This document shows, piece after piece, positions 1-64,000 of a stretch of 64,000 bases of DNA. The stretch is taken from the NCBI GenBank assembly GCA_944387755.1, contig CALXGC010000059.1, forward strand, positions 5,322 to 69,321, read 5' to 3'. The position numbers were made by a program, and so were the translations under genes. This stretch comes from an uncultured Oscillospiraceae bacterium. GTDB taxonomy: Bacteria > Bacillota_A > Clostridia > Oscillospirales > Oscillospiraceae. The stretch's first letter is position 1. Every line of letters begins with the position of its first letter. Below the pieces are notes generated by a model. It was not told the DNA's origin. It did no database searches and saw only the letters and a list, made by a program, of their open reading frames with translations.

Positions 1-12
1 GAGTGCTTTGCC

Positions 13-1074
13 ATGAAACGAATGCTTTCCGTTCTGCTGGCAGGCGCCGCGGTGCTGTGCGCCGCCCTGCCTGCCGCCGCCGCGGAGTCTGCCGGAACAG
101 ACGCCGGCGCCGCCCAGACACAGGAGGAGACCATGCCGGACAGCGTGCTGTACTGCGGCCAGGTCCAGGGCGTGGACCGGGATGGGGACGGCGCCGCCGT
201 CCGCCTGCACCTGACCTCTGAGGACCAGGGGGAGTATGTGATGAACCTCTCCCCGGAGACCGTGTGGATTGACAGCGAAGCCTACGCCGCCTTCGACCCC
301 GCCGCTCTGGAGGAGGGCGAGACGGTCTATGTGTTCCACAGCCCCGTCTCCACCCGCTCCCTGCCGCCCCAGTCCGCCGCCTACGCCGTTGTGCGGAACG
401 TCCCCCAGGATGCGGCGGCGCCCCAGTACCACCAGGTGGAGTCCGTCACCGAAGACGGAGCGGGCGGCGTGGTGATCACCACGGACAACGGCGGCCTGCT
501 GCTCTCCGCCGGAGCGGACACCGTGGTCACGGCCTATGACGGCTCCGCCGCTCTGACGGACCTCCAGGCGGGGGACTATGTGATGGCCTGGTATCCCCTG
601 GTCATGCTGTCCTACCCCGGCCAGGCCCGCACGGACCACCTGATGCTCCTGCCCAGGGCGGAGGAGAGCCAGACGGAGGCGGCGCAGCCCCTCCAGGACG
701 GCGCGCTGTCCATCGTGCTGGAGGGGGACATGATGCTCCCCGTCTCCGGCCGCGCTGAAAACGGCACGGCGATGGTTCCGGTGGCCGCCGTGGCCCAGGC
801 GCTGGGCTATGAAGTCACCTACACGCCGGGCGAGAACGGGACAAGCGCCCGCGTCACCGTGGAGAGCGACAGCTTCCGGGTGGTTCTGGACATCGGGAAC
901 CCCGTCATTTACGGCGTCACCAAAATCGAGGGCGCGGTGGGCATGACCGCCCCCATGGACTATGGCGCGGCCCCCTATATTGTGGACCCCGGCACCACCT
1001 GGGCCCCCGCCCAGCTCTTTGAGATGCTGGGCCGGACCGTCTGCGCCGGGGAGGGCACGCTGTCCATCCAGTGA
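13..1074 (+). CDS. Exported protein with copper-amine-oxidase-type stalk domain
   Basis: A 353-residue secreted or wall-associated protein of unknown substrate. Residues 1-24 form a typical signal peptide (KR, hydrophobic Leu/Ala core, ending AAAAES). The middle is a beta-rich region without motifs I recognise. The last ~120 residues (from about 235) have the repeated MLPVSGR..MVPVAAVAQALGY pattern and the closing aspartate/leucine-rich segment of the copper amine oxidase N-terminal 'stalk' domain, common on exported clostridial proteins. The signal peptide at the first ATG supports this start, but the window begins 12 bases upstream so the ribosome site cannot be judged. It ends at a strong bidirectional terminator facing the next gene. 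Confidence 0.75.
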   Translation: MKRMLSVLLAGAAVLCAALPAAAAESAGTDAGAAQTQEETMPDSVLYCGQVQGVDRDGDGAAVRLHLTSEDQGEYVMNLSPETVWIDSEAYAAFDPAALEEGETVYVFHSPVSTRSLPPQSAAYAVVRNVPQDAAAPQYHQVESVTEDGAGGVVITTDNGGLLLSAGADTVVTAYDGSAALTDLQAGDYVMAWYPLVMLSYPGQARTDHLMLLPRAEESQTEAAQPLQDGALSIVLEGDMMLPVSGRAENGTAMVPVAAVAQALGYEVTYTPGENGTSARVTVESDSFRVVLDIGNPVIYGVTKIEGAVGMTAPMDYGAAPYIVDPGTTWAPAQLFEMLGRTVCAGEGTLSIQ

Positions 1075-1077
1075 CGC

Positions 1078-1113
1078 AAAAAGAGGCCCTGCTGTGTGCA
1101 GAGCCTCTTTTTT
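1078..1113. terminator. Bidirectional rho-independent terminator
   Basis: AAAAGAGGC pairs with GCCTCTTTTTT around a 15-base loop. There is an A-run on one side and a T-run on the other, so it can serve both the upstream plus-strand gene and the convergent radical SAM gene. Confidence 0.8.
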
Positions 1114-1114
1114 G

Positions 1115-1993
1115 TCAAATTCCCCGGTTCAGGGTCTTGCGCAGGCGGATTTTCCCGGCCAGGGCCTCGTCCAGCAGCGACAGGAATTTCTCCCGGTCCT
1201 CCGGCAGTCCGCCCTTCAGGGGCAGATAGTTGGAGGCGTGGTTGCTGGTGAAGTGAAGGGGGTCCACGTCCAGGTTGGCAATCAGCAGGCGGCACTCCTC
1301 CAGAATCTGGTCCGGCGTGCAGACCTTAAACCGTCCGGCCAGCACGTCCTCCCCCAGAGGCGTGCCTCTGGCGGGGGCGAAGGTCATGGCGGACAGATGA
1401 CGGGGCTTCATGGCGTTGATCATTTGGGCGGTGGACAGGATGTGCTCCTCCCAGTCTCCGTCCTGGCCGGTAAGGCCCATAATGACAATGGCCCACAGGT
1501 CAAAGCCGGCGGATACCAGCTTCTGCCCCGCCTCCAGCATTTCCTGGGCGGTGACGCCCTTGTTGATAAACTTCAAAACGGCGCCGCTGCCGCTCTCCAC
1601 CCCCAGGTAGGCCCGGTTGAGCCCCGCCTCCCGGATGGCCCGCAGCTCCTCCGGGCTCTTGGCCAGGGTGCTCCGGGGACCGGCGTAGGTGGTCACTTTC
1701 TCCAGGGCGGGGAAGGTCTCATAGAGCTTATGGAGAATCTTCAGCAGGTCCTCCGTCTTCATGACAACGGCGTCCCCGTCCATGAGAAACACCCGCTTCA
1801 GGCCGGGGCCGTAGTAGCGCCGGGCCATGTCGATGTCCTCCAGGATCTCCTCCACCGGGCGGATGCGGAACTTTTTCTCCTTGTACATGGCGCAGAAGGT
1901 GCACTTGTTGTAGGAACACCCGATGGTGCACTGAAGCAGATAGCTCTTCCACTCTCCAGGCGGCCGGTACAAAATATCGCTGTCGTAACGCAT
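1115..1993 (-). CDS. Radical SAM protein
   Basis: A 292-residue radical SAM enzyme of unassigned reaction. The cysteines lie near residue 23 as GCSYNKCTFC, a C-x4-C-x2-C spacing rather than the canonical C-x3-C-x2-C; the surrounding sequence (YKEKKFRIRPVEEI) fits an Elp3/HemN-like radical SAM subgroup. Later segments (GLNRAYLGVESGSG, INKGVTAQEM, IMGLTGQ) match the TIM-barrel strands that bind SAM. I chose the ATG at 1993 because AGAAAGGAAA precedes it; the open frame extends upstream only through palindromic repeat DNA and that extension is not coding. Function beyond radical SAM chemistry is unknown. Confidence 0.85.
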   Translation of the reverse strand: MRYDSDILYRPPGEWKSYLLQCTIGCSYNKCTFCAMYKEKKFRIRPVEEILEDIDMARRYYGPGLKRVFLMDGDAVVMKTEDLLKILHKLYETFPALEKVTTYAGPRSTLAKSPEELRAIREAGLNRAYLGVESGSGAVLKFINKGVTAQEMLEAGQKLVSAGFDLWAIVIMGLTGQDGDWEEHILSTAQMINAMKPRHLSAMTFAPARGTPLGEDVLAGRFKVCTPDQILEECRLLIANLDVDPLHFTSNHASNYLPLKGGLPEDREKFLSLLDEALAGKIRLRKTLNRGI

Positions 1994-2040
1994 GGCAAAT
2001 TTTCCTTTCTTCTCAAACGAAATTGGGGATTTTTCCTCCC

Positions 2041-2312
2041 TGTAGGGCGGGGGCTTGCCCCCGCCGCTCCCGGTTGGTTTTTCTCCCCGCGCGGCGCGGC
2101 CACCCGGCGCGCCCGTCTTTGTAGGGGCGCACATTGTGCGCCCGCTGTTTTGCAATCCCCCGCCGCCTTCGGCGGCACCCCCTTTCAAAAGGGGGCAAAC
2201 AGCGGTCGTTTGCGTGGGACGCAACGACCCGGCGCGCCCGCTGTTCTGCAATCCCCCGCCGCCTTCGGCGGCGCCCCCTTTCAAAAGGGAGCAGACGGCG
2301 GCCGGTTTACGG
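2041..2312. repeat. Palindromic repeat block R1 (modules A, B, C)
   Basis: This intergenic block holds the palindromes that recur through the window. Module B (GGGGCGCACATTGTGCGCCC) is at 2121-2145. Two copies of module A, a hairpin GCCGCCTTCGGCGGC followed by a second hairpin CCCCCTTTCAAAAGGGGG, are at about 2153-2200 and 2250-2300. Module C (ACGACCCGGCGCGCCCG-like) lies between them. All open frames through it are repeat shadows. Confidence 0.85.
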
Positions 2313-2320
2313 GAGACGCT

Positions 2321-2518
2321 CTACGCCTCCACCGTTTCCCCGTTCCGGAAGACCTTGCGGATATTTTTTTCCGCCTTGCTCCGGGGGAGCATAACCTCCC
2401 GGCCGCAGCCCTGACAGCGGAGCTTGAAGTCCATGCCCACACGCAGCACCAGCCACTCCTGACTGCCGCAGGGATGGGTTTTTTTCATCTTCAGCACGTC
2501 GTTTACATGGATGTCCAT
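2321..2518 (-). CDS. DUF951 family protein
   Basis: A 65-residue protein that matches the DUF951 family over its whole length: MDIHVNDVLKMKKTHPCGS at the N-terminus, VLRVGMDFKLRC, then CQGCGREVMLPR. The conserved cysteines (PCGS, RCQGCG) suggest a small metal-binding fold. DUF951 proteins are common in Firmicutes and have no established function. The gene lies 6 bases downstream of the response regulator and is probably co-transcribed with it. A GAGGTG ribosome site precedes the ATG. Confidence 0.9.
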   Translation of the reverse strand: MDIHVNDVLKMKKTHPCGSQEWLVLRVGMDFKLRCQGCGREVMLPRSKAEKNIRKVFRNGETVEA

Positions 2519-2524
2519 AGGCGC

Positions 2525-3217
2525 TTACACCTCCGCCATTTTAAATCCAATGCCCCAGACGGTCTTGATATACTCCCGGTCGCTGGCTTTGCCCAGCTTG
2601 GAGCGCAGATTGCTGATGTGTACGTTGACGGTGTTGTCGTCTCCGAAGTAGTCCTCTCCCCACACGTGCTGATAGATCTGCTCCCGCGTAAACACTTTTT
2701 TGGGGTACTCCATCAGCAGGGCCAGGATGTCGAACTCCCGTGCGGTCAGCGTCACAGGGATCCCTCCGGCGGTGACAGAAAACTCCTCCCGGTCCAGCAG
2801 CAGGTCCCCGCAGGCGAACTGCCGCTTCTTCCCCGCCGGAGCGGAGAACTTCTGCACCCGCCGGAGCTGGGCCTCCACCCGGGCCAGCACCTCCAGGTTG
2901 TCGAAGGGCTTTGGGATGAAGTCGTCCGCCCCCATGCGCAGCACGTTCACCTTGTCCTCGATGCCCGCCTTGGCGGACAGGACGATAATGGGCATGGTGC
3001 GCGTCTGGCGGATTTTCTGAATAAACGCCTCCCCCGTCAGGCCGGGGAGCATCAGGTCCAGCAGCACCAGGTCGAAGTCCTCCCGCTCCGCCCACAGCAG
3101 GCCCTCGCTGCCGGAGAAGGCCGCCTGGCTCCGGAACCCCCCGTCCCGCAGAATGGTGCACAGCAGATTGTTGATGTCCTGGTCGTCCTCTACCACCAGG
3201 ACGCGTATGGATTCCAT
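2525..3217 (-). CDS. OmpR/PhoB-family response regulator
   Basis: A 230-residue DNA-binding response regulator. The receiver domain (residues 1-120) has the acidic pair EDD at 10-12, the phospho-acceptor aspartate in LVLLDLMLPG, the conserved Thr/Ser position (IIVLSAK) and the lysine in IPKPF. A short linker leads to a winged-helix domain (about 130-230) with LTAREFDILALL, REQIYQHVWGE and VNVHISNLRSKL, typical of PhoB/OmpR. No histidine kinase lies next to it or elsewhere in the window, so its partner is unknown. AAGGAAGG precedes the ATG. Confidence 0.92.
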   Translation of the reverse strand: MESIRVLVVEDDQDINNLLCTILRDGGFRSQAAFSGSEGLLWAEREDFDLVLLDLMLPGLTGEAFIQKIRQTRTMPIIVLSAKAGIEDKVNVLRMGADDFIPKPFDNLEVLARVEAQLRRVQKFSAPAGKKRQFACGDLLLDREEFSVTAGGIPVTLTAREFDILALLMEYPKKVFTREQIYQHVWGEDYFGDDNTVNVHISNLRSKLGKASDREYIKTVWGIGFKMAEV

Positions 3218-3289
3218 GGGCTGTTCCTTCCTTTCTCGGTTTTCGCTGTCTCCAGCCTTCCCCCCGCCGGGGGGAAGGCCGTTCAGCCC

Positions 3290-4552
3290 CTACTTCTTGA
3301 TTTCCTCCCAGTAGCGCCGGGCGGCCTGTTCGGTTTTGTTGTCCCCGTACTGGTAGTATCTCCGGTTTTTCAGCGCGTCGGGCAGGTACTGCTGCCTCAC
3401 CCAGTGGTTGGGGAAATTGTGGGGATAGAGATAGCCCTGTTCCCGCTCCTGCCCGGCGGAGTCGGCGTGGACGTTCTGAAGCTCCCTGGGGATGTCCCCG
3501 GTGCGGCCGGCCTTTACGTCGGCCATCGCCCCGTCGATGGCCATACAGGCGGCGTTGGACTTGGGCCAGGTGGCCAGGAGAATGGCCGCCTCGGCCAGGG
3601 GCAGTCTGGCCTCCGGGAGGCCGAGCTGAAGGGCGCTGTCCACGCAGGCCTTGACGATGGGGACCGCCTGAGGATAGGCCAGGCCGATGTCCTCGCTGGC
3701 GGAGCACAGCAGGCGGCGGATGGCGGTGATCATGTCCCCCGCCTCCAGCAGGCGGGCCAGGTAGTGGACCGCCGCGTCCGGGTCGGAGCCCCGCAGGGAT
3801 TTCATCAGGGCGGAGGCGATGTCAAAGTGGCTGTCCCCCTCCCGGTCATAGCGCATGGCGGATTTCTGGGCCGCCGTCCGGGCGTCCTCCAGAGAGATGA
3901 AGAACTTCCCGTCCGCCTGCCGGGCGGCGGAGGAGAGCAGCTCCAGGGCGTTCATGGCCTTTCGGATGTCCCCGCCGCAGGCGGAGGCCAGGTGCTCCCG
4001 CACGCCGTCCTCCAGCACCAGATTGCCCCCCATGCGCCCGTTGAGCAGGTCCACCCCCCGGTCGATGGCGGGGAGGGCGTCCTCCGCCGTAATCTGCTTA
4101 AACTCAAACACGGTGGACCGGGAGAGCACCGCCCCGAACACATAGAAAAACGGGTTCTCGGTGGTGGAGGCAATGAGGGTGATCTTCCCGTTCTCCATGA
4201 ACTCCAGCAGGGACTGCTGCTGCTTTTTGTTAAAGTACTGAATCTCGTCCAGGTAGAGCAGCACCCCCTCCGGGGCCATCAGGGTGCCGATGTCGGCGAT
4301 AATCTCTTTGATGTCCGCAATGGAGGCGGTGGTGGCGTTGAGCCGGTGGAGGGGCCGGTTGGTGCGCTGGGCGATGATATTGGCCACGGTGGTCTTGCCC
4401 GTCCCCGAGGGGCCGTAGAAAATCAGGTTGGGGATGTCGCCCCCCTCGATAATCCGGCGCAGCAGGCCGTCCTTCCCCAAAATATGCCGCTGGCCCACCA
4501 CCTCGTCCAGGGTTTTGGGCCGGATCTCATCCGCTAAGGGCCGGTAGGCCAT
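3290..4552 (-). CDS. rarA: Replication-associated recombination protein A (RarA/MgsA-type AAA+ ATPase)
   Basis: A 420-residue clamp-loader-like AAA+ ATPase acting at stalled replication forks. It begins with the family signature MAYRPLADEIRPKTLDEVVGQ, then Walker A (FYGPSGTGKTT), Walker B (LLYLDEIQYF), sensor 1 (LIASTTENP) and the ARG-finger region (VLSRSTVFEF). The C-terminal half contains AMRYDREGDSHFDIASALMKSLRGSDPDAA, the conserved tetramerisation/helical domain of RarA. The start at 4552 is preceded by GGAGAGAGGAG; a longer frame upstream overlaps the preceding gene and lacks family similarity. It lies 22 bases after the membrane protein gene and is likely in the same operon. Confidence 0.95.
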   Translation of the reverse strand: MAYRPLADEIRPKTLDEVVGQRHILGKDGLLRRIIEGGDIPNLIFYGPSGTGKTTVANIIAQRTNRPLHRLNATTASIADIKEIIADIGTLMAPEGVLLYLDEIQYFNKKQQQSLLEFMENGKITLIASTTENPFFYVFGAVLSRSTVFEFKQITAEDALPAIDRGVDLLNGRMGGNLVLEDGVREHLASACGGDIRKAMNALELLSSAARQADGKFFISLEDARTAAQKSAMRYDREGDSHFDIASALMKSLRGSDPDAAVHYLARLLEAGDMITAIRRLLCSASEDIGLAYPQAVPIVKACVDSALQLGLPEARLPLAEAAILLATWPKSNAACMAIDGAMADVKAGRTGDIPRELQNVHADSAGQEREQGYLYPHNFPNHWVRQQYLPDALKNRRYYQYGDNKTEQAARRYWEEIKK

Positions 4553-4574
4553 AGACGCTCGCTCCTCTCTCCGT

Positions 4575-5258
4575 TTATCCGTTCCGCGCCTCCCGGCGCA
4601 CGGCGGAGGCCGGCTCCGCCAGTCCCGCCGCCCGGCACATCTTCTCTTTCCCCACAAAATTCACCAGGGCAATGGCCCGGCCCACGCCGATCATGGCCGC
4701 CACCGTGCCCACGCCCACCCCTACAATCCGTCCGGCGGCCAGCAGGCCCAGAACGCAGGTGACGGACACGCAGCCGACGTCAAACACGTTTTTGGCAAAG
4801 CCCTGTCCCCGGCCCAGCTTCTCCGCCACGGCCACCACGATGCCGTCGCCGGGGTTGGGAATCAGCTTCATGTTCACCGTGATGGCCGCCCCCGCGCCGG
4901 TGAAGAAGATGGCCGCCAGCAGCAGCAGAAAATTCATGGCGAAGCTGTGCTCCGCCGCCTGATAGGGGATGGCGGCGCTGTAGAGGTTCAGCACCCGGCT
5001 GAAAACCAGGCTCAGCGGAAACTGGAGCAGGTCGGTGAGGCGGCTGTTTTTCCCCCGCAGGACAAACTGCCCCAGCACAAACAGGCCGTACAGCAGAAAC
5101 GTCATGTCCCCGAAGTTCAGCCCCCAGATCTCCGACACCCCGAAGGCGATGGAGATGATGGGGGACACGCCCAGCCCCGTCTTGGTGTTCAGCGTCAGCC
5201 CCAGCGCCAGTATCAGCATGCCAAACAGATAGATCAGCCAGCGGTTTACCGTTCTCAA
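4575..5258 (-). CDS. YczE/YyaS/YitT-family membrane protein
   Basis: A 227-residue polytopic membrane protein. The pattern RWLIYLFGMLILALGLTL, then TKTGLGVSPI, LLYGLFVLGQ, and PNPGDGIVVAVAE matches the YczE/YitT-like integral membrane family, with about five to six hydrophobic segments and a polar, positively charged C-terminus. Function is unknown for most members. The start codon is TTG, preceded by GGGGAG eight bases upstream. It precedes rarA by 22 bases in the same direction. Confidence 0.8.
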   Translation of the reverse strand: MRTVNRWLIYLFGMLILALGLTLNTKTGLGVSPIISIAFGVSEIWGLNFGDMTFLLYGLFVLGQFVLRGKNSRLTDLLQFPLSLVFSRVLNLYSAAIPYQAAEHSFAMNFLLLLAAIFFTGAGAAITVNMKLIPNPGDGIVVAVAEKLGRGQGFAKNVFDVGCVSVTCVLGLLAAGRIVGVGVGTVAAMIGVGRAIALVNFVGKEKMCRAAGLAEPASAVRREARNG

Positions 5259-5295
5259 CCGTATTTCTCCCCTCGCCGCTCAGATTGTCCGGGCC

Positions 5296-5685
5296 TCACT
5301 GCCGCTGAAACCCCTGGTAGCGGGTGCCCTGGAAGGTGAGCCTCCCCCGGTCCCCCTCCACCAGCATTCCGTACTCTGTATCGGGGACCTGAAACTCCAT
5401 CCGGTCCCCGCTCTCCACCTGGAACGTGGCGTAATAGAAGGTCCGGCTGGAGGTGTGCCCCATGTGATGCTCATCCCCGGCGCGGCGCCAGGTCTGCACG
5501 TCCAGCCGCTTGGTCACCACCTCCGCCTCCACCGTCAGCACCGGGGAGTCGTTGTTCTTCTTCCACTGGGCGGCTCCCTGGACTGCGCGGACCAGCATGG
5601 TGACAAATACAAGGATAAAACCGGCCATCACAATCACAGGGACAATGGTGAACATAAGGCCGAGGCCCGTGTCGTAACCCATCAT
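5296..5685 (-). CDS. DUF2500 domain membrane-anchored protein
   Basis: A 129-residue protein with one N-terminal membrane segment (about residues 8-32, MFTIVPVIVMAGFILVFV) and a C-terminal beta-rich domain on the other side. The segment VLTVEAEVVTKRLDV, the YYATFQVESGDRMEF strand and the GMLVEGDRGRLTFQGTRY ending match DUF2500 proteins of clostridia. Function unknown. I chose the first of two adjacent ATG codons (5685) because AAAAGGAG stands eight bases upstream; the longer frame begins without a ribosome site. Confidence 0.82.
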   Translation of the reverse strand: MMGYDTGLGLMFTIVPVIVMAGFILVFVTMLVRAVQGAAQWKKNNDSPVLTVEAEVVTKRLDVQTWRRAGDEHHMGHTSSRTFYYATFQVESGDRMEFQVPDTEYGMLVEGDRGRLTFQGTRYQGFQRQ

Positions 5686-5745
5686 GTCAAACGCTCCTTT
5701 TCCTGTTGTTCCCGCCCCCTGGGGGCGCAAAAGAATTGGGACTTC

Positions 5746-6402
5746 TCATTCAGAAGGCGGCTGGTTATTTTGGGTGAAGTGGTCGCACCAGGGGCGCAGG
5801 GTACAGCGTCCGCACTGGGGCCGGCGGGCGATGCATACCGCCCGGCCGTGGAGGACCATCCGGTGGCAGAAGTTGTTGGACTCCTCCGGGGGGAGGACCT
5901 GCCGGAGCTGCTGTTCCACCTTGGCCGGGTCCCTGGACCCGTCGGTGAGGCCCAGCAGGCCGGTGATGCGGATGCAGTGGGTGTCCGCCACCACCACGCC
6001 GGGGGTGTGGTACACGTCCCCCAGAATCAGGTTTGCGGTCTTGCGCCCCACGCCGGGGAGCTTCAGCAGCTCCTCCATGGTATCGGGGACCTTTCCGCCG
6101 TAGCTGTCCAGCAGCATTTGGGCGCAGCGGACAATGTCCCGCGCCTTGGCCCGGAAGAAGCCGGTGGAGTGTATGTACTGTTCCACCTCCGCCACGCTGG
6201 CCCCCGCCAGGGCCTCCAGGGTGGGGAAGCGGGCGAAGAGGGCGGGCGTCACCTTGTTGACCCGCTCGTCGGTGCACTGTGCCGCCAGGCGCACGGCAAA
6301 CAGCAGCTCATAGTCCTTGTCATACTCCAGGGAACACAGGCTGTCCGGATAGAGCGCCTTGAGCGCGCCGACAATATTCCAAACTTCTTCTTTTGTCTTC
6401 AT
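5746..6402 (-). CDS. nth: Endonuclease III (DNA glycosylase/AP lyase)
   Basis: A 218-residue base-excision repair enzyme that removes oxidised pyrimidines and cleaves the abasic site. The helix-hairpin-helix LPGVGRKTANLIL (about residues 117-129) contains the catalytic lysine, and VVADTHCIRI carries the catalytic aspartate. The C-terminal CIARRPQCGRCTLRPWC has the exact C-x6-C-x2-C-x5-C spacing of the [4Fe-4S] cluster loop. Length is normal. GGAGGAGAC precedes the ATG, and a TATAAT -10 element is visible upstream on the minus strand at about 6440. Confidence 0.97.
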   Translation of the reverse strand: MKTKEEVWNIVGALKALYPDSLCSLEYDKDYELLFAVRLAAQCTDERVNKVTPALFARFPTLEALAGASVAEVEQYIHSTGFFRAKARDIVRCAQMLLDSYGGKVPDTMEELLKLPGVGRKTANLILGDVYHTPGVVVADTHCIRITGLLGLTDGSRDPAKVEQQLRQVLPPEESNNFCHRMVLHGRAVCIARRPQCGRCTLRPWCDHFTQNNQPPSE

Positions 6403-6586
6403 ACAGGTCTCCTCCGCCGGGCAGAATACGAAATCAGTTTATTATATCACAGCCCGCCGGGAAATTCGACGGGTCCGCGAAAGATTTTCCCGGTTTCAGC
6501 GGGTATGATTTTCCGGTCCCTGGGAGATACTTCCTGTAAAAGGCCTCCGTCCAGGAGGCGGACAGATTGGAACAGGAGGTATTTGT
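6403..6586. promoter_or_regulatory. Divergent promoter region of nth and the CBS gene
   Basis: On the minus strand GATATAATAAAC provides a TATAAT -10 for nth at about 6440-6445 (its -35 is weak). On the plus strand a TATGAT at about 6505 may serve the CBS gene. A small hairpin, GCCTCC-GTCCA-GGAGGC, at about 6542-6558 precedes the CBS ribosome site. Confidence 0.45.
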
Positions 6587-7015
6587 ATGGAAATCAAGGA
6601 CCTGATGAACCCCAACGCCGTCACCATCGAGCCCACCGCCTCGGCGGCTCTGGCCGCCCGGCTGCTCAGCCGGCACAATGTGGGGGCGCTCCCCGTGTGC
6701 GGGGAGGACCGCCGCCTCCGGGGGGTGGTGACAGACCGGGACATCGTGCTCCGGTGCGTGGCGGCGGAGGAGGACCCCGCCCAGACCCCGGTGCGGGACA
6801 TCATGACCCGGAGCTGCACCGCCGTCTCCCCCCACGACGACTGCCGGGCCGCCGCCCGGCTGATGGCCGCCCAGCAGGTCCGCCGCCTGCCTGTGGTGGA
6901 GGAGGGCAGGCTGGTGGGCATGATCTCCCTGTCCGACCTGGCCCGGAGCCGGCGCTATGACATGGAGGCCGCCCAGGCCCTGGGGGAGATCTCGGAGAAC
7001 ATTCTCCGCCGCTGA
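6587..7015 (+). CDS. Two-CBS-domain protein
   Basis: A 142-residue stand-alone CBS pair. CBS1 spans about residues 3-62 (DLMNPNAVTIEPTAS..NVGALPV..GVVTDRDIVLR) and CBS2 about 68-125 (DIMTRSCTAVSPHDD..QVRRLPVVEEGRLVGMISLSDLAR). Such proteins bind adenosine ligands (AMP, ATP, SAM) and regulate other proteins or sense energy status; the target here is unknown. An AGGAGG stands eight bases upstream of the ATG, and the gene ends at a strong terminator, so it is a one-gene unit. Confidence 0.93.
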   Translation: MEIKDLMNPNAVTIEPTASAALAARLLSRHNVGALPVCGEDRRLRGVVTDRDIVLRCVAAEEDPAQTPVRDIMTRSCTAVSPHDDCRAAARLMAAQQVRRLPVVEEGRLVGMISLSDLARSRRYDMEAAQALGEISENILRR

Positions 7016-7028
7016 GGCGGAACGGCAA

Positions 7029-7070
7029 GGGACCGGAGCGCGGAAAGCCGCGCCCCGGTCCGTTGTTTTT
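7029..7070 (+). terminator. Rho-independent terminator after the CBS gene
   Basis: GGACCGGAGCGCGG pairs imperfectly with CCGCGCCCCGGTCC around AAAG and is followed by GTTGTTTTTG. The inverted complement may also serve the convergent ABC permease gene. Confidence 0.75.
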
Positions 7071-7093
7071 GCTTCAGATTATTTCGGGTTCTC

Positions 7094-8959
7094 TCAGCCC
7101 TCCAGCGTCTTCCCATAGAGGGGCGCGGTGTGCGTCTCATCCAGGGCCCCCAGCTCCCGCAGCAGGGAGAGGGTGTGGGAGGCGTTGGGGGTGAGGGTGA
7201 TGGTGAAGGTGGCGCCATAGGTCTCCGAGGCGGGCCGGCCGCTGTGGTCCGGCTTCTCCGGCAGCTCTATGGTGAAGCACAGGTCGGTGGAACAGGTGTT
7301 CTCCATCCGCTCCCGGCTGTAGTCCAGCAGATAGCGCACGCCGATGGTCCCCCCGGCGAAGTCCTGCTTCATGGCGTCCCACAGCGCCTGGGCGGAGCCG
7401 TCAATATACACGTCCTCATAGAGCTGGCGCTGGGTGTTCCACACGTTGGACAGATAGGCCTCCACCAGGCGGCCCTTCTCGTATTGGGCAAAGTTATAGG
7501 ATTTTTCCGCGGTATCCCGGTCCGTGACAATCCCGTTGGCCAGGTTTGTGAGGGTCCCCTCCGTCTCCAGGTCCGCCGCGGAAAGCGGTATGCCGTAGTA
7601 CTGCCGGGTCATTGTGCCGCCGCCGGCAAGGCGGTAGTTCAGCTCCAGGTTCAGCCACCCCTCCGCGCCGGTCTCCTGGTCGTACTGCCGGTCCTCCATG
7701 CCGGAGGCCAGCTTGTGAATCTGGGTGATCTGCCGGATGTCCTCCGGGTCTGTAAACGTCAGAAGGCCGGTGCCGCTGTCGTATGGACAGCCGTCCAGGC
7801 CGTAGACCGTCACCTCCGTCACCTGCTCCGGGGCCGGCACGCGGGTCTCATAGCCGAAGCCGTCCAGGCTCACCCCCAGGCACAGCACCAGCATGGCCGC
7901 TCCCAGGCACAGGCTCCCCTTCCAGGCTCTGAGCACCCGGAAGGATTTTTTCAGCAGCATTTCCGCCGCAAAACAGCCAATCACGCCCCAGAGCGCCACC
8001 CAGAAGGTGAGGGCGGCGGCGCTGCTCTGGTTCAGAATGGCGGCGGACCACACCCCGCCGGTGAGGCCGGCGCAGAAGGCGAAGCCGTACCGGAACACCG
8101 GGCGGACGATCCGTACCGCCACCACGTCTCCGGCGGTCTCCACATGCCGGGCGCGGTACACCAGCAGGGCGGCCAGGGCGAAGACCGCGCCAAGGGCGGC
8201 GTAGACAGCCACGGCGGAGGGATCGTCCAGATAGGGCTTGGAACCCTCGTAGTAGGTCTGCACGCCCTGTTCCAGCCGGATGAAGGGGGTCAGCCAGTAC
8301 ACCGCATCCCACAGCTCGACGGGAAAGTTCCGGAAGCCGAACAGGAACTCATAGCACACCCCTTCCACCAGGTTGGTCACGGCCCAGGCCAGGAAGTTCA
8401 AAATGCCGCAGAACAGGGGCAGGGCCACCAGGTGGCCGGTGAACATGGCGCAGAACACGGCGAAGGAGTAGAAGAACAGGCAGGCGCCGCTCTGCACCAG
8501 CAGCCACTGGGTCAGGGGCCACAGGTCCAGACAGCCCAGGGCGGCCTCCACCGCGACGGTGAGGGCGTACACCGCCAGATGGGGCAGCAGCAGGAAGGAC
8601 AGGCCCGCCAGGTAGTGGGAGGTAAACAGGGCCTCCCGCCGCACAGGCAGGGCGTGCATGGTGCAGGCGGAGCGGCTGGAGTACAGGTAGGAGAACACCG
8701 CCATGGCGCACACCACGCCGGCCACCGCGGCGGACATCAGGCCAAACACCAGCACCTCCAGGGGATTATCCTGGGCCATTTCAGCCAGGCGGGTTCCCAC
8801 AGAGGTCAGGCCGGGGTGTCCGCCCTGAAGGGCGGTGCTCAGCAGAGGCAGGGGAAGCAGCAGCAGCCACTGGGCCCCGTACAGCGCCCAGATGGGCCAG
8901 AACCGCAGAAACGTCTTCCCATACAGGGTTCCGTTAAAGAACGATGTCCCGGACCGCAT
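7094..8959 (-). CDS. ABC transporter permease with large extracytoplasmic domain
   Basis: A 621-residue ABC-2-like membrane subunit. About six to eight hydrophobic segments lie in residues 10-340 (for example WLLLLPLPLLS, VLVFGLMSAAVAGVVCAMAVF), another at ~385-405, then a ~210-residue soluble C-terminal domain with VTEVTVYGLDGCPYDSG and repeated Asp/Tyr-rich beta segments, presumably outside the cell. It overlaps the ATPase gene by 26 bases. I placed the start at the second ATG (8959) because GGAGGTGA lies eight bases upstream; the ATG at 8980 lacks a ribosome site. With the ATPase and a GntR regulator it forms a YtrA-type exporter operon; substrate unknown. Confidence 0.85.
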   Translation of the reverse strand: MRSGTSFFNGTLYGKTFLRFWPIWALYGAQWLLLLPLPLLSTALQGGHPGLTSVGTRLAEMAQDNPLEVLVFGLMSAAVAGVVCAMAVFSYLYSSRSACTMHALPVRREALFTSHYLAGLSFLLLPHLAVYALTVAVEAALGCLDLWPLTQWLLVQSGACLFFYSFAVFCAMFTGHLVALPLFCGILNFLAWAVTNLVEGVCYEFLFGFRNFPVELWDAVYWLTPFIRLEQGVQTYYEGSKPYLDDPSAVAVYAALGAVFALAALLVYRARHVETAGDVVAVRIVRPVFRYGFAFCAGLTGGVWSAAILNQSSAAALTFWVALWGVIGCFAAEMLLKKSFRVLRAWKGSLCLGAAMLVLCLGVSLDGFGYETRVPAPEQVTEVTVYGLDGCPYDSGTGLLTFTDPEDIRQITQIHKLASGMEDRQYDQETGAEGWLNLELNYRLAGGGTMTRQYYGIPLSAADLETEGTLTNLANGIVTDRDTAEKSYNFAQYEKGRLVEAYLSNVWNTQRQLYEDVYIDGSAQALWDAMKQDFAGGTIGVRYLLDYSRERMENTCSTDLCFTIELPEKPDHSGRPASETYGATFTITLTPNASHTLSLLRELGALDETHTAPLYGKTLEG

Positions 8960-9836
8960 AGTTCTCACCTCCCAGCTCATAAATAAAGATCTCCTCCAGG
9001 GACAGGGGCAGGGCCTCCAGAAACAGGGGATTCAGGGCGGCCAGCTTGGCGCGGGCCTCCTGAAGGTTTCCCCGGACAATCAGGGTGTGGACCCGGCCCA
9101 CCTGGGTCACATGGAGCACGTTCAGGCTCTCCGGCAGCTGGGGCATCTCCCCCTCCGGAAAGGCCGCCTGAATTTTCAAAACGTTGTCCTGCAAATCGGT
9201 GAGGGACCGCTCCAGCAGGACCTTGCCGCGGGACAGAATGCCCACATGGTCGCACACGTCCTCCAGCTCCCGCAGGTTGTGGGAGGACACCAGCACCGTG
9301 GTCCCCCGCTGTGCCACGTCCCCCATGAGCAGGGACCACACCTGCCGGCGCATCACCGGGTCCAGGCCGTCCACCGGCTCGTCCAGCACCAGAATTTCCG
9401 GCTGGCAGCACAGGGCGAGCCAGAAGGCCGACTGCTTCTGCATACCCTTGGACAGGCGGCGGATGGGCTGCCTCTCGTCCACGGCGGGGAAGGCCTCCTT
9501 CAGCGCCCGGTACCGCTTGTCGTCGAACTGGGGGTAGAGCCCGCGGTAAAATTTCATCATGTCGTGGGTGGAGGCGGACAGGAAGTAATAGAGGTCGTCG
9601 GGAATCCAGGCCATTTTCTGCTTCACCGCCGGATTCTCGTACACCTCCTGCCCGTCCACCCGGATGGACCCGGCGTCAGGCCGGTACACCCCCATGATGT
9701 GCCGCAGAATGGTGGACTTGCCCGCGCCGTTGGGCCCCACCAGGCCATAGATGGAGCCTCCCTCCACCGACATGGTCAGGCCGTCCAGGGCGCGGAAGCC
9801 GTCAAAGCTCTTGACCACATTGTTTACCTGAATCAC
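8934..9836 (-). CDS. ABC transporter ATP-binding protein
   Basis: A 300-residue ABC ATPase. Walker A is GPNGAGKST (about residues 35-43), the signature LSKGMQKQ, Walker B ILVLDEPVDGLDP, and the switch histidine is in VLVSSHNLRELE. The C-terminal ~90 residues form the extra domain seen in ATPases of bacitracin/YtrB-like exporters. The GTG start overlaps the stop of the GntR gene as GTGA, so the two are translationally coupled. It energises the large permease encoded immediately downstream. Confidence 0.95.
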   Translation of the reverse strand: MIQVNNVVKSFDGFRALDGLTMSVEGGSIYGLVGPNGAGKSTILRHIMGVYRPDAGSIRVDGQEVYENPAVKQKMAWIPDDLYYFLSASTHDMMKFYRGLYPQFDDKRYRALKEAFPAVDERQPIRRLSKGMQKQSAFWLALCCQPEILVLDEPVDGLDPVMRRQVWSLLMGDVAQRGTTVLVSSHNLRELEDVCDHVGILSRGKVLLERSLTDLQDNVLKIQAAFPEGEMPQLPESLNVLHVTQVGRVHTLIVRGNLQEARAKLAALNPLFLEALPLSLEEIFIYELGGENYAVRDIVL

Positions 9837-10204
9837 GCGCTCTCTCCTCCTTCCAGCCTGCGCACCCGTTCCATCAGCACTTCCCCGCTGAGGCCCAGAT
9901 ACAAAAGCTCCGCCGTCACCGCGTCAAAGCGGACCAGCAGCTCCTCCCGCCGGCCCTGGTCCACCCCCGTGTGGGGAGCGGCAAAGGAGCCCTTTCCGGG
10001 TACCGAGTACAGATACCCCTCCGCCTCCAGGGCCTCATAGGCCCGCTGGATGGTGTTGGGGTTGATGGCCAGCGTACTGGCCAGGGTGCGCACCGAGGGC
10101 AGCTTCTCTCCCTCCCGGACGACCCCCGTGACCATCAGGCGGCGCAGGCCGTCCCGCACCTGTTCATAGATGGGCCGGGCGTCCCGATAGTCCAGATTCA
10201 GCAT
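9833..10204 (-). CDS. GntR-family regulator, YtrA subgroup
   Basis: A 123-residue repressor-type regulator with an N-terminal winged helix (PIYEQVRDGLRRLMVTG, GEKLPSVRTLASTLAINPNTIQRAYEALEAEGY, PGKGSF) and only ~45 residues after it, the short-tail form typical of YtrA. YtrA-type regulators control the ABC exporter genes that follow them, and here the stop codon overlaps the ATPase start. The ATG at 10204 is preceded by AAGGAGG; a longer frame runs back through the promoter and is not used. It is likely autoregulated through sites overlapping its own promoter. Confidence 0.93.
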   Translation of the reverse strand: MLNLDYRDARPIYEQVRDGLRRLMVTGVVREGEKLPSVRTLASTLAINPNTIQRAYEALEAEGYLYSVPGKGSFAAPHTGVDQGRREELLVRFDAVTAELLYLGLSGEVLMERVRRLEGGESA

Positions 10205-10234
10205 CGGCGCTTCCTCCTTCCTGGTTCCAGCGGC

Positions 10235-10294
10235 GTTCCACTGTATGAACCGTATTAGTACACTCAATATATCCAGATCCAGCTGGAAAGTCAA
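10235..10294 (-). promoter_or_regulatory. Promoter and candidate operator of the GntR-ABC operon
   Basis: Read on the minus strand: TTGACT (10289-10294), a 17-base spacer, then TATATT (10266-10271). Just downstream is GAGTGTACTAATACGGTTC followed by ATACAGTG, a partially symmetric AT-rich stretch between -10 and the ribosome site that is a plausible YtrA-type operator. The hexamers are clear; the operator is inferred. Confidence 0.75.
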
Positions 10295-10330
10295 TTAAGA
10301 AGCGTTTAAGATTTTTTGAAACCGCCTTCA

Positions 10331-10490
10331 AAAAGCCTTCCCCCCACCGGGGGGAAGGTGGCGCGAAGCGCCGGATGAGGGGGCGGACGTATGCGGGGAA
10401 CGCAATCCCCCGCCGCCTTCGGCGGCACCCCCTTTCAAAAGGGGGCACATGGCGGTCGTATCCGTGGGGCGCGGCGGCCCGGCGCACCTT
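10331..10490. repeat. Palindromic repeat block R2 (modules D, A, C)
   Basis: Module D, TTCCCCCCACCGGGGGGAA followed by GGTGGCGCGAAGCGCCGGAT, starts at about 10337. Module A (GCCGCCTTCGGCGGC plus CCCCCTTTCAAAAGGGGG) follows at about 10403-10450, then a C-like GGGGCGCGGCGGCCCGGCGC. It fills the gap between the divergent GntR operon and the methyltransferase promoter. Confidence 0.85.
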
Positions 10491-10494
10491 CTGT

Positions 10495-10523
10495 TTGACA
10501 TCGGGCCGATTTTCCGGTAATCT
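10495..10523 (+). promoter_or_regulatory. Promoter of the methyltransferase gene
   Basis: TTGACA (10495-10500), a 17-base spacer and TAATCT (10518-10523). The -35 lies at the very edge of repeat block R2. A perfect -35 with optimal spacing makes this a good vegetative promoter. Confidence 0.7.
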
Positions 10524-10580
10524 GAGAAGGCGGGCATGGACTGGTTTCCGGCGCCCGGAACGACAAAGAGAAGAGGGGAA

Positions 10581-11951
10581 ATGCTTACGGAGCGCTATGA
10601 ATTCACCTGGCCGGGGAAGCGGGCCGCGATGGCCGAGGCCGCCCGTCCCGCCCGCAAGATTCTGCGTCCGGTCCGGGAGGAGAGCCGGGACTGGGACGGC
10701 ACGCGAAACCTCTACATAGAGGGAGACAGCCTGGAGGCGCTGAAGCTTCTTCAGGAGAGCTTTCAGGGCAAAATTGATTTGATCTATATCGACCCGCCCT
10801 ATAACACAGGCCGGGACTTCACCTACCGGGACAACTTCCGCCGCTCCCGGCGGGAGGAGGAGAGCCGGGCGGGGGATTACGCCGGAGAGGAGCGCCGGCG
10901 GATTGAAAATCTGGAATACAGCGGCCGGTCCCATGGGGACTGGTGCTCGATGATGTACGCCCGGCTGTGGCTGGCCCGGAATCTGCTGTCGGAGCGCGGG
11001 CTGATTTTCATCTCCATCGGCGACGAGGAGGCGGCAAATCTGCGCCTGATTGCCGGCGAAATCTTTGGGGAGGAGAACTTCCGCAATCAGATTGTGGTGC
11101 GCCGGGGGGCAAAGTCCCTCCAGGCCCAGTTTGACACCTGGGACAAGCTGGGGCAGGGCCACGAGTACCTGCTCTTTTACAGCAGGAACAGCCAGTACCG
11201 CTTCCCCAAACAGACCAAGCCTCTGAAGGAGCGGCGGGAGGGCGGCTGGAACAGCCACTGGCGGGGAACGGACCGGCCCACCATGCGCTATGAGCTGTTC
11301 GGCCACACCCCGGAGCGGGGCCAGTGGCGCTGGAGCCGGGAGCGGAGCCTGCGGGCGGCGGAGAACTATCAAAAAATGCTGGCGGAGACGGGGTGCAGTC
11401 CGGACAACGTCCCCCAGGAGGCCGTGGACCGGTGGTATCTCAGCCAGCCGGAGCCGGTGGACCTGCTGCGGCAGTCCGCCTCCGGGAAGGCGGAGCACTA
11501 TGTCCCCCCTACGTCGGAGACCCTGCTCAACAGCGCCTGGATGGACCTGCTGGTGGGCAGCTCCAGCGAAATTCAGCAGCTCTTCCACGCCAAGGTCTTT
11601 GACACGGCGAAGCTCACCGCCTTTTTGGACCGGATTCTCCAGTTTGCCCCCAAGGACGCCGCCGTGCTGGACTTCTTCTCCGGCTCCGCCTCCACCGCCC
11701 ACGCGGTGATGCGGCGCAACGCCGCCGACGGCGGCCGCCGGCGGTTTATCATGGTCCAGCTCCCGGAGCCGTGCAGCGAGAAGTCGGAGGCCTTCCGGGC
11801 GGGCTACCGGGACATCTGCGCCATCGGCCGGGCGCGCATCCGCCGGGCGGGGGACAAGCTGCGGGAGGACCATCCGGAGACGGAATTGGACACAGGCTTC
11901 CGGGTCTTCCGGGTGGAGGACCCGAAGCACAGTCAGGAGGAGGAGCTATGA
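10581..11951 (+). CDS. Mod-like N6-adenine DNA methyltransferase (type III-like, short)
   Basis: A 456-residue beta-class DNA methyltransferase. Motif IV DPPYNTG lies at about residue 70 (DLIYIDPPYNTG), before motif I (LDFFSGSASTAHAV, about 362), the order found in type III Mod subunits. Between them is a ~250-residue target-recognition region with RHYVPP-like and QPEPVDLLRQ segments. It stops after GFRVFRVED, where typical Mod proteins (about 550-650 aa) continue for another 100-200 residues, so the C-terminal part is missing. GAGGGGAA precedes the ATG at 10581. The stop overlaps the next gene (ATGA). No type III Res helicase-nuclease is present in the window. Confidence 0.88.
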   Translation: MLTERYEFTWPGKRAAMAEAARPARKILRPVREESRDWDGTRNLYIEGDSLEALKLLQESFQGKIDLIYIDPPYNTGRDFTYRDNFRRSRREEESRAGDYAGEERRRIENLEYSGRSHGDWCSMMYARLWLARNLLSERGLIFISIGDEEAANLRLIAGEIFGEENFRNQIVVRRGAKSLQAQFDTWDKLGQGHEYLLFYSRNSQYRFPKQTKPLKERREGGWNSHWRGTDRPTMRYELFGHTPERGQWRWSRERSLRAAENYQKMLAETGCSPDNVPQEAVDRWYLSQPEPVDLLRQSASGKAEHYVPPTSETLLNSAWMDLLVGSSSEIQQLFHAKVFDTAKLTAFLDRILQFAPKDAAVLDFFSGSASTAHAVMRRNAADGGRRRFIMVQLPEPCSEKSEAFRAGYRDICAIGRARIRRAGDKLREDHPETELDTGFRVFRVEDPKHSQEEEL

Positions 11952-12442
11952 GCGGAGGCGTCAGCAAGCAGCTGGGGCACAGCGACGACAGCGGCTTTGC
12001 ATTTTCCAAGGAGCTGCTGGCCGGCGCGCCCACCGCGGCCATCAACTTTGACCGCCTGCAAAAGCATCCCAAATTCGGCTATATCATCTTTGAGTACCTG
12101 CTGTGCGAGGAGTCCCAGCATGTGACCCCCTACACCAGCCACCCCAACCGGTACTGGCACAAAAACGCCGCCAAATTCCTCTCTCTGTGGCGGGCGGCCC
12201 TGGATTTTCACGCCCATCTGTACCTGGTGAACTACGCCAAGCGGGGGACAAGGGCGGAAAACGAGGTGCTGCTCCTGGAAGTGCTGGACCTGGACGAGAC
12301 CGGCATCATAAAAGAGCGCACACGCCGCTTCACCCGCGGGGAGTTCGCCCAGTGGTTCCGGCGGCTGAACCTGGAGTGCCTGTCCGGCCGGGAGGAGCTG
12401 GCGGAAGAGATCGCCCGGCATAAGCATACTCCGCCGCGCTGA
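11948..12442 (+). CDS. Unknown 164-aa protein coupled to the methyltransferase
   Basis: I do not recognise this family. The 164-residue protein starts in an ATGA overlap with the methyltransferase stop, so it is translated with it. It has INFDRLQKHPKFGYIIFEYL near residue 30, a TSHPNRYWHKN segment, then LWRAALDFHAHLYLVNYA, and acidic ENEVLLLEVLDLDETGI. The alternation of hydrophobic strands with conserved-looking Glu/Asp and Lys/Arg (YAKRGTRAENEVLLLEV) could be a small nuclease-like fold, but no catalytic motif can be proven by eye. It ends at a strong terminator, so it is the last gene of a two-gene unit. Confidence 0.7.
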   Translation: MSGGVSKQLGHSDDSGFAFSKELLAGAPTAAINFDRLQKHPKFGYIIFEYLLCEESQHVTPYTSHPNRYWHKNAAKFLSLWRAALDFHAHLYLVNYAKRGTRAENEVLLLEVLDLDETGIIKERTRRFTRGEFAQWFRRLNLECLSGREELAEEIARHKHTPPR

Positions 12443-12445
12443 ACA

Positions 12446-12487
12446 AAGAGCGCCCCGAAGCTGTGAACTTCGGGGCGCTCTTTTCTT
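12446..12487. terminator. Bidirectional terminator
   Basis: GAGCGCCCCGAAG and CTTCGGGGCGCTC form a perfect 13-base stem around CTGTGAA, with TTTTCTT on the plus side and an A-rich flank on the other. It separates the convergent methyltransferase unit and glycosyltransferase. Confidence 0.88.
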
Positions 12488-13796
12488 ATGCCAGTCCCTG
12501 GCAGATATTTTGCTGGATTTTTTGGAACAGCCGCTGGAACTGTTCCCGCTCCTCCTGGGAGAGGCCGGCGAAGCGGGCCGCGTCATAGTCCGCCAGGGCG
12601 GCCCGGACCTCCTTCAGAAAGGGCTGGGCGGCGGGGAGAAGAGAGACGTGCAGGGGGCGGGCGGCGCTCTCCGTGCCGGCGTCCTCCTCCGTCTGGACCA
12701 GCTTCCGCAGGGCCAGCTTCTGGAGCAGCAGCGCCAGCCCCACCCGGCTGACGCCGGCGAAGTCGGCCAGCTCCCGCCGGGTGCAGGGCCCGCTGAGACA
12801 GGAGAGGCACAAAAGCAGCTGGGCCTCCGCCTCCGTCAGGTCCAGCTTCCGGGCGGCGGGAATCAGATAGCGCTCCAGCAGCTTCCGCTCCCGGTAGGCG
12901 GCGGGCAGGACCCCCGGCTCCTCCAGCAGCGGGGCGCACAGAGGGGGCCGCTCCTCCCCCAGCTTCGTCAGGCCGGGCAGCAGGGACTCGTCCCCCGCCG
13001 CGTCCACCAGAAAGCGGTAGACCTTCAGGCGGTTCTTCTCATAGTCCCGCTGGTCCAGCACATGCTTGTAAAATTTGTTGTAGTACTCAAAGACACGCAG
13101 CTTGGTGCGGATGACATTGGGGATGGTGAGGCTCTGGGCCACCAGAGAGCCCTTGGTCTTGACATAGTAGTAGATGGGCACGCGCAGAGCGCGGAAGGTC
13201 TCCGCATGGAGAATATACTCCAGGTTGAACAAAAAATCCTCGCACCAGCGGAGGTCCTCGTCCATACGCAGGCCGTACTCCTGGATGATGTCCCGGCGGA
13301 AGAGCTTATTCCACAGCACGCCGTAGTAGAAATCGGCGGGGTTCTCCATCATATGGGCGGCGAACTCCTCCCGGTTCATCACGCCGTCCTCGTCGATCTC
13401 CCCCTTGTGGGAGACCCGGTCCCCGGACACCCGGTAGAAGTCTGCGATGACCAGGTCGCAGCCGCCGTCCTGGGCGGCGCGCACCAGCAGGCGGGTGGCC
13501 TCCGGCGCAAGCCAGTCGTCGCTGTCCAAAAACTGAAGATAGCGTCCGGAGGCCAGGGCAATGGCGTCGTTGCGGGCGGCGGAAACCCCGGCGTTCTCCT
13601 TGTGGAGCACCCGGATCCGCCCATCCTGGCCGGCGTACCCGTCGCAGATGGCGGGGGATTCGTCCCGGCTTCCGTCGTCCACCAGAAGCAGCTCAAAATT
13701 GGCATAGTCCTGCTTCAGCACGCTGTCTATGCAGCGGCGGAGCGTCCCCGCCGCGTTGTAGACCGGGACAATAATACTGACCTTGGGGTCTGACAA
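12486..13796 (-). CDS. Family 2 glycosyltransferase fused to a MarR-like winged helix
   Basis: A 436-residue two-part protein. Residues ~3-230 are a GT2/GT-A domain: VSIIVPVYNAAGTL, LLLVDDGSRDES, NAGVSAARN and the metal-binding LDSDD, then WNKLFRRDII and WCEDFLFNLEY. Residues ~315-430 read like a MarR domain: LTEAEAQLLLCLSCL, GPCTRRELADFAGVSR, LLLQKLALRKLVQTE, a wing, VSLLPAAQPFLKEV, and GLSQEEREQFQRLFQKI. The start is the TTG at 13796, nine bases after AGGAGG; the in-frame ATG at 13817 overlaps that ribosome site. A TTGACA/TATATT promoter precedes it. Acceptor and the role of the HTH part are unknown. Confidence 0.85.
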   Translation of the reverse strand: MSDPKVSIIVPVYNAAGTLRRCIDSVLKQDYANFELLLVDDGSRDESPAICDGYAGQDGRIRVLHKENAGVSAARNDAIALASGRYLQFLDSDDWLAPEATRLLVRAAQDGGCDLVIADFYRVSGDRVSHKGEIDEDGVMNREEFAAHMMENPADFYYGVLWNKLFRRDIIQEYGLRMDEDLRWCEDFLFNLEYILHAETFRALRVPIYYYVKTKGSLVAQSLTIPNVIRTKLRVFEYYNKFYKHVLDQRDYEKNRLKVYRFLVDAAGDESLLPGLTKLGEERPPLCAPLLEEPGVLPAAYRERKLLERYLIPAARKLDLTEAEAQLLLCLSCLSGPCTRRELADFAGVSRVGLALLLQKLALRKLVQTEEDAGTESAARPLHVSLLPAAQPFLKEVRAALADYDAARFAGLSQEEREQFQRLFQKIQQNICQGLA

Positions 13797-13835
13797 TGAA
13801 ACACGCCTCCTTTTCATGCTCCTATTCTGCGTTTA

Positions 13836-13864
13836 AATATAAAAAAAGAACGGCCGCTTGTCAA
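13836..13864 (-). promoter_or_regulatory. Promoter of the glycosyltransferase-MarR gene
   Basis: On the minus strand TTGACA (13859-13864), 17 bases, TATATT (13836-13841). Both hexamers are near consensus. Transcription would begin about 13829, leaving a ~33-base leader to the TTG start and only ~12 to the ATG, which supports the TTG. Confidence 0.8.
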
Positions 13865-13865
13865 C

Positions 13866-14100
13866 AAAAGCCTTCCCCCACCGGTGGGAAGCCGCCGCTC
13901 CGAAGCCTTCCCCCCACCGGGGGGAAGGTGGCCCGAAGGGCCGGATGAGGGGGCGGACGTGTGCGCGGGGCGCAACGACCCGGCGTGCCCACCAAAGCCT
14001 CCCCCTTCGGGGGAGGTGCCGAGCGAAGCGAGGCGGAAGGGGTTAAACCGGCGGACGCATCCGTAGGGCGCGACGACCCGGCGCGCCCGTTCCTGTAGAG
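13866..14100. repeat. Palindromic repeat block R3 (modules D, E, C)
   Basis: Two D-type stems (CTTCCCCCACCGGTGGGAAG and TTCCCCCCACCGGGGGGAA) lie at 13870-13930, followed by GGTGGCCCGAAGGGCCGGAT. Module E (CCTCCCCCTTCGGGGGAGG, then TGCCGAGCGAAGCGAGGCGG) lies at 14006-14035. C-type GGGCGCGACGACCCGGCGCG follows at about 14066-14086. No gene is evident. Confidence 0.85.
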
Positions 14101-14182
14101 GCGCGCCGTGGTCAAAAGCCACAGAATCCAGGCAAGAATTTCATATAACTTCAATGAAAAACATACTTCTTGCTAAAACTTC

Positions 14183-14210
14183 TTGCCCCTTTTGGAAAAC
14201 GTGATATAAT
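14183..14210 (+). promoter_or_regulatory. Promoter of the 12-gene chaperone/AAA operon
   Basis: TTGCCC (14183-14188), 16 bases, perfect TATAAT (14205-14210). It lies in a markedly AT-rich 90-base stretch just after repeat block R3. No other clear promoter was seen inside the 17-kb gene run. Confidence 0.75.
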
Positions 14211-14255
14211 AGAAAAAAGGATGGGGAAACATGGAGCAGAAAGGAGGAGCATACC

Positions 14256-14606
14256 GTGAAAGAAACCACTCTGGCCCAGAAGATTCTCATTCTGCGCAGC
14301 GAGCAGGGCTGGACACAGCAGGAGCTGGCCAACCGCATCGGCACAACCCAGCGGACGGTGGCGGCCTGGGAGTCCGGGGACTCCATTCCCCGCAAGGCCA
14401 TGCGGGTGCGGATCGCCAAGGCCTTCGGGCTTCCGGAGGACCGCTTCCTGGGGGACGTCCATGAGACGCCGCCGGAGGCGGACGGGCAGGAGCCCACGGC
14501 CCGCCTGATGGAGCAGCTGGACGCCATGCTGTCCCGGCAGGCGGGAATCTCGGAGGAGAAGAAGACGATGGTGCTGCACTCGGTGTCGGAGCTGCTGAAG
14601 GGCTGA
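14256..14606 (+). CDS. XRE-family helix-turn-helix regulator, first gene of the operon
   Basis: A 116-residue regulator. Residues ~6-60 form a Cro/C1-type HTH: IRSEQGWTQQELANRIGTTQRTVAAWESG, then PRKAMRVRIAKAFGLPEDRFLG. The rest is a short helical tail (RLMEQLDAMLSRQ, SEEKKTMVLHSVSELLKG), perhaps for dimerisation. The start is a GTG, six bases after AAGGAGGAGC; an overlapping ATG frame at 14231 encodes a non-family peptide. As the first gene of the operon it probably regulates this promoter. The following Hsp70 gene starts 52 bases later. Confidence 0.92.
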   Translation: MKETTLAQKILILRSEQGWTQQELANRIGTTQRTVAAWESGDSIPRKAMRVRIAKAFGLPEDRFLGDVHETPPEADGQEPTARLMEQLDAMLSRQAGISEEKKTMVLHSVSELLKG

Positions 14607-14658
14607 CGCCGGTCTGGCGCGGAGAGAGAGAAATTTGACTGCAAGAGGAGGAGAGGCC

Positions 14659-16197
14659 ATGTTTATTATCGGACTGGACTTTGGAAACTGCTACTCGTTC
14701 CCCTGCTTCATCCGGGGGATGAACGCGGCCAGCCGCCTGGGCGGCACGCCGGTGGACCTGCTTCCGGCGGACCGGCACTACGGCTATCCCAGCGTGTTTT
14801 TTTATTCCAGGACGGCAGCAGAGCGGAGCAAAAAGAAGAACACCTCGCCGCCCCCCTGGTGCGGCGAGGAGGCCGTCAGCGGACTGGCCTCCCCCCGGAA
14901 GAACCGGATGAACAACCTGAAGCGCCATCTGGGCCAGCCTCTGGTGCTGGACGACTGGAAGGGCAGCTATGACGACGCCATCGTCCAGATGATTCAGTAC
15001 CTGGTGCGCCGGGCCAATCAGGTGCTCCAGGCGGAGACCATGACCGCCTCCAATCAGATCTCCCTGGCCCACCCGGCGACCTATAACCTCGCCCAGTGCG
15101 CCCGCCTGAAGGAGCTGGCGGAGAAGGCCACCCTGGAGGACGGGCGGCATGTGGAGGTGGTGGGCATGATCGACGAGCCCGCCGCCGCCGCCCTGGACTA
15201 TCTGGTGGAGAACGGCCGGGCCAACCAGGAGACCACCGTTCTCACCTATGACCTGGGAGGCGGGACCTTCGACCTGGCTGTGGTGACGGCCTTCCCCCAG
15301 GGGAAGAAGGACGCCAACGGCAAGCTCTATTACTACGACGTGGAGAAGACCGGCGGCGACGCCCAGCTGGGCGGTACGGAGTTTGACGCCGAGATGTTCA
15401 AGCTTCTCAAATCCAAGGTGCCCAGCGGCGCGCAGGTGTATGACGAGACGCTGCGGCAGGAGGCGGAAAAGGTCAAGATTCAGCTCAGCCGGGTGGAGGA
15501 GACCGGTCTGGAGCTCACCGACGCCACAGGGGACACCGTCTATCTGGAAGTGACCCGGGCCGAGTTCGAGCGCCAGTCCATGCCGCTGATTCAGAAAACC
15601 GTCGCCAGGGTCCGCGCCCTTCTGGAGAACTCCAAGGCCAGGGCCCCGGAGCTGATTGTCCTCACCGGCGGAGCCAGCCAGATGCCGGCCATCCAGCGGG
15701 AGCTGGAGAAGGCCTTCCCCGCCTTCCGGGGCAAAATCGTCCAGTACCGCCCCAGCCGGGCCATCGCCTACGGCGCCGCCCGGTACGGCACTCTCCGGGA
15801 GAGGCCGGTGCAGCGGCATGTGCCCAGGACCATCGGAATCCGCTTCTATGAGAAGGGCACCGACCGGGAGTATATCGACACCTATATCGAAGCGGGCACG
15901 CCCCTCCCCTTTGTCGGGGCATATTCCAAGTCCACCACCCGCAACGACAACCAGAAGCACTCCTTCTTCGGCGTGTACGAGGCCAAGGTGGACCACCCGG
16001 ATCCCGACCAGATTGACCGGGACTATATGGAGATCCTCTCCGTCACCCTGGACCACGGCGGGCCCGTACCCAAGGGAACCCCCACGGAGAGCCGCCTGCT
16101 CCTCAGCCAGGACGGCCTGCTGGAGGTCCAGGCCCGCGACCCCGCCAAGCCGGACAAGCCTGTCCGCAACACCTGCGTTCTGAAGAGTTTGAGCTGA
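14659..16197 (+). CDS. Hsp70-family protein A (DnaK-like, reduced C-terminus)
   Basis: A 512-residue Hsp70/actin-fold ATPase. Phosphate-1 loop IIGLDFGNCYSF (residues 3-14), connect-1 DEPAAAALDYL, phosphate-2 loop TYDLGGGTFDLAVV and adenosine loop VLTGGASQMPAI are all intact, so ATP hydrolysis is likely. DnaK is ~610-640 residues; here only ~125 residues follow the ATPase domain. They do not look like a full substrate-binding beta-sandwich plus lid, though they include a beta-rich segment (GIRFYEKGTDREY..GTPLPF) reminiscent of its first strands. ATG chosen at 14659 after GAGGAGAGG; an upstream TTG is in frame. It is followed by a second, more divergent Hsp70. Confidence 0.92.
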   Translation: MFIIGLDFGNCYSFPCFIRGMNAASRLGGTPVDLLPADRHYGYPSVFFYSRTAAERSKKKNTSPPPWCGEEAVSGLASPRKNRMNNLKRHLGQPLVLDDWKGSYDDAIVQMIQYLVRRANQVLQAETMTASNQISLAHPATYNLAQCARLKELAEKATLEDGRHVEVVGMIDEPAAAALDYLVENGRANQETTVLTYDLGGGTFDLAVVTAFPQGKKDANGKLYYYDVEKTGGDAQLGGTEFDAEMFKLLKSKVPSGAQVYDETLRQEAEKVKIQLSRVEETGLELTDATGDTVYLEVTRAEFERQSMPLIQKTVARVRALLENSKARAPELIVLTGGASQMPAIQRELEKAFPAFRGKIVQYRPSRAIAYGAARYGTLRERPVQRHVPRTIGIRFYEKGTDREYIDTYIEAGTPLPFVGAYSKSTTRNDNQKHSFFGVYEAKVDHPDPDQIDRDYMEILSVTLDHGGPVPKGTPTESRLLLSQDGLLEVQARDPAKPDKPVRNTCVLKSLS

Positions 16198-16246
16198 CGG
16201 GCGCGGCGGCCGCGCCCCTGCCAAGACAGGAAAGGTGGAATTTTAG

Positions 16247-17863
16247 ATGCAAAGACCACCCTCAGAAATTTATGGCTGCGACATCGGCAACGCCTTCGGC
16301 TTCCTCTCCCTTGTGCCGCGGGAGGGCGGGGAGGCCCAGCCGGTGTTCGCCCCCTCCGAAACCCTCAACGCCAACGAGGGAATGCCCACCGCGGCCTATA
16401 TCACCCCGCCGGACGGGACCCCCATCCGGGTCTATGACCCCAAGGGCGGCCCGGCCCTGGGGCTGATTCGCCGCAACCCCGCCTGCGGCGTGCGGGCGGT
16501 GAAGACCCGCCTGTGGGAGGACAGCCTGCCCCTGCCCGGCGTGGAGCGCTCCGTCTCCCCCTATGAGGTCTACGGGGCCATTGTGCGGGATATGATCCAG
16601 CTGGGCAATTTGAACCGCCTTGCAGAGCGGCGCTCCCCCATCTATGACCTGGTGATGACCTACCCGGCCTCCCTGCACAACGGAGCCAACGGCCTGGAGG
16701 TGCTCAACCGGATGCAGAAGAGCATCGAGGACGTGGTGCTGGACGGCCATCCCCTGCATGTGGCCGCCCGCATTCCAGAGCCGGCGGCGGTGGGCATTGA
16801 CTATCTCTACTGCCTTCAAAACCAGCTCCCGGAGGACCAGCGCTGGCAGAGGGCAGAGTTCACCGCCCTGGTCTATGACCTGGGCCACGGCACCTTCGAC
16901 ACCGCCGCCGTCACCGCCCGGAGCCAGGGGGAGCCCTATGAGGTCTGGGCCAGCGACGGCCTGCCCGACGTGGGGGGCCGGAACTTTGACGAGCGCCTGG
17001 TGGAGGAGCTGACGGAACTTCTGGAGCGGGAGTACGGCTATCAGCTCCAGAACGCCCAGGAGCGGGAGCAGCTCCTCCGGGAGGCCATCGAGATGAAGCA
17101 CACCCTCAGCCAGCATGATGAGGCGGCGGTGCAGCACCAAAACCTCCGGGACGGGAGCTATCTGGAGCTGTCCGTCACCCGCGCCCGGTTTGAGGCCCTC
17201 ACCCAGGACCTGCTCCACGAGACCCTGGAGAAGACCCAGGAGATGATCTCCAGCCAGACGGCCCATGGGCGGACCATCGACGCCATCGTCCTCTCCGGCG
17301 GGGCCAGCCAGATGCCCATGGTGAAGGCCGCCCTGGAGGCCCACCTCCAGCCCAGGCTGCCGGTGTACCTCTTCCGGCCCCAGAAGGCGGTGTCCTTCGG
17401 CGCGGCCCGCTATGCCCTGGGCGTCCGGCCGCTGCCGGACATGCCGCCCCGCCCGGAGCCGGACCCCCGCCCGAAGCCCCAGCCGGACCCCAGGCCGGTG
17501 GCCCAGCTCCACACCCGCCACGCCTACGGCGTGCTGGTGGAGGAGCCCGGCGTGCTGGACAGCCAGGTCCGCATTCTTCTGTCGGAGGGCGAACCCCTCC
17601 CCGCCTGGTCGGAGCCCCTGGACTTCCCGGTGGAGAGCGGGCGCATCGACGTGCAGGTCTACCGGCCTGAAGGGGCTCAGACCGCCGGGACGCTTCCCGC
17701 CGGGGACTGTGAAAATCTGGTCCGCCTGCACTTCGACGTCCCCCGCACGGAGCGGGGCAGGCTGACGCTGACGGTGGACAACGGCTATGACATCACCGCC
17801 AGGCTGGAGCTGCCCGACGGAACCGTCCAGATTCGCAGCACCGCAGACAGCCGGAAGGCGTGA
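16247..17863 (+). CDS. Hsp70-family protein B (divergent)
   Basis: A 538-residue second Hsp70-like ATPase. Phosphate-1 is YGCDIGNAFGF, phosphate-2 is VYDLGHGTFDTAAV (the GGG of DnaK is GHG), and the adenosine loop is VLSGGASQMPMV. Connect-1 EPAAVGIDYL is present. A proline-rich hinge (PPRPEPDPRPKPQPDPRP, about residues 397-420) links to a ~115-residue beta-rich tail with LLSEGEPLPAWSEPL, a small SBD-beta-like remnant without a helical lid. The altered phosphate loop may change hydrolysis. AAGGTGG precedes the ATG. It follows protein A by 49 bases, suggesting an obligate pair. Confidence 0.9.
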   Translation: MQRPPSEIYGCDIGNAFGFLSLVPREGGEAQPVFAPSETLNANEGMPTAAYITPPDGTPIRVYDPKGGPALGLIRRNPACGVRAVKTRLWEDSLPLPGVERSVSPYEVYGAIVRDMIQLGNLNRLAERRSPIYDLVMTYPASLHNGANGLEVLNRMQKSIEDVVLDGHPLHVAARIPEPAAVGIDYLYCLQNQLPEDQRWQRAEFTALVYDLGHGTFDTAAVTARSQGEPYEVWASDGLPDVGGRNFDERLVEELTELLEREYGYQLQNAQEREQLLREAIEMKHTLSQHDEAAVQHQNLRDGSYLELSVTRARFEALTQDLLHETLEKTQEMISSQTAHGRTIDAIVLSGGASQMPMVKAALEAHLQPRLPVYLFRPQKAVSFGAARYALGVRPLPDMPPRPEPDPRPKPQPDPRPVAQLHTRHAYGVLVEEPGVLDSQVRILLSEGEPLPAWSEPLDFPVESGRIDVQVYRPEGAQTAGTLPAGDCENLVRLHFDVPRTERGRLTLTVDNGYDITARLELPDGTVQIRSTADSRKA

Positions 17864-17895
17864 AGGCGCCAGGCGCCAAGTTAAGGAGGAACACC

Positions 17896-19365
17896 ATGGC
17901 AAAAACTGATTCGGCGATGTCGCTGCACTACCAGGCAAAAAACTACAGGGACAAACCCAGAGAGCTGTTTGACAGGCTCATCAACGCCATCCTGGAGGAT
18001 TACAAGTCCCATGGAAGGTGCGATTTTGTGGAGGAGCTGTGCAGCGGCCGGATTCCCAGCGTCACGCTGGCGGAGTACAGCGCCCTGCTGGAGGCGGACC
18101 ACTATCTGCGGCACGGGAAAAGAACCCACCCCGACTATCTTGCCGTCATCCCCCATGTCTACGACCATCGGGAGCGGGATGGCGTGCCAGTTTATATTCC
18201 GTGGGACCGGGGAATGACCTCCGTCCCGCCCTCTCAATATCAGGAGGAGGCCAGGCAGTTTGACAACCTGGCCCGGAACCATTTCCGGAGAGACAGGCAC
18301 AACGCCGTCCAGCCCGGCGCGCCGGGGGGCCGGAGAATTCCCATCGGCGACTCCATGGAGGCTTTGGAGAAGACGCCGGAGCCGCCCGCTCCGTCCCCCG
18401 CCCAGCCCGCCGCCCCTGTCTCCAAAGAAATTCAGGAGGCCAGAGCGCTGGCCAACAAGATTTTGGCGGAGGCCCGGCAGAAGGCCGAAAAAATCAAGCA
18501 GGACGCTGAGGACGAGGCCTACCGCATACAGGCGGAGGCTCAGACGGCGCGCAGCCAGGCGGAGGAGCTGCGTCTGGCCAACCAGCGCCGGCAGCAGGAG
18601 CTGGAGGCGGCCAAGGCGGCCCTCGCCCAGCAGCAGACGGAGCTGGAGCGCACGGCCCAGCAGCGGGCGGACCAGCTGACGGACCGCTACCTGTGGACCA
18701 GCCATCTGGAGATGCAGAAGGAGTGGGACGAACAGCAGGCCAAAAAGAACCAGGAGGACCAGACGGCGGCGGAGCTGGCCCGGATGAAGGACGAGCTGTG
18801 CCGCGAGACCACCGCCCTGAAGGCCGAGTGGCGGAAGGCCCTGGAGGAGACGGCGGAGAAGCTCACAGAACTGCAAAACGGGCTGGACAGCCGCCTGCGC
18901 CAGTGGCAGAGCGGCCTGTACCCCAGGGAGCTGCGCCCCCTGGCGGAGTGCTGCGCCCAGTTTTACCGGATTGTAAACAACGACCAGGCCCTCGCCGGCC
19001 AGGTGGCGCGCATGGCACAGGAGCCGGCCTCCCCCGCCGCTTCGGAGGAGCTGGTCAAATACCTCCAGCAGCGGCACAAGTCCCTGAAGGTCTTTCAGGG
19101 CAATCTGGAGAAGGCGGCGAACAAGCTGGGGCTGTTCCTCTCCTACCCGGAGGAGGGGAGCCCCTTTGACGACGCCCTCCAGACCCCGGCCAACGAGGGG
19201 ATTGAGGACCCCTACGGCATGGTGGTGGCCCGGTGCGAGACCCCCGGCGTCATCCGCCGCACCAGCGGCGAGCTGGAGGAGGGAGAGCCGGTTCTCCCCG
19301 CCATCGTCACCCTGAAGTCCCGCGGACCCAAGTGGGAGGAGGCGGCGCGCTATGGAGACGTATAA
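17896..19365 (+). CDS. Coiled-coil protein with C-terminal GrpE-like domain
   Basis: A 489-residue protein. Residues 1-135 are a conserved-looking globular region (YRDKPRELFDRLINAILEDY), a Pro/Ala-rich linker runs to ~180, and ~185-345 is a long coiled coil (ARQKAEKIKQDAEDEAYRIQ onwards). The C-terminal ~150 residues resemble GrpE: a helical run (LVKYLQQRHKSLKVFQGNL) then SPFDDALQTPANEG, GMVVARCETPGVIR and EGEPVLPAIVTLKS, which follow the GrpE beta-wing order (G-x-PFDP..HEA, G-x-V..GY, LRPA-x-V). I infer a nucleotide-exchange factor for the two Hsp70s. TAAGGAGGAACACC precedes the ATG at 17896. Confidence 0.78.
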   Translation: MAKTDSAMSLHYQAKNYRDKPRELFDRLINAILEDYKSHGRCDFVEELCSGRIPSVTLAEYSALLEADHYLRHGKRTHPDYLAVIPHVYDHRERDGVPVYIPWDRGMTSVPPSQYQEEARQFDNLARNHFRRDRHNAVQPGAPGGRRIPIGDSMEALEKTPEPPAPSPAQPAAPVSKEIQEARALANKILAEARQKAEKIKQDAEDEAYRIQAEAQTARSQAEELRLANQRRQQELEAAKAALAQQQTELERTAQQRADQLTDRYLWTSHLEMQKEWDEQQAKKNQEDQTAAELARMKDELCRETTALKAEWRKALEETAEKLTELQNGLDSRLRQWQSGLYPRELRPLAECCAQFYRIVNNDQALAGQVARMAQEPASPAASEELVKYLQQRHKSLKVFQGNLEKAANKLGLFLSYPEEGSPFDDALQTPANEGIEDPYGMVVARCETPGVIRRTSGELEEGEPVLPAIVTLKSRGPKWEEAARYGDV

Positions 19366-20260
19366 GGCCGCCATTCTGTACGACTTTACCCGCCACCGGG
19401 ACCAGCTGGGGGAAAAATTCCCCCTGACGGTGCTGGTGGCCGACCTGGACCGATGCGCCCTGGGTATCTGCCAGTGCGGGGAGAACGGGACCGCCGCCGT
19501 GCTGGACCAGATCTCCCTGCCCCAGCCGCGCCCCCTGGACCAGGTGTGGCTGGAGGGCCTGACGGGAGAGCCGGAGGCCCTTCGGACCGCCCTGACGTCG
19601 GAGGCCTTCCGCCGGGCCTTCCAGGCGTACTGCCAGGCCGGCCGGCGGCTGGAGCCGGAGGGGTCCCCGCTGTCCTGCCGTCAGGCCGGCGAGGCCTTCG
19701 CCCCCGTCCGCGCCGCCCTGGAGGCGCTGCTGAACCAGGGCCTGGACCGGCTGGAGCAGCTGGGCGTGGACGAGGCGTCGGTGCGGATTCTGGCGGTGGG
19801 CTGGCTGGCGGACTGCGCCCCGGCCCAGCTGGCCCTCCGGGAGGTTTTGTGCTTCGACCCCTTCCTCCCCGACGGGCGCTTCGCCGCCCTAAGGGAGGGG
19901 GAGCGGGCCGCCTCCATTGTGGAGGAGGGCCGAAAGCTGCTGGAGCAGTCCCGGACGGCGGAGGTGGACGTCTCCCTGCTGTGGACGGACGGCCAGGGCG
20001 GAGATGGGACGCCCATCCCCCTGGCGGAACGCGGCCAGCCCCTCTCCACCCTGGAGCAGCCCCGGTACAGTCCCCCCGTCTTTTCCGCCGGAGAGGTCCT
20101 GCGCTTCCAGGCGGGGGACCAGGCGCTGGAGGCGCCCCTCCCGGAGGGAGGACCGGCGCTGGTCCAGGCGGCCTGCGGGACCAGGGACGGACGGCTGGTG
20201 ATTCTGGTGCGGCGGGCGGAGAAGCCGGACCGGATTTGGACGGAAATTCCCGTGCCGTGA
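19352..20260 (+). CDS. Uncharacterised operon protein, possibly a degenerate actin-like fold
   Basis: A 302-residue protein that overlaps the preceding gene by 14 bases. I do not recognise a family. VRILAVGWLADCAPAQLAL followed by REVLCFDPFLPDGRF superficially resembles the Hsp70 adenosine loop (VLVGGSSR..P.VQ..L) and the strand after it, and TVLVADLDRCALGICQC near residue 26 resembles a phosphate-1 strand, but the glycines are lost. It could be a non-hydrolysing Hsp70 relative acting as scaffold or co-chaperone; this is speculation. A C-terminal beta-rich region ends in LVILVRRAEKPDRIW. Rich in Arg, Glu and Leu like its neighbours. Confidence 0.6.
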   Translation: METYKAAILYDFTRHRDQLGEKFPLTVLVADLDRCALGICQCGENGTAAVLDQISLPQPRPLDQVWLEGLTGEPEALRTALTSEAFRRAFQAYCQAGRRLEPEGSPLSCRQAGEAFAPVRAALEALLNQGLDRLEQLGVDEASVRILAVGWLADCAPAQLALREVLCFDPFLPDGRFAALREGERAASIVEEGRKLLEQSRTAEVDVSLLWTDGQGGDGTPIPLAERGQPLSTLEQPRYSPPVFSAGEVLRFQAGDQALEAPLPEGGPALVQAACGTRDGRLVILVRRAEKPDRIWTEIPVP

Positions 20261-20279
20261 AAGGAGGCAGAGGCAACAG

Positions 20280-21494
20280 ATGAACGACAGAGAAAAAAAG
20301 CGGCTGAGCCGGCAGCTTGTCCAGCAGGCCAAGCAGCTGGAGCAGCAGGACGGGGCGGAGCTGTCCGCCTCTCTTGTGACGGTGTGCACCGCCCTGCTGC
20401 GGGCGGCGTGGAGCCCGAAGGCCCCCGCCCTGCCGGAGGAGGCCTTCGACGCCCTGTACGCCCGCTATCTGGGGCTGAGCCAGGAGGCGGAGGGCTTCTT
20501 TCAGGAGGCCGTCCGGCGCTTCCAGGGCCGGACGGCTCAGGCCGGGGCGCTGGAGACCCTCCGGGCCCAGGCGGAGCGGCTGCGGGGGGAACTGGACGCG
20601 GCGGAGGCGGAGCGGCGGGCGCTGAAGGAACAGGCCGTCCGAAATCAGGCCCGGCTGGACAAGGTCAAAAAGCAGCTGGAGAACGCCCAGGACGCCCACC
20701 AGGCCCTGGAAAATCTTTTGAAGCAGTACACGCCGGAGAAGGTGGAGGCGCAGCGGGCGGAAAATGAGGCCCTGGCCCAGCGGGTGGGCGACTCCGGCGC
20801 CCGCCTGCGGGCGCTCCAGGAGGAGCGCAGCCGCCTGAAGGCGGAGCTGAGGCAGACGGAGGAGGCCCTGGACCAGGTTCCCCAGGAGAACCAGGTGCTG
20901 CTGGCCCAGTTTGAGGCCCAGCAGGCCCTGCTGGAGCGGCTTCGGACCGCCCAGGAGACCTGCACCCCGGAGCGGCAGCAGGAAATGCAGCGGGAGATCG
21001 ACGCCCTCGGCCCCGTGGTGGAGGAGAACCAGCAGGCGGTGCAGCTTCTGGAGCACCGGCTGGAGGATTTGAAGGGGCAGTACGTCCAGTACGACAGGGA
21101 GCGCCAGACTCTGAGCACCAACGTGCTGGAGGAGACCCAGCGGTCCCTGACGGAGCTCCAGGCCGCCCTGACGGGACACGAGGACCGCCTGGGGGCCATC
21201 CGCGAGCAGGCCGAGGCCCTCAGCGGCCGGCTGGCCGCCTGTCAGGAGGCCAGGCGGCAGTACCGGGACTGGCTGGAGGCGGACCGGACGCCGCTGGAGG
21301 CCATGATAGAGGCCCTGGGCCGCCCGGAGGCGGAGGAGCTGCGGCGCACCCTGGACCCCGGCAGCGTCCAGACGGTCCGGGACCTCCAAAACGATCTGGA
21401 GGAGCGCCTGCGGCAGCTGGACGAGATTTTGGACCGCTGCGTCCAGGCGGTCCAGACGGACCGGGCCGCCGTGGACAAGCGGGCCCGGCGGTGA
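20280..21494 (+). CDS. Long coiled-coil protein
   Basis: A 404-residue, almost entirely helical protein. Residues 1-85 are a globular-looking helical head (SRQLVQQAKQLEQQDGAEL, FDALYARYLGLSQEAEGFF). From ~90 to ~340 heptads dominate (LRAQAERLRGELDAAEAERR, ENEALAQRVGDSGARLRALQ). The tail (EELRRTLDPGSVQTVRDLQN) is again helical. No catalytic motif is seen. It starts 19 bases after the previous gene with GGAGGCAGAGG upstream and ends 12 bases before the radical SAM gene. A scaffolding or filament role in the complex is an inference from shape only. Confidence 0.75.
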   Translation: MNDREKKRLSRQLVQQAKQLEQQDGAELSASLVTVCTALLRAAWSPKAPALPEEAFDALYARYLGLSQEAEGFFQEAVRRFQGRTAQAGALETLRAQAERLRGELDAAEAERRALKEQAVRNQARLDKVKKQLENAQDAHQALENLLKQYTPEKVEAQRAENEALAQRVGDSGARLRALQEERSRLKAELRQTEEALDQVPQENQVLLAQFEAQQALLERLRTAQETCTPERQQEMQREIDALGPVVEENQQAVQLLEHRLEDLKGQYVQYDRERQTLSTNVLEETQRSLTELQAALTGHEDRLGAIREQAEALSGRLAACQEARRQYRDWLEADRTPLEAMIEALGRPEAEELRRTLDPGSVQTVRDLQNDLEERLRQLDEILDRCVQAVQTDRAAVDKRARR

Positions 21495-21506
21495 GGGGGC
21501 GGCGGA

Positions 21507-22112
21507 ATGCGCACGCTCTACTACCACATGAAGGAGCCGGCGGTGCGGGTGCTGGGGCCCGGCGTGCGGTATGTGCTCTGGGTCCACGGGTGCCATAAAA
21601 ACTGCCCCGGCTGCGTGGCCGGCGGGGCCCACCGGGTGGAGGAGGGCAAGCCCATCGAGGTGGGGGCCCTGGCCTGGGAGATCGCCCTGTCCGGGGCGGA
21701 GGGGCTGACCATCAGCGGCGGCGAGCCCTTCCTCCAGGCCCCCGCCCTGGCGGAGCTCATCGACGCGGTGCGGCAGATCCGGCCCATGGGAGTCATCGTA
21801 TACTCCGGCTACCAGTATGAGGAGCTGCTGGAGCGGCCGGAGGCCGCGGCCCTGCTGGAGCGGATCGACCTGCTGATCGACGGGGCGTACATTCAGGCCC
21901 TGGACGACCGCCGGGGCCTGCGGGGGTCCAGCAACCAGCGGGCCATCCCCCTCACCGGCCTCTACCGGGAGGCGGCGGCGGGCTGGGCGGACCGGCCCAG
22001 AGAGCAGGAGATCTTCCGCCACGGGGCGGAAATTCACGAGGCAGGCCTTCCGGGGGGCTCCGGCGGGCCGGGCAGAACTGAGAACACAGACGAGGGAGGC
22101 TTTTTGTTATGA
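21507..22112 (+). CDS. NrdG-like radical SAM activating enzyme
   Basis: A 201-residue small radical SAM protein of the anaerobic ribonucleotide reductase activase/4Fe-4S single-cluster type. VLWVHGCHKNCPGC (residues ~24-37) contains the C-x3-C-x2-C cluster ligands; LTISGGEPFLQ is the SAM-binding GGE motif; GVIVYSGYQYEEL and IDLLIDGAYI match later barrel strands. Such enzymes install a glycyl radical on a partner, but no NrdD, PFL or other glycyl-radical protein is in the window. Start is ATG after GAGGGGGCGG; the stop overlaps the next start (ATGA), so it is coupled to the downstream coiled-coil gene. Confidence 0.88.
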   Translation: MRTLYYHMKEPAVRVLGPGVRYVLWVHGCHKNCPGCVAGGAHRVEEGKPIEVGALAWEIALSGAEGLTISGGEPFLQAPALAELIDAVRQIRPMGVIVYSGYQYEELLERPEAAALLERIDLLIDGAYIQALDDRRGLRGSSNQRAIPLTGLYREAAAGWADRPREQEIFRHGAEIHEAGLPGGSGGPGRTENTDEGGFLL

Positions 22113-23632
22113 GCGGAAGAAAGACCACCTATACCAGAGTGGACACGGCCGAGCTGGAGCGGCTGCGCCGGGCGGCGGGACAGGCGGCCTCGCTGGCGGA
22201 GTCCAACCGGGCCATGCAGCGCCTTGGGGCCGCCACCGACGCGCTGATCCGCGACCAGCAGAACCGGCTGAACAGCCTGAACCAGACCGTCGCCAATCTG
22301 AACCGGGCGCTGCAAAACCAGGCCGCCACCCACAGCCAGGAGCGCGCCGCCCTGCGCTCGGCCCTTCAGCACTCCATCCGGGAGTCCAACCAGCTTATTC
22401 AGGCCACCGCCGCCGAGCACCGGGCCCAGATGGAGACCCTGGAGCGGGGCTTCCAGCAGCAGATGCGCCAGCAGCGGCAGGACACCGCCCGGATGATTGA
22501 GGAAAATAACCGCCGGGTGAGGGAGGAGGTTCAGAACGCCACCAGAGCCATGGACCGCCGCCTGGGGGAGGTCAGCGGCCGGATGGACGACGTGGAGGGC
22601 GATTTGGCGCAGCAGGGCAGAGATTTGAACATCCTGCTCACCTCCAACGGCGCCCTGCTGGAGCTGGCCAGAGAGTACGCCGGCGCCGCCCGCGTCATCC
22701 AGGAGGAGATTGCCGCCGGCTTCCGGGCGGAGGTGCTGCTCCCCGGCCGGCTGGCCGCCGTTCAGAGCCTGGTGGAGCAGGCGGAGGGGGAGATTGCCGA
22801 CACGGAGAAGATGCCCACCAACGCCCCCGTGGCCCGGCTGTCCGCCCGGCAGGCGGCCCAGGCCGCCCGGCAGCTCTATGAGGACATGGTGCGGGCGGAG
22901 CAGGCCTGGCAGGCCGCCTATCAGGCCGCCCGGCAGGCCGTCAACGCCGCCGGGGCCCAGTGCGAGGCCAGCCGCCTGGTGAAATTCCCCGGCGAGAACG
23001 CCGAGGTGGACGTGGACCGGTGGAGCAACGGGGACCTCACCGCCCTCCGGCAGCGGGTGGACGCCCTGCAGGCACAGCTCGACCGCCCGGACGGCCTCAC
23101 CGCGGCCCAGCTGGAACAGATCAGCCAGGCCGGGGGCCAGGCCGCCCGGGAGGCGGTGGAGAGCACCCAGTTCGCCGTGGTGGCCTACGGCGCCAGCCAG
23201 GACCGGGCGGACGTGGCCCAGGACGTGGCCGACCATATGTGGGAGGCCCTGGGCCTGGTCATCCTGTCCCACGGCTATCAGAGCGGCGACCAGCGGGGGG
23301 CCCACCGGCTGCACCTGAAAAACCCCGCCACCGGCTTTGAGATGGTCGTCACCCAGTACCCGGAGACGGGAGAGGACGGCTGCGTCTCCAACCGCCTGGA
23401 GTCCGACATCCTGGACTACGGCACCAACAACGAGGAGGAGGGCGACCAGGTGGCCCGCCAGGCGCTGGAGTCCCTCAGCGGCCTTGGCCTGCGCCAGGGC
23501 CAGGTGGAGACGGTCTCCGGCTATGAGCGCCGCCCCTCCCAGCGCCGGGAGCTGGCCGACCAGGCCGCCTGGCAGCGGGAGCCCGCGGCCATCCCCGGAC
23601 CGGTCCACACCGGGACCAGGCCCGCCGTTTAA
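22109..23632 (+). CDS. Coiled-coil protein with C-terminal beta-rich domain
   Basis: A 507-residue protein of unrecognised family. Residues ~10-185 are a long Gln/Asn-rich coiled coil (ELERLRRAAGQAASLAESN, IEENNRRVREEVQNATRAM, resembling a methyl-accepting signalling helix in composition only). Residues ~190-345 are helical. From ~350 there is a compact domain: FAVVAYGASQDRADVAQDV, GLVILSHGYQSGD, RLHLKNPATGFEMVVTQYP and SDILDYGTNNEEEGDQV. That C-terminal domain has ordered strands and a Gly/Asp pattern and may bind a ligand or partner. The ATG overlaps the radical SAM stop; GGGAGG precedes it. Confidence 0.7.
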   Translation: MSGRKTTYTRVDTAELERLRRAAGQAASLAESNRAMQRLGAATDALIRDQQNRLNSLNQTVANLNRALQNQAATHSQERAALRSALQHSIRESNQLIQATAAEHRAQMETLERGFQQQMRQQRQDTARMIEENNRRVREEVQNATRAMDRRLGEVSGRMDDVEGDLAQQGRDLNILLTSNGALLELAREYAGAARVIQEEIAAGFRAEVLLPGRLAAVQSLVEQAEGEIADTEKMPTNAPVARLSARQAAQAARQLYEDMVRAEQAWQAAYQAARQAVNAAGAQCEASRLVKFPGENAEVDVDRWSNGDLTALRQRVDALQAQLDRPDGLTAAQLEQISQAGGQAAREAVESTQFAVVAYGASQDRADVAQDVADHMWEALGLVILSHGYQSGDQRGAHRLHLKNPATGFEMVVTQYPETGEDGCVSNRLESDILDYGTNNEEEGDQVARQALESLSGLGLRQGQVETVSGYERRPSQRRELADQAAWQREPAAIPGPVHTGTRPAV

Positions 23633-23641
23633 GATAGACAG

Positions 23642-23670
23642 GTCCCGGCTCCGCCCGCCGGAGCCGGGAC
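23642..23670 (+). other. Intercistronic 12-bp perfect hairpin
   Basis: GTCCCGGCTCCG, loop CCCGC, CGGAGCCGGGAC: a perfect 12-base GC-rich stem between the coiled-coil gene and the giant AAA gene, 21 bases before the latter's ATG. There is no T-run, so it is not a classical terminator. It may be an mRNA stability or processing element, or attenuate expression of the downstream genes. Confidence 0.7.
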
Positions 23671-23691
23671 AATCAGCAGGGAGGGAAGCCT

Positions 23692-26600
23692 ATGCTCAGC
23701 CGGAATCAGTCCTATTTTGACCGGGAGCTGTGCATCAACGGCCACTATATCATCACCGGCAACACCAACGACCAGTTCTGCGGGGACACGCTGGAGCTCA
23801 CCGACATTCTGCCGGAGATCCACCGCTACCTGCGGTACGGACAGGAGTTCGACGCGGTGTTCTTTCTGGACCGGGAGAATATGCTCTTCTGTCTGGACGA
23901 GCAGTCCTTCCGGATTCTCACCGGCGCGCCGGAGGAGGCTCCGGCCCCCGCGCCGGAGGAGCCGGTGTGCGCCGACGGGCCTCTGGGCCGCCGCCGGAGG
24001 CGGCCGGAGCGCCGGAGCGCCGGGGGAGCCGCTCCCCGGAGCGGCTCCGGGCCTTTGAACCTGGGGCGGATGTCCCTGGACGCGGCGTGGCGGCAGGTCT
24101 CCGCGGTGATGAAGCAGACCAGCTACCGCTGCGCCCTGGTGATCCGCAACGCCAACCGGATGCAGGGGGGCGAGGAGCTGCTGCTGGAGCTGTCCTCCTT
24201 CCACAGCACCAATCACAGCGTGGTGCTCTACCTCTTCCGGGAGACCACCCTGAACAACGTGGAGGAGTGGACCAGCTTCGCCCGGGACGTGCTCCTGCCC
24301 CGCATCCGGACCACCGACCCCAGGGAAAACCGGGTCATCTCTCTGCCCGCTCCCAACAGCCGGGAGGTGCGCAACCTCCTCAACCACCTGCGCTTCGACC
24401 GCCGGACGCCCCTGCTGGTTCGGGCGGGGGACGTCCAGCCCCTGGGAGAGATCCTCTCCGCAAGCTGCTCCCGGAACGCCTGGGGGCTGGTGAACCTGCT
24501 CAACCGCCTGCTGTGCTGCGCCAGAGACAACCCCGGCCTGGAGCTGTCCCTGGAGACGTGGCGGACCTTCACCGAGGAGCAGAACTACCGCTCCTCCATG
24601 GAGGAGCTGGAGGCCCTGGTGGGCCAGGAGCGCGTCAAGGAGCAGCTCCGGAGCTGGCGGGCCGACCAGGAGCGCCAGGGGAGCGTGCGCACAGAGCCCG
24701 TCTCCTCCAGCCGCTTCACCCCCCTGCCGGCCAGCAGCCGCCGCCTGGGCCAGACCCTCAACGTCCGCCTCAAGGGCAGCCCCGGCACAGGCAAGACCAC
24801 CATCGCCCGGCTTATGGGGCGCATCTACTATGAGCTGGGCCTGCTGCCCCAGGGGCAGCTTGTGGAGTGCAGCGCGGCGGACCTGGTGTCCGGCTATGTG
24901 GGCCATACCAGCGAGCAGGTGCGCCAGCGGGTGCAGGAGGCCATGGGGGGCGTCCTCTTTATTGACGAGGCCTACGCCCTGATGGACAGCGCCCACGGCC
25001 AGGAGGCCGTCAACCAGCTTGTCAACGATATGTCCTCCTATGAGGGGCAGTTCGCCGTGGTCGTCGCGGGCTATCCCCGGCACATCGACGCCCTCATGCG
25101 GGCCAACGACGGCCTGGCCAGCCGCTTCCCCAACGAGTATGTGCTGGAGGACTATACCCCGGAGGAGATGCAGCAAATCTTCCGGCAGATGGCCGCCGCC
25201 GGCCCGGACCAGGTCTCCTTCAGCCCGGAGCTGGAGGAGCGGATGGATGACTTCTTCTCCGCCTGGGTGGGGGGCCGCGGCAGCGGCTGGGCCAACGCCA
25301 GAGAGGCCCAGTCTCTGCTGGTGGAGATGAAGAAGCTGTGCAGCCTCCGGGAGGCCGGCCAGGGGGCCATGGGCCCCGGCTACCGGCTGACGGAGGCCGA
25401 CGTGCCGGAGCGCCTGCGCCGCTGCCTGGAGCCCCAGAGCCGGGGCCCCCAGGAGGCCATGGCGAAAATCGACGCCATGATCGGCCTGGACGGGGTCAAG
25501 CGCTTCCTCCGTGGGCTGACCCAGCGCATTCTGCTGGGGGAGCGGGAGAGCGGACCGGGCAACTTCATCTTCTCCGGCCCGCCGGGCACCGGCAAGACCA
25601 CGGTGGCCCGGCAGATGGGCGACCTGCTGGGCCTGCTCCGGGTGGTGGAGCGGCGGACCAACAACGTCACGGAGGTCCGTGCGGCCGACCTGCTCAACGG
25701 GGCGCGGGACCTCAACGAGGCGGTGGAGTCCGCCCGGCGGGGGGTGTTCTTCCTGGACGAGGCACATCAGCTTGCGGACAGCGACCGGGGGCGGCAGATC
25801 ATCCGCGCCCTGGTCCCCCTGGTGGAGGACCCGGACATCCGGGCGGACACCTGCTTCATCTGCGCGGGCTACACCGTGGAGATGGAGCGCTTCCTGGCCG
25901 CGGACGACGGCCTGGAGCGGCGCTTCCCCCTCCAGAACCGCATCCGCTTCCACGACTACACCGCCGGGGAGCTGGTGCAGATTCTGGAGAAGCTGGCCAG
26001 AGAGCAGGGGCAGCTTCCCCAGCCGGACTATCTGGAGCGCTCCCGCCTGGCCCTGGAGGCCTATCTGGAGCGCCGCCCCGCCAACTTCGGCAACGGCGGC
26101 TTCATCCGCTCGGTGTACCTCCCCGGCTCCATTCAGGCCCGCACCCGGCGGCTGAGCCGCCAGGCCGCCGGGTCCCCGGACGCCATCCTCACCCCGGAGC
26201 AGCTTGCGGCCATCTCCCCGGAGGAGCGGAAGACCCTCACCGGACAGGACCTGCCCGACGCCTTCGCCCGGCTGGCCGGGCCGGCGGGCCGCCGGCCGGC
26301 GGAGTCCCTCAGCGCCTGGGACCGGGTGGAGGCCCTGCTGGGCAAGGAGGAGATGGTGGACTTCGCCCGCGCCCGGCGCTCCGGCGGAGAGGAGCAGGTC
26401 TTCTTTGACGCCGCCGCCCCGGTGGGCCTCCACTACTCCGTGGCCGGACCGCCGGGCTGCGGCCGGCACACCGCCGTCCGGGCCCTGTCCGCCCTCTGGA
26501 AGGAGCTGGGCCTGCTGGAGCGGGACGACGTGATCTGCGCCGGAAAGGGCGACCTGGAGGGCAGCTATGTGGGCCACACCGCCCAGAAGACCCGGTCGGT

Positions 26601-28752
26601 CATCCAGCGGGCGGTGGGGGGCACCCTGGTGGTGGAGTCCCCCAGCAGCCTGCTGCCCAAGTCCGGGACGGACAACAGCTTCGGCCCGGAGGCCCTGGGA
26701 GAGCTGAGCGCCGCCCTGGGAGCCCACGCCAGCGACCTGTGCGTGGTGTTCCTGGACTCCCCGGAGGGCATCGAGGCCCTCTTCCAGGCCCAGCCCGGCC
26801 TGCGGGGACAGCTCACCCGGACCTTCACCCTGGAGGACCTGTCCCCGGAGCACATGCTGTCCATCTTCCGGGCAAAGACCCGGTACAGCATGAAGCTGGA
26901 GGACGCCCTGGAGGCCCGCCTGCCCGACTTCTTCCTCAACTGGGTGAGCAGCCGGGGCGGGCTGGGGGACAACAGCCGGAGCTGGAGCAACGGCGCGGAG
27001 GTGGACCGCCTTATTGAAGATCTGAAGCTCAACTGGAAAAACGCCGGGGGCGTCACGGCGGAGGACGCCGTCCAGGAGGGCGGGCAGAGCTATACCCTCA
27101 CCCGCCGCCTCATCACCCAGGCGCATATCCCCCAGAATCTGCGGCGCTACCTCCGGGAGACCGCCGCCGTCTCCCAGGAGGCCATGGCCCAGCTGGAGGC
27201 CCTGCCCGGCCTCCAGAGCGTCAAGGCCTCCATCCGCGGAATCGAACGCCGCCTGCGCCGCCTGGGAACGGGCAAGCCGGGGTGCTACCTCTACCTGGGC
27301 AATCCGGGGGTGGGCAAGACCACGGTGGCCCGGCTGATGGGCGGGGTGCTCCGGGCCGCCGGGGCCCTCAGCCAGGGCCACGTCATCGAGCGCACCGCCC
27401 GGCAGATGGGAGACAACCTCAGCCAGTTCGACCAGACCCTGAAGCTGGCCCGGGGCGGCGTGCTGTTTATCGACGAGGCCCACCAGCTGGCCGAGCCCCA
27501 CAACTACTGGGGCCAGGAGGTCATCAAGCGCCTGCTCACCGTGCTGGAGGACGACCAGGTGACGGACTCCACCTGCATCATTTTGGCCGGATACCCCCAG
27601 CCCATGCTCCAGCTGATCCGGCGGGACGAGGGCCTGGCCAGCCGCTTCGGCTCCCAGGAGAGCATTTTGTACTTCGCGGACTACAACGAGACAGAGCTGG
27701 CGGAGGTGATGGACTACATGGCCCGCCGGGCGGACCGCGTCTCCGCCATCGGGGCGGTCCGGCCCCTGGAGCTGGACGAGGCCTACCGCCGGCGCAGCCG
27801 GGAGGTGTTCGCGGCGGTGCTGGCCCGGCAGGACAGCACCTTCGGCAACGCCCGCTTTGTGCGCACCTATCTCCACGACTCCCTCAGCGCCCAGCTGGAG
27901 CGCCTGGACCGGGAGTACGGCACGGACGACCCCCCGGTGGACGTGGTGGACCGTCTCACAGAGGCGGACGTCCCCAGCCGGTACCACAGCCTGTCCGGGC
28001 GCCGCCGGCCTGCGGTCCGGCTCAGCCGGGAGGAGCTGGACGTCCGGCGGGGCGCCGGGGTGACGGAGCTGACCTACGACCAGGCCTGCGAGGACCTGGC
28101 CCGCAGCGTGGTATACCTGGAGCTGTGGAAGGACGGACAGAAGGTGGGCGAGGGCACGGGGACCATCATCACCCAGGGCGGGCTGGTGCTCACCTGCGCC
28201 CATGTGGTCCGGGACGCCGGCCGCATCCGCGCCCGCGTCTGCTGCCCCGGCGCCCCCGGCGGGGACACCCGCTGGTTTGAGACCACCGTGCTGGAGCCTG
28301 TGTGCAGCGACTGCGACATGGCTCTGCTCCAGCTGGACGGGACGCATTTTGTGCCGGCGGCCCTCCGTCCGGCGGAGGAGCCGGTGCGCCCTGGGGAACA
28401 GACGCTGCTGCTGGGCTACCCCCTGGGGCAGACGCTGGCCGGCGGGAATCCGGAGACCCTGCGGGTGAGCAACTTCGCCGGTCGGGTGGCCTCCATCCAG
28501 CCGGCCGGAGCGGTGGAGCGCTGCTTCATCGACACCACGGGCCTGCACGGCAACTCCGGCAGCCCGGTGTTCTCCCAGCAGGACCGCCGGGTCATCGGCG
28601 TGTTCTCCGGGTCCCTGGTGCCCGACCGGGAGCAGTCTCTGGACGAGCTGAACTTCTTCTACCCCATTCGCTATCTCTGGGAACGCTTTGCCCGCCGGTC
28701 CGCCCCTGAACCGCGGCCCGCCGGAGAAGAGGAGGAATATGATGCGCGCTGA
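23692..28752 (+). CDS. Giant multi-AAA+ protein with C-terminal trypsin-like protease
   Basis: A 1686-residue protein. Order: N-terminal region 1-95 (YIITGNTNDQF..RYGQEFDAVFFLDRENML); Arg-rich linker; ATPase-like region without Walker A (~120-300); then four CbxX/CfqX (SpoVK)-type AAA+ modules beginning near 303, 586, 876 and 1164. Walker A: GSPGTGKTT (362), GPPGTGKTT (629), GPPGCGRHT (919, degenerate), GNPGVGKTT (1203). Walker B: FIDEAYAL, FLDEAHQL, VVESPSSL (degenerate), FIDEAHQL. The last ~215 residues are a chymotrypsin/DegP-like protease: His1504 (LTCAHVV), Asp1542 (CDMALLQL), Ser1622 (GNSGSPVF). No signal peptide, so cytoplasmic. I infer an ATP-driven unfoldase-protease in one chain. 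GGGAGGGAAGCCT precedes the ATG. Confidence 0.92.
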   Translation: MLSRNQSYFDRELCINGHYIITGNTNDQFCGDTLELTDILPEIHRYLRYGQEFDAVFFLDRENMLFCLDEQSFRILTGAPEEAPAPAPEEPVCADGPLGRRRRRPERRSAGGAAPRSGSGPLNLGRMSLDAAWRQVSAVMKQTSYRCALVIRNANRMQGGEELLLELSSFHSTNHSVVLYLFRETTLNNVEEWTSFARDVLLPRIRTTDPRENRVISLPAPNSREVRNLLNHLRFDRRTPLLVRAGDVQPLGEILSASCSRNAWGLVNLLNRLLCCARDNPGLELSLETWRTFTEEQNYRSSMEELEALVGQERVKEQLRSWRADQERQGSVRTEPVSSSRFTPLPASSRRLGQTLNVRLKGSPGTGKTTIARLMGRIYYELGLLPQGQLVECSAADLVSGYVGHTSEQVRQRVQEAMGGVLFIDEAYALMDSAHGQEAVNQLVNDMSSYEGQFAVVVAGYPRHIDALMRANDGLASRFPNEYVLEDYTPEEMQQIFRQMAAAGPDQVSFSPELEERMDDFFSAWVGGRGSGWANAREAQSLLVEMKKLCSLREAGQGAMGPGYRLTEADVPERLRRCLEPQSRGPQEAMAKIDAMIGLDGVKRFLRGLTQRILLGERESGPGNFIFSGPPGTGKTTVARQMGDLLGLLRVVERRTNNVTEVRAADLLNGARDLNEAVESARRGVFFLDEAHQLADSDRGRQIIRALVPLVEDPDIRADTCFICAGYTVEMERFLAADDGLERRFPLQNRIRFHDYTAGELVQILEKLAREQGQLPQPDYLERSRLALEAYLERRPANFGNGGFIRSVYLPGSIQARTRRLSRQAAGSPDAILTPEQLAAISPEERKTLTGQDLPDAFARLAGPAGRRPAESLSAWDRVEALLGKEEMVDFARARRSGGEEQVFFDAAAPVGLHYSVAGPPGCGRHTAVRALSALWKELGLLERDDVICAGKGDLEGSYVGHTAQKTRSVIQRAVGGTLVVESPSSLLPKSGTDNSFGPEALGELSAALGAHASDLCVVFLDSPEGIEALFQAQPGLRGQLTRTFTLEDLSPEHMLSIFRAKTRYSMKLEDALEARLPDFFLNWVSSRGGLGDNSRSWSNGAEVDRLIEDLKLNWKNAGGVTAEDAVQEGGQSYTLTRRLITQAHIPQNLRRYLRETAAVSQEAMAQLEALPGLQSVKASIRGIERRLRRLGTGKPGCYLYLGNPGVGKTTVARLMGGVLRAAGALSQGHVIERTARQMGDNLSQFDQTLKLARGGVLFIDEAHQLAEPHNYWGQEVIKRLLTVLEDDQVTDSTCIILAGYPQPMLQLIRRDEGLASRFGSQESILYFADYNETELAEVMDYMARRADRVSAIGAVRPLELDEAYRRRSREVFAAVLARQDSTFGNARFVRTYLHDSLSAQLERLDREYGTDDPPVDVVDRLTEADVPSRYHSLSGRRRPAVRLSREELDVRRGAGVTELTYDQACEDLARSVVYLELWKDGQKVGEGTGTIITQGGLVLTCAHVVRDAGRIRARVCCPGAPGGDTRWFETTVLEPVCSDCDMALLQLDGTHFVPAALRPAEEPVRPGEQTLLLGYPLGQTLAGGNPETLRVSNFAGRVASIQPAGAVERCFIDTTGLHGNSGSPVFSQQDRRVIGVFSGSLVPDREQSLDELNFFYPIRYLWERFARRSAPEPRPAGEEEEYDAR

Positions 28753-29815
28753 ACAAAAAAACCGCTGCCCCGTATGCGGAAGCGGCGCCGCTCCCGCCGC
28801 CCCGGCGTGCGCCTGTCCGGTGTGCGGGTTTGCCTGGGCCTTTGCCGGGCATTTCGCGGGGAAAGCCAGCCGGGACGCCTGGGCCCAGGCCGCCCAGGCG
28901 GAGCGCGGCCCGCTGCTGCGCCGGATGCAGGAGCTGTGCCGGGAGGGAGAGCTGTTCTCCCTCCAGGGCGGTGTGCTGGCCGTCCGCCTGGCCCGGCAGG
29001 GAATTTTGTGCCTGCTGCGGGGCGGCCGTGTGGAGCCCCAGGGCCCGGAGGTGCTGCAATACAGCGCGCCGGAACACGCCGGGCAGAACGAGGTCCGCCT
29101 GCTGGCCGGAGGCGGCGTGCGCTGCTCCGGGGACAACGAGTACCGGCAGTGCGACGGGGAGAGCTTTCGGGGAATCCGCCGGGTGCTGGCCCAGGCCAAG
29201 TGCACCTACGCCGTCACAGAGGACGGTCAGGTGCTGTGCAGCGGCCAGCCCGTCTCCCCGGAGGTGCTCCGGTGGAGGCACATCCGGGACCTGGTCTGCG
29301 GACCCTACCATGCGGCAGGGCTGACGGAGGACGGCCGGGTGCTGATTGCCGGCCCCATGCTCAACCGGGAGGTTGCCAGAACGGTGGAGCGCTGGCGGGA
29401 CGTGACGGCGGTGGCCTGCGCCGGGGACGCCACTCTGGGCCTGCGCCGGGACGGCACGGCGGTGTTCGCCGGCCGGCCGGAGGACCCCCGCCGGGCGGCG
29501 GAGAGCTGGCGGGGCGTCACGGCCATCGCCATGGAGAGCGTGTACGCCGTGGGCCTCACCGGAGAGGGCCGGATTCTGCTGGCGGGAGAGAACCCAAACG
29601 ACTATCTGGACATGGGCCGGAAGGAGGCCGCCGGCTGGCAAAACATCGCGGCCGTCTCGTGCAGCCGCTCCGGCATTGCCGCCCTGGAGATGGACGGGAC
29701 GCTCCATCTGGCCGGGAACATCCGGGAGGGGGCCAGGCTGCTGGAGACCTGGGCCGGCCTGCGGGAGGAGGCCCACCGGGAGCTGGTACAGGCGGCCCGG
29801 CACGCCGGAAGCTAG
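28742..29815 (+). CDS. Zinc-ribbon protein with RCC1-like beta-propeller repeats
   Basis: A 357-residue protein. Residues ~8-29 hold two CxxC pairs (RCPVCGSG..CACPVCGF), a zinc ribbon. After a helical stretch, residues ~110-330 are repeats of ~45-50 residues with a RCC1-like pattern: LAQAKCTYAVTEDGQVLCSG, GPYHAAGLTEDGRVLIAG, CAGDATLGLRRDGTAVFAG, ESVYAVGLTGEGRILLAG, SRSGIAALEMDGTLHLAG. Such propellers bind proteins. It overlaps the AAA gene by 11 bases. I prefer the second of two adjacent ATGs (28742), six bases after AGGAGG. It is probably an adaptor for the AAA-protease or Hsp70s. Confidence 0.82.
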   Translation: MRAEQKNRCPVCGSGAAPAAPACACPVCGFAWAFAGHFAGKASRDAWAQAAQAERGPLLRRMQELCREGELFSLQGGVLAVRLARQGILCLLRGGRVEPQGPEVLQYSAPEHAGQNEVRLLAGGGVRCSGDNEYRQCDGESFRGIRRVLAQAKCTYAVTEDGQVLCSGQPVSPEVLRWRHIRDLVCGPYHAAGLTEDGRVLIAGPMLNREVARTVERWRDVTAVACAGDATLGLRRDGTAVFAGRPEDPRRAAESWRGVTAIAMESVYAVGLTGEGRILLAGENPNDYLDMGRKEAAGWQNIAAVSCSRSGIAALEMDGTLHLAGNIREGARLLETWAGLREEAHRELVQAARHAGS

Positions 29816-29825
29816 GAGGAACGCT

Positions 29826-30611
29826 ATGAACATCATACGACAGATTGCGCCGCTGCTGCTGTGCGCGGCGCTGGCGCTGCCCGCCGGAGCCGCCGGGACC
29901 TTTCCGGACGTGCCGGAGGACCACTGGGCCAGCGAGGCGGTGGAGGCTATGGCGGAGCAGGGCCTGTTTGCCGGCACGGAGGAGGGCCGCTTCTCCCCGG
30001 ACCAGGCCATGACCCGCGGAATGCTCACCCAGGTGCTCTACCGCAGCGCCGGTTCTCCAGCGGTCCCGGAGGGGGACGCCCCCTTCCAGGACTGGCCGGA
30101 GATGTCCGGACAGTACTACGCCGGGGCGGTGCGCTGGGCCAGCCAGAACCAGATTTACCCGGACTGGGTGGCCTCCGGAGAGCGGCTGAACCCCAATCAG
30201 GAGGTCAGCCGGGGGGAGTTCGCGGTGATGCTCTACCGCTACTCCATCCAGGTGGAACAGACCGCCGCCGGTTTTCTGCCCGCCGACCTGGTGGAGCAGC
30301 TTTTGACGGAGACGCACTACGCCGACATGGGGGTGGAGGCCCTGGGCCCCAACGACCCGTCGGCCTCCCCGGAGGCCGCCCGGATTTATCAGATTCGGGA
30401 GGCTATGCTGGGCTGGGCGGTCCCCAACGGGATTCTCACCGGCACCAGCTCCACCACCCTCTCCCCCAATAAGGCGGTGACGCGGGCCCAGGCCGCCATG
30501 ATGCTCTTCCGGTGCAGCCAGGTCTTCGGCAGCAGGACGGAGGACGCCCAGCCCAACGCGGCCCCCGCCAATCCGGAGGAGCCGGCGGTTCCAGAGGAGG
30601 CAGTATCATGA
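29826..30611 (+). CDS. Exported S-layer-homology (SLH) protein
   Basis: A 261-residue secreted protein. Residues 1-23 are a signal peptide (NIIRQIAPLLLCAALALPAGA). Three SLH modules follow: FPDVPEDHWASEAVEAMAEQG with FSPDQAMTRGMLTQVLYR; FQDWPEMSGQYYAGAVRWA with NPNQEVSRGEFAVMLYR; and a third with LGWAVPNGILTG and LSPNKAVTRAQAAMMLFR. SLH triplets anchor proteins to pyruvylated wall polymers. No cargo domain is present beyond an acidic, Pro-rich tail. TAGGAGGAACGCT precedes the ATG at 29826. It is odd in a cytoplasmic chaperone operon and may be an external sensor or marker. Confidence 0.9.
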   Translation: MNIIRQIAPLLLCAALALPAGAAGTFPDVPEDHWASEAVEAMAEQGLFAGTEEGRFSPDQAMTRGMLTQVLYRSAGSPAVPEGDAPFQDWPEMSGQYYAGAVRWASQNQIYPDWVASGERLNPNQEVSRGEFAVMLYRYSIQVEQTAAGFLPADLVEQLLTETHYADMGVEALGPNDPSASPEAARIYQIREAMLGWAVPNGILTGTSSTTLSPNKAVTRAQAAMMLFRCSQVFGSRTEDAQPNAAPANPEEPAVPEEAVS

Positions 30612-31294
30612 CTGAGGAACACAGCCTGCGCGTCGTCGCCCGCATCCACAGCAGCTTTCCCACAAAATTCGGCATTCCCCGGCAGAGCGGCCTGGTGGAG
30701 GCCCTGCGGGCCATGGTGGTCTTCGAGCCGGAGTTCCGCAATCCCGACGCCCTGCGGGGGCTGGAGGGATTCAACTACATCTGGCTCATCTGGCAGTTCT
30801 CCCAGTCGGCGCGGGAGGGCTGGTCCCCCACCGTGCGCCCGCCCCGCCTGGGAGGCAACGTCCGCATGGGCGTATTCGCCACCCGCGCCCCCTTCCGGCC
30901 CAACCCCATCGGCCTGTCCTGCGTGGGGCTGGAAAAAATAGAACGCCACCCGCAGTACGGACCTGTACTCTGGGTGACGGGGGCCGATTTGATGGACGGA
31001 AGTCCGATTTATGACATAAAACCCTATGTGCCCTACGCCGACTGCCATCCGGACGCCGCGGGGGGCTTTGCCAGCCTCCCCAAGGAGCCCACCCTCCAGG
31101 TGCATATCGCCCCGGAGCTGCTGGCAAGCGTCCCGGAGACGCTGCGGGAGGCCCTTCTGGGCGTGCTGGCCCAGGACCCGCGCCCCCCCTACCAGCACCA
31201 GGCGGACCGGATTTACGGCCTGTCCTTCGGCGGCATGGAGATTAAATTCACTGTGGCGGAGGACGTGCTCACCGTTCAAAGCGTCGAACAATGA
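30608..31294 (+). CDS. trmO: tRNA m6t6A37 methyltransferase TrmO (YaeB/TsaA family)
   Basis: A 228-residue SAM-dependent enzyme that N6-methylates t6A37 in tRNA. Family hallmarks: VVARIHSSFPTKFGIPRQSG at the start, LEGFNYIWLIWQF, PPRLGGNVRMGVFATRAPFRPNPIGLS-type motif (residues ~75-100), and DLMDGSPIYDIKPYVPYAD. The start at 30608 overlaps the SLH stop (ATGA), so it is coupled to the exported protein. This housekeeping gene is the last of the operon. A GC-rich hairpin (31296-31323) follows the stop. Confidence 0.93.
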   Translation: MTEEHSLRVVARIHSSFPTKFGIPRQSGLVEALRAMVVFEPEFRNPDALRGLEGFNYIWLIWQFSQSAREGWSPTVRPPRLGGNVRMGVFATRAPFRPNPIGLSCVGLEKIERHPQYGPVLWVTGADLMDGSPIYDIKPYVPYADCHPDAAGGFASLPKEPTLQVHIAPELLASVPETLREALLGVLAQDPRPPYQHQADRIYGLSFGGMEIKFTVAEDVLTVQSVEQ

Positions 31295-31295
31295 A

Positions 31296-31323
31296 CAGGG
31301 GCGGACCCACCGGTCCGCCCCTG
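31296..31323 (+). terminator. Hairpin after trmO (possible terminator)
   Basis: CAGGGGCGGACC-CACC-GGTCCGCCCCTG is a perfect 12-base stem two bases after the stop codon. It lacks a T-run, so termination efficiency is uncertain. Confidence 0.45.
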
Positions 31324-31332
31324 AACCTTCCG

Positions 31333-31567
31333 CCATCTGCCCCCTTTTGAAAGGGGGCGCCGCCGAAGGCGGCGGGGGATTGCGTAACGGCGGGCGCGCC
31401 GGGGTCGTCGCGCCCCACGGATAGGTCCGCCATCTGCCCCCTTTTGAAAGGGGGCGCTGCCGAAGGCGGCGGGGGATTGTGTAATGGCGGGCGCGCCGGG
31501 GTCGTCGCGCCCCACGGACACGTTCGCCGGTTGCTCTGGGCGGCGGGCGCACAATGTGCGCCCCTAC
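31333..31567. repeat. Palindromic repeat block R4 with a 97-bp tandem duplication
   Basis: Two head-to-tail copies of an A plus C unit (from ATCTGCCCCCTTTTGAAAGG through GGGTCGTCGCGCCCCACGGA) begin at 31334 and 31431, a 97-base period, in inverse orientation relative to R1. A B palindrome (GGGCGCACAATGTGCGCCCC) ends the block at about 31546-31565. It lies between the convergent ends of the chaperone operon and the dynamin operon. Confidence 0.85.
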
Positions 31568-32367
31568 TGTGGCTCCTCCGGGGATGCGGGAAGCTGGGAG
31601 AACAGGTACTGCATACACAAATAGGCGTCCGCCGCGGGGACGCACTCCTGTTCCAGCCGCGTCAAATCCAGCTCGCCCTGTTCCAGCTCCCGCTGGAGGC
31701 GGTCGTACTCCCGCTCCTGGCGTCTCAGGTCGTCCTGGCGCTCCTGGATGGCGTTTTTCAGCCGCCGGTCCAGCTCCTGATTCAGAGACTGCATTTCCCG
31801 GCGGAATTTATCTTTGAATTCCCGCTCCGCGGCCTCCAGCAGATTTTGGGAGTACTGGGCCAGCTCCCTGGTCTTCTTCGTCCCCGGCCGCATCTCCAGC
31901 ACCCTGCGGAAGGACGGGTCGTTCTCCGAGAGGCGCTTGCTGATATAGCCCATCAGCGTGCCACTCAGCCGCCTTCTGATTTCGGACTGCCGGTCCCGCA
32001 GCGTCTCCACCAAATCGGGGTAGTCGCTCTGCGCCGTGTGAATAAAGCTGTCAAATTGCTCCATCACAAAGCTGATGGTCTGCGCTTCAATTTCCCTCGC
32101 CTCTCCGGCAAGGCCGGTCTCTACCTGCGACGAGGCGGAACGGCGCTCCGCCTGGTCTGTCCGCGTATCGGAGAGGTCTCCCTTAAACCGGTTGAGCACC
32201 TCTTCCACCTCCACGGCCTTTGAGACTGAGCCGTCATAAGCGGGAGCGCTTCCCAGGCCCAAAAAATCTTTGACCGCATTGACCACCGCTCTCCCGGCGC
32301 TTTTCACCGCGCCGGCAATGGCGCTGCCGGCGTCCCGAAGAAATCCAAAGAGTCCCACGGGGTTCAC
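31564..32367 (-). CDS. Helical partner of the dynamin-like GTPase
   Basis: A 267-residue, mostly helical protein of unrecognised family. Residues 1-45 contain a glycine/alanine-rich amphipathic segment (GLFGFLRDAGSAIAGAVKSAG, VVNAVKDFLGLG) that could contact membrane. The rest is helical and charged with a C-terminal coiled coil (QERQDDLRRQEREYDRLQRE). The GTG start overlaps the GTPase stop (GTGA), so it is translated with it. Pairing a dynamin-like GTPase with a small helical partner is known in bacteria; here it is a structural inference. It ends beside repeat block R4. Confidence 0.75.
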   Translation of the reverse strand: MNPVGLFGFLRDAGSAIAGAVKSAGRAVVNAVKDFLGLGSAPAYDGSVSKAVEVEEVLNRFKGDLSDTRTDQAERRSASSQVETGLAGEAREIEAQTISFVMEQFDSFIHTAQSDYPDLVETLRDRQSEIRRRLSGTLMGYISKRLSENDPSFRRVLEMRPGTKKTRELAQYSQNLLEAAEREFKDKFRREMQSLNQELDRRLKNAIQERQDDLRRQEREYDRLQRELEQGELDLTRLEQECVPAADAYLCMQYLFSQLPASPEEPQ

Positions 32368-34016
32368 TCCCTTCTGTAGAGGTCCAGGGCCTGAATCTGC
32401 CCGTCAATCAGCTTATGCAGGGATTGCAGCTTCTCCTCCATCTCCCACCGGCGGCGCTCCAGGCGGTCCCGTTGGGCCCTGGCAGCGGCGGCGTTCCGGG
32501 CCAGGACGCCGGCCCCCTCTTTGGCGGCCCGCACCTTTTGATTGCGCTCGTCCAGGTCCTGCCGCATAAGGGCGAGGAGCTTCCGGCGGCAGCGGGCGTA
32601 GTCCCGGCGGATGGCGTCTACCTTCAAATCCCGGAAGCGGGAGATCAGCGCCTGGTCCAGGCGTTTTTTCAGCCGGTCCACGCCGAAGCTCTCAAAGGCC
32701 TGCCGGCAGGCCGCCCGGTTCTCCCGGAGGCTGAACAGGTCGCAGCGCCGGACGTTCAGCGCCTTCCGCACCCCCAGCTCCAGGTTGTTAAAGTCCGCGT
32801 CGGAGAACCGCTCCGGGTCGTCCAGGGCCTCCGGCGGCAGCTCCAAAAAGCGGTTCAGGCACAGGTGCAGATAGGCGGAGACGGTGAGAATCTGGTTCTG
32901 GGCCTCAGCTCTGCTTCGGTACCGGCCGGCCCGGACCAGCTGCTCCACCCAGCCGCCGGCCCCGTCCACCAGCTGGCCGTAGTCCTCCGCCCGCTGGAGC
33001 TTGTCCTTCTGTGTGCCGACGATAAACACCTTCTGTTTTTTGGTCCCCGCGTGGTCCAGGACGGTGGTGATGGTGGCGAAGGACTCCTCGGAGAGGGCGT
33101 CCGGCTTGACGGCCACCAGAACCGCGTCGGCGCTCTCAATATAGCGCTGGGTAATCTGGGAGCGGTACTTCACCGGGTCGTGGAGGCCGGGGGTGTCCAC
33201 AAAGACCACCTCCTCCGGCATGTCGAACAGGGCCCGGTCAATGCCCGCCTCCACCTCGGCGGCGAAGAGGTGGTCGTCGGAGTTGGCGGCGGTCCAGCGG
33301 AGAATGCCCGCCCGGAACTCCGGCAGGGAGCTGAACTGCTGGAAGACAGGCGCGTGGCCCACCCAGGTGCTGGCGGCCTCCTGTACCGAGGGGGAGTCCA
33401 GCTTCTCCAGCAGGGAGGCGTCCTCGCCGGAGCGCCCCGGCCCGCCGGCGCGGGCGCTGGCGTTGAGCTGCTTCCACTCCTCCGCGGAGTAGAAGCGCAC
33501 CTTCACATAGTGGCCCTGGCGGGAGGAGCGGAACTTGGTCAGCGCGGCGGTGGTGGAGTTGAGGCCCGTCGCGGCCAGCTCCGCGCCGGTGAGGGCGTTG
33601 AGCAGCGTGGACTTTCCGGCCTTGAGCACCCCCACCACGGCGATTTGAAACTCGGCGTTCCGGCACTGGGCCAGCAGGCCGTCTATCTCCCGGTCCAGCG
33701 TGGTGCCCGGCTTCAGGCTTCCGGTGCTCCGGGCGATGGCGCGGGCCTTTGCGATGCTGTTCGCATACGCCCTGGCCCGCCGGTCCCAGGTGATGTCCGG
33801 ATTCTGCTGCTCCAGAGGCAGACAGGCCGTCCGGGACAGGGCTCTGAGCTCCTCCCGCAGGTTCGGGGAAAATTTCCACAGCTTTTTCTCCTGGACCGCT
33901 CCGCATCTGGGACAGACTGTCCGCTCCGCCCGCAGCGGCTTCCGGCAGTTTTCACATAAGGACGCGGACCCGTATCCCTTCCGGTCCGCTTCATTGACGC
34001 AGCCGCTCTGTGCCAT
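32364..34016 (-). CDS. Dynamin-like GTPase with N-terminal zinc ribbon
   Basis: A 550-residue large GTPase. An N-terminal zinc ribbon (LCENCRKPL..VCPRCGAV, residues ~20-40) precedes a helical segment and the G domain: G1 VVGVLKAGKSTLLNAL (~128-143), G2 threonines in GLNSTTAALTKF, G3 VFVDTPGLHDP, G4 IVGTQKDKLQ. The C-terminal ~200 residues are helical (KKRLDQALISRFRDL, RRKLLALMRQDLDERNQ), as in the stalk of dynamin-like proteins, which remodel or protect membranes. No transmembrane segment is obvious. The zinc ribbon resembles that of the RCC1-like protein of the adjacent operon. Confidence 0.9.
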   Translation of the reverse strand: MAQSGCVNEADRKGYGSASLCENCRKPLRAERTVCPRCGAVQEKKLWKFSPNLREELRALSRTACLPLEQQNPDITWDRRARAYANSIAKARAIARSTGSLKPGTTLDREIDGLLAQCRNAEFQIAVVGVLKAGKSTLLNALTGAELAATGLNSTTAALTKFRSSRQGHYVKVRFYSAEEWKQLNASARAGGPGRSGEDASLLEKLDSPSVQEAASTWVGHAPVFQQFSSLPEFRAGILRWTAANSDDHLFAAEVEAGIDRALFDMPEEVVFVDTPGLHDPVKYRSQITQRYIESADAVLVAVKPDALSEESFATITTVLDHAGTKKQKVFIVGTQKDKLQRAEDYGQLVDGAGGWVEQLVRAGRYRSRAEAQNQILTVSAYLHLCLNRFLELPPEALDDPERFSDADFNNLELGVRKALNVRRCDLFSLRENRAACRQAFESFGVDRLKKRLDQALISRFRDLKVDAIRRDYARCRRKLLALMRQDLDERNQKVRAAKEGAGVLARNAAAARAQRDRLERRRWEMEEKLQSLHKLIDGQIQALDLYRRE

Positions 34017-34055
34017 TTCCGCAACACCTCACTGAATCAGCCTATATAAAAGCGG

Positions 34056-34139
34056 CGGATTTTCCCAAAATCCGACAGACGCTTTAAGTCATTTTAGCGG
34101 GTTTCTTCGCAAAATACAAGTAAATTATCGGATAATCCG
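34056..34139. promoter_or_regulatory. Paired CGGAT/ATCCG palindromes between dynamin and WYL genes
   Basis: CGGATTTT-CCC-AAAATCCG (34056-34074) is a perfect inverted repeat, and CGGAT-A-ATCCG (34129-34139) shares the same CGGAT...ATCCG ends. Both lie in the AT-rich divergent intergenic region and are candidate operators, perhaps of the WYL protein itself. A TATATA lies beside the first palindrome (34043-34048) and may be the minus-strand -10; a TATACT at 34172-34177 may serve the WYL gene. Confidence 0.5.
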
Positions 34140-34213
34140 GCGAAATGACAGAGCTTGTCTCTCCGAAAGATTATACTAAGGACATTAGCCCCAATGGAAA
34201 GGAGTGCTGTCGT

Positions 34214-35230
34214 ATGGCGGGGCCATATGCAAAGGAACTGCGAATTTTGGACCTGTACGAGCGCCTGTGCGCCGGCGCCGTTCTGGATAAAGAGCAGGAG
34301 GCGGAGCGGTTCGGCGTCCACGGACGCTCCATTCAGCGGGACCTGGACGACATCCGCGCGTTTTTGGCGGAGAAGGCGGTGTCTGACCCTGGAGAGCGCC
34401 GGCAGATTGTCTACGACCGCCGGCACAGGGGGTATCGAATGCGGGGGAGTCTGCCCTCCCGCATGAGCAACGGAGAGATTCTGGCTGTGAGCAAAATTCT
34501 GCTGGAGAGCCGCGCCTTCCCCAAGGCGGAGATGGACGCGCTGCTGGACAAGCTCACGGCGGGCTGCGTGCCCCGCGACAACCTGCGCCTGGTTTCAGAG
34601 CTGCTGGCCAACGAGAAGCTTCACTATATGGAGCTGACCCGGCCGGACGAGCTGCCCGACAAGCTGTGGGCCCTGGGGGAGGCCATCCAGCAGCGGCGGC
34701 GCCTGCGCATCGCATACATGCGGCAGGGGGACCTGGGAACGGTGGAGCGGGTGGTGGAACCGGCGGCCATTCTTTTCTCCGAGTACTACTTTTACCTCTG
34801 CGCCTACATTGTGGAGCGGCAGGACAGCGGGGCGTGGGAGCGGCGGTACGACTATCCGGCCCTGTTCCGGGTGGACCGGGTGATGCAGTACGACCTGCTG
34901 GAGGAGCGCTTCAACCAGCCCTATGCGGACCGGTTTCAGGAGGGGGAGTTCCGCAAGCGGGTGCAGTTCATGTACGCCGGACGGCTGGAAAAAATCCGCT
35001 TCCGGTACACCGGCAGCAGCGTGCCGGCCATCCTGGACCGCCTCCCCACCGCCCGCATTCTGGAGCAGGGAGAGGGCGGCACGGTGCTGGAGGCGGAGGT
35101 GTACGGCCGGGGCGTCGTCATGTGGCTGCTCAGCCAGGGGGACCGGGTGGAGGTGCTGGCCCCCGACCATATGCGCAGCGCCATGCGGGACGCCCTTCAG
35201 GCCATGCTGGCCCTCTATGGGACGGCGTAG
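34214..35230 (+). CDS. WYL-domain transcriptional regulator
   Basis: A 338-residue regulator with an N-terminal winged helix (RILDLYERLCAGAVLDKEQEAERFGVHGRSIQRDLDDI) and a central WYL domain (~135-215: LRIAYMRQGDLGTVERVVEPAAILFSEYYFYLCAYI, then YDYPALFRVDRV), followed by a WCX-like C-terminal domain (GVVMWLLSQGDRVEVLAPDHMRSAMRDAL). WYL proteins bind nucleic acid or nucleotide ligands and often control stress or defence genes. AAGGAG precedes the ATG at 34214; the longer frame from 34145 runs through the promoter. It is divergent from the dynamin operon, which it probably regulates. Confidence 0.92.
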   Translation: MAGPYAKELRILDLYERLCAGAVLDKEQEAERFGVHGRSIQRDLDDIRAFLAEKAVSDPGERRQIVYDRRHRGYRMRGSLPSRMSNGEILAVSKILLESRAFPKAEMDALLDKLTAGCVPRDNLRLVSELLANEKLHYMELTRPDELPDKLWALGEAIQQRRRLRIAYMRQGDLGTVERVVEPAAILFSEYYFYLCAYIVERQDSGAWERRYDYPALFRVDRVMQYDLLEERFNQPYADRFQEGEFRKRVQFMYAGRLEKIRFRYTGSSVPAILDRLPTARILEQGEGGTVLEAEVYGRGVVMWLLSQGDRVEVLAPDHMRSAMRDALQAMLALYGTA

Positions 35231-35268
35231 CCGGACGCTCCGTCCGGCGCAAAACCCGCGTGCATCCA

Positions 35269-35319
35269 AAAACTCCCCCGCGGGCCTGTGGACAGGCCTG
35301 CGGAGGAGTTTCGTTTTTT
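35269..35319. terminator. Bidirectional terminator between the WYL gene and asnS
   Basis: AAAAACTCCCCCGCGGGCCTG pairs imperfectly with CAGGCCTGCGGAGGAGTTT around TGGA, followed by CGTTTTTTG; the A-run on the left makes it usable by both convergent genes. Confidence 0.85.
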
Positions 35320-35332
35320 GGATTTGCCGGAC

Positions 35333-36727
35333 TCAGAAGTCCGCGCTGCCCAGGGTGCGGGGGTGGAGCTCCACATCCCGGATGTTGGAGATGCCGGTGA
35401 GGTACATGACCATCCGCTCGAAGCCCAGGCCGAAGCCGGCGTGGCGGCAGGAGCCGTACTTGCGCAGGTCGCAGTACCACCAGTAGTCCTCCGGGTTCAT
35501 GCCCAGCTCTTTGATGCGCCCCTCCAGCACGTCCAGGCGCTCCTCACGCTGGGAGCCGCCGATGATCTCTCCGATGCCGGGGACCAGGCAGTCGGCGGCG
35601 GCCACGGTCTTGCCGTCGTCGTTCTGGCGCATATAGAAGGCCTTGATCTCCTTGGGGTAGTCGGTGACGAACACCGGGCGCTTGTACACCTCCTCGGTGA
35701 GATAGCGCTCGTGCTCGGTCTGCAGGTCGCAGCCCCAGTAGACCTTGAAGTCAAACTTGTCGTTGTGCTGCTCCAGCAGCTTCACCGCGTCGGTGTAGCT
35801 GACGCGGGCAAAGTCGGAGGAGGCCACATGCTCCAGGCGCTCCTTCAGGCCCTTGTCCACAAAGGAGTTGAAGAAGGTCATCTCGTCGGGGCACTTCTCC
35901 ATGACGGTGTTGATAATATATTTAATCATGGCCTCGGCGGTGTCCATATAGTCGTTCAGGTCGGCGAAGGCCATCTCCGGTTCCACCATCCAGAACTCCG
36001 CGGCGTGGCGCTGGGTGTTGGACTTCTCCGCCCGGAAGGTAGGGCCGAAGGTGTACACATCTCCAAAGGCCATGGCGAAGTTCTCCGCGTTGAGCTGGCC
36101 GGAGACCGTGAGGCTGGCCCGCTTGCCGAAGAAGTCCTGGGAGTAGTCCACAGAGCCGTCCGGCTTCTTGGGCACATTCTCCATGTCCAGGGTCGTCACC
36201 TGGAACATCTCGCCGGCCCCCTCGCAGTCGCTGGCGGTGATGATGGGGGTGTTCACATACACAAAGCCCCGCTCCTGGAAGAAGCAGTGGATGGCGTGGG
36301 CGGCCACAGAGCGCACACGGAAGGCGGCGGAGAACAGGTTCGTCCGGGGCCGCAGGTGCTGGATGGTCCGCAGAAACTCCACGCTGTGGCGCTTCTTCTG
36401 AAGGGGATAGTCGGGGGTGGAGGCGCCCTCCACGGCGATGGACGCGGCCTTCACCTCCAGAGGCTGCTTGGCCTGGGGGGTGAGAACCACCTCTCCCGTG
36501 ACGATGAGAGACGCGCCCACGTTCTGTCCGGCAATTTCCTTATAGTTGTTCAGAAGATTGGCGTCCATGACGACCTGCAGGTTTTTGAAGCAGGAGCCGT
36601 CATTGAGCTCGATGAATCCAAAGGTTTTCATGTCCCGGATGGTGCGGGCCCAGCCGCAGACTGTCACGGTCCGGCCGCCCAGCGCCTCCTGGTCCGCGAA
36701 GATTGCGGCGATGGTGGTGCGCTCCAT
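35333..36727 (-). CDS. asnS: Asparaginyl-tRNA synthetase
   Basis: A 464-residue class II aminoacyl-tRNA synthetase. N-terminal OB fold ([21 protein letters not shown], residues ~20-45) binds the anticodon. The catalytic core has motif 1 ([21 protein letters not shown]), motif 2 ([26 protein letters not shown], loop) and motif 3 ([15 protein letters not shown]). Length is normal. The ATG at 36727 follows GGAGAGAGAG; an upstream in-frame ATG lies in the leader. A strong promoter precedes it. Confidence 0.97.
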
Positions 36728-36768
36728 AGCTGTCTCTCTCTCCAATCGTAAAAATATCACAAAATCAC

Positions 36769-36823
36769 GTCTGTCACAAACCACAGACAGATTTATTATA
36801 ATTCCCTTTCATGGATTTTACAA
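36769..36823 (-). promoter_or_regulatory. asnS promoter with inverted repeat at the start site
   Basis: On the minus strand TTGTAA (36818-36823), 17 bases, TATAAT (36795-36800). Immediately downstream, GTCTGT-N8-ACAGAC (36769-36788) forms an inverted repeat around the expected transcript start, a possible operator or 5' hairpin. Confidence 0.78.
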
Positions 36824-36892
36824 GTGCTTTTCCAGCGGAAATTCCGCCGCCGGGCAGCCTCTGCCGCAACAACGGATGCCGCCCCTTGGGCG

Positions 36893-37088
36893 TGTAGGGG
36901 CGCACATCGTGCGCCCGCCGTGACACAATCCCCCGCCCCCTTCGGGGGCACCCCCTTTCAAAAGGGGGCAAACGGCGGATGTGTGCGTGGGGCGCGGCGA
37001 CCCGGCGCGCCCACCGTTTGGGAATCCCCCCCGCCGCCTTCGGCGGCCCCCCACTTTCACAAGGGGGGCGGGCGGCCACAGGCCGCCC
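36893..37088. repeat. Palindromic repeat block R5 (B, A, C, A, F)
   Basis: A B palindrome (GGGGCGCACATCGTGCGCCC) at 36898-36920; an A copy whose first stem is GCCCCCTTCGGGGGC instead of GCCGCCTTCGGCGGC; C (GGGGCGCGGCGACCCGGCGC); a second A copy (GCCGCCTTCGGCGGC, CCCCCACTTTCACAAGGGGGG); and an F stem GGGCGGCCACAGGCCGCCCC at about 37066-37088. No gene is present. Confidence 0.85.
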
Positions 37089-38936
37089 CTACGGGGATAC
37101 CGGAGAGGGCTCCACCTCATATTCCCGGTAATACTGCACCCACTGGTATTCCAGCAGGCTCTTGCGCACATCTTCCGGGGGATTATTGGTGAGATTCCCC
37201 TGGGGGTCCAGATACAGCCGCTGGGTGTGGACCAGGGGCGTCATTTCCCGGATGGTCTCCGCATACTGGAGGAAGGCCGGACCGGTCCAGCCGCACTGTT
37301 CAAACAGCTCATTCATCAGGAAGCAGGGGGAGAAGTCCCCGCCGTCCCCCTGAAAGTCCCGGCCCAGGGCCTGTTTTGCGGCGGAGTTGGCCCAGATCAG
37401 ATAGGGGGTGGCGTAGTACTCATAAAACCCCTCCCTGGTGGACAGGTCAAAGCTGGCCCCCGCGCCCCCATAGGCGCTGTTTCCGTTGCCGCCCCAGGGC
37501 TTGTGGTCCCCGAAGAGGACCAGCACCACCGGCTGGTCCATCTCCTCCAGAGCCTGCGCCATGGTGGTCATGGCGGAGATGGTGATGTTGACGCCGTGGA
37601 GGTAGTTGTTGAAGATGTGGCAGGTCTCCGCCGGCAGGCCGCAGGTCTCCGGGTCCAGATAGATCTCGTTGGAGGTGTGCTCCGACTCATAGGGGCCGTG
37701 GTTCTGATAGCTGACGGAGAAGGAGAACACCGGCTCTCCCCCCTCCAGATGCGCCTGCAAATCCTTGACAATCTCATCCGCCAGCAGATGGTCAGAGTTC
37801 CACTGGGCGGCCACCGGGTCCACCAGCTCCCCGTAGTGATTCTCCGTGAACCAGTACTCCTGGAAGCCCAGGTACTCGTTGACGTTCTGCCGGTTATAGA
37901 ACCACCCGAAGCCGGGGTGTCCCCCTCTGGTCTGATAGCCCTGCCGGTCGAAGTACCACACATAGGAGTCGGTGGGCTTCTGGAACTTGTCGTACTGGCT
38001 GTAGCCGGTGAGGAAGCACCACTCGGTGTCCACCGTGCCGCCGGCGAAGATATTGGTCAGCAGATTGCCGGAGACGGACGCCTCCTCCAGGGCGTGCCAG
38101 GGGGCATAGACCGCCTGGACGCTCTCCTGCTCCCCCAGGGCAGGGAAGTCGGTGAGGTCGCAGAAGGCCTCCAGCATGACGCCCACCACGCTCACCTTCT
38201 GCTCCTCCGGGATGTCCGCCTCCTCGTACTGCGCCAGAATCTGCCGGGCTGTCTCTCCGTCGTACTGCGCCGGCGCCTGGGGAATCATGTCCTGGACGCT
38301 GTAGAGAAAGGCGTAGAGCGCCCCGTGGGAGAGATAGACCTCCTCGTCGGACCAGAGGTTGACCTCCTCCGCCTCCGTCTGGGTCTGCTGGTAGAGGGGC
38401 GCGTTGCAGTACAGGCTCACCAGGGCGGTGGCCGCCACCGCCGCCGCCGAGGCCAGGCCGAACAGGCGCATCCCCCGCTCCATCCGCCCCCGGAGCAGCA
38501 GAGCCAAAATCAGCCCCGCCGCCGCCCAGAGCAGGGCGTTCTCCAGCATGGGGTTGAGGGCGAGGTCGTACTTGCCCGCCATGTCCCCCGCCTCCGAGAT
38601 CAGCGCCAGGTCTGCCGCCAGCAGCGGGTCCCCCCGGAACTGAATCTTATAGTAGTTGGCCGCCGCCAGCCCCAGCACAGGCAGTCCCGTACACAGATAG
38701 GCCGCCCAGCTCCGGCCGGTGAGAAAATAAAACAGCCAGATCAGCAGCGCCGGGGGAAACAGATTCAGAGCGCACAGGGTCAAATCGTCTTCATAGACGG
38801 CGCGCAGCGTCTCATAGGACAGCTCCGGGGAGGAGTTGGCGGACACATACAGCGCCAGCACCCCCAGAAAAATTCCCAGCGCTGTCAGGCCGAGCCCCTG
38901 CCAGGCCGGGCGGAGAATTTTGCGCCACGCTCTCAT
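37089..38936 (-). CDS. LtaS-like phosphoglycerol transferase/sulfatase
   Basis: A 615-residue membrane enzyme. The N-terminal ~190 residues have about five membrane segments (GLTALGIFLGVLALYVS, LFPPALLIWLFYFLTG, YLCTGLPVLGLAA, ALLWAAAGLILALLL, ASAAAVAATALVSLY). The extracytoplasmic sulfatase-fold domain has VGVMLEAFCDL (metal Glu), the nucleophile Thr in AGGTVDTEWCFLTGY, HPGFGWFYNR, and LVLFGDHKPW with the conserved Asp-His. These are LtaS/phosphoglycerol-transferase features, implying glycerophosphate transfer to a wall or lipid polymer. GAGAGGAGCGG precedes the ATG at 38936. It ends against repeat block R5. Confidence 0.9.
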   Translation of the reverse strand: MRAWRKILRPAWQGLGLTALGIFLGVLALYVSANSSPELSYETLRAVYEDDLTLCALNLFPPALLIWLFYFLTGRSWAAYLCTGLPVLGLAAANYYKIQFRGDPLLAADLALISEAGDMAGKYDLALNPMLENALLWAAAGLILALLLRGRMERGMRLFGLASAAAVAATALVSLYCNAPLYQQTQTEAEEVNLWSDEEVYLSHGALYAFLYSVQDMIPQAPAQYDGETARQILAQYEEADIPEEQKVSVVGVMLEAFCDLTDFPALGEQESVQAVYAPWHALEEASVSGNLLTNIFAGGTVDTEWCFLTGYSQYDKFQKPTDSYVWYFDRQGYQTRGGHPGFGWFYNRQNVNEYLGFQEYWFTENHYGELVDPVAAQWNSDHLLADEIVKDLQAHLEGGEPVFSFSVSYQNHGPYESEHTSNEIYLDPETCGLPAETCHIFNNYLHGVNITISAMTTMAQALEEMDQPVVLVLFGDHKPWGGNGNSAYGGAGASFDLSTREGFYEYYATPYLIWANSAAKQALGRDFQGDGGDFSPCFLMNELFEQCGWTGPAFLQYAETIREMTPLVHTQRLYLDPQGNLTNNPPEDVRKSLLEYQWVQYYREYEVEPSPVSP

Positions 38937-39025
38937 ACCCGCCGCTCCTCTCTGTGTTAAATCCTTGTAAAGCCGTAAAAGGGAGTATAACACAACTTTT
39001 TATCAAAGAAAAGAGGCAAAACGCG

Positions 39026-39057
39026 AAAAAGAGGCGGCCGGTTCCGGCCGCCTCTGG
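39026..39057 (-). terminator. Terminator of the flavin oxidase gene
   Basis: Read on the minus strand, AGAGGCGGCCGG-AA-CCGGCCGCCTC is followed by TTTTTCGCG. It lies 17 bases past the stop of the downstream-reading oxidase gene and before the LtaS-like gene promoter region (TATACT at about 38986). Confidence 0.82.
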
Positions 39058-39073
39058 CATATTTTTCACTTCT

Positions 39074-39553
39074 TTACTCCCGGTGCTTTCCGGAGACCTC
39101 CAGAGCCCGCACCCGAAACACACAGGTCTTCGCCAGCATCTGCGGCGGGAACTGAAACGTCTCCTCCGTCCCGCCCACATGCTGAATCAGGCGGTTCAGG
39201 GCGTGGATCTTCTCTTCCCCGTCCTCCACAAACTCCGCCCGGCCGCTGCCCACCACGCTGTCGTACCGCCAGCAGTAGGCGCACGGATTTTCCGCCGTCC
39301 CCTGGATGAACTCATTGACGCAGTCCATCTGGAAGCAGACGTCGGGGTTGTTCCGCAGCACGTCGATCTTCCTGCCCTCCTGGGCGCTGTGGAAGTAGAG
39401 AATCAGGCTGTCCCCGTCCCGGTCCCAGCCGAAATTCATCGCCACAACATAGGGCTTTCCGCCGTCCACCATGCCCAGATGGACGGTGCGGCAATTTTTA
39501 ACGATGTCAAACACCCCGTCGGGGTCTCTGACCTCCCGGTCTTTTCTGCGCAT
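39074..39553 (-). CDS. Pyridoxamine 5'-phosphate oxidase-family flavoprotein (NimA-like)
   Basis: A 159-residue split-barrel FMN-binding protein. It starts MRRKDREVRDPDGVFDIVKN, then LGMVDGGKPYVVAMNFGW, LILYFHSAQEGRKIDVLRNN and VCFQMDC, the pattern of the PNPOx-like/nitroimidazole-reductase (NimA) group. CAYCWRYDSVVGSGRAEFVED continues the barrel. Such proteins reduce nitro-compounds or have unknown flavin roles. The ATG at 39553 follows AGGAGGCGGAG; the much longer open frame upstream is antisense to the endopeptidase gene and is not used. It ends at a clear terminator. Confidence 0.88.
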   Translation of the reverse strand: MRRKDREVRDPDGVFDIVKNCRTVHLGMVDGGKPYVVAMNFGWDRDGDSLILYFHSAQEGRKIDVLRNNPDVCFQMDCVNEFIQGTAENPCAYCWRYDSVVGSGRAEFVEDGEEKIHALNRLIQHVGGTEETFQFPPQMLAKTCVFRVRALEVSGKHRE

Positions 39554-39590
39554 AAACTCCGCCTCCTGTCCGTTTTTTCTTATCAAAAAC

Positions 39591-41123
39591 TTATGGCAAA
39601 TAGGAGAGGGGGTTGACGGAGGTTCCGCCCACCCGGACCTCGAAGTGGCAGTGGGTTCCGGTGGAGCGGCCGGTGCTGCCGGCGCGGGCAATCTGCTGGC
39701 CCTTGTACACCTTCTGCCCCGCCGACACGGTGAGGGAGGAGTTGTGGCCATAGTAGGTCTGGGTGCCGTTGTCGTGGGTGATGATGACCAGATTGCCGTA
39801 GCTGCCCTTATATCCGGCGTAGGTGACGGTGCCGCCGTCGGCGGCGCAGATGGCCGCGCCGTAGGAGGCGGAGATGTCGATGCCGGAGTGGTAGCTGTAG
39901 CCGCCGAAGATATACCGCCCGCCGAAGTAGGAGGTAATGCGGCCGTAGATGGGCCACTGATAGCGGCCGGTGGAAGCGGTCTTGGGCTTCTCCTTGGTGC
40001 CCACGGCCTTGACGGTGGTGGTGGGCTCCCGGAGGGTGGTGCTGGAGTTGATAGTCCGCTCCTGCTCCTGGCCGTTGACATAGGTGACGGTGGCGTTGAT
40101 GAGGGCCTCGCCCTCCGTGCCCTGGGTGAGAATCTTGCTGTCCCCGATGTACATGGAGCTGTCCTCCACCTCCTCCACCGGGCAGGCGATGGTCTGGTTG
40201 TAGGTCTGGTCCTCCACCGTCTTCACCGACAGCACAGGGGTGAGCTCCTTGACGTTGATCACGTCCCCAATCATCAGGCGGTCGATGTCCAGGCCGGGAT
40301 TCAGGGCCTGGAGGTCGCTGAGGGACATGTCGTTGGCATAGGCGATGCCGTAGTAGGTGTCCCCCTCCACGGCGGTGTAGGTGGTGGACCCGCCCTGGTT
40401 GGCCTGGAGGGCGGCCTCCATCTCCCGGATGGTCATCAGGTTGTCCGGCTCGTACACCGGCTCGATGCTGACCGCATTGGCAAACTCCGCCGAGACGGTA
40501 TTTTCATTGGTGTACTTGGCCTTCAGGCCGTCCAGCAGCGCGTTGAGGCTGTCCTCGTCCTTGACGGAGCCCACCGTCTGGCCGTCCACCGCCACCTGAT
40601 AGCTGCGCAGCTCGCCGCTGACGCTGTCCAGCTTCTGATAGAAGTAGTCCTGAATCTGCTCCTCGGTGCTCAGCTCGGAGCGCAGCGTCAGCGCAAAGCC
40701 GTACTCCAGCGTCCCCTCCACCTGGTAGTCGGTGTGCAGCAGGGCGGAGCCCCGCGCCTCTACCTCCTCCATGGCCCGGTGGACGACGCCCGCGTCCGCC
40801 ACCACGCCCACCGGCTCTCCGTCCAGGGTGACGCGGTAGCTGGGGCTGTACAGGGTGGTCAGGGTCAGGGCCACCGCCAGAGCGGCGGAGCCCACCAAAA
40901 ACGTGGCCGGACCCGTGAACCGGCTGCCAGCCACAGCGTTGTGCAGCGTGTGGACAAAGCGGCGCCCATAGATGCGCCGCCACTCCCGGAAGGCCTTCCG
41001 GTACACAGGAAGGCTGCTCTTCAGCTCCGCCCAGGGGGCGCAGGCGCCCGCCTGGCCGTGGCCGGCCTGTCTGTTCGGGCGATTGGTCCGGTCTTCAAAG
41101 TGAAATTTCTCTGCCTTTTCCAT
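39591..41123 (-). CDS. LysM-G5-M23 peptidoglycan endopeptidase, membrane-anchored
   Basis: A 510-residue cell-wall hydrolase. One membrane segment at ~70-93 (TFLVGSAALAVALTLTTLY) anchors it. After an alpha/beta region, a LysM module (~249-293, YTAVEGDTYYGIAYANDMS) and a G5 module (~298-380, ending VKAVGTK) bind wall glycans. The C-terminal M23 domain (~390-510) has zinc ligands in YHSGIDIS and THCHFEV, and GRITSYFGGR. It cleaves peptide cross-bridges. A WalR-like box lies 65 bases upstream of the ATG. The ribosome site is weak (GGGGTTTGAG). Confidence 0.94.
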   Translation of the reverse strand: MEKAEKFHFEDRTNRPNRQAGHGQAGACAPWAELKSSLPVYRKAFREWRRIYGRRFVHTLHNAVAGSRFTGPATFLVGSAALAVALTLTTLYSPSYRVTLDGEPVGVVADAGVVHRAMEEVEARGSALLHTDYQVEGTLEYGFALTLRSELSTEEQIQDYFYQKLDSVSGELRSYQVAVDGQTVGSVKDEDSLNALLDGLKAKYTNENTVSAEFANAVSIEPVYEPDNLMTIREMEAALQANQGGSTTYTAVEGDTYYGIAYANDMSLSDLQALNPGLDIDRLMIGDVINVKELTPVLSVKTVEDQTYNQTIACPVEEVEDSSMYIGDSKILTQGTEGEALINATVTYVNGQEQERTINSSTTLREPTTTVKAVGTKEKPKTASTGRYQWPIYGRITSYFGGRYIFGGYSYHSGIDISASYGAAICAADGGTVTYAGYKGSYGNLVIITHDNGTQTYYGHNSSLTVSAGQKVYKGQQIARAGSTGRSTGTHCHFEVRVGGTSVNPLSYLP

Positions 41124-41187
41124 CTCAAACCCCGCGTATTCAACCTTTTTCCCGCCTGCAAAAAAGTGACAGACCGGAAAAGAAAAG

Positions 41188-41204
41188 ATTACAATTTGGT
41201 AACA
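41188..41204 (-). promoter_or_regulatory. WalR-like box upstream of the M23 endopeptidase
   Basis: Read on the minus strand, TGTTAC-CAAAT-TGTAAT, two hexamers fitting TGTWAH separated by five bases, the direct-repeat form bound by WalR (YycF) in Firmicutes. It lies in an AT-rich 170-base intergenic region 65 bases from the start codon of a gene type that WalR controls elsewhere. Confidence 0.6.
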
Positions 41205-41297
41205 AATGAACTATACACGGAAAACTCCGCCGCGTCAACCCCTTTTCCCAGGCAGAGTATGAATTTTCTGCAAATATTTCGGAGGCTGCCGCGTTCT

Positions 41298-42443
41298 TTA
41301 TTCCACGCCGCCGGGCGTTTTCTCCCGCCGGGTCTGAAAAACCTGTTCCGTCCGCGCCAGCAGCCGCCGCTCTCCGGCCAGCTCTCCGGTGTAGGGGGAG
41401 CGGGCGGCCACCCGCTCAAAGAGCCGCCGCAGCTTCTCCGCTTCCCCCTGATCCCCCTCCGCCAGAAGGGCCCAGGCGTGGGCCTGCCGCACCCGGGAGG
41501 GATAGTACTTCAAGGTCTGCTTCCAATAGCGGCGTACCTCCGGGGTATAGAGGCGCTCCGCCTCCCGCCGGCGGCCCAGCGCCAGGGCGCAGTAGATGGC
41601 CTCCCCGGCCAGCTCCAGGCGGTAGAGGCCCAGCAGGTCGTTCCGGGCCAGCAGGGCGCGCACCGCCCGGTCCGCCTCCTCCAGCTCGCCCAGGGCGATG
41701 AGGCGGGAGGCGGCCTGCATGGCCGTCCCGGCGATCATGGGGTTGCCCAGGTCGGCCCCCTGGGGCAGCGCAAACCACTCCTCCGGCATGTCCGCCAGGG
41801 ACCAGCCCTCCAGCAGGGCCCCGTTCATCCACAGCTGGGCGGACAGGCACCGGAGGGCCAGCGGGTCCTTGCCCAGGCTCCGGACGTTCTCGCCGTCGTT
41901 GGCCACGCCCCCCGCCCGCCGCGGAATCAGGTTCCCGGCGGCCATCCCCGCCCCCGCCGCGGCCAGGGCGCCGGCAAATACCTGGACCGGCGGAGCCTCC
42001 GCCAGAAAGACAGCCGGCAGGGCCAGCGCGGCCAGCGTCAAATTGGCTAGTCCGCCCCCCAGGTGGTACAGGCGGTAGGGGGGATTCTCCTGCGCCGGGG
42101 GCGACATGAGACACTGCCCGCCTGTGCCTGGAACGCGGTAGGCCCGCACCCTCCAGCGTCCGTCCAGCTTCACCAGCAGCACCCGGCCAATCCGGAAGGA
42201 CAGCGCCCGGTAGCCGGTGAGCAGGCCGCACGCCAGATGTCCCCCCTCGTGGACCGCCACCTGGAGGAAATAGGCCAGCGCCGCCAGGGCCAGGACCGCC
42301 AGGAGGAGTCCGGCGGTTTTCAGAGGGTCCCCGCCCCCCAGCTTGTCTGCCCAGCGCATCCCCCAGTACCCCAGGGCCGCCCCCACGGCGGCGGACAGGA
42401 CAAGGAGAACGCTTCGCCAGGGAATCTGCTTTTTCCGTCTCAT
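41298..42443 (-). CDS. M50-family (site-2-protease-like) membrane metalloprotease
   Basis: A 381-residue membrane protein. Residues ~6-28 and ~42-62 are hydrophobic; the zinc motif HEGGH (HExxH) at ~64-68 lies in FLQVAVHEGGHLACGLLTGY. Further segments at ~125-175 include LTLAALALPAVFLA and AGAGMAAGNLIPRRAGGVANDG, whose NxxP..N..DG is the third metal-ligand region of M50 proteases. The C-terminal ~190 residues are helical and TPR-like (LGELEEADRAVRALLARND, LAEGDQGEAEKLRRLFE) and presumably cytoplasmic. The ATG at 42443 is preceded by GGAG nine bases upstream; the upstream in-frame codons lack a site. Substrate unknown. Confidence 0.82.
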   Translation of the reverse strand: MRRKKQIPWRSVLLVLSAAVGAALGYWGMRWADKLGGGDPLKTAGLLLAVLALAALAYFLQVAVHEGGHLACGLLTGYRALSFRIGRVLLVKLDGRWRVRAYRVPGTGGQCLMSPPAQENPPYRLYHLGGGLANLTLAALALPAVFLAEAPPVQVFAGALAAAGAGMAAGNLIPRRAGGVANDGENVRSLGKDPLALRCLSAQLWMNGALLEGWSLADMPEEWFALPQGADLGNPMIAGTAMQAASRLIALGELEEADRAVRALLARNDLLGLYRLELAGEAIYCALALGRRREAERLYTPEVRRYWKQTLKYYPSRVRQAHAWALLAEGDQGEAEKLRRLFERVAARSPYTGELAGERRLLARTEQVFQTRREKTPGGVE

Positions 42444-42467
42444 ATCTAAGTTCTCCATCAAAGAGGA

Positions 42468-42490
42468 AAAGGGCGGCCGGAGGCCGCCCC
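42468..42490 (-). terminator. Terminator of prfB
   Basis: On the minus strand GGGCGGCC-TCC-GGCCGCCC followed by TTTTCC, just past the prfB stop codon and before the M50 gene. Confidence 0.8.
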
Positions 42491-42502
42491 ATCATTCCTA
42501 AT

Positions 42503-43624
42503 TTACTTTGTGGCCCAGTTGCCCGTGGCCTCGGCGGTGAGATAGGCGTTGATAAACCCGTCCAGGTCGCCGTCCATGACGGAGTTGATGGCGCTGGTCT
42601 CATAGCCTGTGCGGTTGTCCTTCACCAGCTGATAGGGCATAAAGACGTAAGAGCGGATCTGGCTGCCCCACTCGATCTTCAGCTGGACCCCCTTCAGGTC
42701 GGAGATCTTCTCCGCCTTCTCCTGCATCTGCAGCTCCACCAGCTTGGCCCGGAGCATTTTCATGCAGTTGTCCTTGTTCTGGAACTGGGAGCGCTCCTGC
42801 TGGGAGGCCACCACAATGCCGGTGGGCTTGTGAATGAGCCGCACGGCGGAGGAGGTCTTGTTGACGTGCTGGCCGCCGGCGCCGCTGGCGCGGTAGACCT
42901 GCATTTCAATGTCCTCCGGGCGGATCTCCACCTCCACATCCTCCGGCAGGTCGGGCATGACCTCCACAGAGGCAAAGGAGGTCTGTCTTCTGGCGTTAGC
43001 GTCGAAGGGGGACACCCGCACCAGGCGGTGGACGCCGTGCTCGCCCCGGAGATAGCCGTAGGCGTTCTCCCCCTCAATCATGATGGTGGCCGACTTGATG
43101 CCCGCCTCGTCCCCGTCCTGATAGTCCATAATCTGATAGGTGAAGCCGTGGCGCTCCGTCCAGCGGGCGTACATGCGGTAGAGCATTTGGGCCCAGTCCT
43201 GGGCCTCTGTGCCGCCGGCGCCGGGGTGGATGGTCAAAATGACGTTGGACGCGTCGTACTCCCCGGTGAGCAGGGTCTGAAGCCGGGCCTCCTCCATCTC
43301 GCTCTCCAGCTTGGCAAAGCCCTCCTCCAGCTCCGGGAGCAGGGACTCGTCCTCGAACTCGTTGCCCATCTCGCACAGGGCCATCAGGTCGTCCCAGTGC
43401 TGCCTGCGCTTGTGCTGGCCGTCCACCTTGTGCTGGAGGGTTTTAATCCGCTGCTGTACCTTCTGGGCCTTCTCCAGGTTGTTCCAGAATCCGTCGGAGG
43501 CGGACTCCGCCTGGAGCATGTCCAGCTCCCGCTCCGCGCTCTCCAGGTCCAGGGCCTGCCCCAGCTCCTCCAGAGCGGGGGCCAAATTGTTCAGGCGTAC
43601 CTTGTATTCATCAAACTGAAGCAT
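42503..43624 (-). CDS. prfB: Peptide chain release factor 2, no programmed frameshift
   Basis: A 373-residue class I release factor (UGA/UAA). The peptide anticodon SPF is in VRVSPFDANARRQTSF and the catalytic GGQ in ASGAGGQHVNKTSSAV. Most bacterial prfB genes carry an in-frame UGA near codon 26 that needs a +1 frameshift; here the reading frame runs straight through (EELGQALDLESAERELD) with no stop. Autoregulation by frameshift is therefore absent. The ATG at 43624 follows GTGAGGA; the longer in-frame frame lies in the promoter region. Confidence 0.95.
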   Translation of the reverse strand: MLQFDEYKVRLNNLAPALEELGQALDLESAERELDMLQAESASDGFWNNLEKAQKVQQRIKTLQHKVDGQHKRRQHWDDLMALCEMGNEFEDESLLPELEEGFAKLESEMEEARLQTLLTGEYDASNVILTIHPGAGGTEAQDWAQMLYRMYARWTERHGFTYQIMDYQDGDEAGIKSATIMIEGENAYGYLRGEHGVHRLVRVSPFDANARRQTSFASVEVMPDLPEDVEVEIRPEDIEMQVYRASGAGGQHVNKTSSAVRLIHKPTGIVVASQQERSQFQNKDNCMKMLRAKLVELQMQEKAEKISDLKGVQLKIEWGSQIRSYVFMPYQLVKDNRTGYETSAINSVMDGDLDGFINAYLTAEATGNWATK

Positions 43625-43660
43625 AAAATCCTCACTCTCATCTCGGTGTCTTGTCTTCCT

Positions 43661-43689
43661 ATTATATCCGCCCAAAGGCGGCTTGTAAA
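43661..43689 (-). promoter_or_regulatory. prfB promoter
   Basis: On the minus strand TTTACA (43684-43689), 17-base spacer, TATAAT (43661-43666). Confidence 0.8.
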
Positions 43690-43735
43690 GAAGCCGCCCG
43701 GCTGTTTGCAAAAAAAGTGGCGCGGACGGGCCGGA

Positions 43736-43746
43736 TATGGTATAAT
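43736..43746 (+). promoter_or_regulatory. Extended -10 promoter of the 40-aa zinc-ribbon gene
   Basis: GGATATGGTATAAT contains TG-N-TATAAT, an extended -10, with no good -35 at the right distance. It lies 38 bases before the GTG start codon. Confidence 0.55.
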
Positions 43747-43784
43747 ATTTATGTTCTCATCTTTTCGGAAAGGAGGAGATCCCT

Positions 43785-43907
43785 GTGGCCAGCGATTGGT
43801 TCAAATGCCAGAAGTGCGGCTATGAGGAGCGGCGGCTGGCGCTTCCGCACATCAAAGTCTCGGAGACGCCCTGCCCTGAGTGCGGCGGCAAAATGGTCCG
43901 GAAGTAA
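43785..43907 (+). CDS. 40-residue zinc-ribbon protein
   Basis: A 40-residue protein, conserved-looking because of two zinc-binding CxxC pairs 26 residues apart: FKCQKCGYEE near the start and PCPECGGKM near the end. This is a complete minimal zinc ribbon, like those in rubredoxin-like or FmdB-like small proteins. GTG start after AAAGGAGGAGATCCCT, with an extended -10 promoter upstream; both strongly support a real gene. Function unknown; it could be an RNA- or protein-binding adaptor. It stands alone between prfB and the htpG region. Confidence 0.8.
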   Translation: MASDWFKCQKCGYEERRLALPHIKVSETPCPECGGKMVRK

Positions 43908-43912
43908 ACCGT

Positions 43913-44055
43913 GGGCGGCCCTTGCGGCCGCCCGCCCTCCTTGTGAAAGGCGGCGGGGAGATTCCGAATCAGCGGGCGCGCCGGGTCGTCGCGCCCCACG
44001 CATACGTTTGCCCCGTCCGGCGGGCGCACAATGTGCGCCCCTACGCCCTGCTTTG
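43913..44055. repeat. Palindromic repeat block R6 (F, partial A, C, B)
   Basis: GGGCGGCCCTTGCGGCCGCCC (F) at about 43914-43934, a truncated A (CTTGTGAAAGGCGGCGGGGA), C (CGGGTCGTCGCGCCCCACG) and B (GGGCGCACAATGTGCGCCCC) in sequence. It lies between the zinc-ribbon gene and the htpG promoter. Confidence 0.82.
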
Positions 44056-44116
44056 GAGCGCACAACGTCCGTGGTTTGCCCCGGCAGGGGGAAGTGTAAA
44101 CAAATTATGAACCCTC

Positions 44117-44175
44117 TTGCATTTTTGGGGGACCGCGCTATAATAATGTTAGCACTCATGGCTTGCGAGTGCTAA
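44117..44175 (+). promoter_or_regulatory. htpG promoter with a perfect CIRCE operator
   Basis: TTGCAT (44117-44122), 16 bases, TATAAT (44139-44144). Overlapping the start site is TTAGCACTC-N9-GAGTGCTAA (44149-44175), the perfect CIRCE inverted repeat bound by the HrcA repressor. Heat-shock control of htpG by HrcA is therefore expected. Confidence 0.95.
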
Positions 44176-44220
44176 CATTATTTTGATTTTATCCTGATAT
44201 ACGGAGGCGCGGATTACATC

Positions 44221-46140
44221 ATGGAAAACACGGAAAAGAAACAATTTCAGGCGGAGTCCAAACGCCTGCTGGACCTGATGATCAAATCCATCTACACCCA
44301 CAAGGAGATTTTCCTCCGGGAGCTTATCTCCAACGCCAGCGACGCGGAGGACAAGCTGGCCTATAAGGCCCTCACCGACGACCAGGTCCCGGTGGACCGC
44401 AGCCAGCTGAAAATCACCATCGTCCCCGACAAGGAGAAGCGCACCCTCACCATCTCCGACAACGGCGTGGGCATGACGAAGGAGGAGCTGGAGAGCAACC
44501 TGGGCACCATCGCCCACAGCGGCTCCCTTCAGTTCAAGCAGGAGATGGACCAGGCCCACAAGGAGGACGTGGACGTCATCGGCCAGTTCGGCGTGGGCTT
44601 CTACTCCGCCTTCATGGTGGCCGACCATGTGACGGTCATCTCCAAAGCCTACGGCAGCGGGGAGGCCTGGATGTGGCAGTCCGACGGGGCCGACGGGTAC
44701 ACCCTCACCCCCTGTGAGAAGGACGCCCCCGGCAGCGACATCATCATGCACATCAAGGCCAGCGCCGGCGGCGAGGACTATGACCAGTACCTGGAGACCT
44801 ATAAGCTGCAGGAGCTGATTAAGAAATATTCGGACTATATCCGCTTTCCCATCGTCATGGAGGTGGACGACTACCGCCAAAAGCCCAAGCCGGAGGACGC
44901 CGGGGACGACTATAAGCCGGAGTGGGAGACGGTGAAGGAGTGGAAGACCATCAACTCCATGGTCCCCCTGTGGCAGCGCCCCAGGGCTCAGGTGAAAGAG
45001 GAGGAGTACAACAGCTTCTACAAGGAGAAGTTCATGGACTGGCAGGACCCCCTGGCCGTCATCCACGTCAGCGCCGAGGGCGCGGTGACGTATAAGGCCC
45101 TGCTGTATATCCCCCAAAAAGCGCCCTATGACTTCTACACCCGCGAGTACCAGAAGGGCCTTCAGCTCTACTCCTCCGGCGTCATGATTATGGACAAGTG
45201 CGCCGACCTGCTGCCCGACTGCTTCCGCTTTGTGAGGGGCGTGGTGGACTCCGCCGACTTCTCCCTGAACATCAGCCGCGAGGTCCTGCAGCACGACCGG
45301 CAGCTGAAGGTCATCGCCAGCGCCCTGGAGAAGAAAATCAAGTCCGAGCTGGAGAAGATGCAGAAGGACGACCCGGAGAAGTACGAAAAATTCTGGGCCG
45401 CCTTCGGCAGCCAGATTAAGTACGGGGTGGTGGCCGACTACGGCGCCAACAAGGACAAGCTGAAGGACCTGCTGCTGTTCTGGTCCTCCAAGGAGGGGAA
45501 GAACACCACTCTGGCCGCCTATAAGGACCGTATGCCGGAGGACCAGCCCTATTACTACTACGCCTGCGGCGAGAGTGTGGACAAAATCGCCAAGCTGCCC
45601 CAGGTGGAGCGCATCCTGGACAAGGGCTATGAGATTCTCTACTGCACCGAGGACGTGGACGACTTCGTCATGCAGGCCCTGGGGGAGGTGGACGGCAAGA
45701 AGTTCATGTCCGCCGCCGCCGAGGACGCCCTGCCCCAGACCGACGAGGAGAAGAAAGAGGCCGAGGAGAAGGCCGAGGCCGGCAAGCCCGTGCTGGAGGC
45801 GGTGAAGAACGTCCTGGGGGACAAGGTGCAGGAGGTGCGCATCTCCAGAATTCTGAAGTCGGGCGCCTGCTGCCTGTCCGCCAACGGCCCCGTCTCCCTG
45901 GAGATGGAGCGCTATATGCGCAAACTGGAGGGCGGCGAGCACATGAAGGCCCAGCGGGTGCTGGAGCTCAACGCCGGCTCCGCCCCCTACGCCGCCCTGA
46001 AGAAGGCGGTGGAGGCCGGCGACCAGGCCACTGTGGAGAAGTATTCCAAGCTGCTCTACGGCCAGGCCCTGCTGCTGGCCGACCTGCCCCTGGAGGACCC
46101 CGCCGGGTATGCGGAGCTGGTGTGCTCCCTGATGGTCTGA
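44221..46140 (+). CDS. htpG: Hsp90-family molecular chaperone HtpG
   Basis: A 639-residue Hsp90. The N-terminal ATPase has ELISNASDAEDKLAYKAL, ISDNGVGMTKEEL, TIAHSGSLQFKQEM and IGQFGVGFYSAFMVAD, the Bergerat-fold nucleotide-binding motifs. The middle domain (LYIPQKAPYDFY, FVRGVVDSADFSLNISREVLQHDRQLK region) carries the catalytic-loop arginine. The C-terminal dimerisation domain follows. No charged linker, as in bacterial HtpG. It has its own promoter with a CIRCE operator; the leader is ~75 bases and GGAGG lies 13 bases before the ATG, rather far. A terminator follows. Confidence 0.97.
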   Translation: MENTEKKQFQAESKRLLDLMIKSIYTHKEIFLRELISNASDAEDKLAYKALTDDQVPVDRSQLKITIVPDKEKRTLTISDNGVGMTKEELESNLGTIAHSGSLQFKQEMDQAHKEDVDVIGQFGVGFYSAFMVADHVTVISKAYGSGEAWMWQSDGADGYTLTPCEKDAPGSDIIMHIKASAGGEDYDQYLETYKLQELIKKYSDYIRFPIVMEVDDYRQKPKPEDAGDDYKPEWETVKEWKTINSMVPLWQRPRAQVKEEEYNSFYKEKFMDWQDPLAVIHVSAEGAVTYKALLYIPQKAPYDFYTREYQKGLQLYSSGVMIMDKCADLLPDCFRFVRGVVDSADFSLNISREVLQHDRQLKVIASALEKKIKSELEKMQKDDPEKYEKFWAAFGSQIKYGVVADYGANKDKLKDLLLFWSSKEGKNTTLAAYKDRMPEDQPYYYYACGESVDKIAKLPQVERILDKGYEILYCTEDVDDFVMQALGEVDGKKFMSAAAEDALPQTDEEKKEAEEKAEAGKPVLEAVKNVLGDKVQEVRISRILKSGACCLSANGPVSLEMERYMRKLEGGEHMKAQRVLELNAGSAPYAALKKAVEAGDQATVEKYSKLLYGQALLLADLPLEDPAGYAELVCSLMV

Positions 46141-46148
46141 ACGATATG

Positions 46149-46189
46149 AAAAAACGGGAACGCCCTCCGGGGCGCTCCCGTTTTTTTGC
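46149..46189. terminator. Bidirectional terminator between htpG and mrp
   Basis: AAAAAACGGGAACGCCC and GGGCGCTCCCGTTTTTTT pair around TCCGG with flanking A- and T-runs, between convergent stop codons. Confidence 0.9.
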
Positions 46190-46999
46190 TCAGCCGTCCA
46201 ACTGGGCGGCCACGCTCTCCAGATAGTTCACCGTCAGGTTCTCCGCCTGGCCGGCGTCGATGGCGGCGGCGACCTCCGGGTCGATGGGCAGCTTGGCCAG
46301 CAGAGGCAGACCCAGCTGCATGGCCTCCTGCTCCAGATGGCTCTCCCCGAAGATGGCGTGCCTGGCCCCGCAGTCGGGGCACTGGTACCAGCTGTAGTTC
46401 TCAATGAGGCCCAGCACCGGCACAGACATCATCTGGGCCATATGCACCGCCTTGGTGACAATCATGGACACCAGGTCCTGGGGGGACGTGACCACAATCA
46501 GCCCGTCCACCGGCAGGGACTGGAACACGGTGAGGGGCACGTCCCCCGTTCCGGGAGGCATGTCCACAAACATATAGTCCACATCGCCCCACTCCACGTC
46601 GGTCCAGAACTGCGTCACCACGCCGGCAATGACCGGACCGCGCCAGATCACCGGGTCGGTCTCGTTGTTGGTCAGCAGGTTCAGGGACATGATTTTGATG
46701 CCGCCGGGGGTCACGGCGGGCTGGAGGTTGCCGTCGATGGCCACGGCGTGCTCATGGACGCCGAAGGCGGCGGGGATGGAGGGGCCGGTGATGTCCGCGT
46801 CCAGCACGGCCACCTTCTTCCCCCGCTTGGCCATGGCGGCGGCCAGGGAGGCGGTGACGGTGCTCTTTCCCACGCCGCCCTTGCCGCTGATGACGGCGAT
46901 GACCCGCTTGATGCTGGACTTGGCGTTGGCCGGGGCCCGCAGGTCGCGGGAGGCGCAGTCCGCGCTGCACGAGGAACAATCATGCGTACATTCTGACAT
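46190..46999 (-). CDS. mrp: Mrp/NBP35-family iron-sulfur carrier ATPase
   Basis: A 269-residue P-loop ATPase that carries [4Fe-4S] clusters to apoproteins. N-terminal cysteines CTHDCSSCSADC (NBP35-type), deviant Walker A GKGGVGKSTV (residues ~39-48), ADITGPSIP, YMFVDMPPGTGD, and the conserved C-terminal CPDCGARH, whose CxxC binds the cluster at the dimer interface. The ATG at 46999 follows AAGGAGCTTT; the upstream in-frame ATG lies in the leader. A clear promoter precedes it and a small leader hairpin (GCCCGC..GCGGGC) is present. Confidence 0.95.
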   Translation of the reverse strand: MSECTHDCSSCSADCASRDLRAPANAKSSIKRVIAVISGKGGVGKSTVTASLAAAMAKRGKKVAVLDADITGPSIPAAFGVHEHAVAIDGNLQPAVTPGGIKIMSLNLLTNNETDPVIWRGPVIAGVVTQFWTDVEWGDVDYMFVDMPPGTGDVPLTVFQSLPVDGLIVVTSPQDLVSMIVTKAVHMAQMMSVPVLGLIENYSWYQCPDCGARHAIFGESHLEQEAMQLGLPLLAKLPIDPEVAAAIDAGQAENLTVNYLESVAAQLDG

Positions 47000-47061
47000 T
47001 GTTATAAAGCTCCTTTCTGCCCGCATAAAAAGCGGGCGTCAAGCACAGTTCAAACACCACT

Positions 47062-47089
47062 ATTATACCGGCTCTTCGCATATTTGCAA
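47062..47089 (-). promoter_or_regulatory. mrp promoter
   Basis: On the minus strand TTGCAA (47084-47089), 16-base spacer, TATAAT (47062-47067). Confidence 0.8.
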
Positions 47090-47106
47090 GCCTTTTCCAG
47101 GCCGGA

Positions 47107-49401
47107 TTAAGGAATCAGCGTATTTTCTGTAATAATTGCGCTCTGGCTGCCGGGGGCGGTGAAGTAATAGTTCAGAATCTCCGCCGCCAGAGAGGCCAGC
47201 ACAGAGCCGCTGCCGCCGTGCTCCACCACCAGGGAGACGGCGATCTGGGGGTCGTCGTAGGGGGCAAAGCACACAAACACGGCGTTGGAGTCGCTGGTGG
47301 AACTCACCTGGGCGGAGCCCGTCTTGGCGCCCACCTGCACCGGCACATTCCGGAAGGCGTTGGCCAGGGAGCCGCTGGTGGTCAGGTCCAGCATACCCTC
47401 CGCCACCGCCTCCAGGTTCTCCGGCTGGATGTTCAGCTCCGCCTGGACCTGGGGCTGGTACTCCTCCAGCACCTGGGAGAAGTCGCTGGACTTCACCGTC
47501 TTGAGCAGGTGGGTGGCGTACCGGGTGCCCCCGTTTACCAGCGTGGAGATATAGTTGGTGAGCTGCACCGGCGTCACCTGGGTGCTCTCCTGGCCGATGG
47601 CCACCGAGGTGATGTTGCCCTCGTACCAGGTGCCCCCCAGGGACTCGGTAAAGGCGGGACTGGCCATGACGCCGGCGCTCTCCGACAGCTCCAGGCCGGT
47701 TTTCTGGCCCAGGCCGAACATGGCGGCGTACCGGTCCAGGCGGTCGATGCCCACCTGATAGCCCACCTCATAGAAGAAGTAGTTGCAGGACACCTCGATC
47801 GCCTCGGTCACGTTCACCAGACCGTGGTTGCCCCCGTACTGCCGGTAAATCCAGCACTGGGGCTGCGGATAGGACCAGCGGCGGTAGACGCCCTCGTCCC
47901 GGATGCGGGTGTTGGGGGTGATGATCCCCTCCTCCAGTCCGGCGACGGCCGTGATCATTTTAAAGGTGGAGCCGGGGGGATACAGGCCCTGGAAGGCCCG
48001 GTTGTTCAGAGGGGTCAGGGGGTCGTCCTGAAGCTGCGGCCAGTCCTGGCTGAAGGTCTCCAGGGAGTAGGTGGGGTAGGAGGCCGCGGCCAGAATCTCC
48101 CCGGTGTCCACCGCCTGCACCACGCAGGCGGCGCCCCGCACCTCGTCGCTGAGGCCGGGCACGCGGGCGGCCAGCAGGTCCTCCACCATCTTTTGCAGAT
48201 TGATGTCGATGGTGAGGAACACGTTGCCCCCCGGCCGGGGGGCCAGGGACTCCCCCGTCTCCTCGTCCTCCAGCCAGACGGAGGAGGTGATTTTTCCGTC
48301 CTCATTGCGCTCCACGGCCCGCCGGCCGGGGGTCCCGTGGAGATAGGACTCAAAGGCCAGCTCCGCCCCCTCCCGGCCCACATAGTCGTTCTGGGTATAG
48401 CCCTGGTCCAGGCCCAGGTAGTACTCCACCTCTCCGGCCTCCATGGCGGCCACGCGGCCCAGCAGGTGGGCGGCGTACTCCGTCTCATATTTGCGCACGG
48501 AGGCGGTCTCAATCTCCACCCCCCGCAGGCCCAGCTCCTTGACGCGGGTGATGAAGTCCACGTCCACGTCCTCGGCAAAGTAGTACAGGGGCCAGTTGGT
48601 GATCCGGTTCCGGTAGTAGAGCTCATAGAGCACCCCCGCCGCGGCGCGGGCGTCCGTCTGGGACAGGTCTCCGATGTTCAGGGTGGGAACCGCCTCTCCG
48701 GCGGCCCCGGCCGCGTCCTCGTCCACGGCGTTTTCCCCCTGAATGCCGAAGTCCCTGCACATCATGCCCAGCAGGGCCTCCGCCGTGGGCAGCCGGTAGG
48801 GCTCAGGCTCCTCCTGGGGCGGCTCCTCCGGTCCCATGCCGAAGAAGGCTTTGACCCTGTCCCACAGGCCGGGCTCCTCCCCGGAGGGCTCCGCCGCCGG
48901 GATTTCCCCCTCCGCCAGTTCCTCCGGGTCCTCAATCCACTCCATATAGACCGCCAGGCGGCCCAGGCGGGTCAGGGTGTAGACGGTATTGCCCTCCCCG
49001 TCGGTTCCGGCGGTGTAGAAGGGGTCCTCCTCCGTGTAGGAGAAGGGGGGCGCCGCGGTGATGGGCAGGCTGTCCGCCCAGACCACACCCTCCTCCCGGC
49101 ACACCTGGATGAGGGAGAGGAGATTTTTGCACCGCGCCTCCGCCTCGCCCATCTGGGACAGGTTCAGCTCCACCTGGTAGGAGATCTCGTTGGACACCAG
49201 CACCTGGCCGTTGCGGTCCAGAATCAGGCCCCGGCTGGCCGGGACTGTCTCCGTCTCCGCCACCCGGTCCACCGACTGCCGGGCATAGTCCTCCCCGCCG
49301 ATGTACTGAATGCTGTACAGATTGGAGCACAAAAAGGTCATCAGCATAACCAGCGCCAGCACCACGCCCAAAATACGCCGGTGAAACTGCTTGGGATTCA
49401 C
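47107..49401 (-). CDS. mrdA: Penicillin-binding protein 2 (elongation transpeptidase)
   Basis: A 764-residue class B PBP of the cell-elongation machinery. One N-terminal membrane segment (ILGVVLALVMLMTFLCSN), a PBP dimerisation domain with a large acidic insert (~165-250, AEPSGEEPGLWDRVKAFF, absent from E. coli PBP2), then the transpeptidase: catalytic SxxK in PGSTFKMI, SxN in VSCNYFF, and KTG in GAKTGSAQ. Its GTG start, six bases after AAGGAGG, lies 16 bases after mreD. With mreD, mreC and maf it forms the rod-shape operon. RodA (its usual partner) is not in the window. Confidence 0.95.
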   Translation of the reverse strand: MNPKQFHRRILGVVLALVMLMTFLCSNLYSIQYIGGEDYARQSVDRVAETETVPASRGLILDRNGQVLVSNEISYQVELNLSQMGEAEARCKNLLSLIQVCREEGVVWADSLPITAAPPFSYTEEDPFYTAGTDGEGNTVYTLTRLGRLAVYMEWIEDPEELAEGEIPAAEPSGEEPGLWDRVKAFFGMGPEEPPQEEPEPYRLPTAEALLGMMCRDFGIQGENAVDEDAAGAAGEAVPTLNIGDLSQTDARAAAGVLYELYYRNRITNWPLYYFAEDVDVDFITRVKELGLRGVEIETASVRKYETEYAAHLLGRVAAMEAGEVEYYLGLDQGYTQNDYVGREGAELAFESYLHGTPGRRAVERNEDGKITSSVWLEDEETGESLAPRPGGNVFLTIDINLQKMVEDLLAARVPGLSDEVRGAACVVQAVDTGEILAAASYPTYSLETFSQDWPQLQDDPLTPLNNRAFQGLYPPGSTFKMITAVAGLEEGIITPNTRIRDEGVYRRWSYPQPQCWIYRQYGGNHGLVNVTEAIEVSCNYFFYEVGYQVGIDRLDRYAAMFGLGQKTGLELSESAGVMASPAFTESLGGTWYEGNITSVAIGQESTQVTPVQLTNYISTLVNGGTRYATHLLKTVKSSDFSQVLEEYQPQVQAELNIQPENLEAVAEGMLDLTTSGSLANAFRNVPVQVGAKTGSAQVSSTSDSNAVFVCFAPYDDPQIAVSLVVEHGGSGSVLASLAAEILNYYFTAPGSQSAIITENTLIP

Positions 49402-49417
49402 AGAGAGCCTCCTTCCG

Positions 49418-49930
49418 TCATGCCAGGCGGGTCCCCCCCACCCGGCGGAACACAGCGCGGAAAATCAGATAGACCACCGGGGTCCAGCACAGGGACAGCA
49501 GCACCTCCGGCACGGCCACCTGAAGCAGCACGTCCAGGGTGTCCAGCCGGATAAACAGCGCCCGAATCAACTGCAGGCCGTCCAGCGCCCCCAGCACCAC
49601 GGCGGAGCATAGCAGAAAGCTGAAAAAATTCTGGCTCAGAAAATACTGGGCCGCCGCTCCCACCGCCATTCCCGCCAGGGTCATGCCGAACACCAGCCCG
49701 CCGAAGCCGCCGGGATAGGTCAGCTCCCACAGCAGGCCCACCGCCAGGCCGAAGCCCCCTCCGGCCTGGGCGCCCTCCAGCACCGCCACCGCCGCCACCG
49801 CCAGGGGCAGCAGCAGCGGAATCACCCCAAAAAAGGTCAGCCGGTTGAGGACAAAGGCGTCCAGCACCCACACCGGGAGCAGGCCCAGGGCGTAAAACAG
49901 CCATTTGTGAATTTGATCCCGCGTGGTCAT
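49418..49930 (-). CDS. mreD: Rod shape-determining protein MreD
   Basis: A 170-residue membrane protein with about five segments (LFYALGLLPVWVLDAF, FFGVIPLLLPLAVAAVAVLEG, LVFGMTLAGMAVGAAAQYFL, FLLCSAVVLGALDG, LLSLCWTPVVYLIFRAVFRR), the MreD architecture. AAGGAGATG precedes the ATG. It lies between mrdA (16 bases downstream) and mreC, but a 220-base palindromic repeat block separates it from mreC. Confidence 0.85.
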   Translation of the reverse strand: MTTRDQIHKWLFYALGLLPVWVLDAFVLNRLTFFGVIPLLLPLAVAAVAVLEGAQAGGGFGLAVGLLWELTYPGGFGGLVFGMTLAGMAVGAAAQYFLSQNFFSFLLCSAVVLGALDGLQLIRALFIRLDTLDVLLQVAVPEVLLSLCWTPVVYLIFRAVFRRVGGTRLA

Positions 49931-49969
49931 GGGACATCTCCTTTCTGTGCCTCCCCCCACAGGAGAGAG

Positions 49970-50143
49970 GCCGTAGGGGCGCACATTGTGCGCCCGCCTG
50001 CCGGGACAAACGTATCCGTGGGGCGCGACGACCCCGGCGCGCCCGCCGTTTGGGAATCCCCCCGCCGCCTTCGGCGGCGCCCCCCTTTCACAAGGGGGGC
50101 CGTAGAGGCGCACATTGTGCGCCCGCCTGCCGGGGCAAAACAA
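49970..50143. repeat. Palindromic repeat block R7 inside the mre operon
   Basis: B (GGGGCGCACATTGTGCGCCC) at 49978-49997, C (GGGGCGCGACGACCCCGGCG) at 50021-50040, A (GCCGCCTTCGGCGGC, CCCCCCTTTCACAAGGGGGG) at ~50056-50100 and a second B (GAGGCGCACATTGTGCGCCC) at 50105-50124. The block lies between the mreC stop (50153) and the mreD start (49930), interrupting an otherwise tightly packed operon. Confidence 0.88.
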
Positions 50144-50152
50144 CAGCGGGTC

Positions 50153-50995
50153 CTACTCCACAATATCGAACTCTTTAATGACGAACACCTCAACCAGGGC
50201 GCTCAAATCCACCTCCGGGACCACCACGGCATAGCGGTTCATGCCGGAGGCGTCGCTGAACACGCCCTCCACCCGGCCCACCACCAGGCCGGAGGGGTAC
50301 ACGTCTCCCCGGCCGGAGGTGAGCACCTCGTCCCCGGCCACAAGCTGCGCCTCGTCGGGCAGATAGCCCAGACGGAGCTTGCCCTCCTGCATCAGGCCGA
50401 AGTCGCCCTCCAGCACGCCGGCGGTGTTGGTGCGGGTGATGATGCCCCCCATCTCCATGCTGGTGTCGATGACGGTGCTCAGCACGCAGTAGCGGCTCCC
50501 CACCTCAGAGACCACCCCCACCAGCAGTCCGGTGGAGGTGACGACGCAGTTGCCCGCCTGAATGCCGGACTCCTCCCCCTTGCTGAGAGTAAGGGTGGAC
50601 TGCCAGTTTGAAGTGGAGCGGGCCGTCACCTTGGCGGACTCAAAGACGAAATCCCGGCGGCGCTCCCGCAGGTCCAGCAGCTCCCGGAGCAGCTCATTCT
50701 CCTGGATGGCCTCCTCCCCCTGCCGGAGCTGCTCCTCCAGCTGGGCGTTGCGCGCCTCCAGACTGGCAATCTGCTCCTCCATCTCCCCATAGCGGAAGAC
50801 GTACCGGGACACCCCCTGGATGAGATCCCCCACCGCCGCCGCTCCATTGCGCACCGGCGCGGTGACGGCGGCGGCGAGATTGGACAGCGGGTCCGCCGTG
50901 CTGCCCATCAGCACAGAGGAAATTCCCAGCAGCACGCTGAGCAGCAGGGCGATAAGCAGCAGCCACACGCCGTTTCCCCGGAAAAAATTCTTCAC
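50153..50995 (-). CDS. mreC: Rod shape-determining protein MreC
   Basis: A 280-residue periplasmic-side scaffold of the elongasome. A single N-terminal membrane anchor (VWLLLIALLLSVLLGISSVLM), a coiled coil (~70-105, EEQIASLEARNAQLEEQLRQ), then the double beta-barrel MreC core: KGEESGIQAGNCVVTSTGLLVG (~150-170) and DEVLTSGRGDVYPSGLVVGRVEGV. The GTG start (50995) overlaps the maf stop as GTGA; AAGGAG lies ten bases upstream. It follows maf directly, so the order is maf-mreC-(repeat)-mreD-mrdA. Confidence 0.95.
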   Translation of the reverse strand: MKNFFRGNGVWLLLIALLLSVLLGISSVLMGSTADPLSNLAAAVTAPVRNGAAAVGDLIQGVSRYVFRYGEMEEQIASLEARNAQLEEQLRQGEEAIQENELLRELLDLRERRRDFVFESAKVTARSTSNWQSTLTLSKGEESGIQAGNCVVTSTGLLVGVVSEVGSRYCVLSTVIDTSMEMGGIITRTNTAGVLEGDFGLMQEGKLRLGYLPDEAQLVAGDEVLTSGRGDVYPSGLVVGRVEGVFSDASGMNRYAVVVPEVDLSALVEVFVIKEFDIVE

Positions 50996-51594
50996 AGATT
51001 TTGCTCCTTCTCTGCGGCCCGCGCCAGCAGGTCCACGCCGAAGCGGGCCAGTATCCGGCCCAGCCGGCACACGGGCAGGCCGACCACGTTAAAATAGTCC
51101 CCGGAGACGCCCTCCACCAGCAGGGCGCCGTACTCCTGAATGCCGTAAGCTCCCGCCTTGTCCATGGGCTCCCCGGTCGCCACATAGTTTTGGATCTCCT
51201 CCGCCGTCAGGGAGCGGAAGCGGACCCCGGTGGCCTCGTGTTCAGTGATGCAGTCCGCACCCCGGCGGACGGTGACGCCGGTGTACACCGTGTGCTCCCG
51301 GCCGGAAAGGGCCGCCAGCATAGCCGCGGCCTCCGTCCGGTCTTTGGGCTTGCCCAGGACCCAGCCGCTGATGGACACCACCGTGTCCGCCGCAATCACC
51401 AGGTCCTCCGGTCCCGCCTGGGCGGCAACCTCCGCCGCCTTTTCCCACGAAAGCTTCTCCACCAGCTCCGCCGGGGCCAGCGTGGGGTCCATGAACTCCT
51501 TCCCCTGGGCGGGTCGAACGATAAAATTCTTCAGGCCCATCCGCTCCAGCAGCTCCCGCCGCCGGGGGGATTGCGAGGCCAAAATTACGGCCAT
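50992..51594 (-). CDS. maf: Maf-family nucleotide pyrophosphatase
   Basis: A 200-residue house-cleaning nucleoside triphosphate pyrophosphatase; the Maf group hydrolyses dTTP/UTP or modified nucleotides. Family motifs: VILASQSPRRRELLERMG (start), the acidic ADTVVSISGWVLGKPKD, and YATGEPMDKAGAYGIQEYGA near residue 145. AGAGGAGGCGG precedes the ATG. It is the first gene of the shape operon, overlapping mreC. Confidence 0.95.
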   Translation of the reverse strand: MAVILASQSPRRRELLERMGLKNFIVRPAQGKEFMDPTLAPAELVEKLSWEKAAEVAAQAGPEDLVIAADTVVSISGWVLGKPKDRTEAAAMLAALSGREHTVYTGVTVRRGADCITEHEATGVRFRSLTAEEIQNYVATGEPMDKAGAYGIQEYGALLVEGVSGDYFNVVGLPVCRLGRILARFGVDLLARAAEKEQNL

Positions 51595-51649
51595 ACTGCC
51601 GCCTCCTCTTGTTCTTCTGTGTCTATGGGTCCGCCTGTGAACCCGTCTG

Positions 51650-52190
51650 CCCCTTCCGCCTCCCCCCAAAGCGGGAGACCTTTGGCGGCGCGCCGGGGCC
51701 GCCGGGTTAACCCCTTCCGCCTCGCTTCGCTCGGCACCTCCCCCGAAGGGGGAGGCTTTGGTGCAGACAGCGTCCGTTGCCGTAGGGGCGGCCTTTGGCC
51801 GCCCGCCCCTGTGAACGGGGGCGCGGAGGAAGTCCGAACCGGCGGGCGCGCCGGGGTCGTCGCGCCCCACGGATACGTCCGCCCTTTGCCCCCTTTTGAA
51901 AGGGGGTGCCGCCCAACGGGCGGCGGGGGATTGCTCTTCTCGCATACGTCCGCCGGTTTTAACCCGTCCGTCGGGCGCACATTTTGTGTCTCTACAGCCC
52001 CCCCCTGTGAAAGGGGGGGGGCCGAAGGGCCGGGGGGATTCCCAAACGTAGGCCGCGCCGGGGCGGCGCGCCCTACCCACCCGTCCGCCCCCCCCTCCGG
52101 CCCTTTGCGCCCCCTTCCCCCCGGTGGGGGGAAGGCTTTGGAGGAAGCAACGTCCGTTGCCGTAGGGGCGGCCCTTGCGGCCGCCCGTAA
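51650..52190. repeat. Palindromic repeat block R8, the largest (all module types)
   Basis: A 540-base gene-free region between maf and the DUF2262 gene. In order: E in inverse orientation (CCTCCCCCGAAGGGGGAGG, ~51737-51755), F (GGGGCGGCCTTTGGCCGCCC, ~51784), C (~51851), A whose inner stem is GCCGCCCAACGGGCGGC, a partial B, an A with GGCCGAAGGGCCGGGGGG, C, D (TTCCCCCCGGTGGGGGGAA, ~52119) and F (GGGGCGGCCCTTGCGGCCGC). Frames through it are repeat shadows. Confidence 0.88.
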
Positions 52191-52208
52191 ACCAACCGTG
52201 TGGGGGGC

Positions 52209-53087
52209 TCACCCCTCCATCCGGGCGTCCTCCGGCCCGCCGTCCAGAGAGGCGGTCACATGGACGGCATGTCCCCAGAACAGGTCGCCGTCGTTGAACC
52301 AGAACTCCAAACCGCCGCCGGCGGAGACCTGCACGGCGTCCAGCTCCAGCCGCTGGGCGAACTGCTGGGCGGTAATCTCCTCCGGCTCCTCCTGGGACTC
52401 GTCCTGCCGGGCCCAGTCGTTGGCGGCGTCCAGCAGCTTCTCCGCGGCGAAGGCCCGCACGCGCCCGTCCCAATCCTCCTGGGCGGCCATCAGCCGCCGG
52501 GCGTTCTCCACGCAGGCGTCCCAGTCCTCCTCCCGGTCAATATCCAGCCGGGCGGCGGCGCCGCGCCACTTCACCTCCGCCTCAAACCAGTTCACCGTCC
52601 GGTTGAGCACAAACGTCCCCAGATCGGGAACCCAGACAGACACCGGCTTCTTCTGCTCGTCCAGAATGGCCTTCATCTCCGGGTCCAGCATGGGCTGGGG
52701 CAGCTCCACCAAAAGGAAGGCGGAGAAATCCTCCGCCGGGCGGACCTTCACCTGGATGACGCTGTCTCTGGGAGCGCGGCGGCGCAGATAGGCCAGCAGC
52801 TTGTCGTCCGCCAGGGCCAGAAGGGGGACGCTCTCCCGGCGGGCGGGCTCCTCCCCGTCCGCGTCCTTCCAGGCGGTGAGCTCCAGGCGGGCCAACCAGG
52901 GGCCGCCCTCCCGCACCCGGTCCCCGCCGAAGCCGTTGGCCCCGGTGACGGCCAGAATGGTCCGCTCCTCCGGCAGGAACCTCCGCCCCAGGGTCCGCAG
53001 CTCCTCCGCCTCCTTTCCCGCCGCGCCGGCGGCCTTCCGCGGCTGCTCCTCTTCGGGAGCTTTCCGCTTTTTCAAAAATCCAAACAC
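52209..53087 (-). CDS. DUF2262-like protein
   Basis: A 292-residue soluble protein. The C-terminal half (~165-285: DWDACVENARRLMAAQEDWDGRV, AAEKLLDAANDWARQ, FAQRLELDAVQVSAGGGLEFWFNDGDLFWGHAVHV) fits the DUF2262 pattern; the N-terminal half (LARLELTAWKDADG..FSAFLLVELPQPMLDPE) is a second globular region. It starts MFGFLKKRKAPE at a GTG (53087) nine bases after AGAGG; a TTG six bases earlier is too close to the ribosome site. Function unknown. It follows dut by 27 bases in the same operon. Confidence 0.75.
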   Translation of the reverse strand: MFGFLKKRKAPEEEQPRKAAGAAGKEAEELRTLGRRFLPEERTILAVTGANGFGGDRVREGGPWLARLELTAWKDADGEEPARRESVPLLALADDKLLAYLRRRAPRDSVIQVKVRPAEDFSAFLLVELPQPMLDPEMKAILDEQKKPVSVWVPDLGTFVLNRTVNWFEAEVKWRGAAARLDIDREEDWDACVENARRLMAAQEDWDGRVRAFAAEKLLDAANDWARQDESQEEPEEITAQQFAQRLELDAVQVSAGGGLEFWFNDGDLFWGHAVHVTASLDGGPEDARMEG

Positions 53088-53114
53088 AGCCAAACGCCTC
53101 TTTTCCCTGTGATT

Positions 53115-53564
53115 TTAACGGCCCGTGGAGCCAAACCCTCCGGCTCCCCGCTCCGTCTGGTCCAGCTCCTCCGCCATCTGCACCTCCGCCTGGACCACGG
53201 GGACAACCATCAGCTGGGCGATGCGGTCCCCCGGCTGAACGACATATTCTGTCTCTCCCAGGTTGGACAGGCCCACCATAATCTCCCCCCGGTAGTCGCT
53301 GTCAATGAGCCCCACGCAGTTGGAGGGGACCACGCCGTGCTTTATCCCCAGTCCGCTGCGGGCCAGCACCAGGGCGGCGTAGTCCGCCGAGGGCAGGGCG
53401 ATGGCGATTCCCGTGGGAATTACCGCCCGTTTCCCCGGCCCCAGGGCGACGGGGCCGTCCAGACAGGCGTGCAGGTCCATGGCCGCCGCGCCGGGGGTAG
53501 CGTAAAAAGGGGCGGGTATCTCCCGCCCGATTTTGGGGGAGAGCGCTTTGACGTTCAGTTTCAT
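53115..53564 (-). CDS. dut: dUTP diphosphatase
   Basis: A 149-residue trimeric dUTPase that hydrolyses dUTP to dUMP and PPi. Five conserved motifs are present: AAAMDLHA (1), LARSGLG (2), VGLIDSDYRGEIMVGL (3, nucleophile Asp), GDRIAQLMVVP (4) and the C-terminal RGAGGFGSTGR (5). Length is normal. GAGGAATAGA precedes the ATG. It lies 39 bases after the luxC-like gene. Confidence 0.97.
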   Translation of the reverse strand: MKLNVKALSPKIGREIPAPFYATPGAAAMDLHACLDGPVALGPGKRAVIPTGIAIALPSADYAALVLARSGLGIKHGVVPSNCVGLIDSDYRGEIMVGLSNLGETEYVVQPGDRIAQLMVVPVVQAEVQMAEELDQTERGAGGFGSTGR

Positions 53565-53603
53565 TCTATTCCTCGCTTCTTCCGCCCGGCGGGCGGAGAT
53601 TTT

Positions 53604-54866
53604 TTATTGCTGCACGTCTGCCAGACGCACATACCGGCGCAGGGGATACGCCCCGTCGTGGGCCTCGTCGGGGAAGGTGCGGGACAGCTCTCCCGCCCGC
53701 GTCACCCGCGTGATGCCCGCCCGAACCAGCAGCTCGGCCAGCTGGGCCCGCTCCTCCGGGGCGCACAGCAGGCCCGCCGTCTGAAGCCGGCCCTTCTGCC
53801 GCCGCAAAACCTCCGGAACGGCCCGCCGGGGCAGGCGCTTCACCAGGACGTTTCCCCGGAGGGGGGACAGCTCCAGCTCCTGGTCGGGACACAGGGTGAG
53901 GGAACAGCCCTCCCCGAACCAGGTCCGCCCCGGCCGCTTCTCCGCCAGGCGCTCCAGGCGGTAGGTGTGGGTGTGGAGGGCGGCCTGGGCCGCCTGGTCC
54001 CGGCTCCGGCTCCGGGCCGCCTCCTGGAGGTGGGGCAGAAACTCTTCGCAGAACTCCTCCGCCTCCTCCAGGCGCTCCGTATCCAGAAAAATCACCTGAC
54101 AGGAGGAGCACAGCAGCCCTCCCGTGCGGACAATGTGCCCGGCCAGGGCGGACAGCTCCGCCTCCCGCTCCTCGTACCCCGCCACATAGGCGAAGCTGAG
54201 CCGGTGTCCCCACTCCACCAGCCGGCACCCCGGCGGGGCCAGCCTTCTCACGGCGGAGACGGCCCCGTCTCCGCCCCAGACCACAGCGCCGTCCGCCAGA
54301 GCGGCCAGGCGGGCCAGGGTCTCCGTGTCCTGAGAGGACGTCTCAAAGGCGTACAGATAGGGGGCCAGAAGGGGCTCCCGCTCCGTCAGCAGCTTCAGCG
54401 CCGCCAGGGACAGCCCCCTGTCCCCGTGGGGCAGCTTGATGAGGTTAACATTGCCCGTCAGCAGCCCCTCCGCCGCGCTGAAGAGGGGAATCCCCGGCTG
54501 GTTGCCCGGCGTCACATGGAACAGCACCCCCAGTGGCCGGACCAGCGTCCGTCCGAAGGGCCGCTCCAGGGCGCGGCCGGGGCGCAGCTCCCCCAGCTCC
54601 AGCTCCAGCCGGGCCTCCAGGGTCTCCCGGCGGAGCATCCAGCGGACCTCCGCCAGCTCCTCCCGCGTCCCCGGCGGGGCGTATTGGGCCAGCAGAAGGT
54701 CCAGCCCGCCCCCGTCCAGCGCCCGCCCCAGGCGGTCCAGGGCGGACAGCACCGCCTCCGCCTCCAGAGGCGGACCGGCCAGGGTCTCCGCCAGCTTCTC
54801 CTCCAGGCCGTCCAGCAGGCCGGGCAGGGCCTCCGGCCCCAGCAGCTCTCCCGCGGCAAAAATCAC
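53604..54866 (-). CDS. LuxC-like acyl-CoA reductase
   Basis: A 420-residue NAD(P)H-dependent acyl-CoA/acyl-enzyme reductase of the LuxC superfamily. The central region has PLGVLFHVTPGNQPGIPLFS (nucleotide-binding lead), NLIKLPHGDRGLS, VVWGGDGAVSAV and the putative catalytic cysteine in LLCSSCQVIFLD. In Lux systems LuxC reduces an acyl group to fatty aldehyde. The GTG start overlaps the LuxE-like stop (GTGA). No luxAB luciferase is present, so the product is likely used for lipid or wall metabolism. Confidence 0.88.
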   Translation of the reverse strand: MIFAAGELLGPEALPGLLDGLEEKLAETLAGPPLEAEAVLSALDRLGRALDGGGLDLLLAQYAPPGTREELAEVRWMLRRETLEARLELELGELRPGRALERPFGRTLVRPLGVLFHVTPGNQPGIPLFSAAEGLLTGNVNLIKLPHGDRGLSLAALKLLTEREPLLAPYLYAFETSSQDTETLARLAALADGAVVWGGDGAVSAVRRLAPPGCRLVEWGHRLSFAYVAGYEEREAELSALAGHIVRTGGLLCSSCQVIFLDTERLEEAEEFCEEFLPHLQEAARSRSRDQAAQAALHTHTYRLERLAEKRPGRTWFGEGCSLTLCPDQELELSPLRGNVLVKRLPRRAVPEVLRRQKGRLQTAGLLCAPEERAQLAELLVRAGITRVTRAGELSRTFPDEAHDGAYPLRRYVRLADVQQ

Positions 54867-55990
54867 AAAAATCCCTCCCCCCGGCCCAGCAGCTCAGCCG
54901 CGCCGGCGGCGCAGGTCCGGATCTCCGGCATTCCCACACGGCCCAAAATGGTCAGATAGGGGGCCGGAATGCCGCAGCCGCAGGCCTCCCCCGGCTGGAG
55001 CACCCCCAGGTCGTCCGTCACCACGCTGGTGACGGGGGTGGCCCGGTTCAGCGGCGTGATGAGGTTCACCAGCCCCGCCCGCCCCATGGGCAGCGGCTCC
55101 AGGGTGTGCACGTCCCGGATGAGCACCCTGGCATAGATGGGCACGTGGAAGTGGTGGTTCCGGCAGGTGTTGTAGAAGATGGGGTGCTCCACCGCGCCGA
55201 ACAGCTCGTGGATCTCCCCCTCCGGAATGCCCAGCACCCGCTGGACCAGAGCGTAGAGGACCCCCTTGTCCACCTCCTGGGCGGCGTGCTGCTTCCAGCT
55301 CCCCGCCAGCAGGATCTTGGACCCCGGACGCAGCCGGATGGACAGCCCCAGCTCCTCCATGCGCCGCAGGCCGAACCACAGGTAGGAGGGAAAGCCCACA
55401 ATCCGGGTGGGGAAGGGGGATCGGGCCAGCCGCGCCAGGGCCGCCGCCGCTCCGTCCAGGTCCGGGACGTAGCGGCCCTCCTCCATCTTCAGGGCGTAAA
55501 ACCGCCCCAGAGGCGGGGCGAAGAAGGTCAGGCCGAACATGGTCCGGGTGACGCCCGTCCGGTTCGTCCGGTGGGGCTTATAGCCCAGCACCACATAGTG
55601 GGCCGGCACAGGGGAGAGCAGCCCGTGCCTCCACCCCAGCCCCAGCACCATGGGGGTCTCCGCAAACAGCGCCCCCCAGTCAAAGCCCACCTGGCTGAAC
55701 CGCCCGCTGGTCCCGGAGGAGGTGACGCGCATCCCCATCCGCCAGGCGGGCATGGAGAACAGGGCATGGCGCTTGAAAAACAGCGTGGGCAGCATGGGGA
55801 TGGAGGACAGATCCCCCGTCTCCCGCAGCCTCTCCGGCGAAAAGCCCAGCCCCTGGGCGATGGCCCGGTACGCCGGACAGCGGGCCATGTGCCAGGCGCA
55901 GTTGTCCGCCGCCGCCCGGACAAATTTCTCCTCCGTCCCCGGCAGGTCATAGAGCTTCCGGCTCCAAAACAGTCTCTGGCGGCTGAACAT
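54863..55990 (-). CDS. LuxE-like acyl-protein synthetase
   Basis: A 375-residue adenylating enzyme of the LuxE group (ANL-related). Key segment: VTSSGTSGRFSQVGFDW (~89-105, the P-loop-like SSGTSG of adenylating enzymes), FFKRHALFSMP, LGYKPHRTNRTG, GIPEGEIHELFGAVEHPIFY and VTSVVTDDLGVLQPGEACGCG. LuxE activates a fatty acid and hands the acyl group to LuxC. GAGAGGAGG precedes the ATG; the stop overlaps the luxC-like start, indicating a functional pair. Confidence 0.88.
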   Translation of the reverse strand: MFSRQRLFWSRKLYDLPGTEEKFVRAAADNCAWHMARCPAYRAIAQGLGFSPERLRETGDLSSIPMLPTLFFKRHALFSMPAWRMGMRVTSSGTSGRFSQVGFDWGALFAETPMVLGLGWRHGLLSPVPAHYVVLGYKPHRTNRTGVTRTMFGLTFFAPPLGRFYALKMEEGRYVPDLDGAAAALARLARSPFPTRIVGFPSYLWFGLRRMEELGLSIRLRPGSKILLAGSWKQHAAQEVDKGVLYALVQRVLGIPEGEIHELFGAVEHPIFYNTCRNHHFHVPIYARVLIRDVHTLEPLPMGRAGLVNLITPLNRATPVTSVVTDDLGVLQPGEACGCGIPAPYLTILGRVGMPEIRTCAAGAAELLGRGEGFL

Positions 55991-56011
55991 GGGCGGCCTC
56001 CTCTCCCAGCG

Positions 56012-56683
56012 TTATGTCCCGCCGGTGAGGCGGCGGACATAGGCGATGTGCTGTCTCTTCTTCTTCCGGGTGGCGCGGGCGCTGTTCAGCCGCTCCGCCC
56101 ACTGCTCCAGCTGCTCCGGGGTATAGCGGACCGGCCTTTGGTCCAGCTCGGCCTTCAGCCACCGCACCACCTCCCCCCGCCGCAGCACCGCGCAGCCTCC
56201 GCACCGCCTGGGCACGTCCAGGGCGCAGCGCTCCGAGAAGACGGCGCAGGACTGGAAGGCGCCGGCCGGGAGCTTTAAATACCCGGCGGCCGCCTGGATA
56301 TGGCCCGCGTTCTGGCGGACCGGGTTGTAAAAGGGGTACTCCGCCCCGTTGGGGAAGGTCTGCGTCCAGTATAGGTCCGCCGCCCCGCCGGAGATTCGTC
56401 CCCCGTAATTCTTGCTCTCAAAGACAAAAATGCCCCGCTCGTGCAGCAGCAGCACGTCAATCTCCGCGCAGCCGTCCCCCCGCGGGAGGTAGAGATTGTG
56501 AAAGGCGCGGAAGCGGCCGGGAATACTCCGGCTTGTCACCGCGTACTCCAGCAGATACTCTCCAAACTGCCCCTTGTTCCGGTAGTGCAGCAGCTTTCGG
56601 AGGGGCCCCGGCTCTTCTCCCCGGAGCATCTCCAAAAATCCCATGTAAAATTCGCCCGCTTTCTCTCTCTGGGCGGCGGTCAC
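56012..56683 (-). CDS. NERD (nuclease-related) domain protein
   Basis: A 223-residue protein with a NERD domain (~45-165): KGQFGEYLLEYAV, FHNLYLPRGDGCAEIDVLLLHERGIFVFESKNYGG, containing the PD-(D/E)xK-like AEID...FESK catalytic pattern. The C-terminal ~50 residues are basic (SARATRKKKRQHIAYVRR), suggesting nucleic-acid binding. I chose the GTG at 56683, which overlaps the U32 stop (GTGA); an ATG at 56644 (MGFLEML) is a plausible alternative, and neither has a strong ribosome site. It lies 21 bases before luxE-like. Role unknown. Confidence 0.85.
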   Translation of the reverse strand: MTAAQREKAGEFYMGFLEMLRGEEPGPLRKLLHYRNKGQFGEYLLEYAVTSRSIPGRFRAFHNLYLPRGDGCAEIDVLLLHERGIFVFESKNYGGRISGGAADLYWTQTFPNGAEYPFYNPVRQNAGHIQAAAGYLKLPAGAFQSCAVFSERCALDVPRRCGGCAVLRRGEVVRWLKAELDQRPVRYTPEQLEQWAERLNSARATRKKKRQHIAYVRRLTGGT

Positions 56684-58764
56684 TCCACGTCCCGGTAATA
56701 GAGCCCTCTGGTGAACTCCGCCGGCCTGTACCGGCCCTGGCCCTGATAGCGCTCCAGCACCTGGACGCACTGGGCGGGGGACTCGGTGGTGAACATCAGC
56801 CGCGCAAACTTCAGGCCCAGGCGCTGATAGTCCGCCGCCTTGTCCGCCAGGAACAGGGTCTTCCCGTTGAGGATCTCATTCCGGCAGCCCCAGGTCTTGA
56901 TCACCGGGAAGCTCTCGCCCCGCCGGTCCACCAGGCGCTGGCCCTCCGCGCAGGAGTGCCGGCCGGTGTGATTTTGAATGATGCAGTTTTCTGTGAGCAT
57001 CAGGGGGAGCTGTCCGTAGACCACCGCCTCCAGGGGGAGGGCCTTGGACAGGTCCCGGATCTGGGCCAGCTTCAGCTCGAAGGAGGCGGTGGCCCCCTGG
57101 AGCTTCAGCATTTTCAGCTCCTTCAGCGTCAGGCTGTTGTACGCCCCCAGGCCGAAGTCCCCCCAGACGTCAAAGCCCGTCTCTCTGGCATGGCGCACCC
57201 CGTCCAGGGTGCCGGCCAGGGCCTCCCGGACGCCCAGGGCCTTCAGGGTCTCCAGCTGCTTTCGGAGCATGGGCAGCTCCCGGTCCCAGCAGATGCGGGG
57301 CAGCAGGGCGAACACCTCCACCCCCGCCTCCTGGCAGCGGCACACCACGTCCGGGCAGGCCGCCCCCTCGTCGCAGGGCAGGTAGAGCCGCGCCGGCTTC
57401 CGGGCCAGCAGCTCCGGCGTCACCTGCTTGGCGGTGTGCACCGAGACGGTGAGCGCCGGCGGCTCCTTGGGGTTGTCATAGCGCACCCCGGCGTGGAACT
57501 CCCCGCTGCGCCGCTGGGGCGGGGCGGCGCGCTGGGCGGCCAGCTCCTCCAGCACCTGGCGGCGCAGGGCGTTCAGGGCGGACAGGGGGAGGGAGAGCCC
57601 CTCCTCCACCCAGATGGTGGACTTGGCGCAATAGAAGGGGGTGCCCCCCATGCGGACAAGCTGCCCCTCCACCCGCTGGCGGGTGAGAGGGACGTTCACC
57701 GCCGCCTCGGGGACCGGGCCCTCCGCCCGGGCCACCCGGCCCTGGTTGTCCTCCACGGCCACCTGGGCGGCGGCGCCGGCGCGGATGCGGGCGTACATAT
57801 GCACGGGGGTCTTCCGCCCCCCGCCGCTCTCATAGGTGGCCCGCGCCTGGGCGAACAGCTCCTCCGGCGTGTCCTCCTCCTGGCGGGTGCCGAACATCTC
57901 CGGCCCCTTCCGGTCCAGGTAGTACCCCTGGGTAAAGCCCTGGCGGGAGAAGGCCGCCTCCAGCTGGGCGGCCTCCGCCTGGGTGGGGGGGCGCTTCTCC
58001 CGCAGCAGGCGGGCGTAAATGCCGGTGACGACGGCCACATACTCCGGCCGCTTCATCCGGCCCTCGATTTTCAGGCAGGCCACGCCCATCTCCTCCAGCT
58101 CCCGGAGCTGTCCGGCCAGACACAGGTCCTTCAGGGACAGGGGATAGCCGTCCGCCTTCCGGTCCCACCCGTACTTCAGCCGGCAGGGCTGGGCGCACAG
58201 GCCCCGGTTGCCGCTGCGCCCCCCAATCATGGAGGACAGATAGCACTGCCCGGAGTAGCACATGCACAGGGCCCCGTGGACGAAGGCCTCGATTTCCAGG
58301 GGGGCGTGCTGGCAGATGTACGCCATCTGGTCCCGGCTCAGCTCCCGTGCCAGCACCACCCGCGTCATGCCCAGGTCGGCGCACATCTTCACCCCGTCCA
58401 GGGAGTGCACCGTCATCTGGGTGGAGCCGTGGATGGGCAGGTCGGGGAAGGTCTGCCGGAGCATCCGCACCGCCCCCAGGTCCTGGACGATCACCCCGTC
58501 GGCCCCGGAGGCGTTGATCTCCGCCGCCGTCTGGGCGGCCAGGGGCAGCTCCCGGTCGGTGAGCAGCGTATTCAGTGTGACATATACCTTGACGTCCCGG
58601 AGATGGCAGTAGGCCACCGCCTGGGCGGCCTCCTCCGGGGTGAAATTTTTCGCGCCGCGGCGGGCGTTAAAGCCGCTCCAGCCCAGATAGACGGCGTCCG
58701 CGCCGTTCTGCACGGCGGCGCAGACCGACTCCATGGAGCCGGCGGGAGCAAGCAGCTCCATCAT
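56680..58764 (-). CDS. Peptidase U32 family protein
   Basis: A 694-residue U32 protein, collagenase-like by name but with members acting in RNA hydroxylation and ubiquinone synthesis (RlhA, UbiU/V). It has the N-terminal barrel (MMELLAPAGSMESVCAAVQNGADAVYLG, GSTQMTVHSLDG), the U32 signature (EIEAFVHGALCMCYSGQCYLSS, then GRSGNRGLCAQPCRLKYGW) with four conserved cysteines likely binding an iron-sulfur cluster, and a long C-terminal domain with more cysteines (CDEGAACPDVVCRC, CRNEIL). AGAGGAGG precedes the first of two ATGs. It lies after zapA, a neighbourhood common in Firmicutes. Confidence 0.92.
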   Translation of the reverse strand: MMELLAPAGSMESVCAAVQNGADAVYLGWSGFNARRGAKNFTPEEAAQAVAYCHLRDVKVYVTLNTLLTDRELPLAAQTAAEINASGADGVIVQDLGAVRMLRQTFPDLPIHGSTQMTVHSLDGVKMCADLGMTRVVLARELSRDQMAYICQHAPLEIEAFVHGALCMCYSGQCYLSSMIGGRSGNRGLCAQPCRLKYGWDRKADGYPLSLKDLCLAGQLRELEEMGVACLKIEGRMKRPEYVAVVTGIYARLLREKRPPTQAEAAQLEAAFSRQGFTQGYYLDRKGPEMFGTRQEEDTPEELFAQARATYESGGGRKTPVHMYARIRAGAAAQVAVEDNQGRVARAEGPVPEAAVNVPLTRQRVEGQLVRMGGTPFYCAKSTIWVEEGLSLPLSALNALRRQVLEELAAQRAAPPQRRSGEFHAGVRYDNPKEPPALTVSVHTAKQVTPELLARKPARLYLPCDEGAACPDVVCRCQEAGVEVFALLPRICWDRELPMLRKQLETLKALGVREALAGTLDGVRHARETGFDVWGDFGLGAYNSLTLKELKMLKLQGATASFELKLAQIRDLSKALPLEAVVYGQLPLMLTENCIIQNHTGRHSCAEGQRLVDRRGESFPVIKTWGCRNEILNGKTLFLADKAADYQRLGLKFARLMFTTESPAQCVQVLERYQGQGRYRPAEFTRGLYYRDVE

Positions 58765-58793
58765 GCTGACGTATTCCTCCTCTTATGTGGGAT

Positions 58794-58823
58794 GTTCCCG
58801 CCCTCCGCGGAGGGGGCGGGAAC
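58794..58823 (-). other. Intercistronic hairpin between zapA and the U32 gene
   Basis: GTTCCCGCC and GGCGGGAAC pair around a GC-rich centre, without a T-run. It may act as an attenuator or mRNA stabiliser within the minus-strand operon. Confidence 0.4.
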
Positions 58824-58833
58824 ACCGGCTGTC

Positions 58834-59148
58834 TCATTTGCGGTTCTGAAGCCTGAAAATCTCCCGCCTGGCCTCGGACAGCTCCATCTTCAGCCGGGCG
58901 TTTTCGTCCAGGCCCTCCTTCATCTGGCGGCGCAGGGCGTCGCCGGCCTCCTGCTCCTTGAGGAGCTGGTCGGTGAGATTCATGGCCGTCAGAATGGCGG
59001 CGTCCGACCGGCCCAGGTGGGTGCCGGCCATGACCTCCCGCACCTGGCGGTCCAGCAGGGCGGCGCAGCGCTTGACGTACTCCTCCCCTTCCTCCGCCAC
59101 AATGGTGTACTCCTGACCCGCGATAGAGACGGTAATTTTGTTCCTCAT
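58834..59148 (-). CDS. zapA: Cell division protein ZapA
   Basis: A 104-residue FtsZ-associated protein. The N-terminal beta-alpha head (NKITVSIAGQEYTIVAEEGEEYVKRCAALLDRQVREVM, with the I-x-I-x-G-x-E/x-Y-T pattern) and the C-terminal coiled coil (DQLLKEQEAGDALRRQMKEGLDENARLK) are diagnostic. It cross-links FtsZ filaments at the division ring. A TATAAT -10 is visible on the minus strand (59220-59225); a -35 is not clear. It heads the long minus-strand gene run. Confidence 0.93.
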   Translation of the reverse strand: MRNKITVSIAGQEYTIVAEEGEEYVKRCAALLDRQVREVMAGTHLGRSDAAILTAMNLTDQLLKEQEAGDALRRQMKEGLDENARLKMELSEARREIFRLQNRK

Positions 59149-59219
59149 TGGGCTCTCCCCCTCGACAACATCCGGCTCTCGCCGGCTGAAATATTTTACA
59201 GTTTTGCTCTATTGGGGCC

Positions 59220-59225
59220 ATTATA
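59220..59225 (-). promoter_or_regulatory. zapA -10 element
   Basis: TATAAT (minus strand) ~72 bases upstream of zapA in an AT-rich gap; the -35 hexamer is weak. Confidence 0.5.
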
Positions 59226-59342
59226 GCATATTTACCCCCGTTTGAGAAATGAAATTACCATGAATTTTTCCCGCCGGAGGCGGTTTTTTTCTCTCTTTCC
59301 GGGTTCCGCTCCGGCCCGGTCCCCGAAAGGGAAAACGGGCGG

Positions 59343-59390
59343 TGAAAAAACGCGGGTCCGGAGCCCTCCGGCCCCGGACCCGCGCCCTCT
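59343..59390 (-). terminator. Terminator of csoR
   Basis: Minus strand GCGGGTCCGGGGCCGG..CCGGACCCGC is followed by GTTTTTTC, just past the csoR stop. Confidence 0.85.
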
Positions 59391-59396
59391 TCGCGT

Positions 59397-59672
59397 CTAT
59401 CCCATATTGGAGAAGCGCTCCACCGCCTTGGCGAAGCGGCGGATGGTCTCCTCCGCGTCGCCGTGCTCGATGCCGTCCCGGACGCAGTGCTGAAGGTGGC
59501 CCTCCAGCACCACCTGGCCCGCCCGGTGGAGGGCGGATTTGGCGGCGTTGATCTGGGAGAGCACGTCCTCGCAGGGCACGTCCTCGTCAATCATCCGGTC
59601 GATGGCCTGGACCTGTCCGATAATTTTCCGCAGGCGGCGGTGCAGATTGTCCGCGTCCATGCACTGTCTCAT
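59397..59672 (-). CDS. csoR: CsoR/RcnR-family metal-sensing repressor
   Basis: A 91-residue all-helical regulator. HRRLRKIIGQVQAIDRMIDED (start) and the metal-ligand pattern Cys34 (DVPCEDVL), His59 and Cys63 (EGHLQHCV) match the CsoR fingerprint for Cu(I) sensing, with related families sensing Ni, persulfide or formaldehyde. GGAGG lies 13 bases before the ATG. It is divergent from spoIIE and no copper transporter is adjacent, so the regulated metal genes lie elsewhere. Confidence 0.9.
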   Translation of the reverse strand: MRQCMDADNLHRRLRKIIGQVQAIDRMIDEDVPCEDVLSQINAAKSALHRAGQVVLEGHLQHCVRDGIEHGDAEETIRRFAKAVERFSNMG

Positions 59673-59709
59673 AAAAAGCTTCCGCCTCCTCTGGCGCTGT
59701 GCTGCCGGT

Positions 59710-59738
59710 ATCCTATCACAAAACGGCCCGCTTGTCAA
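59710..59738 (-). promoter_or_regulatory. csoR promoter
   Basis: On the minus strand TTGACA (59733-59738), 17 bases, TAGGAT (59710-59715). The -35 is perfect. Confidence 0.75.
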
Positions 59739-59812
59739 AATCGCCCCCCTCCTCCCCCAAAGGGACAGGTTTCCACAGCCCGTTCCGACCCTATTTTCCC
59801 AGGTATTGGGAA

Positions 59813-59818
59813 TATAAT
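59813..59818 (+). promoter_or_regulatory. spoIIE -10 element
   Basis: TATAAT 55 bases upstream of the spoIIE start; GTTCCGACCCT lies ~20 bases earlier. No consensus -35 at 17 bases, as is usual for Spo0A-activated promoters. Confidence 0.5.
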
Positions 59819-59873
59819 GGCTCTCACACCGGGCGGTCCCGCTGGACAGGCCCATACGAAGGAGGAACGGATT

Positions 59874-62210
59874 ATGGAGACGATCCGGAGTAAGCTGGAC
59901 AAGCTGCGGAAGCGGTCGGCACGGGGGGAGACGGTCAGCCTGGACGCCTCCGCCCTGCTCCGCCTGGCCGACGGAGGCATCCACTTTCTGCTGGCGGCGG
60001 TGCTGTCCGGCGCGGTGATTTTCGGCGGTTACGCCCCCTTCGGGGTGGCGGTGGTGGGGGCGTCGGGCTCCGGGGTGTGCGCGGCGGCGGCGCTGGCCGG
60101 GGCCTGTCTGGGGTATCTGACCCTGCTGGGCTTCACCCACGCCCTGCGGTATGTCTCCGCCTGTATGCTCACCTTTGCGGTGAGCTTCGCCTTCTATGAC
60201 GTGAAGCTGCTGCGCACCCCCTGGGCCATGCCCCTGACGGCCGGCCTGCTCAACGGGTGCACCGGCTTTATCTATCTGTCCGAGGCGGGGTGGCGGGCGG
60301 CGGACGTCATCTGTTTTCTGCTGGAGTGCTTTCTCACCGCGGCGGCAAGCTGGTGCTACCGGCAGCTTCTCCTCCCCCTGCGCACCGGCCGGGGGGAGAA
60401 CCTGCTCACCACCCAGGGGCGGGTGAGTCTGGCGGTGCTGCTGTGCTCCCTGCTGGCGTCGCTGTCCTCCCTGTACCTGTTCCGGGACGTCTCTCTGGGG
60501 CGCTCTCTGGGGGTGACGGCGGTGCTGGCCGCCGCCTGGCAGGGCGGGTGCTCCGCCGGAGCGGTGCTGGGGGTGTCCGCCGGCCTGGCCATGGATCTGG
60601 CCTCCGGCGGGGTCCCCCTGTACGCCATGGCCTGCGGCCTGTCCGGCCTGGCCGCCGGAGCCCTCCGGGAGAAGCGCCGGCTGCGCTGCGCCCTGGCCTA
60701 TGTGCTGGCTAACGCTGGGGCCGTGCTGTGGACCTGGGACAAGGGCCTGCCCCTGTCCATTCTCTATGAGGTATTTTTGGGCTCGGCGGCCTTTCTGCTC
60801 CTCCCGGAGCGCCCCCTGCGGCGGCTGGGGGTGTGGCTGGTCCCGGAGACCCCCGCGCCGCCGGACCGGCGGGCCCTGCTCCGGGTGCAGCGGCGGCTGG
60901 AGGACAGCGCCCAGGCCTTCCGCACCCTGTATGAGACCATGCGCGCCGCCTTCCGGCCGCCCCGCAACGACAACGACGTGGCCGCCGTCTTCGACCGGGC
61001 CGCCTGTCAGGTGTGCCGCGCCTGCGCCCTGCGCGCCAACTGCTGGGAGCGGGACTATGTGTCCACCTTCGACGCCCTGAACAACGCCGCCCAGGCTATG
61101 CTGGACCGGGGCAGGGGCCTTCCGGGGGATTTTCCGGCCCATTTCACCAGCCGCTGCCTGCATTTTCCCGATTTCCTCGCCGCGGTCAACCGGGAGCTCA
61201 CCGCCCTGCTCTACCGGAGGCAGTTCAACAGCCGCATTCAGACCAGCCGGCAGGCGGTGTGCCGCCAGTACGGGGAGCTGGCCTCTCTGCTGCGCACGGC
61301 GGCGGAGGAGCTGTCCCAGGAGCTGGCCCCCGACCTGGCCGCCACCAGAGTGCTGCGGGAGCACCTGGCCGGCCTGGGGGAGACCCTCCAGGGGGAGGTC
61401 TGCCGGGACGGGCGGGGCCTGCTCCGGGTGGAGCTGTCCGGACCGGGCTGCGGCCGCCTGGCCGCGCCGGCCCAGGCGTTCTCCCATCTGCTGGGCGTCC
61501 CCCTGCGCACCGAGCTCCAGGAGCGGGAGCGCCTGTCCCTCATCCAGCAGGAGCCCCTTATGGCGGTGGTGGGCGCCGCCGCCCGGCGGCGGGATGGGGA
61601 GACGGTCAGCGGCGACGCCGGCACCTACTTCAAGCGCCCCGACGGCGTTTTGTACGTCCTGCTGTGCGACGGCATGGGCTCCGGCCTCCAGGCCAGCCGG
61701 GAGAGCGCCCTGGCCCTGCGGCTGCTGGAACAGTTTTTACAGGCCGGCGTGGACACGGAACAGGCCCTGACCATCCTCAACTCCGCCCTGGCCCTCCGGG
61801 GCGAGGAGGCGGGGGGCTTTACCACCATAGACCTTCTGCAGGTGGACCTGTTCTCCGGAGACGGGGCGGTATTCAAGCTGGGGGCGGCCCCCACCTATGT
61901 CAAAAAGGGGAGCGTCTTACAGCGCATCGCCGGGGCCTCCCTCCCCGCCGGCCTGGCCGCGGAGGAAAAGGCCACGCCGGACCGCTTCCCCCTCCACCTG
62001 TCCCCCGGAGACTGCGTGGTGATGGTAAGCGACGGCGTCACCGGAACCGGGGAGGACGCCTGGCTCCGGGAACGCCTGGCCGGCTTCTCCGGGGACAGCC
62101 CCAAGGAGCTGGCCGCCCAGCTCATCGCCCACAGCCCCCAGGGCGCCACCGACGACCGCACCGCCCTGGCGGTGTGCATCGCCCGGCGGACCGCTCCGGA
62201 CGCCCCGTAG
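59874..62210 (+). CDS. spoIIE: Stage II sporulation protein E (SpoIIE phosphatase)
   Basis: A 778-residue sporulation protein that dephosphorylates SpoIIAA to activate sigma-F and helps build the polar septum. The N-terminal ~300 residues contain about ten hydrophobic segments (LLAAVLSGAVIFGG, LTLLGFTHALRY, AVLGVSAGLAMDLASG). A central regulatory region with CQVCRACALRANCWERD (conserved SpoIIE cysteines) follows. The C-terminal PP2C domain (from ~570) has VSGDAGTYF, LLCDGMGSGLQASRESALAL, LQVDLFSGDG and VMVSDGVTG, with the metal aspartates. GGAGG precedes the ATG at 59874. Presence implies endospore formation. Confidence 0.94.
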   Translation: METIRSKLDKLRKRSARGETVSLDASALLRLADGGIHFLLAAVLSGAVIFGGYAPFGVAVVGASGSGVCAAAALAGACLGYLTLLGFTHALRYVSACMLTFAVSFAFYDVKLLRTPWAMPLTAGLLNGCTGFIYLSEAGWRAADVICFLLECFLTAAASWCYRQLLLPLRTGRGENLLTTQGRVSLAVLLCSLLASLSSLYLFRDVSLGRSLGVTAVLAAAWQGGCSAGAVLGVSAGLAMDLASGGVPLYAMACGLSGLAAGALREKRRLRCALAYVLANAGAVLWTWDKGLPLSILYEVFLGSAAFLLLPERPLRRLGVWLVPETPAPPDRRALLRVQRRLEDSAQAFRTLYETMRAAFRPPRNDNDVAAVFDRAACQVCRACALRANCWERDYVSTFDALNNAAQAMLDRGRGLPGDFPAHFTSRCLHFPDFLAAVNRELTALLYRRQFNSRIQTSRQAVCRQYGELASLLRTAAEELSQELAPDLAATRVLREHLAGLGETLQGEVCRDGRGLLRVELSGPGCGRLAAPAQAFSHLLGVPLRTELQERERLSLIQQEPLMAVVGAAARRRDGETVSGDAGTYFKRPDGVLYVLLCDGMGSGLQASRESALALRLLEQFLQAGVDTEQALTILNSALALRGEEAGGFTTIDLLQVDLFSGDGAVFKLGAAPTYVKKGSVLQRIAGASLPAGLAAEEKATPDRFPLHLSPGDCVVMVSDGVTGTGEDAWLRERLAGFSGDSPKELAAQLIAHSPQGATDDRTALAVCIARRTAPDAP

Positions 62211-62248
62211 CGCGCCCTTCCGCCCCGCTTTCCCGCCGTCTCCCCAAA

Positions 62249-62285
62249 AGCACAGGGGGGGCGGGTCCGGGACCCGCCCCCCCTG
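62249..62285. terminator. Bidirectional terminator between spoIIE and the Crp gene
   Basis: AGGGGGGGCGGGTCC and GGACCCGCCCCCCCT form a ~14-base stem followed by GCTTCTATTT, between convergent stop codons. Confidence 0.8.
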
Positions 62286-62292
62286 CTTCTAT

Positions 62293-62904
62293 TTAATCTG
62301 GGGATGTCTCATGTTTGCCCTTGTCTTTGTTGTACAACCGGCTTAATGTTATATGGGTCATGTTCAGAAACGCGGCGACATGGGTGTGCTTTACTTTGTC
62401 AATCACACCGGGGTAATTCTCCAAAAACCAGCGGTACCGCTGCTCCGCGTCCAGGGTATACCGCATGATTTTCAGCTCCCAGTGCATCCGGGCGGACTCC
62501 AGAGTAAATTTCTGGTGCAAGTCTGTCAGCTCCGGATAATCCCGCTGGAGGGCCTGGAATCTGCTGAGAGACAGAGCAATCACGGTGCTATCCGTCAGCG
62601 CCTCCACGGTAATGGGGGCCGTCTCGCCCAGCTCTGAACTCGCCATGAGGGGCTGTCCGCTCTGGTATACAATGCAGTCCGTGACATCTTTTGCCCCGTC
62701 TTCCCCACCATATACGCCCCGGAAAATGCCCTTGACTAAAAAAAAGATACAGTCCTGTGTATCGCCGCTCTTAATCAGCTGTTTTCGTTTGGCGATGGAC
62801 CTAATGTTGCACAGGGGCGCCAGCGCCTGAATCAATCGTTCGTTCTTGATTTGCAGAACCTCCCGCAAAAATTTCTCCTTGTCCACGCCTATTATCTTGT
62901 TCAC
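62293..62904 (-). CDS. Crp/Fnr-family transcriptional regulator
   Basis: A 203-residue cAMP-receptor-like regulator: an effector domain with LIKSGDTQDCIFFLVKGIFRGVYGG (~40-65) and a C-terminal winged helix with HVAAFLNMTHITLSRLYNKDKG. No FNR-type iron-sulfur cysteine cluster is seen (only scattered Cys). The GTG start at 62904 follows AGGGGGA; a TATAAT lies upstream (minus strand 62938-62943). The gene is clearly lower in GC than its neighbours, and it lies next to the poly-A junction, so it may be of foreign origin or at a contig end. Confidence 0.88.
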   Translation of the reverse strand: MNKIIGVDKEKFLREVLQIKNERLIQALAPLCNIRSIAKRKQLIKSGDTQDCIFFLVKGIFRGVYGGEDGAKDVTDCIVYQSGQPLMASSELGETAPITVEALTDSTVIALSLSRFQALQRDYPELTDLHQKFTLESARMHWELKIMRYTLDAEQRYRWFLENYPGVIDKVKHTHVAAFLNMTHITLSRLYNKDKGKHETSPD

Positions 62905-62997
62905 GCATATTCCCCCTAAAAAAATAAATTTAGATTTATTATACATGAATTTCCACCCGTTTTGTTATCCTAAATCAACAAAATTTCCTCCCCCACT

Positions 62998-63139
<142 letters not shown>

Positions 63140-63287
63140 AAATATAATATTATTATGTTACTTTTATTAATATGTAAAAATTTATTCAATGTATTTTATT
63201 CTAATAATAAGAATAACAAAAATTAATTAAACTTTAAAGGTTTAAAGTAACAAGCTTTAAGAAAAAATAAAAAACACTCAAAAACTA

Positions 63288-63316
63288 TTGACGAAATATT
63301 TAACTTATAGTAAAAT
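63288..63316 (+). promoter_or_regulatory. Promoter of the AT-rich coiled-coil gene
   Basis: TTGACG (63288-63293), 17 bases, TAAAAT (63311-63316); a TATAGT overlaps. GAGGTGA precedes the ATG. Confidence 0.7.
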
Positions 63317-63340
63317 AATCGAAAGCGAGGTGATAAATAT

Positions 63341-63832
63341 ATGGAAGAGAAGATTTTATCAATACTTGAAAATATTCATTCAGAAGTTAAAGGTGTAAGA
63401 CAGGATGTAAATGAAATCAAAGAAGACCAAGTTGAAATGAAGCAAGATATCAAAAACATCCAAGAAGAGCAAAAAGAAATGAAAAAAGATATCAAAGATT
63501 TGCAAGAAGGCCAAGCAGAAATGAAAAAAGAAATGGCAGGAATGAAGCAAGATATTAAAAAATTGCAAAAAGGTCAAACATCTTTTAGAAAAGAAATGAA
63601 ACAAATGAAAAAAGAACAAACTATAATGAAAAATCAACAAGAAACAATGATAGAAAACATAGAAACTATAAAAGAAAGGCAAAGAATAGACGGAATAAAC
63701 ATAGCAAAAATATTAAAAAAAAAAAATGAAACTTTTGCGTTATTATTAAAGGAAAACAAAGAAAACCAGCAAAAGAAAGAAGACATAACAGAAAAAAAGA
63801 AAAATACACCAAATTTGAAGTTACTTAAATAA
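63341..63832 (+). CDS. Small Lys/Glu-rich coiled-coil protein (low-GC origin)
   Basis: A 163-residue protein that is nearly all heptad repeat: EDQVEMKQDIKNIQEEQKEM, KKDIKDLQEGQAEMKKEM, GMKQDIKKLQKGQTSF, in imperfect ~14-18-residue units. AAA and GAA dominate. The tail (KENQQKKEDITEKKKNTPN) is basic and disordered. No domain is recognised; repeats like this occur in uncharacterised clostridial and phage-associated proteins. It has its own promoter, ribosome site and terminator, so it is a real gene of the AT-rich source. Confidence 0.75.
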   Translation: MEEKILSILENIHSEVKGVRQDVNEIKEDQVEMKQDIKNIQEEQKEMKKDIKDLQEGQAEMKKEMAGMKQDIKKLQKGQTSFRKEMKQMKKEQTIMKNQQETMIENIETIKERQRIDGINIAKILKKKNETFALLLKENKENQQKKEDITEKKKNTPNLKLLK

Positions 63833-63864
63833 TTTAAAAAAATAACATATGAATAAACAAAGTA

Positions 63865-63916
63865 AGAATCTCTAAAAAATCTAATAATATAGGATAGATG
63901 TAGAGATTCTTTTTAA
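63865..63916 (+). terminator. Rho-independent terminator in the AT-rich segment
   Basis: AAGAATCTCTA pairs with TAGAGATTCTT, followed by TTTTAATT, shortly after the coiled-coil gene. Confidence 0.8.
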
Positions 63917-63948
63917 TTCGAACTATGAGTCAAAAGCAACAAAAACTA

Positions 63949-63977
63949 TTGCAAAAATAAGTATATAAGTATATAAT
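63949..63977 (+). promoter_or_regulatory. Promoter running off the end of the window
   Basis: TTGCAA (63949-63954), 17 bases, TATAAT (63972-63977), preceded by the same AAAAACTATTG-type sequence as the previous promoter. A gene probably starts beyond the window. Confidence 0.65.
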
Positions 63978-64000
63978 AAGGAAAACGATTTTGTGCCTTG

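Follow-up and report, generated by a model that had tools for sequence, protein, structure and literature searches.

A conserved nine-gene cluster of Clostridia with Hsp70-type proteins, an NrdG-like radical SAM enzyme and a multi-AAA protein ending in a predicted protease domain

What would a bacterium do with Hsp70-type chaperones, a radical SAM enzyme (rSAM) and an AAA protein ending in a protease domain, all encoded in one run of genes? The question is raised by the window, a stretch of 64,000 nucleotides from an uncultured Oscillospiraceae bacterium (contig CALXGC010000059.1), in which a preliminary description had seen a 12-gene operon, a candidate proteostasis system, under one promoter. 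The genes all lie on the + strand with gaps or overlaps of -14 to +59 nt, and the promoter-like site (TTGCCC-16-TATAAT with an extended -10; 14183..14210, +), recognized by consensus match only, is the sole one on that strand within 13800-31700. The first gene encodes an XRE-type helix-turn-helix regulator (14256..14606, +; PF01381, E 7e-13) whose homologue occupies the corresponding position in L001 and L003. Nine genes follow, for Hsp70-A, Hsp70-B, a GrpE-like protein, a small Hsp70-like protein, the coiled coil CC2, the rSAM, the coiled coil CC3, the AAA-trypsin protein and a zinc-ribbon/RCC1 protein, and this order is kept in 7/7 close Clostridia loci (L001-L007, with an AAA protein sharing 40% or more identity with that of the window), a count covering only the genes present on each contig. 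The nine-gene cluster is real and conserved. Co-occurrence outside the source genome, named beforehand as a test, was borne out, as Hsp70, rSAM and AAA-trypsin stand in order in all five close relatives with contigs reaching the Hsp70 genes (L001, L002, L003, L006 and L007, the L002 contig beginning inside Hsp70-B).

The last conserved gene (28742..29815, +) combines a zinc ribbon, read from the sequence, with RCC1-like repeats (RCC1_2, E 2e-12), and its homologue follows the AAA gene immediately on the 3' side in 7/7 loci. Behind it are found an SLH protein (29826..30611, +; SLH, E 4.3e-24) and the tRNA modification gene trmO (30608..31294, +; TrmO_N, E 4.6e-45; TIGR00104, 142.9 bits). Neither is conserved with the unit, since no match was obtained at E 1e-3 in the seven relatives, among which L002, L003 and L005 alone have 7-10 kb behind the AAA gene; both were discarded as members, and of the 12-gene operon nine genes stand as conserved in order. 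The open reading frames 28774-29829 and 29861-30472 were rejected as wrong frames, codon-position GC favouring the frames of 28742-29815 and 29826-30611, whose start codons were picked by eye. The earlier gene list otherwise agrees with the families matched (two Hsp70, NrdG-like rSAM, AAA with Trypsin_2, RCC1_2, SLH, TrmO), except that its "unknown" gene appears Hsp70-like by predicted fold.

The largest product, AAA-trypsin (1686 aa; 23692..28752, +), consists of an N-terminal module, four CbxX-type AAA modules and a C-terminal HtrA/trypsin-type domain (Trypsin_2, PF13365, E 1.6e-21). The His-Asp-Ser triad characteristic of such proteases (H1504, D1542, S1622) is invariant in 31 aligned proteins, and proteolytic activity is predicted. 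The description as a multi-AAA protease thus keeps its four AAA modules and trypsin domain, with two corrections: the third CbxX-like module is degenerate (GPPGCGRHT, without the Walker A lysine), and there is an extra N-terminal module, for which no Pfam family occurs among the matches listed (best 25 of 38 families). Module 1 finds its closest solved relatives in the EccA1 and CbbX structures, and the L018 relative scores over the SpoVK, CbbX and EccA cut-offs. The N-terminal 260 aa of this CbxX-type protein are homologous to the N-part of AAA_2-type proteins, for example that of L148 (hhalign 97.9%, E 5.6e-13), encoded there with vWA, FHA and PP2C genes. The protease domain is variable among relatives: 33/111 AAA relatives have no GNSG[SG]P motif close to the C-terminus, some of these being truncated and some variant, no trypsin family is listed for ten relatives 1454-1512 aa long, and a trypsin match is absent in L011, L018, L019, L022, L027 and L029.

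Hsp70-A (14659..16197, +; PF00012, E 4.8e-34), whose frame opens at TTG 14635 with ATG 14659 read as the likelier start, carries a nucleotide-binding domain and a beta-type substrate-binding domain, the DnaK alignment extending to residue 503 of 520. With its ATP-site motifs (DFGN, K96, EP, GGGT) it has the features of an Hsp70, and ATPase activity is predicted. Hsp70-B (16247..17863, +; PF00012, E 1.2e-30) has a Pro-rich linker and a short C-terminal domain; its alignment is limited to residues 202-390, and the ATP-site motifs, retained in the window proteins, come from a separate motif check. No helical lid was seen in the Hsp70 proteins of the cluster. A third member of the fold may be the 302-aa product of 19352..20260 (+), a predicted shrunken Hsp70: its AF2 model (pLDDT 89.6, from 9 sequences) best matches the lid-less DnaK 5obu in Foldseek (E 7e-10), and its profile gave 0 matches against PDB sequences.

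A dedicated exchange factor is plausible in the form of CC1 (17896..19365, +; frame opening at GTG 17860), a coiled coil with a putative GrpE-like C-terminal domain recognized through its family. Taken alone, the window protein matches 0 Pfam families, so that the GrpE call made earlier is not seen in it, but Pfam GrpE finds the homologue in 3/5 relatives (25, 20.2 and 14.5 bits against a cut-off of 25.8) and misses it in the other two. The cut-off is reached in the L007 genome only, at 26.5 bits with neighbours in frame. Comparison of the CC1 family with GrpE by hhalign gave 74-84%, and its profile matched GrpE 8gb3 at E 0.053, ranked below many unrelated coiled coils.

Between these chaperone-like proteins and AAA-trypsin stand two coiled coils and the rSAM. 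CC2 (404 aa; 20280..21494, +) matches no Pfam family and is kept in L001-L007, in L005 by profile alone (60 bits). The rSAM (21507..22112, +; PF13353, E 2.4e-31) bears the CX3CX2C and GGE motifs, with C29, C33, C36, G71, G72 and E73 invariant in 19 rows. It probably differs from an NrdG activase: the curated NrdG model gives 104.1 bits, under its cut-off of 126.1, and family searches of the cluster returned no glycyl-radical enzyme, whether NrdD, PFL or another. Its neighbour CC3 (22109..23632, +), known by its position and its MSGRK start, has no match in a fold search against the PDB (best E 0.1). The two genes directly adjoin in the 7 close Clostridia loci, L010, L016 and L018; they are one gene apart in L008, and in L011 the rSAM frames lie at least 7 kb from the CC3 end. 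The distances of CC3 and those of the rSAM correlate over 12 loci (Mantel r 0.62, p 0.0002), which may reflect shared descent, as the loci are not independent. Among 39 CC3 relatives, 35 start with MSG[RKIV]K and one has the motif internally, after a likely misplaced start; the remaining three (P0153 and the short pieces P0156 and P0157) lack a start of this kind. Position 3 varies even where the rSAM is present (N in L005, E in L007, I in L102, S in L149, A in L069) and Ser2 is kept; these MSN, MSE, MSI, MSS and MSA starts argue against a glycyl-radical reading of Gly3, which was rejected in its strict form.

Genes, families and order having been observed, the chemistry and the role are what we infer. 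The preferred reading, put forward tentatively, is that the nine genes encode a switchable AAA protease gated by chaperones, which the rSAM would license by modifying CC3 at its N-terminal MSG tail. Hsp70-A, Hsp70-B, the shrunken Hsp70-like protein and the GrpE-type factor would hand clients to AAA-trypsin; the Hsp70s, which lack a lid, would hold either a client or a conformational state and be reset by the GrpE-like factor. Since family searches found no J-domain among the cluster proteins, clients may be chosen by the coiled coils or by the zinc-ribbon/RCC1 protein. CC3 would dock on the AAA ring; CbbX, for its part, pulls on a flexible tail. Reaction of the rSAM on residues 2-5 of CC3 would alter this docking and thereby restrict delivery from the ring to the protease to a particular condition, such as a redox state or an intruder; the XRE protein would control expression of the unit. 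If true, bacteria would possess a proteolytic machine that includes its own chaperones and is switched by radical chemistry.

The distribution of the cluster bears on its role. Its presence is sporadic among the genomes searched. Outside Bacillota, rSAM, CC3, AAA and Hsp70 occur together in Desulforhabdus (L010, where the AAA protein carries a trypsin match), Thiocapsa (L011) and Brocadia (L018). A smaller core of rSAM, N-module AAA and a Met-Ser-Gly-starting protein recurs in other phyla; in L019 and L029 both rSAM and AAA are present but Hsp70 gave no match, and L009 has AAA-trypsin without an rSAM or Hsp70 match. The related core of L148 also carries a kinase gene besides PP2C, vWA and FHA genes, L016 has a PP2C-type gene scoring under the model's cut-off, and in L018 DO-GTPase2 and GAP1-N2 genes lie behind the core. 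The sporadic presence, the variable trypsin domain and these neighbours point to a triggered system. A viral origin was rejected, 16 viral-contig loci resembling the window proteins in the AAA protein only. A plasmid search with Hsp70-B returned 156 records, none with 80% coverage and with identities below 60%.

The same features nourish the strongest alternative, which departs from the preferred reading less in mechanism than in biological role and is possible, if doubtful: a conflict system, anti-phage or self-destructive, in which the chaperone/AAA part silences the protease until an invader signal frees it, upon which the cell is killed or arrested. Sporadic presence and a protease domain kept in some relatives and missing in others fit it, and the kinase, vWA, FHA, PP2C and GTPase genes of L148, L016 and L018 belong to the vocabulary of the systems treated in the parts of PMC7159879 consulted. 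Against it, the PADLOC matches are generic only (AAA, coiled-coil, protease), and a defence label was discarded; the neighbours of L003, too, look like housekeeping genes when read from sequence.

Unlikely is a dedicated proteostasis pathway, in which the Hsp70s pass misfolded clients to the AAA-protease. Domains of Hsp70, GrpE-like, AAA and HtrA-like type do stand side by side, and a precedent exists in the Hsp70-ClpB pair, but the rarity and patchy distribution of the cluster speak against a housekeeping role, a J-domain family is lacking among its proteins, 10/10 relatives' genomes hold another GrpE over the cut-off elsewhere, and the rSAM, CC3 and the regulator are left unexplained. The original interpretation survives in part: Hsp70 and AAA-trypsin co-occur as proposed, whereas general proteostasis is weakened by the sporadic presence, the variable trypsin domain and the signalling genes of related cores, and SLH and trmO fall away.

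Whether the MSG start goes with the rSAM was approached by counting, all statistics treating loci as independent although they are related by descent. The rSAM profile is unselective in Clostridia (at least 222/391 genomes matched at 1e-30, most matches being apparently ordinary NrdG by reading), and the top matches were therefore taken to represent the system, while 20 weaker ones served as controls. A Met-Ser-Gly protein of at least 200 aa occurs in 29/38 loci with rSAM and N-module AAA against 10/62 rSAM loci without that AAA (Fisher 2.5e-9; short loci L034-L067 and L108-L127 omitted), a figure that is partly circular because 26/38 loci trained the AAA-module profiles and several were picked after their MSG proteins were known. 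In this count, L011 was scored a miss by the ribosome-site rule though its CC3 starts MSGEKE, and L007 was scored positive through its GrpE-like protein rather than CC3. Some misses in the MSG counts are cut contigs (e.g. L014, L069, L104, L155, L160). Outside profile training, 7/12 loci have such a protein (p 0.004). Among 30 loci fetched after the MSG idea, MSG stands, within 6 kb of the rSAM, at 14/423 starts on the same strand against 1/268 on the opposite one (p 0.013); the matches in L150 and L165 look unrelated on reading. As the rSAM loci without that AAA mostly lack MSG, the start may follow the presence of the AAA protein and not that of the rSAM.

An MSG neighbour was also present in 27/51 non-NrdD rSAM loci against 0/19 NrdD-like loci, a contrast confounded by GC content (median 53% vs 34%). 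The former are 23 AAA loci and the 28/59 "other" rSAM loci scoring at least 155; the 31 below that score (median GC 62%) had an MSG start in 5/31, and before the cut 18/59 had one, several being evident housekeeping genes by reading. NrdD-like here denotes a long frame with a glycyl-radical-type motif at its end, recognized by regular expression and not by an NrdD model; the 19 comprise 17/20 weaker-scoring controls plus L106 and L107, with short loci L050-L067 and L108-L127 omitted, and are included in the 62 above. That the rSAM is an ordinary glycyl-radical activase (NrdG) in the operon by chance, MSG being merely a favoured translation start, is quite improbable: NrdG is its best curated match, Gly3 is not invariant, GC composition accounts for part of the MSG contrast and Met-Ser is common as a protein start, but against this stand its place beside CC3 in the Clostridia loci, L010, L016 and L018, more than one NrdG-like match in 12/15 genomes searched, the GC-confounded zero among NrdD-like loci, and MSG at 29/874 same-strand vs 4/438 opposite-strand starts (p 0.008). 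A broader proposal, speculative and on the doubtful side, is that AAA machines of several phyla are licensed by a new mark, the NrdG-like rSAM modifying the Met-Ser-Gly-x-Lys N-terminus of a partner, with the window operon as the Hsp70-fed protease version.

Several known systems share parts with this cluster. Within the CbbX, SpoVK and EccA group of AAA ATPases, the EccA1 and CbbX structures are matched by module 1 of the window AAA protein, whereas the whole chain has four modules, an N-terminal module and a protease domain. The rSAM shares family matches and both motifs with NrdG and PflA but has a coiled coil as partner, and no glycyl-radical enzyme family is found in the cluster. Pairing of Hsp70 with an AAA motor recalls the Hsp70-ClpB bi-chaperone, ClpB having no protease; the window cluster lacks a J-domain family and uses another AAA family.

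The nearest published relatives appear to be the conflict systems in the consulted parts of PMC7159879, the one paper on related systems found among open-licence PMC papers. Its FtsH ternary systems are defined there by MoxR, vWA and an FtsH-type AAA with an inactive first module, and in their simpler type the rSAM likely modifies a peptide-effector encoded by another gene. The window has its rSAM beside a separate gene, CC3, the putative target, but its AAA is CbxX-type, fused to a protease and accompanied by Hsp70 and GrpE-like proteins; in Pfam, none of the cluster proteins matched a MoxR or vWA family (for the AAA protein, among the best 25 of 38 families). The AAA_2-type proteins, such as that of L148, whose N-part is homologous to the N-terminal 260 aa of the window AAA, may or may not be the FtsH proteins of PMC7159879. 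The Hsp70 theme of the GAP1-N2 GTPase systems comprises an Hsp70, a GrpE and sometimes a second Hsp70 (PMC7159879); the window has the Hsp70 and a putative GrpE recognized through relatives. The section on GAP1-N2 mentions neither a radical SAM nor a CbxX protein, and trypsin in other GAP1-N2 systems only; in turn, Pfam found no GTPase or GAP1-N2 family in the window cluster, both being present in L018. If the preferred reading is true, the MSG tail of CC3 would offer a concrete substrate for an rSAM whose target the consulted parts of PMC7159879 leave open, and the cluster would join two system types that are treated apart there.

The assembly encoded by the operon of the window is real, conserved and unnamed. 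All genes attributed to it by the preliminary description were found on the + strand between 14256 and 31294, with gaps and overlaps as short as proposed (-14 to +59 nt). The single promoter placed at 14183-14210 is the only promoter-like site, by consensus match, seen on that strand in 13800-31700. The window has a GC content of 65.5%, and codon-position GC marks the ORFs 28774-29829 and 29861-30472 as wrong in frame; on the same basis, with starts chosen by eye, they are replaced by genes at 28742-29815 and 29826-30611. Among the operon products, Pfam identifies an XRE regulator and a 4Fe-4S/radical SAM protein (rSAM, NrdG-like). A Dynamin_N GTPase (E 2.7e-16) with a zinc-ribbon-like start and its 267-aa partner are encoded at 31564-34016 on the - strand, converging on the operon; this pair has no match at E 1e-3 in the close Clostridia loci L001-L007. 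The same window also carries HSP90 (htpG, 44221-46140, E 1.3e-116) and a protein with an N6_N4 DNA methylase domain (10536-11951, E 2.1e-23).

The largest product, of 1686 aa, combines AAA domains with a Trypsin_2 domain according to Pfam. Its first AAA module has EccA1 and CbbX as nearest solved structures, and its protease domain HTRA1/HTRA2. Of the four AAA modules announced, modules 1, 2 and 4 display intact Walker A and B motifs, whereas module 3 reads GPPGCGRHT and LVVESPSS. The residues H1504, D1542 and S1622 are identical throughout 31 aligned proteins. Trypsin-like ends are also found in L009 (156 bits), L010 (127), L025 (37) and L026 (31), and in L005 a second, separate trypsin-like frame lies directly behind the AAA-trypsin gene (10002 onward, 99 bits). 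Ten AAA relatives of 1454-1512 aa (P0005, P0041, P0043, P0048, P0049, P0057, P0080, P0086, P0099 and P0111) possess neither the C-terminal serine motif nor a listed trypsin family.

The alignment of these 31 AAA-trypsin proteins, used as query with one genome per species, gave 33 loci. In the close loci L001-L007, with AAA proteins at least 40% identical to that of the window, the on-contig window genes between the Hsp70s and the AAA gene, both included, keep order and strand. The contigs of L002 and of L004 and L005 start in Hsp70-B and in the coiled-coil gene CC1, respectively, and the AAA gene of L006 is broken by stops. The zinc-ribbon/RCC1 gene directly follows the AAA gene in 7/7 loci, and an XRE homologue is found in L001 and L003. 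The cluster is complete in L003, from Flavonifractor sp. An92. The SLH protein and trmO, initially counted as operon members, lose that place, having no match in L001-L007, where the sequence extends 7-10 kb beyond the AAA gene in L002, L003 and L005 and less than 2 kb in the rest. The cluster is rare in the order searched: among 394 genomes, with two candidates scored in each, 17 matches were obtained, the only full one in G003, the centre of the search and known beforehand. G072 has two long pieces and G294 one partial match, the remaining 14 spanning about 220-330 positions.

Among distant Bacillota, L009 has the AAA-trypsin gene alone, and L019 and L029 combine rSAM, AAA and a protein starting Met-Ser-Gly (MSG) without a Hsp70 match. 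Outside this phylum, rSAM, AAA and Hsp70 occur together with CC3, the coiled coil encoded beside rSAM in the window, in Desulforhabdus sp. TSK (L010), Thiocapsa KS1 (L011, where at least 7 kb separate CC3 from the rSAM gene behind it) and Brocadia (L018), and with an MSGPK-type protein in Nitrospirae (L022), Deltaproteobacteria (L025) and Abditibacterium (L027). L102, from the same class as the Flavonifractor genome, carries an AAA protein with a trypsin-like end, rSAM, a CC3-like protein recognized by eye and a weak Hsp70 (106 bits to the profile built here, no Pfam match). The genes of L148, from the same phylum as L027, run kinase, rSAM, kinase-like, MSG coiled coil, AAA, vWA, FHA, PP2C and kinase-like; Pfam was run on the first kinase, the coiled coil (which has no Pfam family), AAA, vWA, FHA and PP2C, the other genes being read from the sequence. 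The N-terminal 260 aa of the CbxX-type and L148-type AAA proteins are homologous (97.9%, E 5.6e-13).

Both proposed Hsp70s are confirmed as HSP70 by Pfam, with preserved ATP-site motifs (DFGN or DIGN, a Lys, EP and G[GH]GT). The alignment of Hsp70-A with DnaK takes in the beta substrate-binding domain and ends at residue 503 of 520, with no helical lid after, and the aligned region of Hsp70-B covers residues 202-390. The 302-aa protein, previously without assignment, has a predicted structure (pLDDT 89.6, from 9 sequences) for which 49 of 50 listed PDB matches are labelled Hsp70-family structures or complexes with them, the best listed being 5obu, DnaK without lid (E 7e-10), and the remaining one 7sqc_Z0, labelled only ciliary apparatus. 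A third, shrunken Hsp70-like protein is therefore likely encoded in the operon, its predicted domains being differently arranged or partly lost since the TM score is about 0.4 and the rmsd large. The GrpE-like character of CC1 probably holds for its C-terminal part: hhalign gives a probability of 74-84% with two GrpE sequences, and the Pfam GrpE model matches the homologues of L007 (25 bits, 26.5 with neighbours), L006 (20.2) and L003 (14.5), for a cut-off of 25.8, but not those of L001 and L002, the others of the five relatives searched. The CC1 family profile meets GrpE 8gb3 at E 0.053, unrelated coiled coils scoring better.

The window CC3 starts with MSGRKTTY. The start MSG[RKIV]K occurs in 35/39 relatives, and an alignment of 36 rows shows no variation at M1 and S2 and very little at G3 and K5. 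In such loci, 30/35 proteins start with MSG, spread over six of eight BLAST clusters, built without the first 12 residues and some possibly joined falsely by coiled coils. Across 114 loci, counting proteins of at least 200 aa, near rSAM where it exists, an MSG protein is present in 29/38 loci with rSAM and an AAA protein bearing the shared N-terminal module versus 10/62 with rSAM alone (Fisher 2.5e-9), where the MSG proteins look unrelated, in 1/4 with this AAA alone and in 1/10 with neither. Because 26 of the 38 loci trained the module profiles, the held-out figure of 7/12 (p 0.004) is fairer. Of 30 loci fetched after the MSG idea, an MSG start lies close to rSAM in 13, MSG representing 14/423 same-strand versus 1/268 opposite-strand starts (p 0.013). 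NrdD-like loci, defined by a long frame ending in a glycyl-radical-type motif by regular expression, show an MSG neighbour in 0/19 cases versus 27/51, with median GC of 34% versus 53%, a contrast confounded by GC; higher-GC rSAM loci below the score cut show it in 5/31. The third residue varies (MSN in L005, MSE in L007, MSI in L102, MSS in L149, MSA in L069), and these starts argue against a strict role of glycine at position 3. In L007, the GrpE-like protein, not CC3, starts with MSG. As read from the sequence, the MSG proteins of L019 (5718), L151, L153 and L154 seem to continue with hydrophobic, membrane-like residues rather than a coiled coil. A second type of rSAM neighbour, in L094, L095 and L101, consists of small proteins starting MSFYTVI[NK]TEL, encoded between a 710-aa protein and rSAM.

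The CC3 tail, presumably similar to the PFL motif RVSGY, would likely serve as a substrate or docking tag for rSAM and the AAA ring, the window version being an AAA protease that would be served by its own Hsp70 set; this mechanism is plausible. No description of the window assembly appeared among the matches listed by searches of the open-licence literature. In Brocadia L018, DO-GTPase2 and GAP1-N2 genes lie shortly behind the rSAM-CC3-AAA-Hsp70 core (17372-20416), a neighbourhood that links two published system types. According to PMC7159879, whose main text uses neither CbbX nor rSAM as a term, a radical SAM enzyme of the FtsH ternary systems likely modifies a peptide-effector encoded by another gene. 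The assembly can be placed among the AAA/rSAM systems of conflict type as a novel form, whose own role may lie in proteostasis or in conflict.
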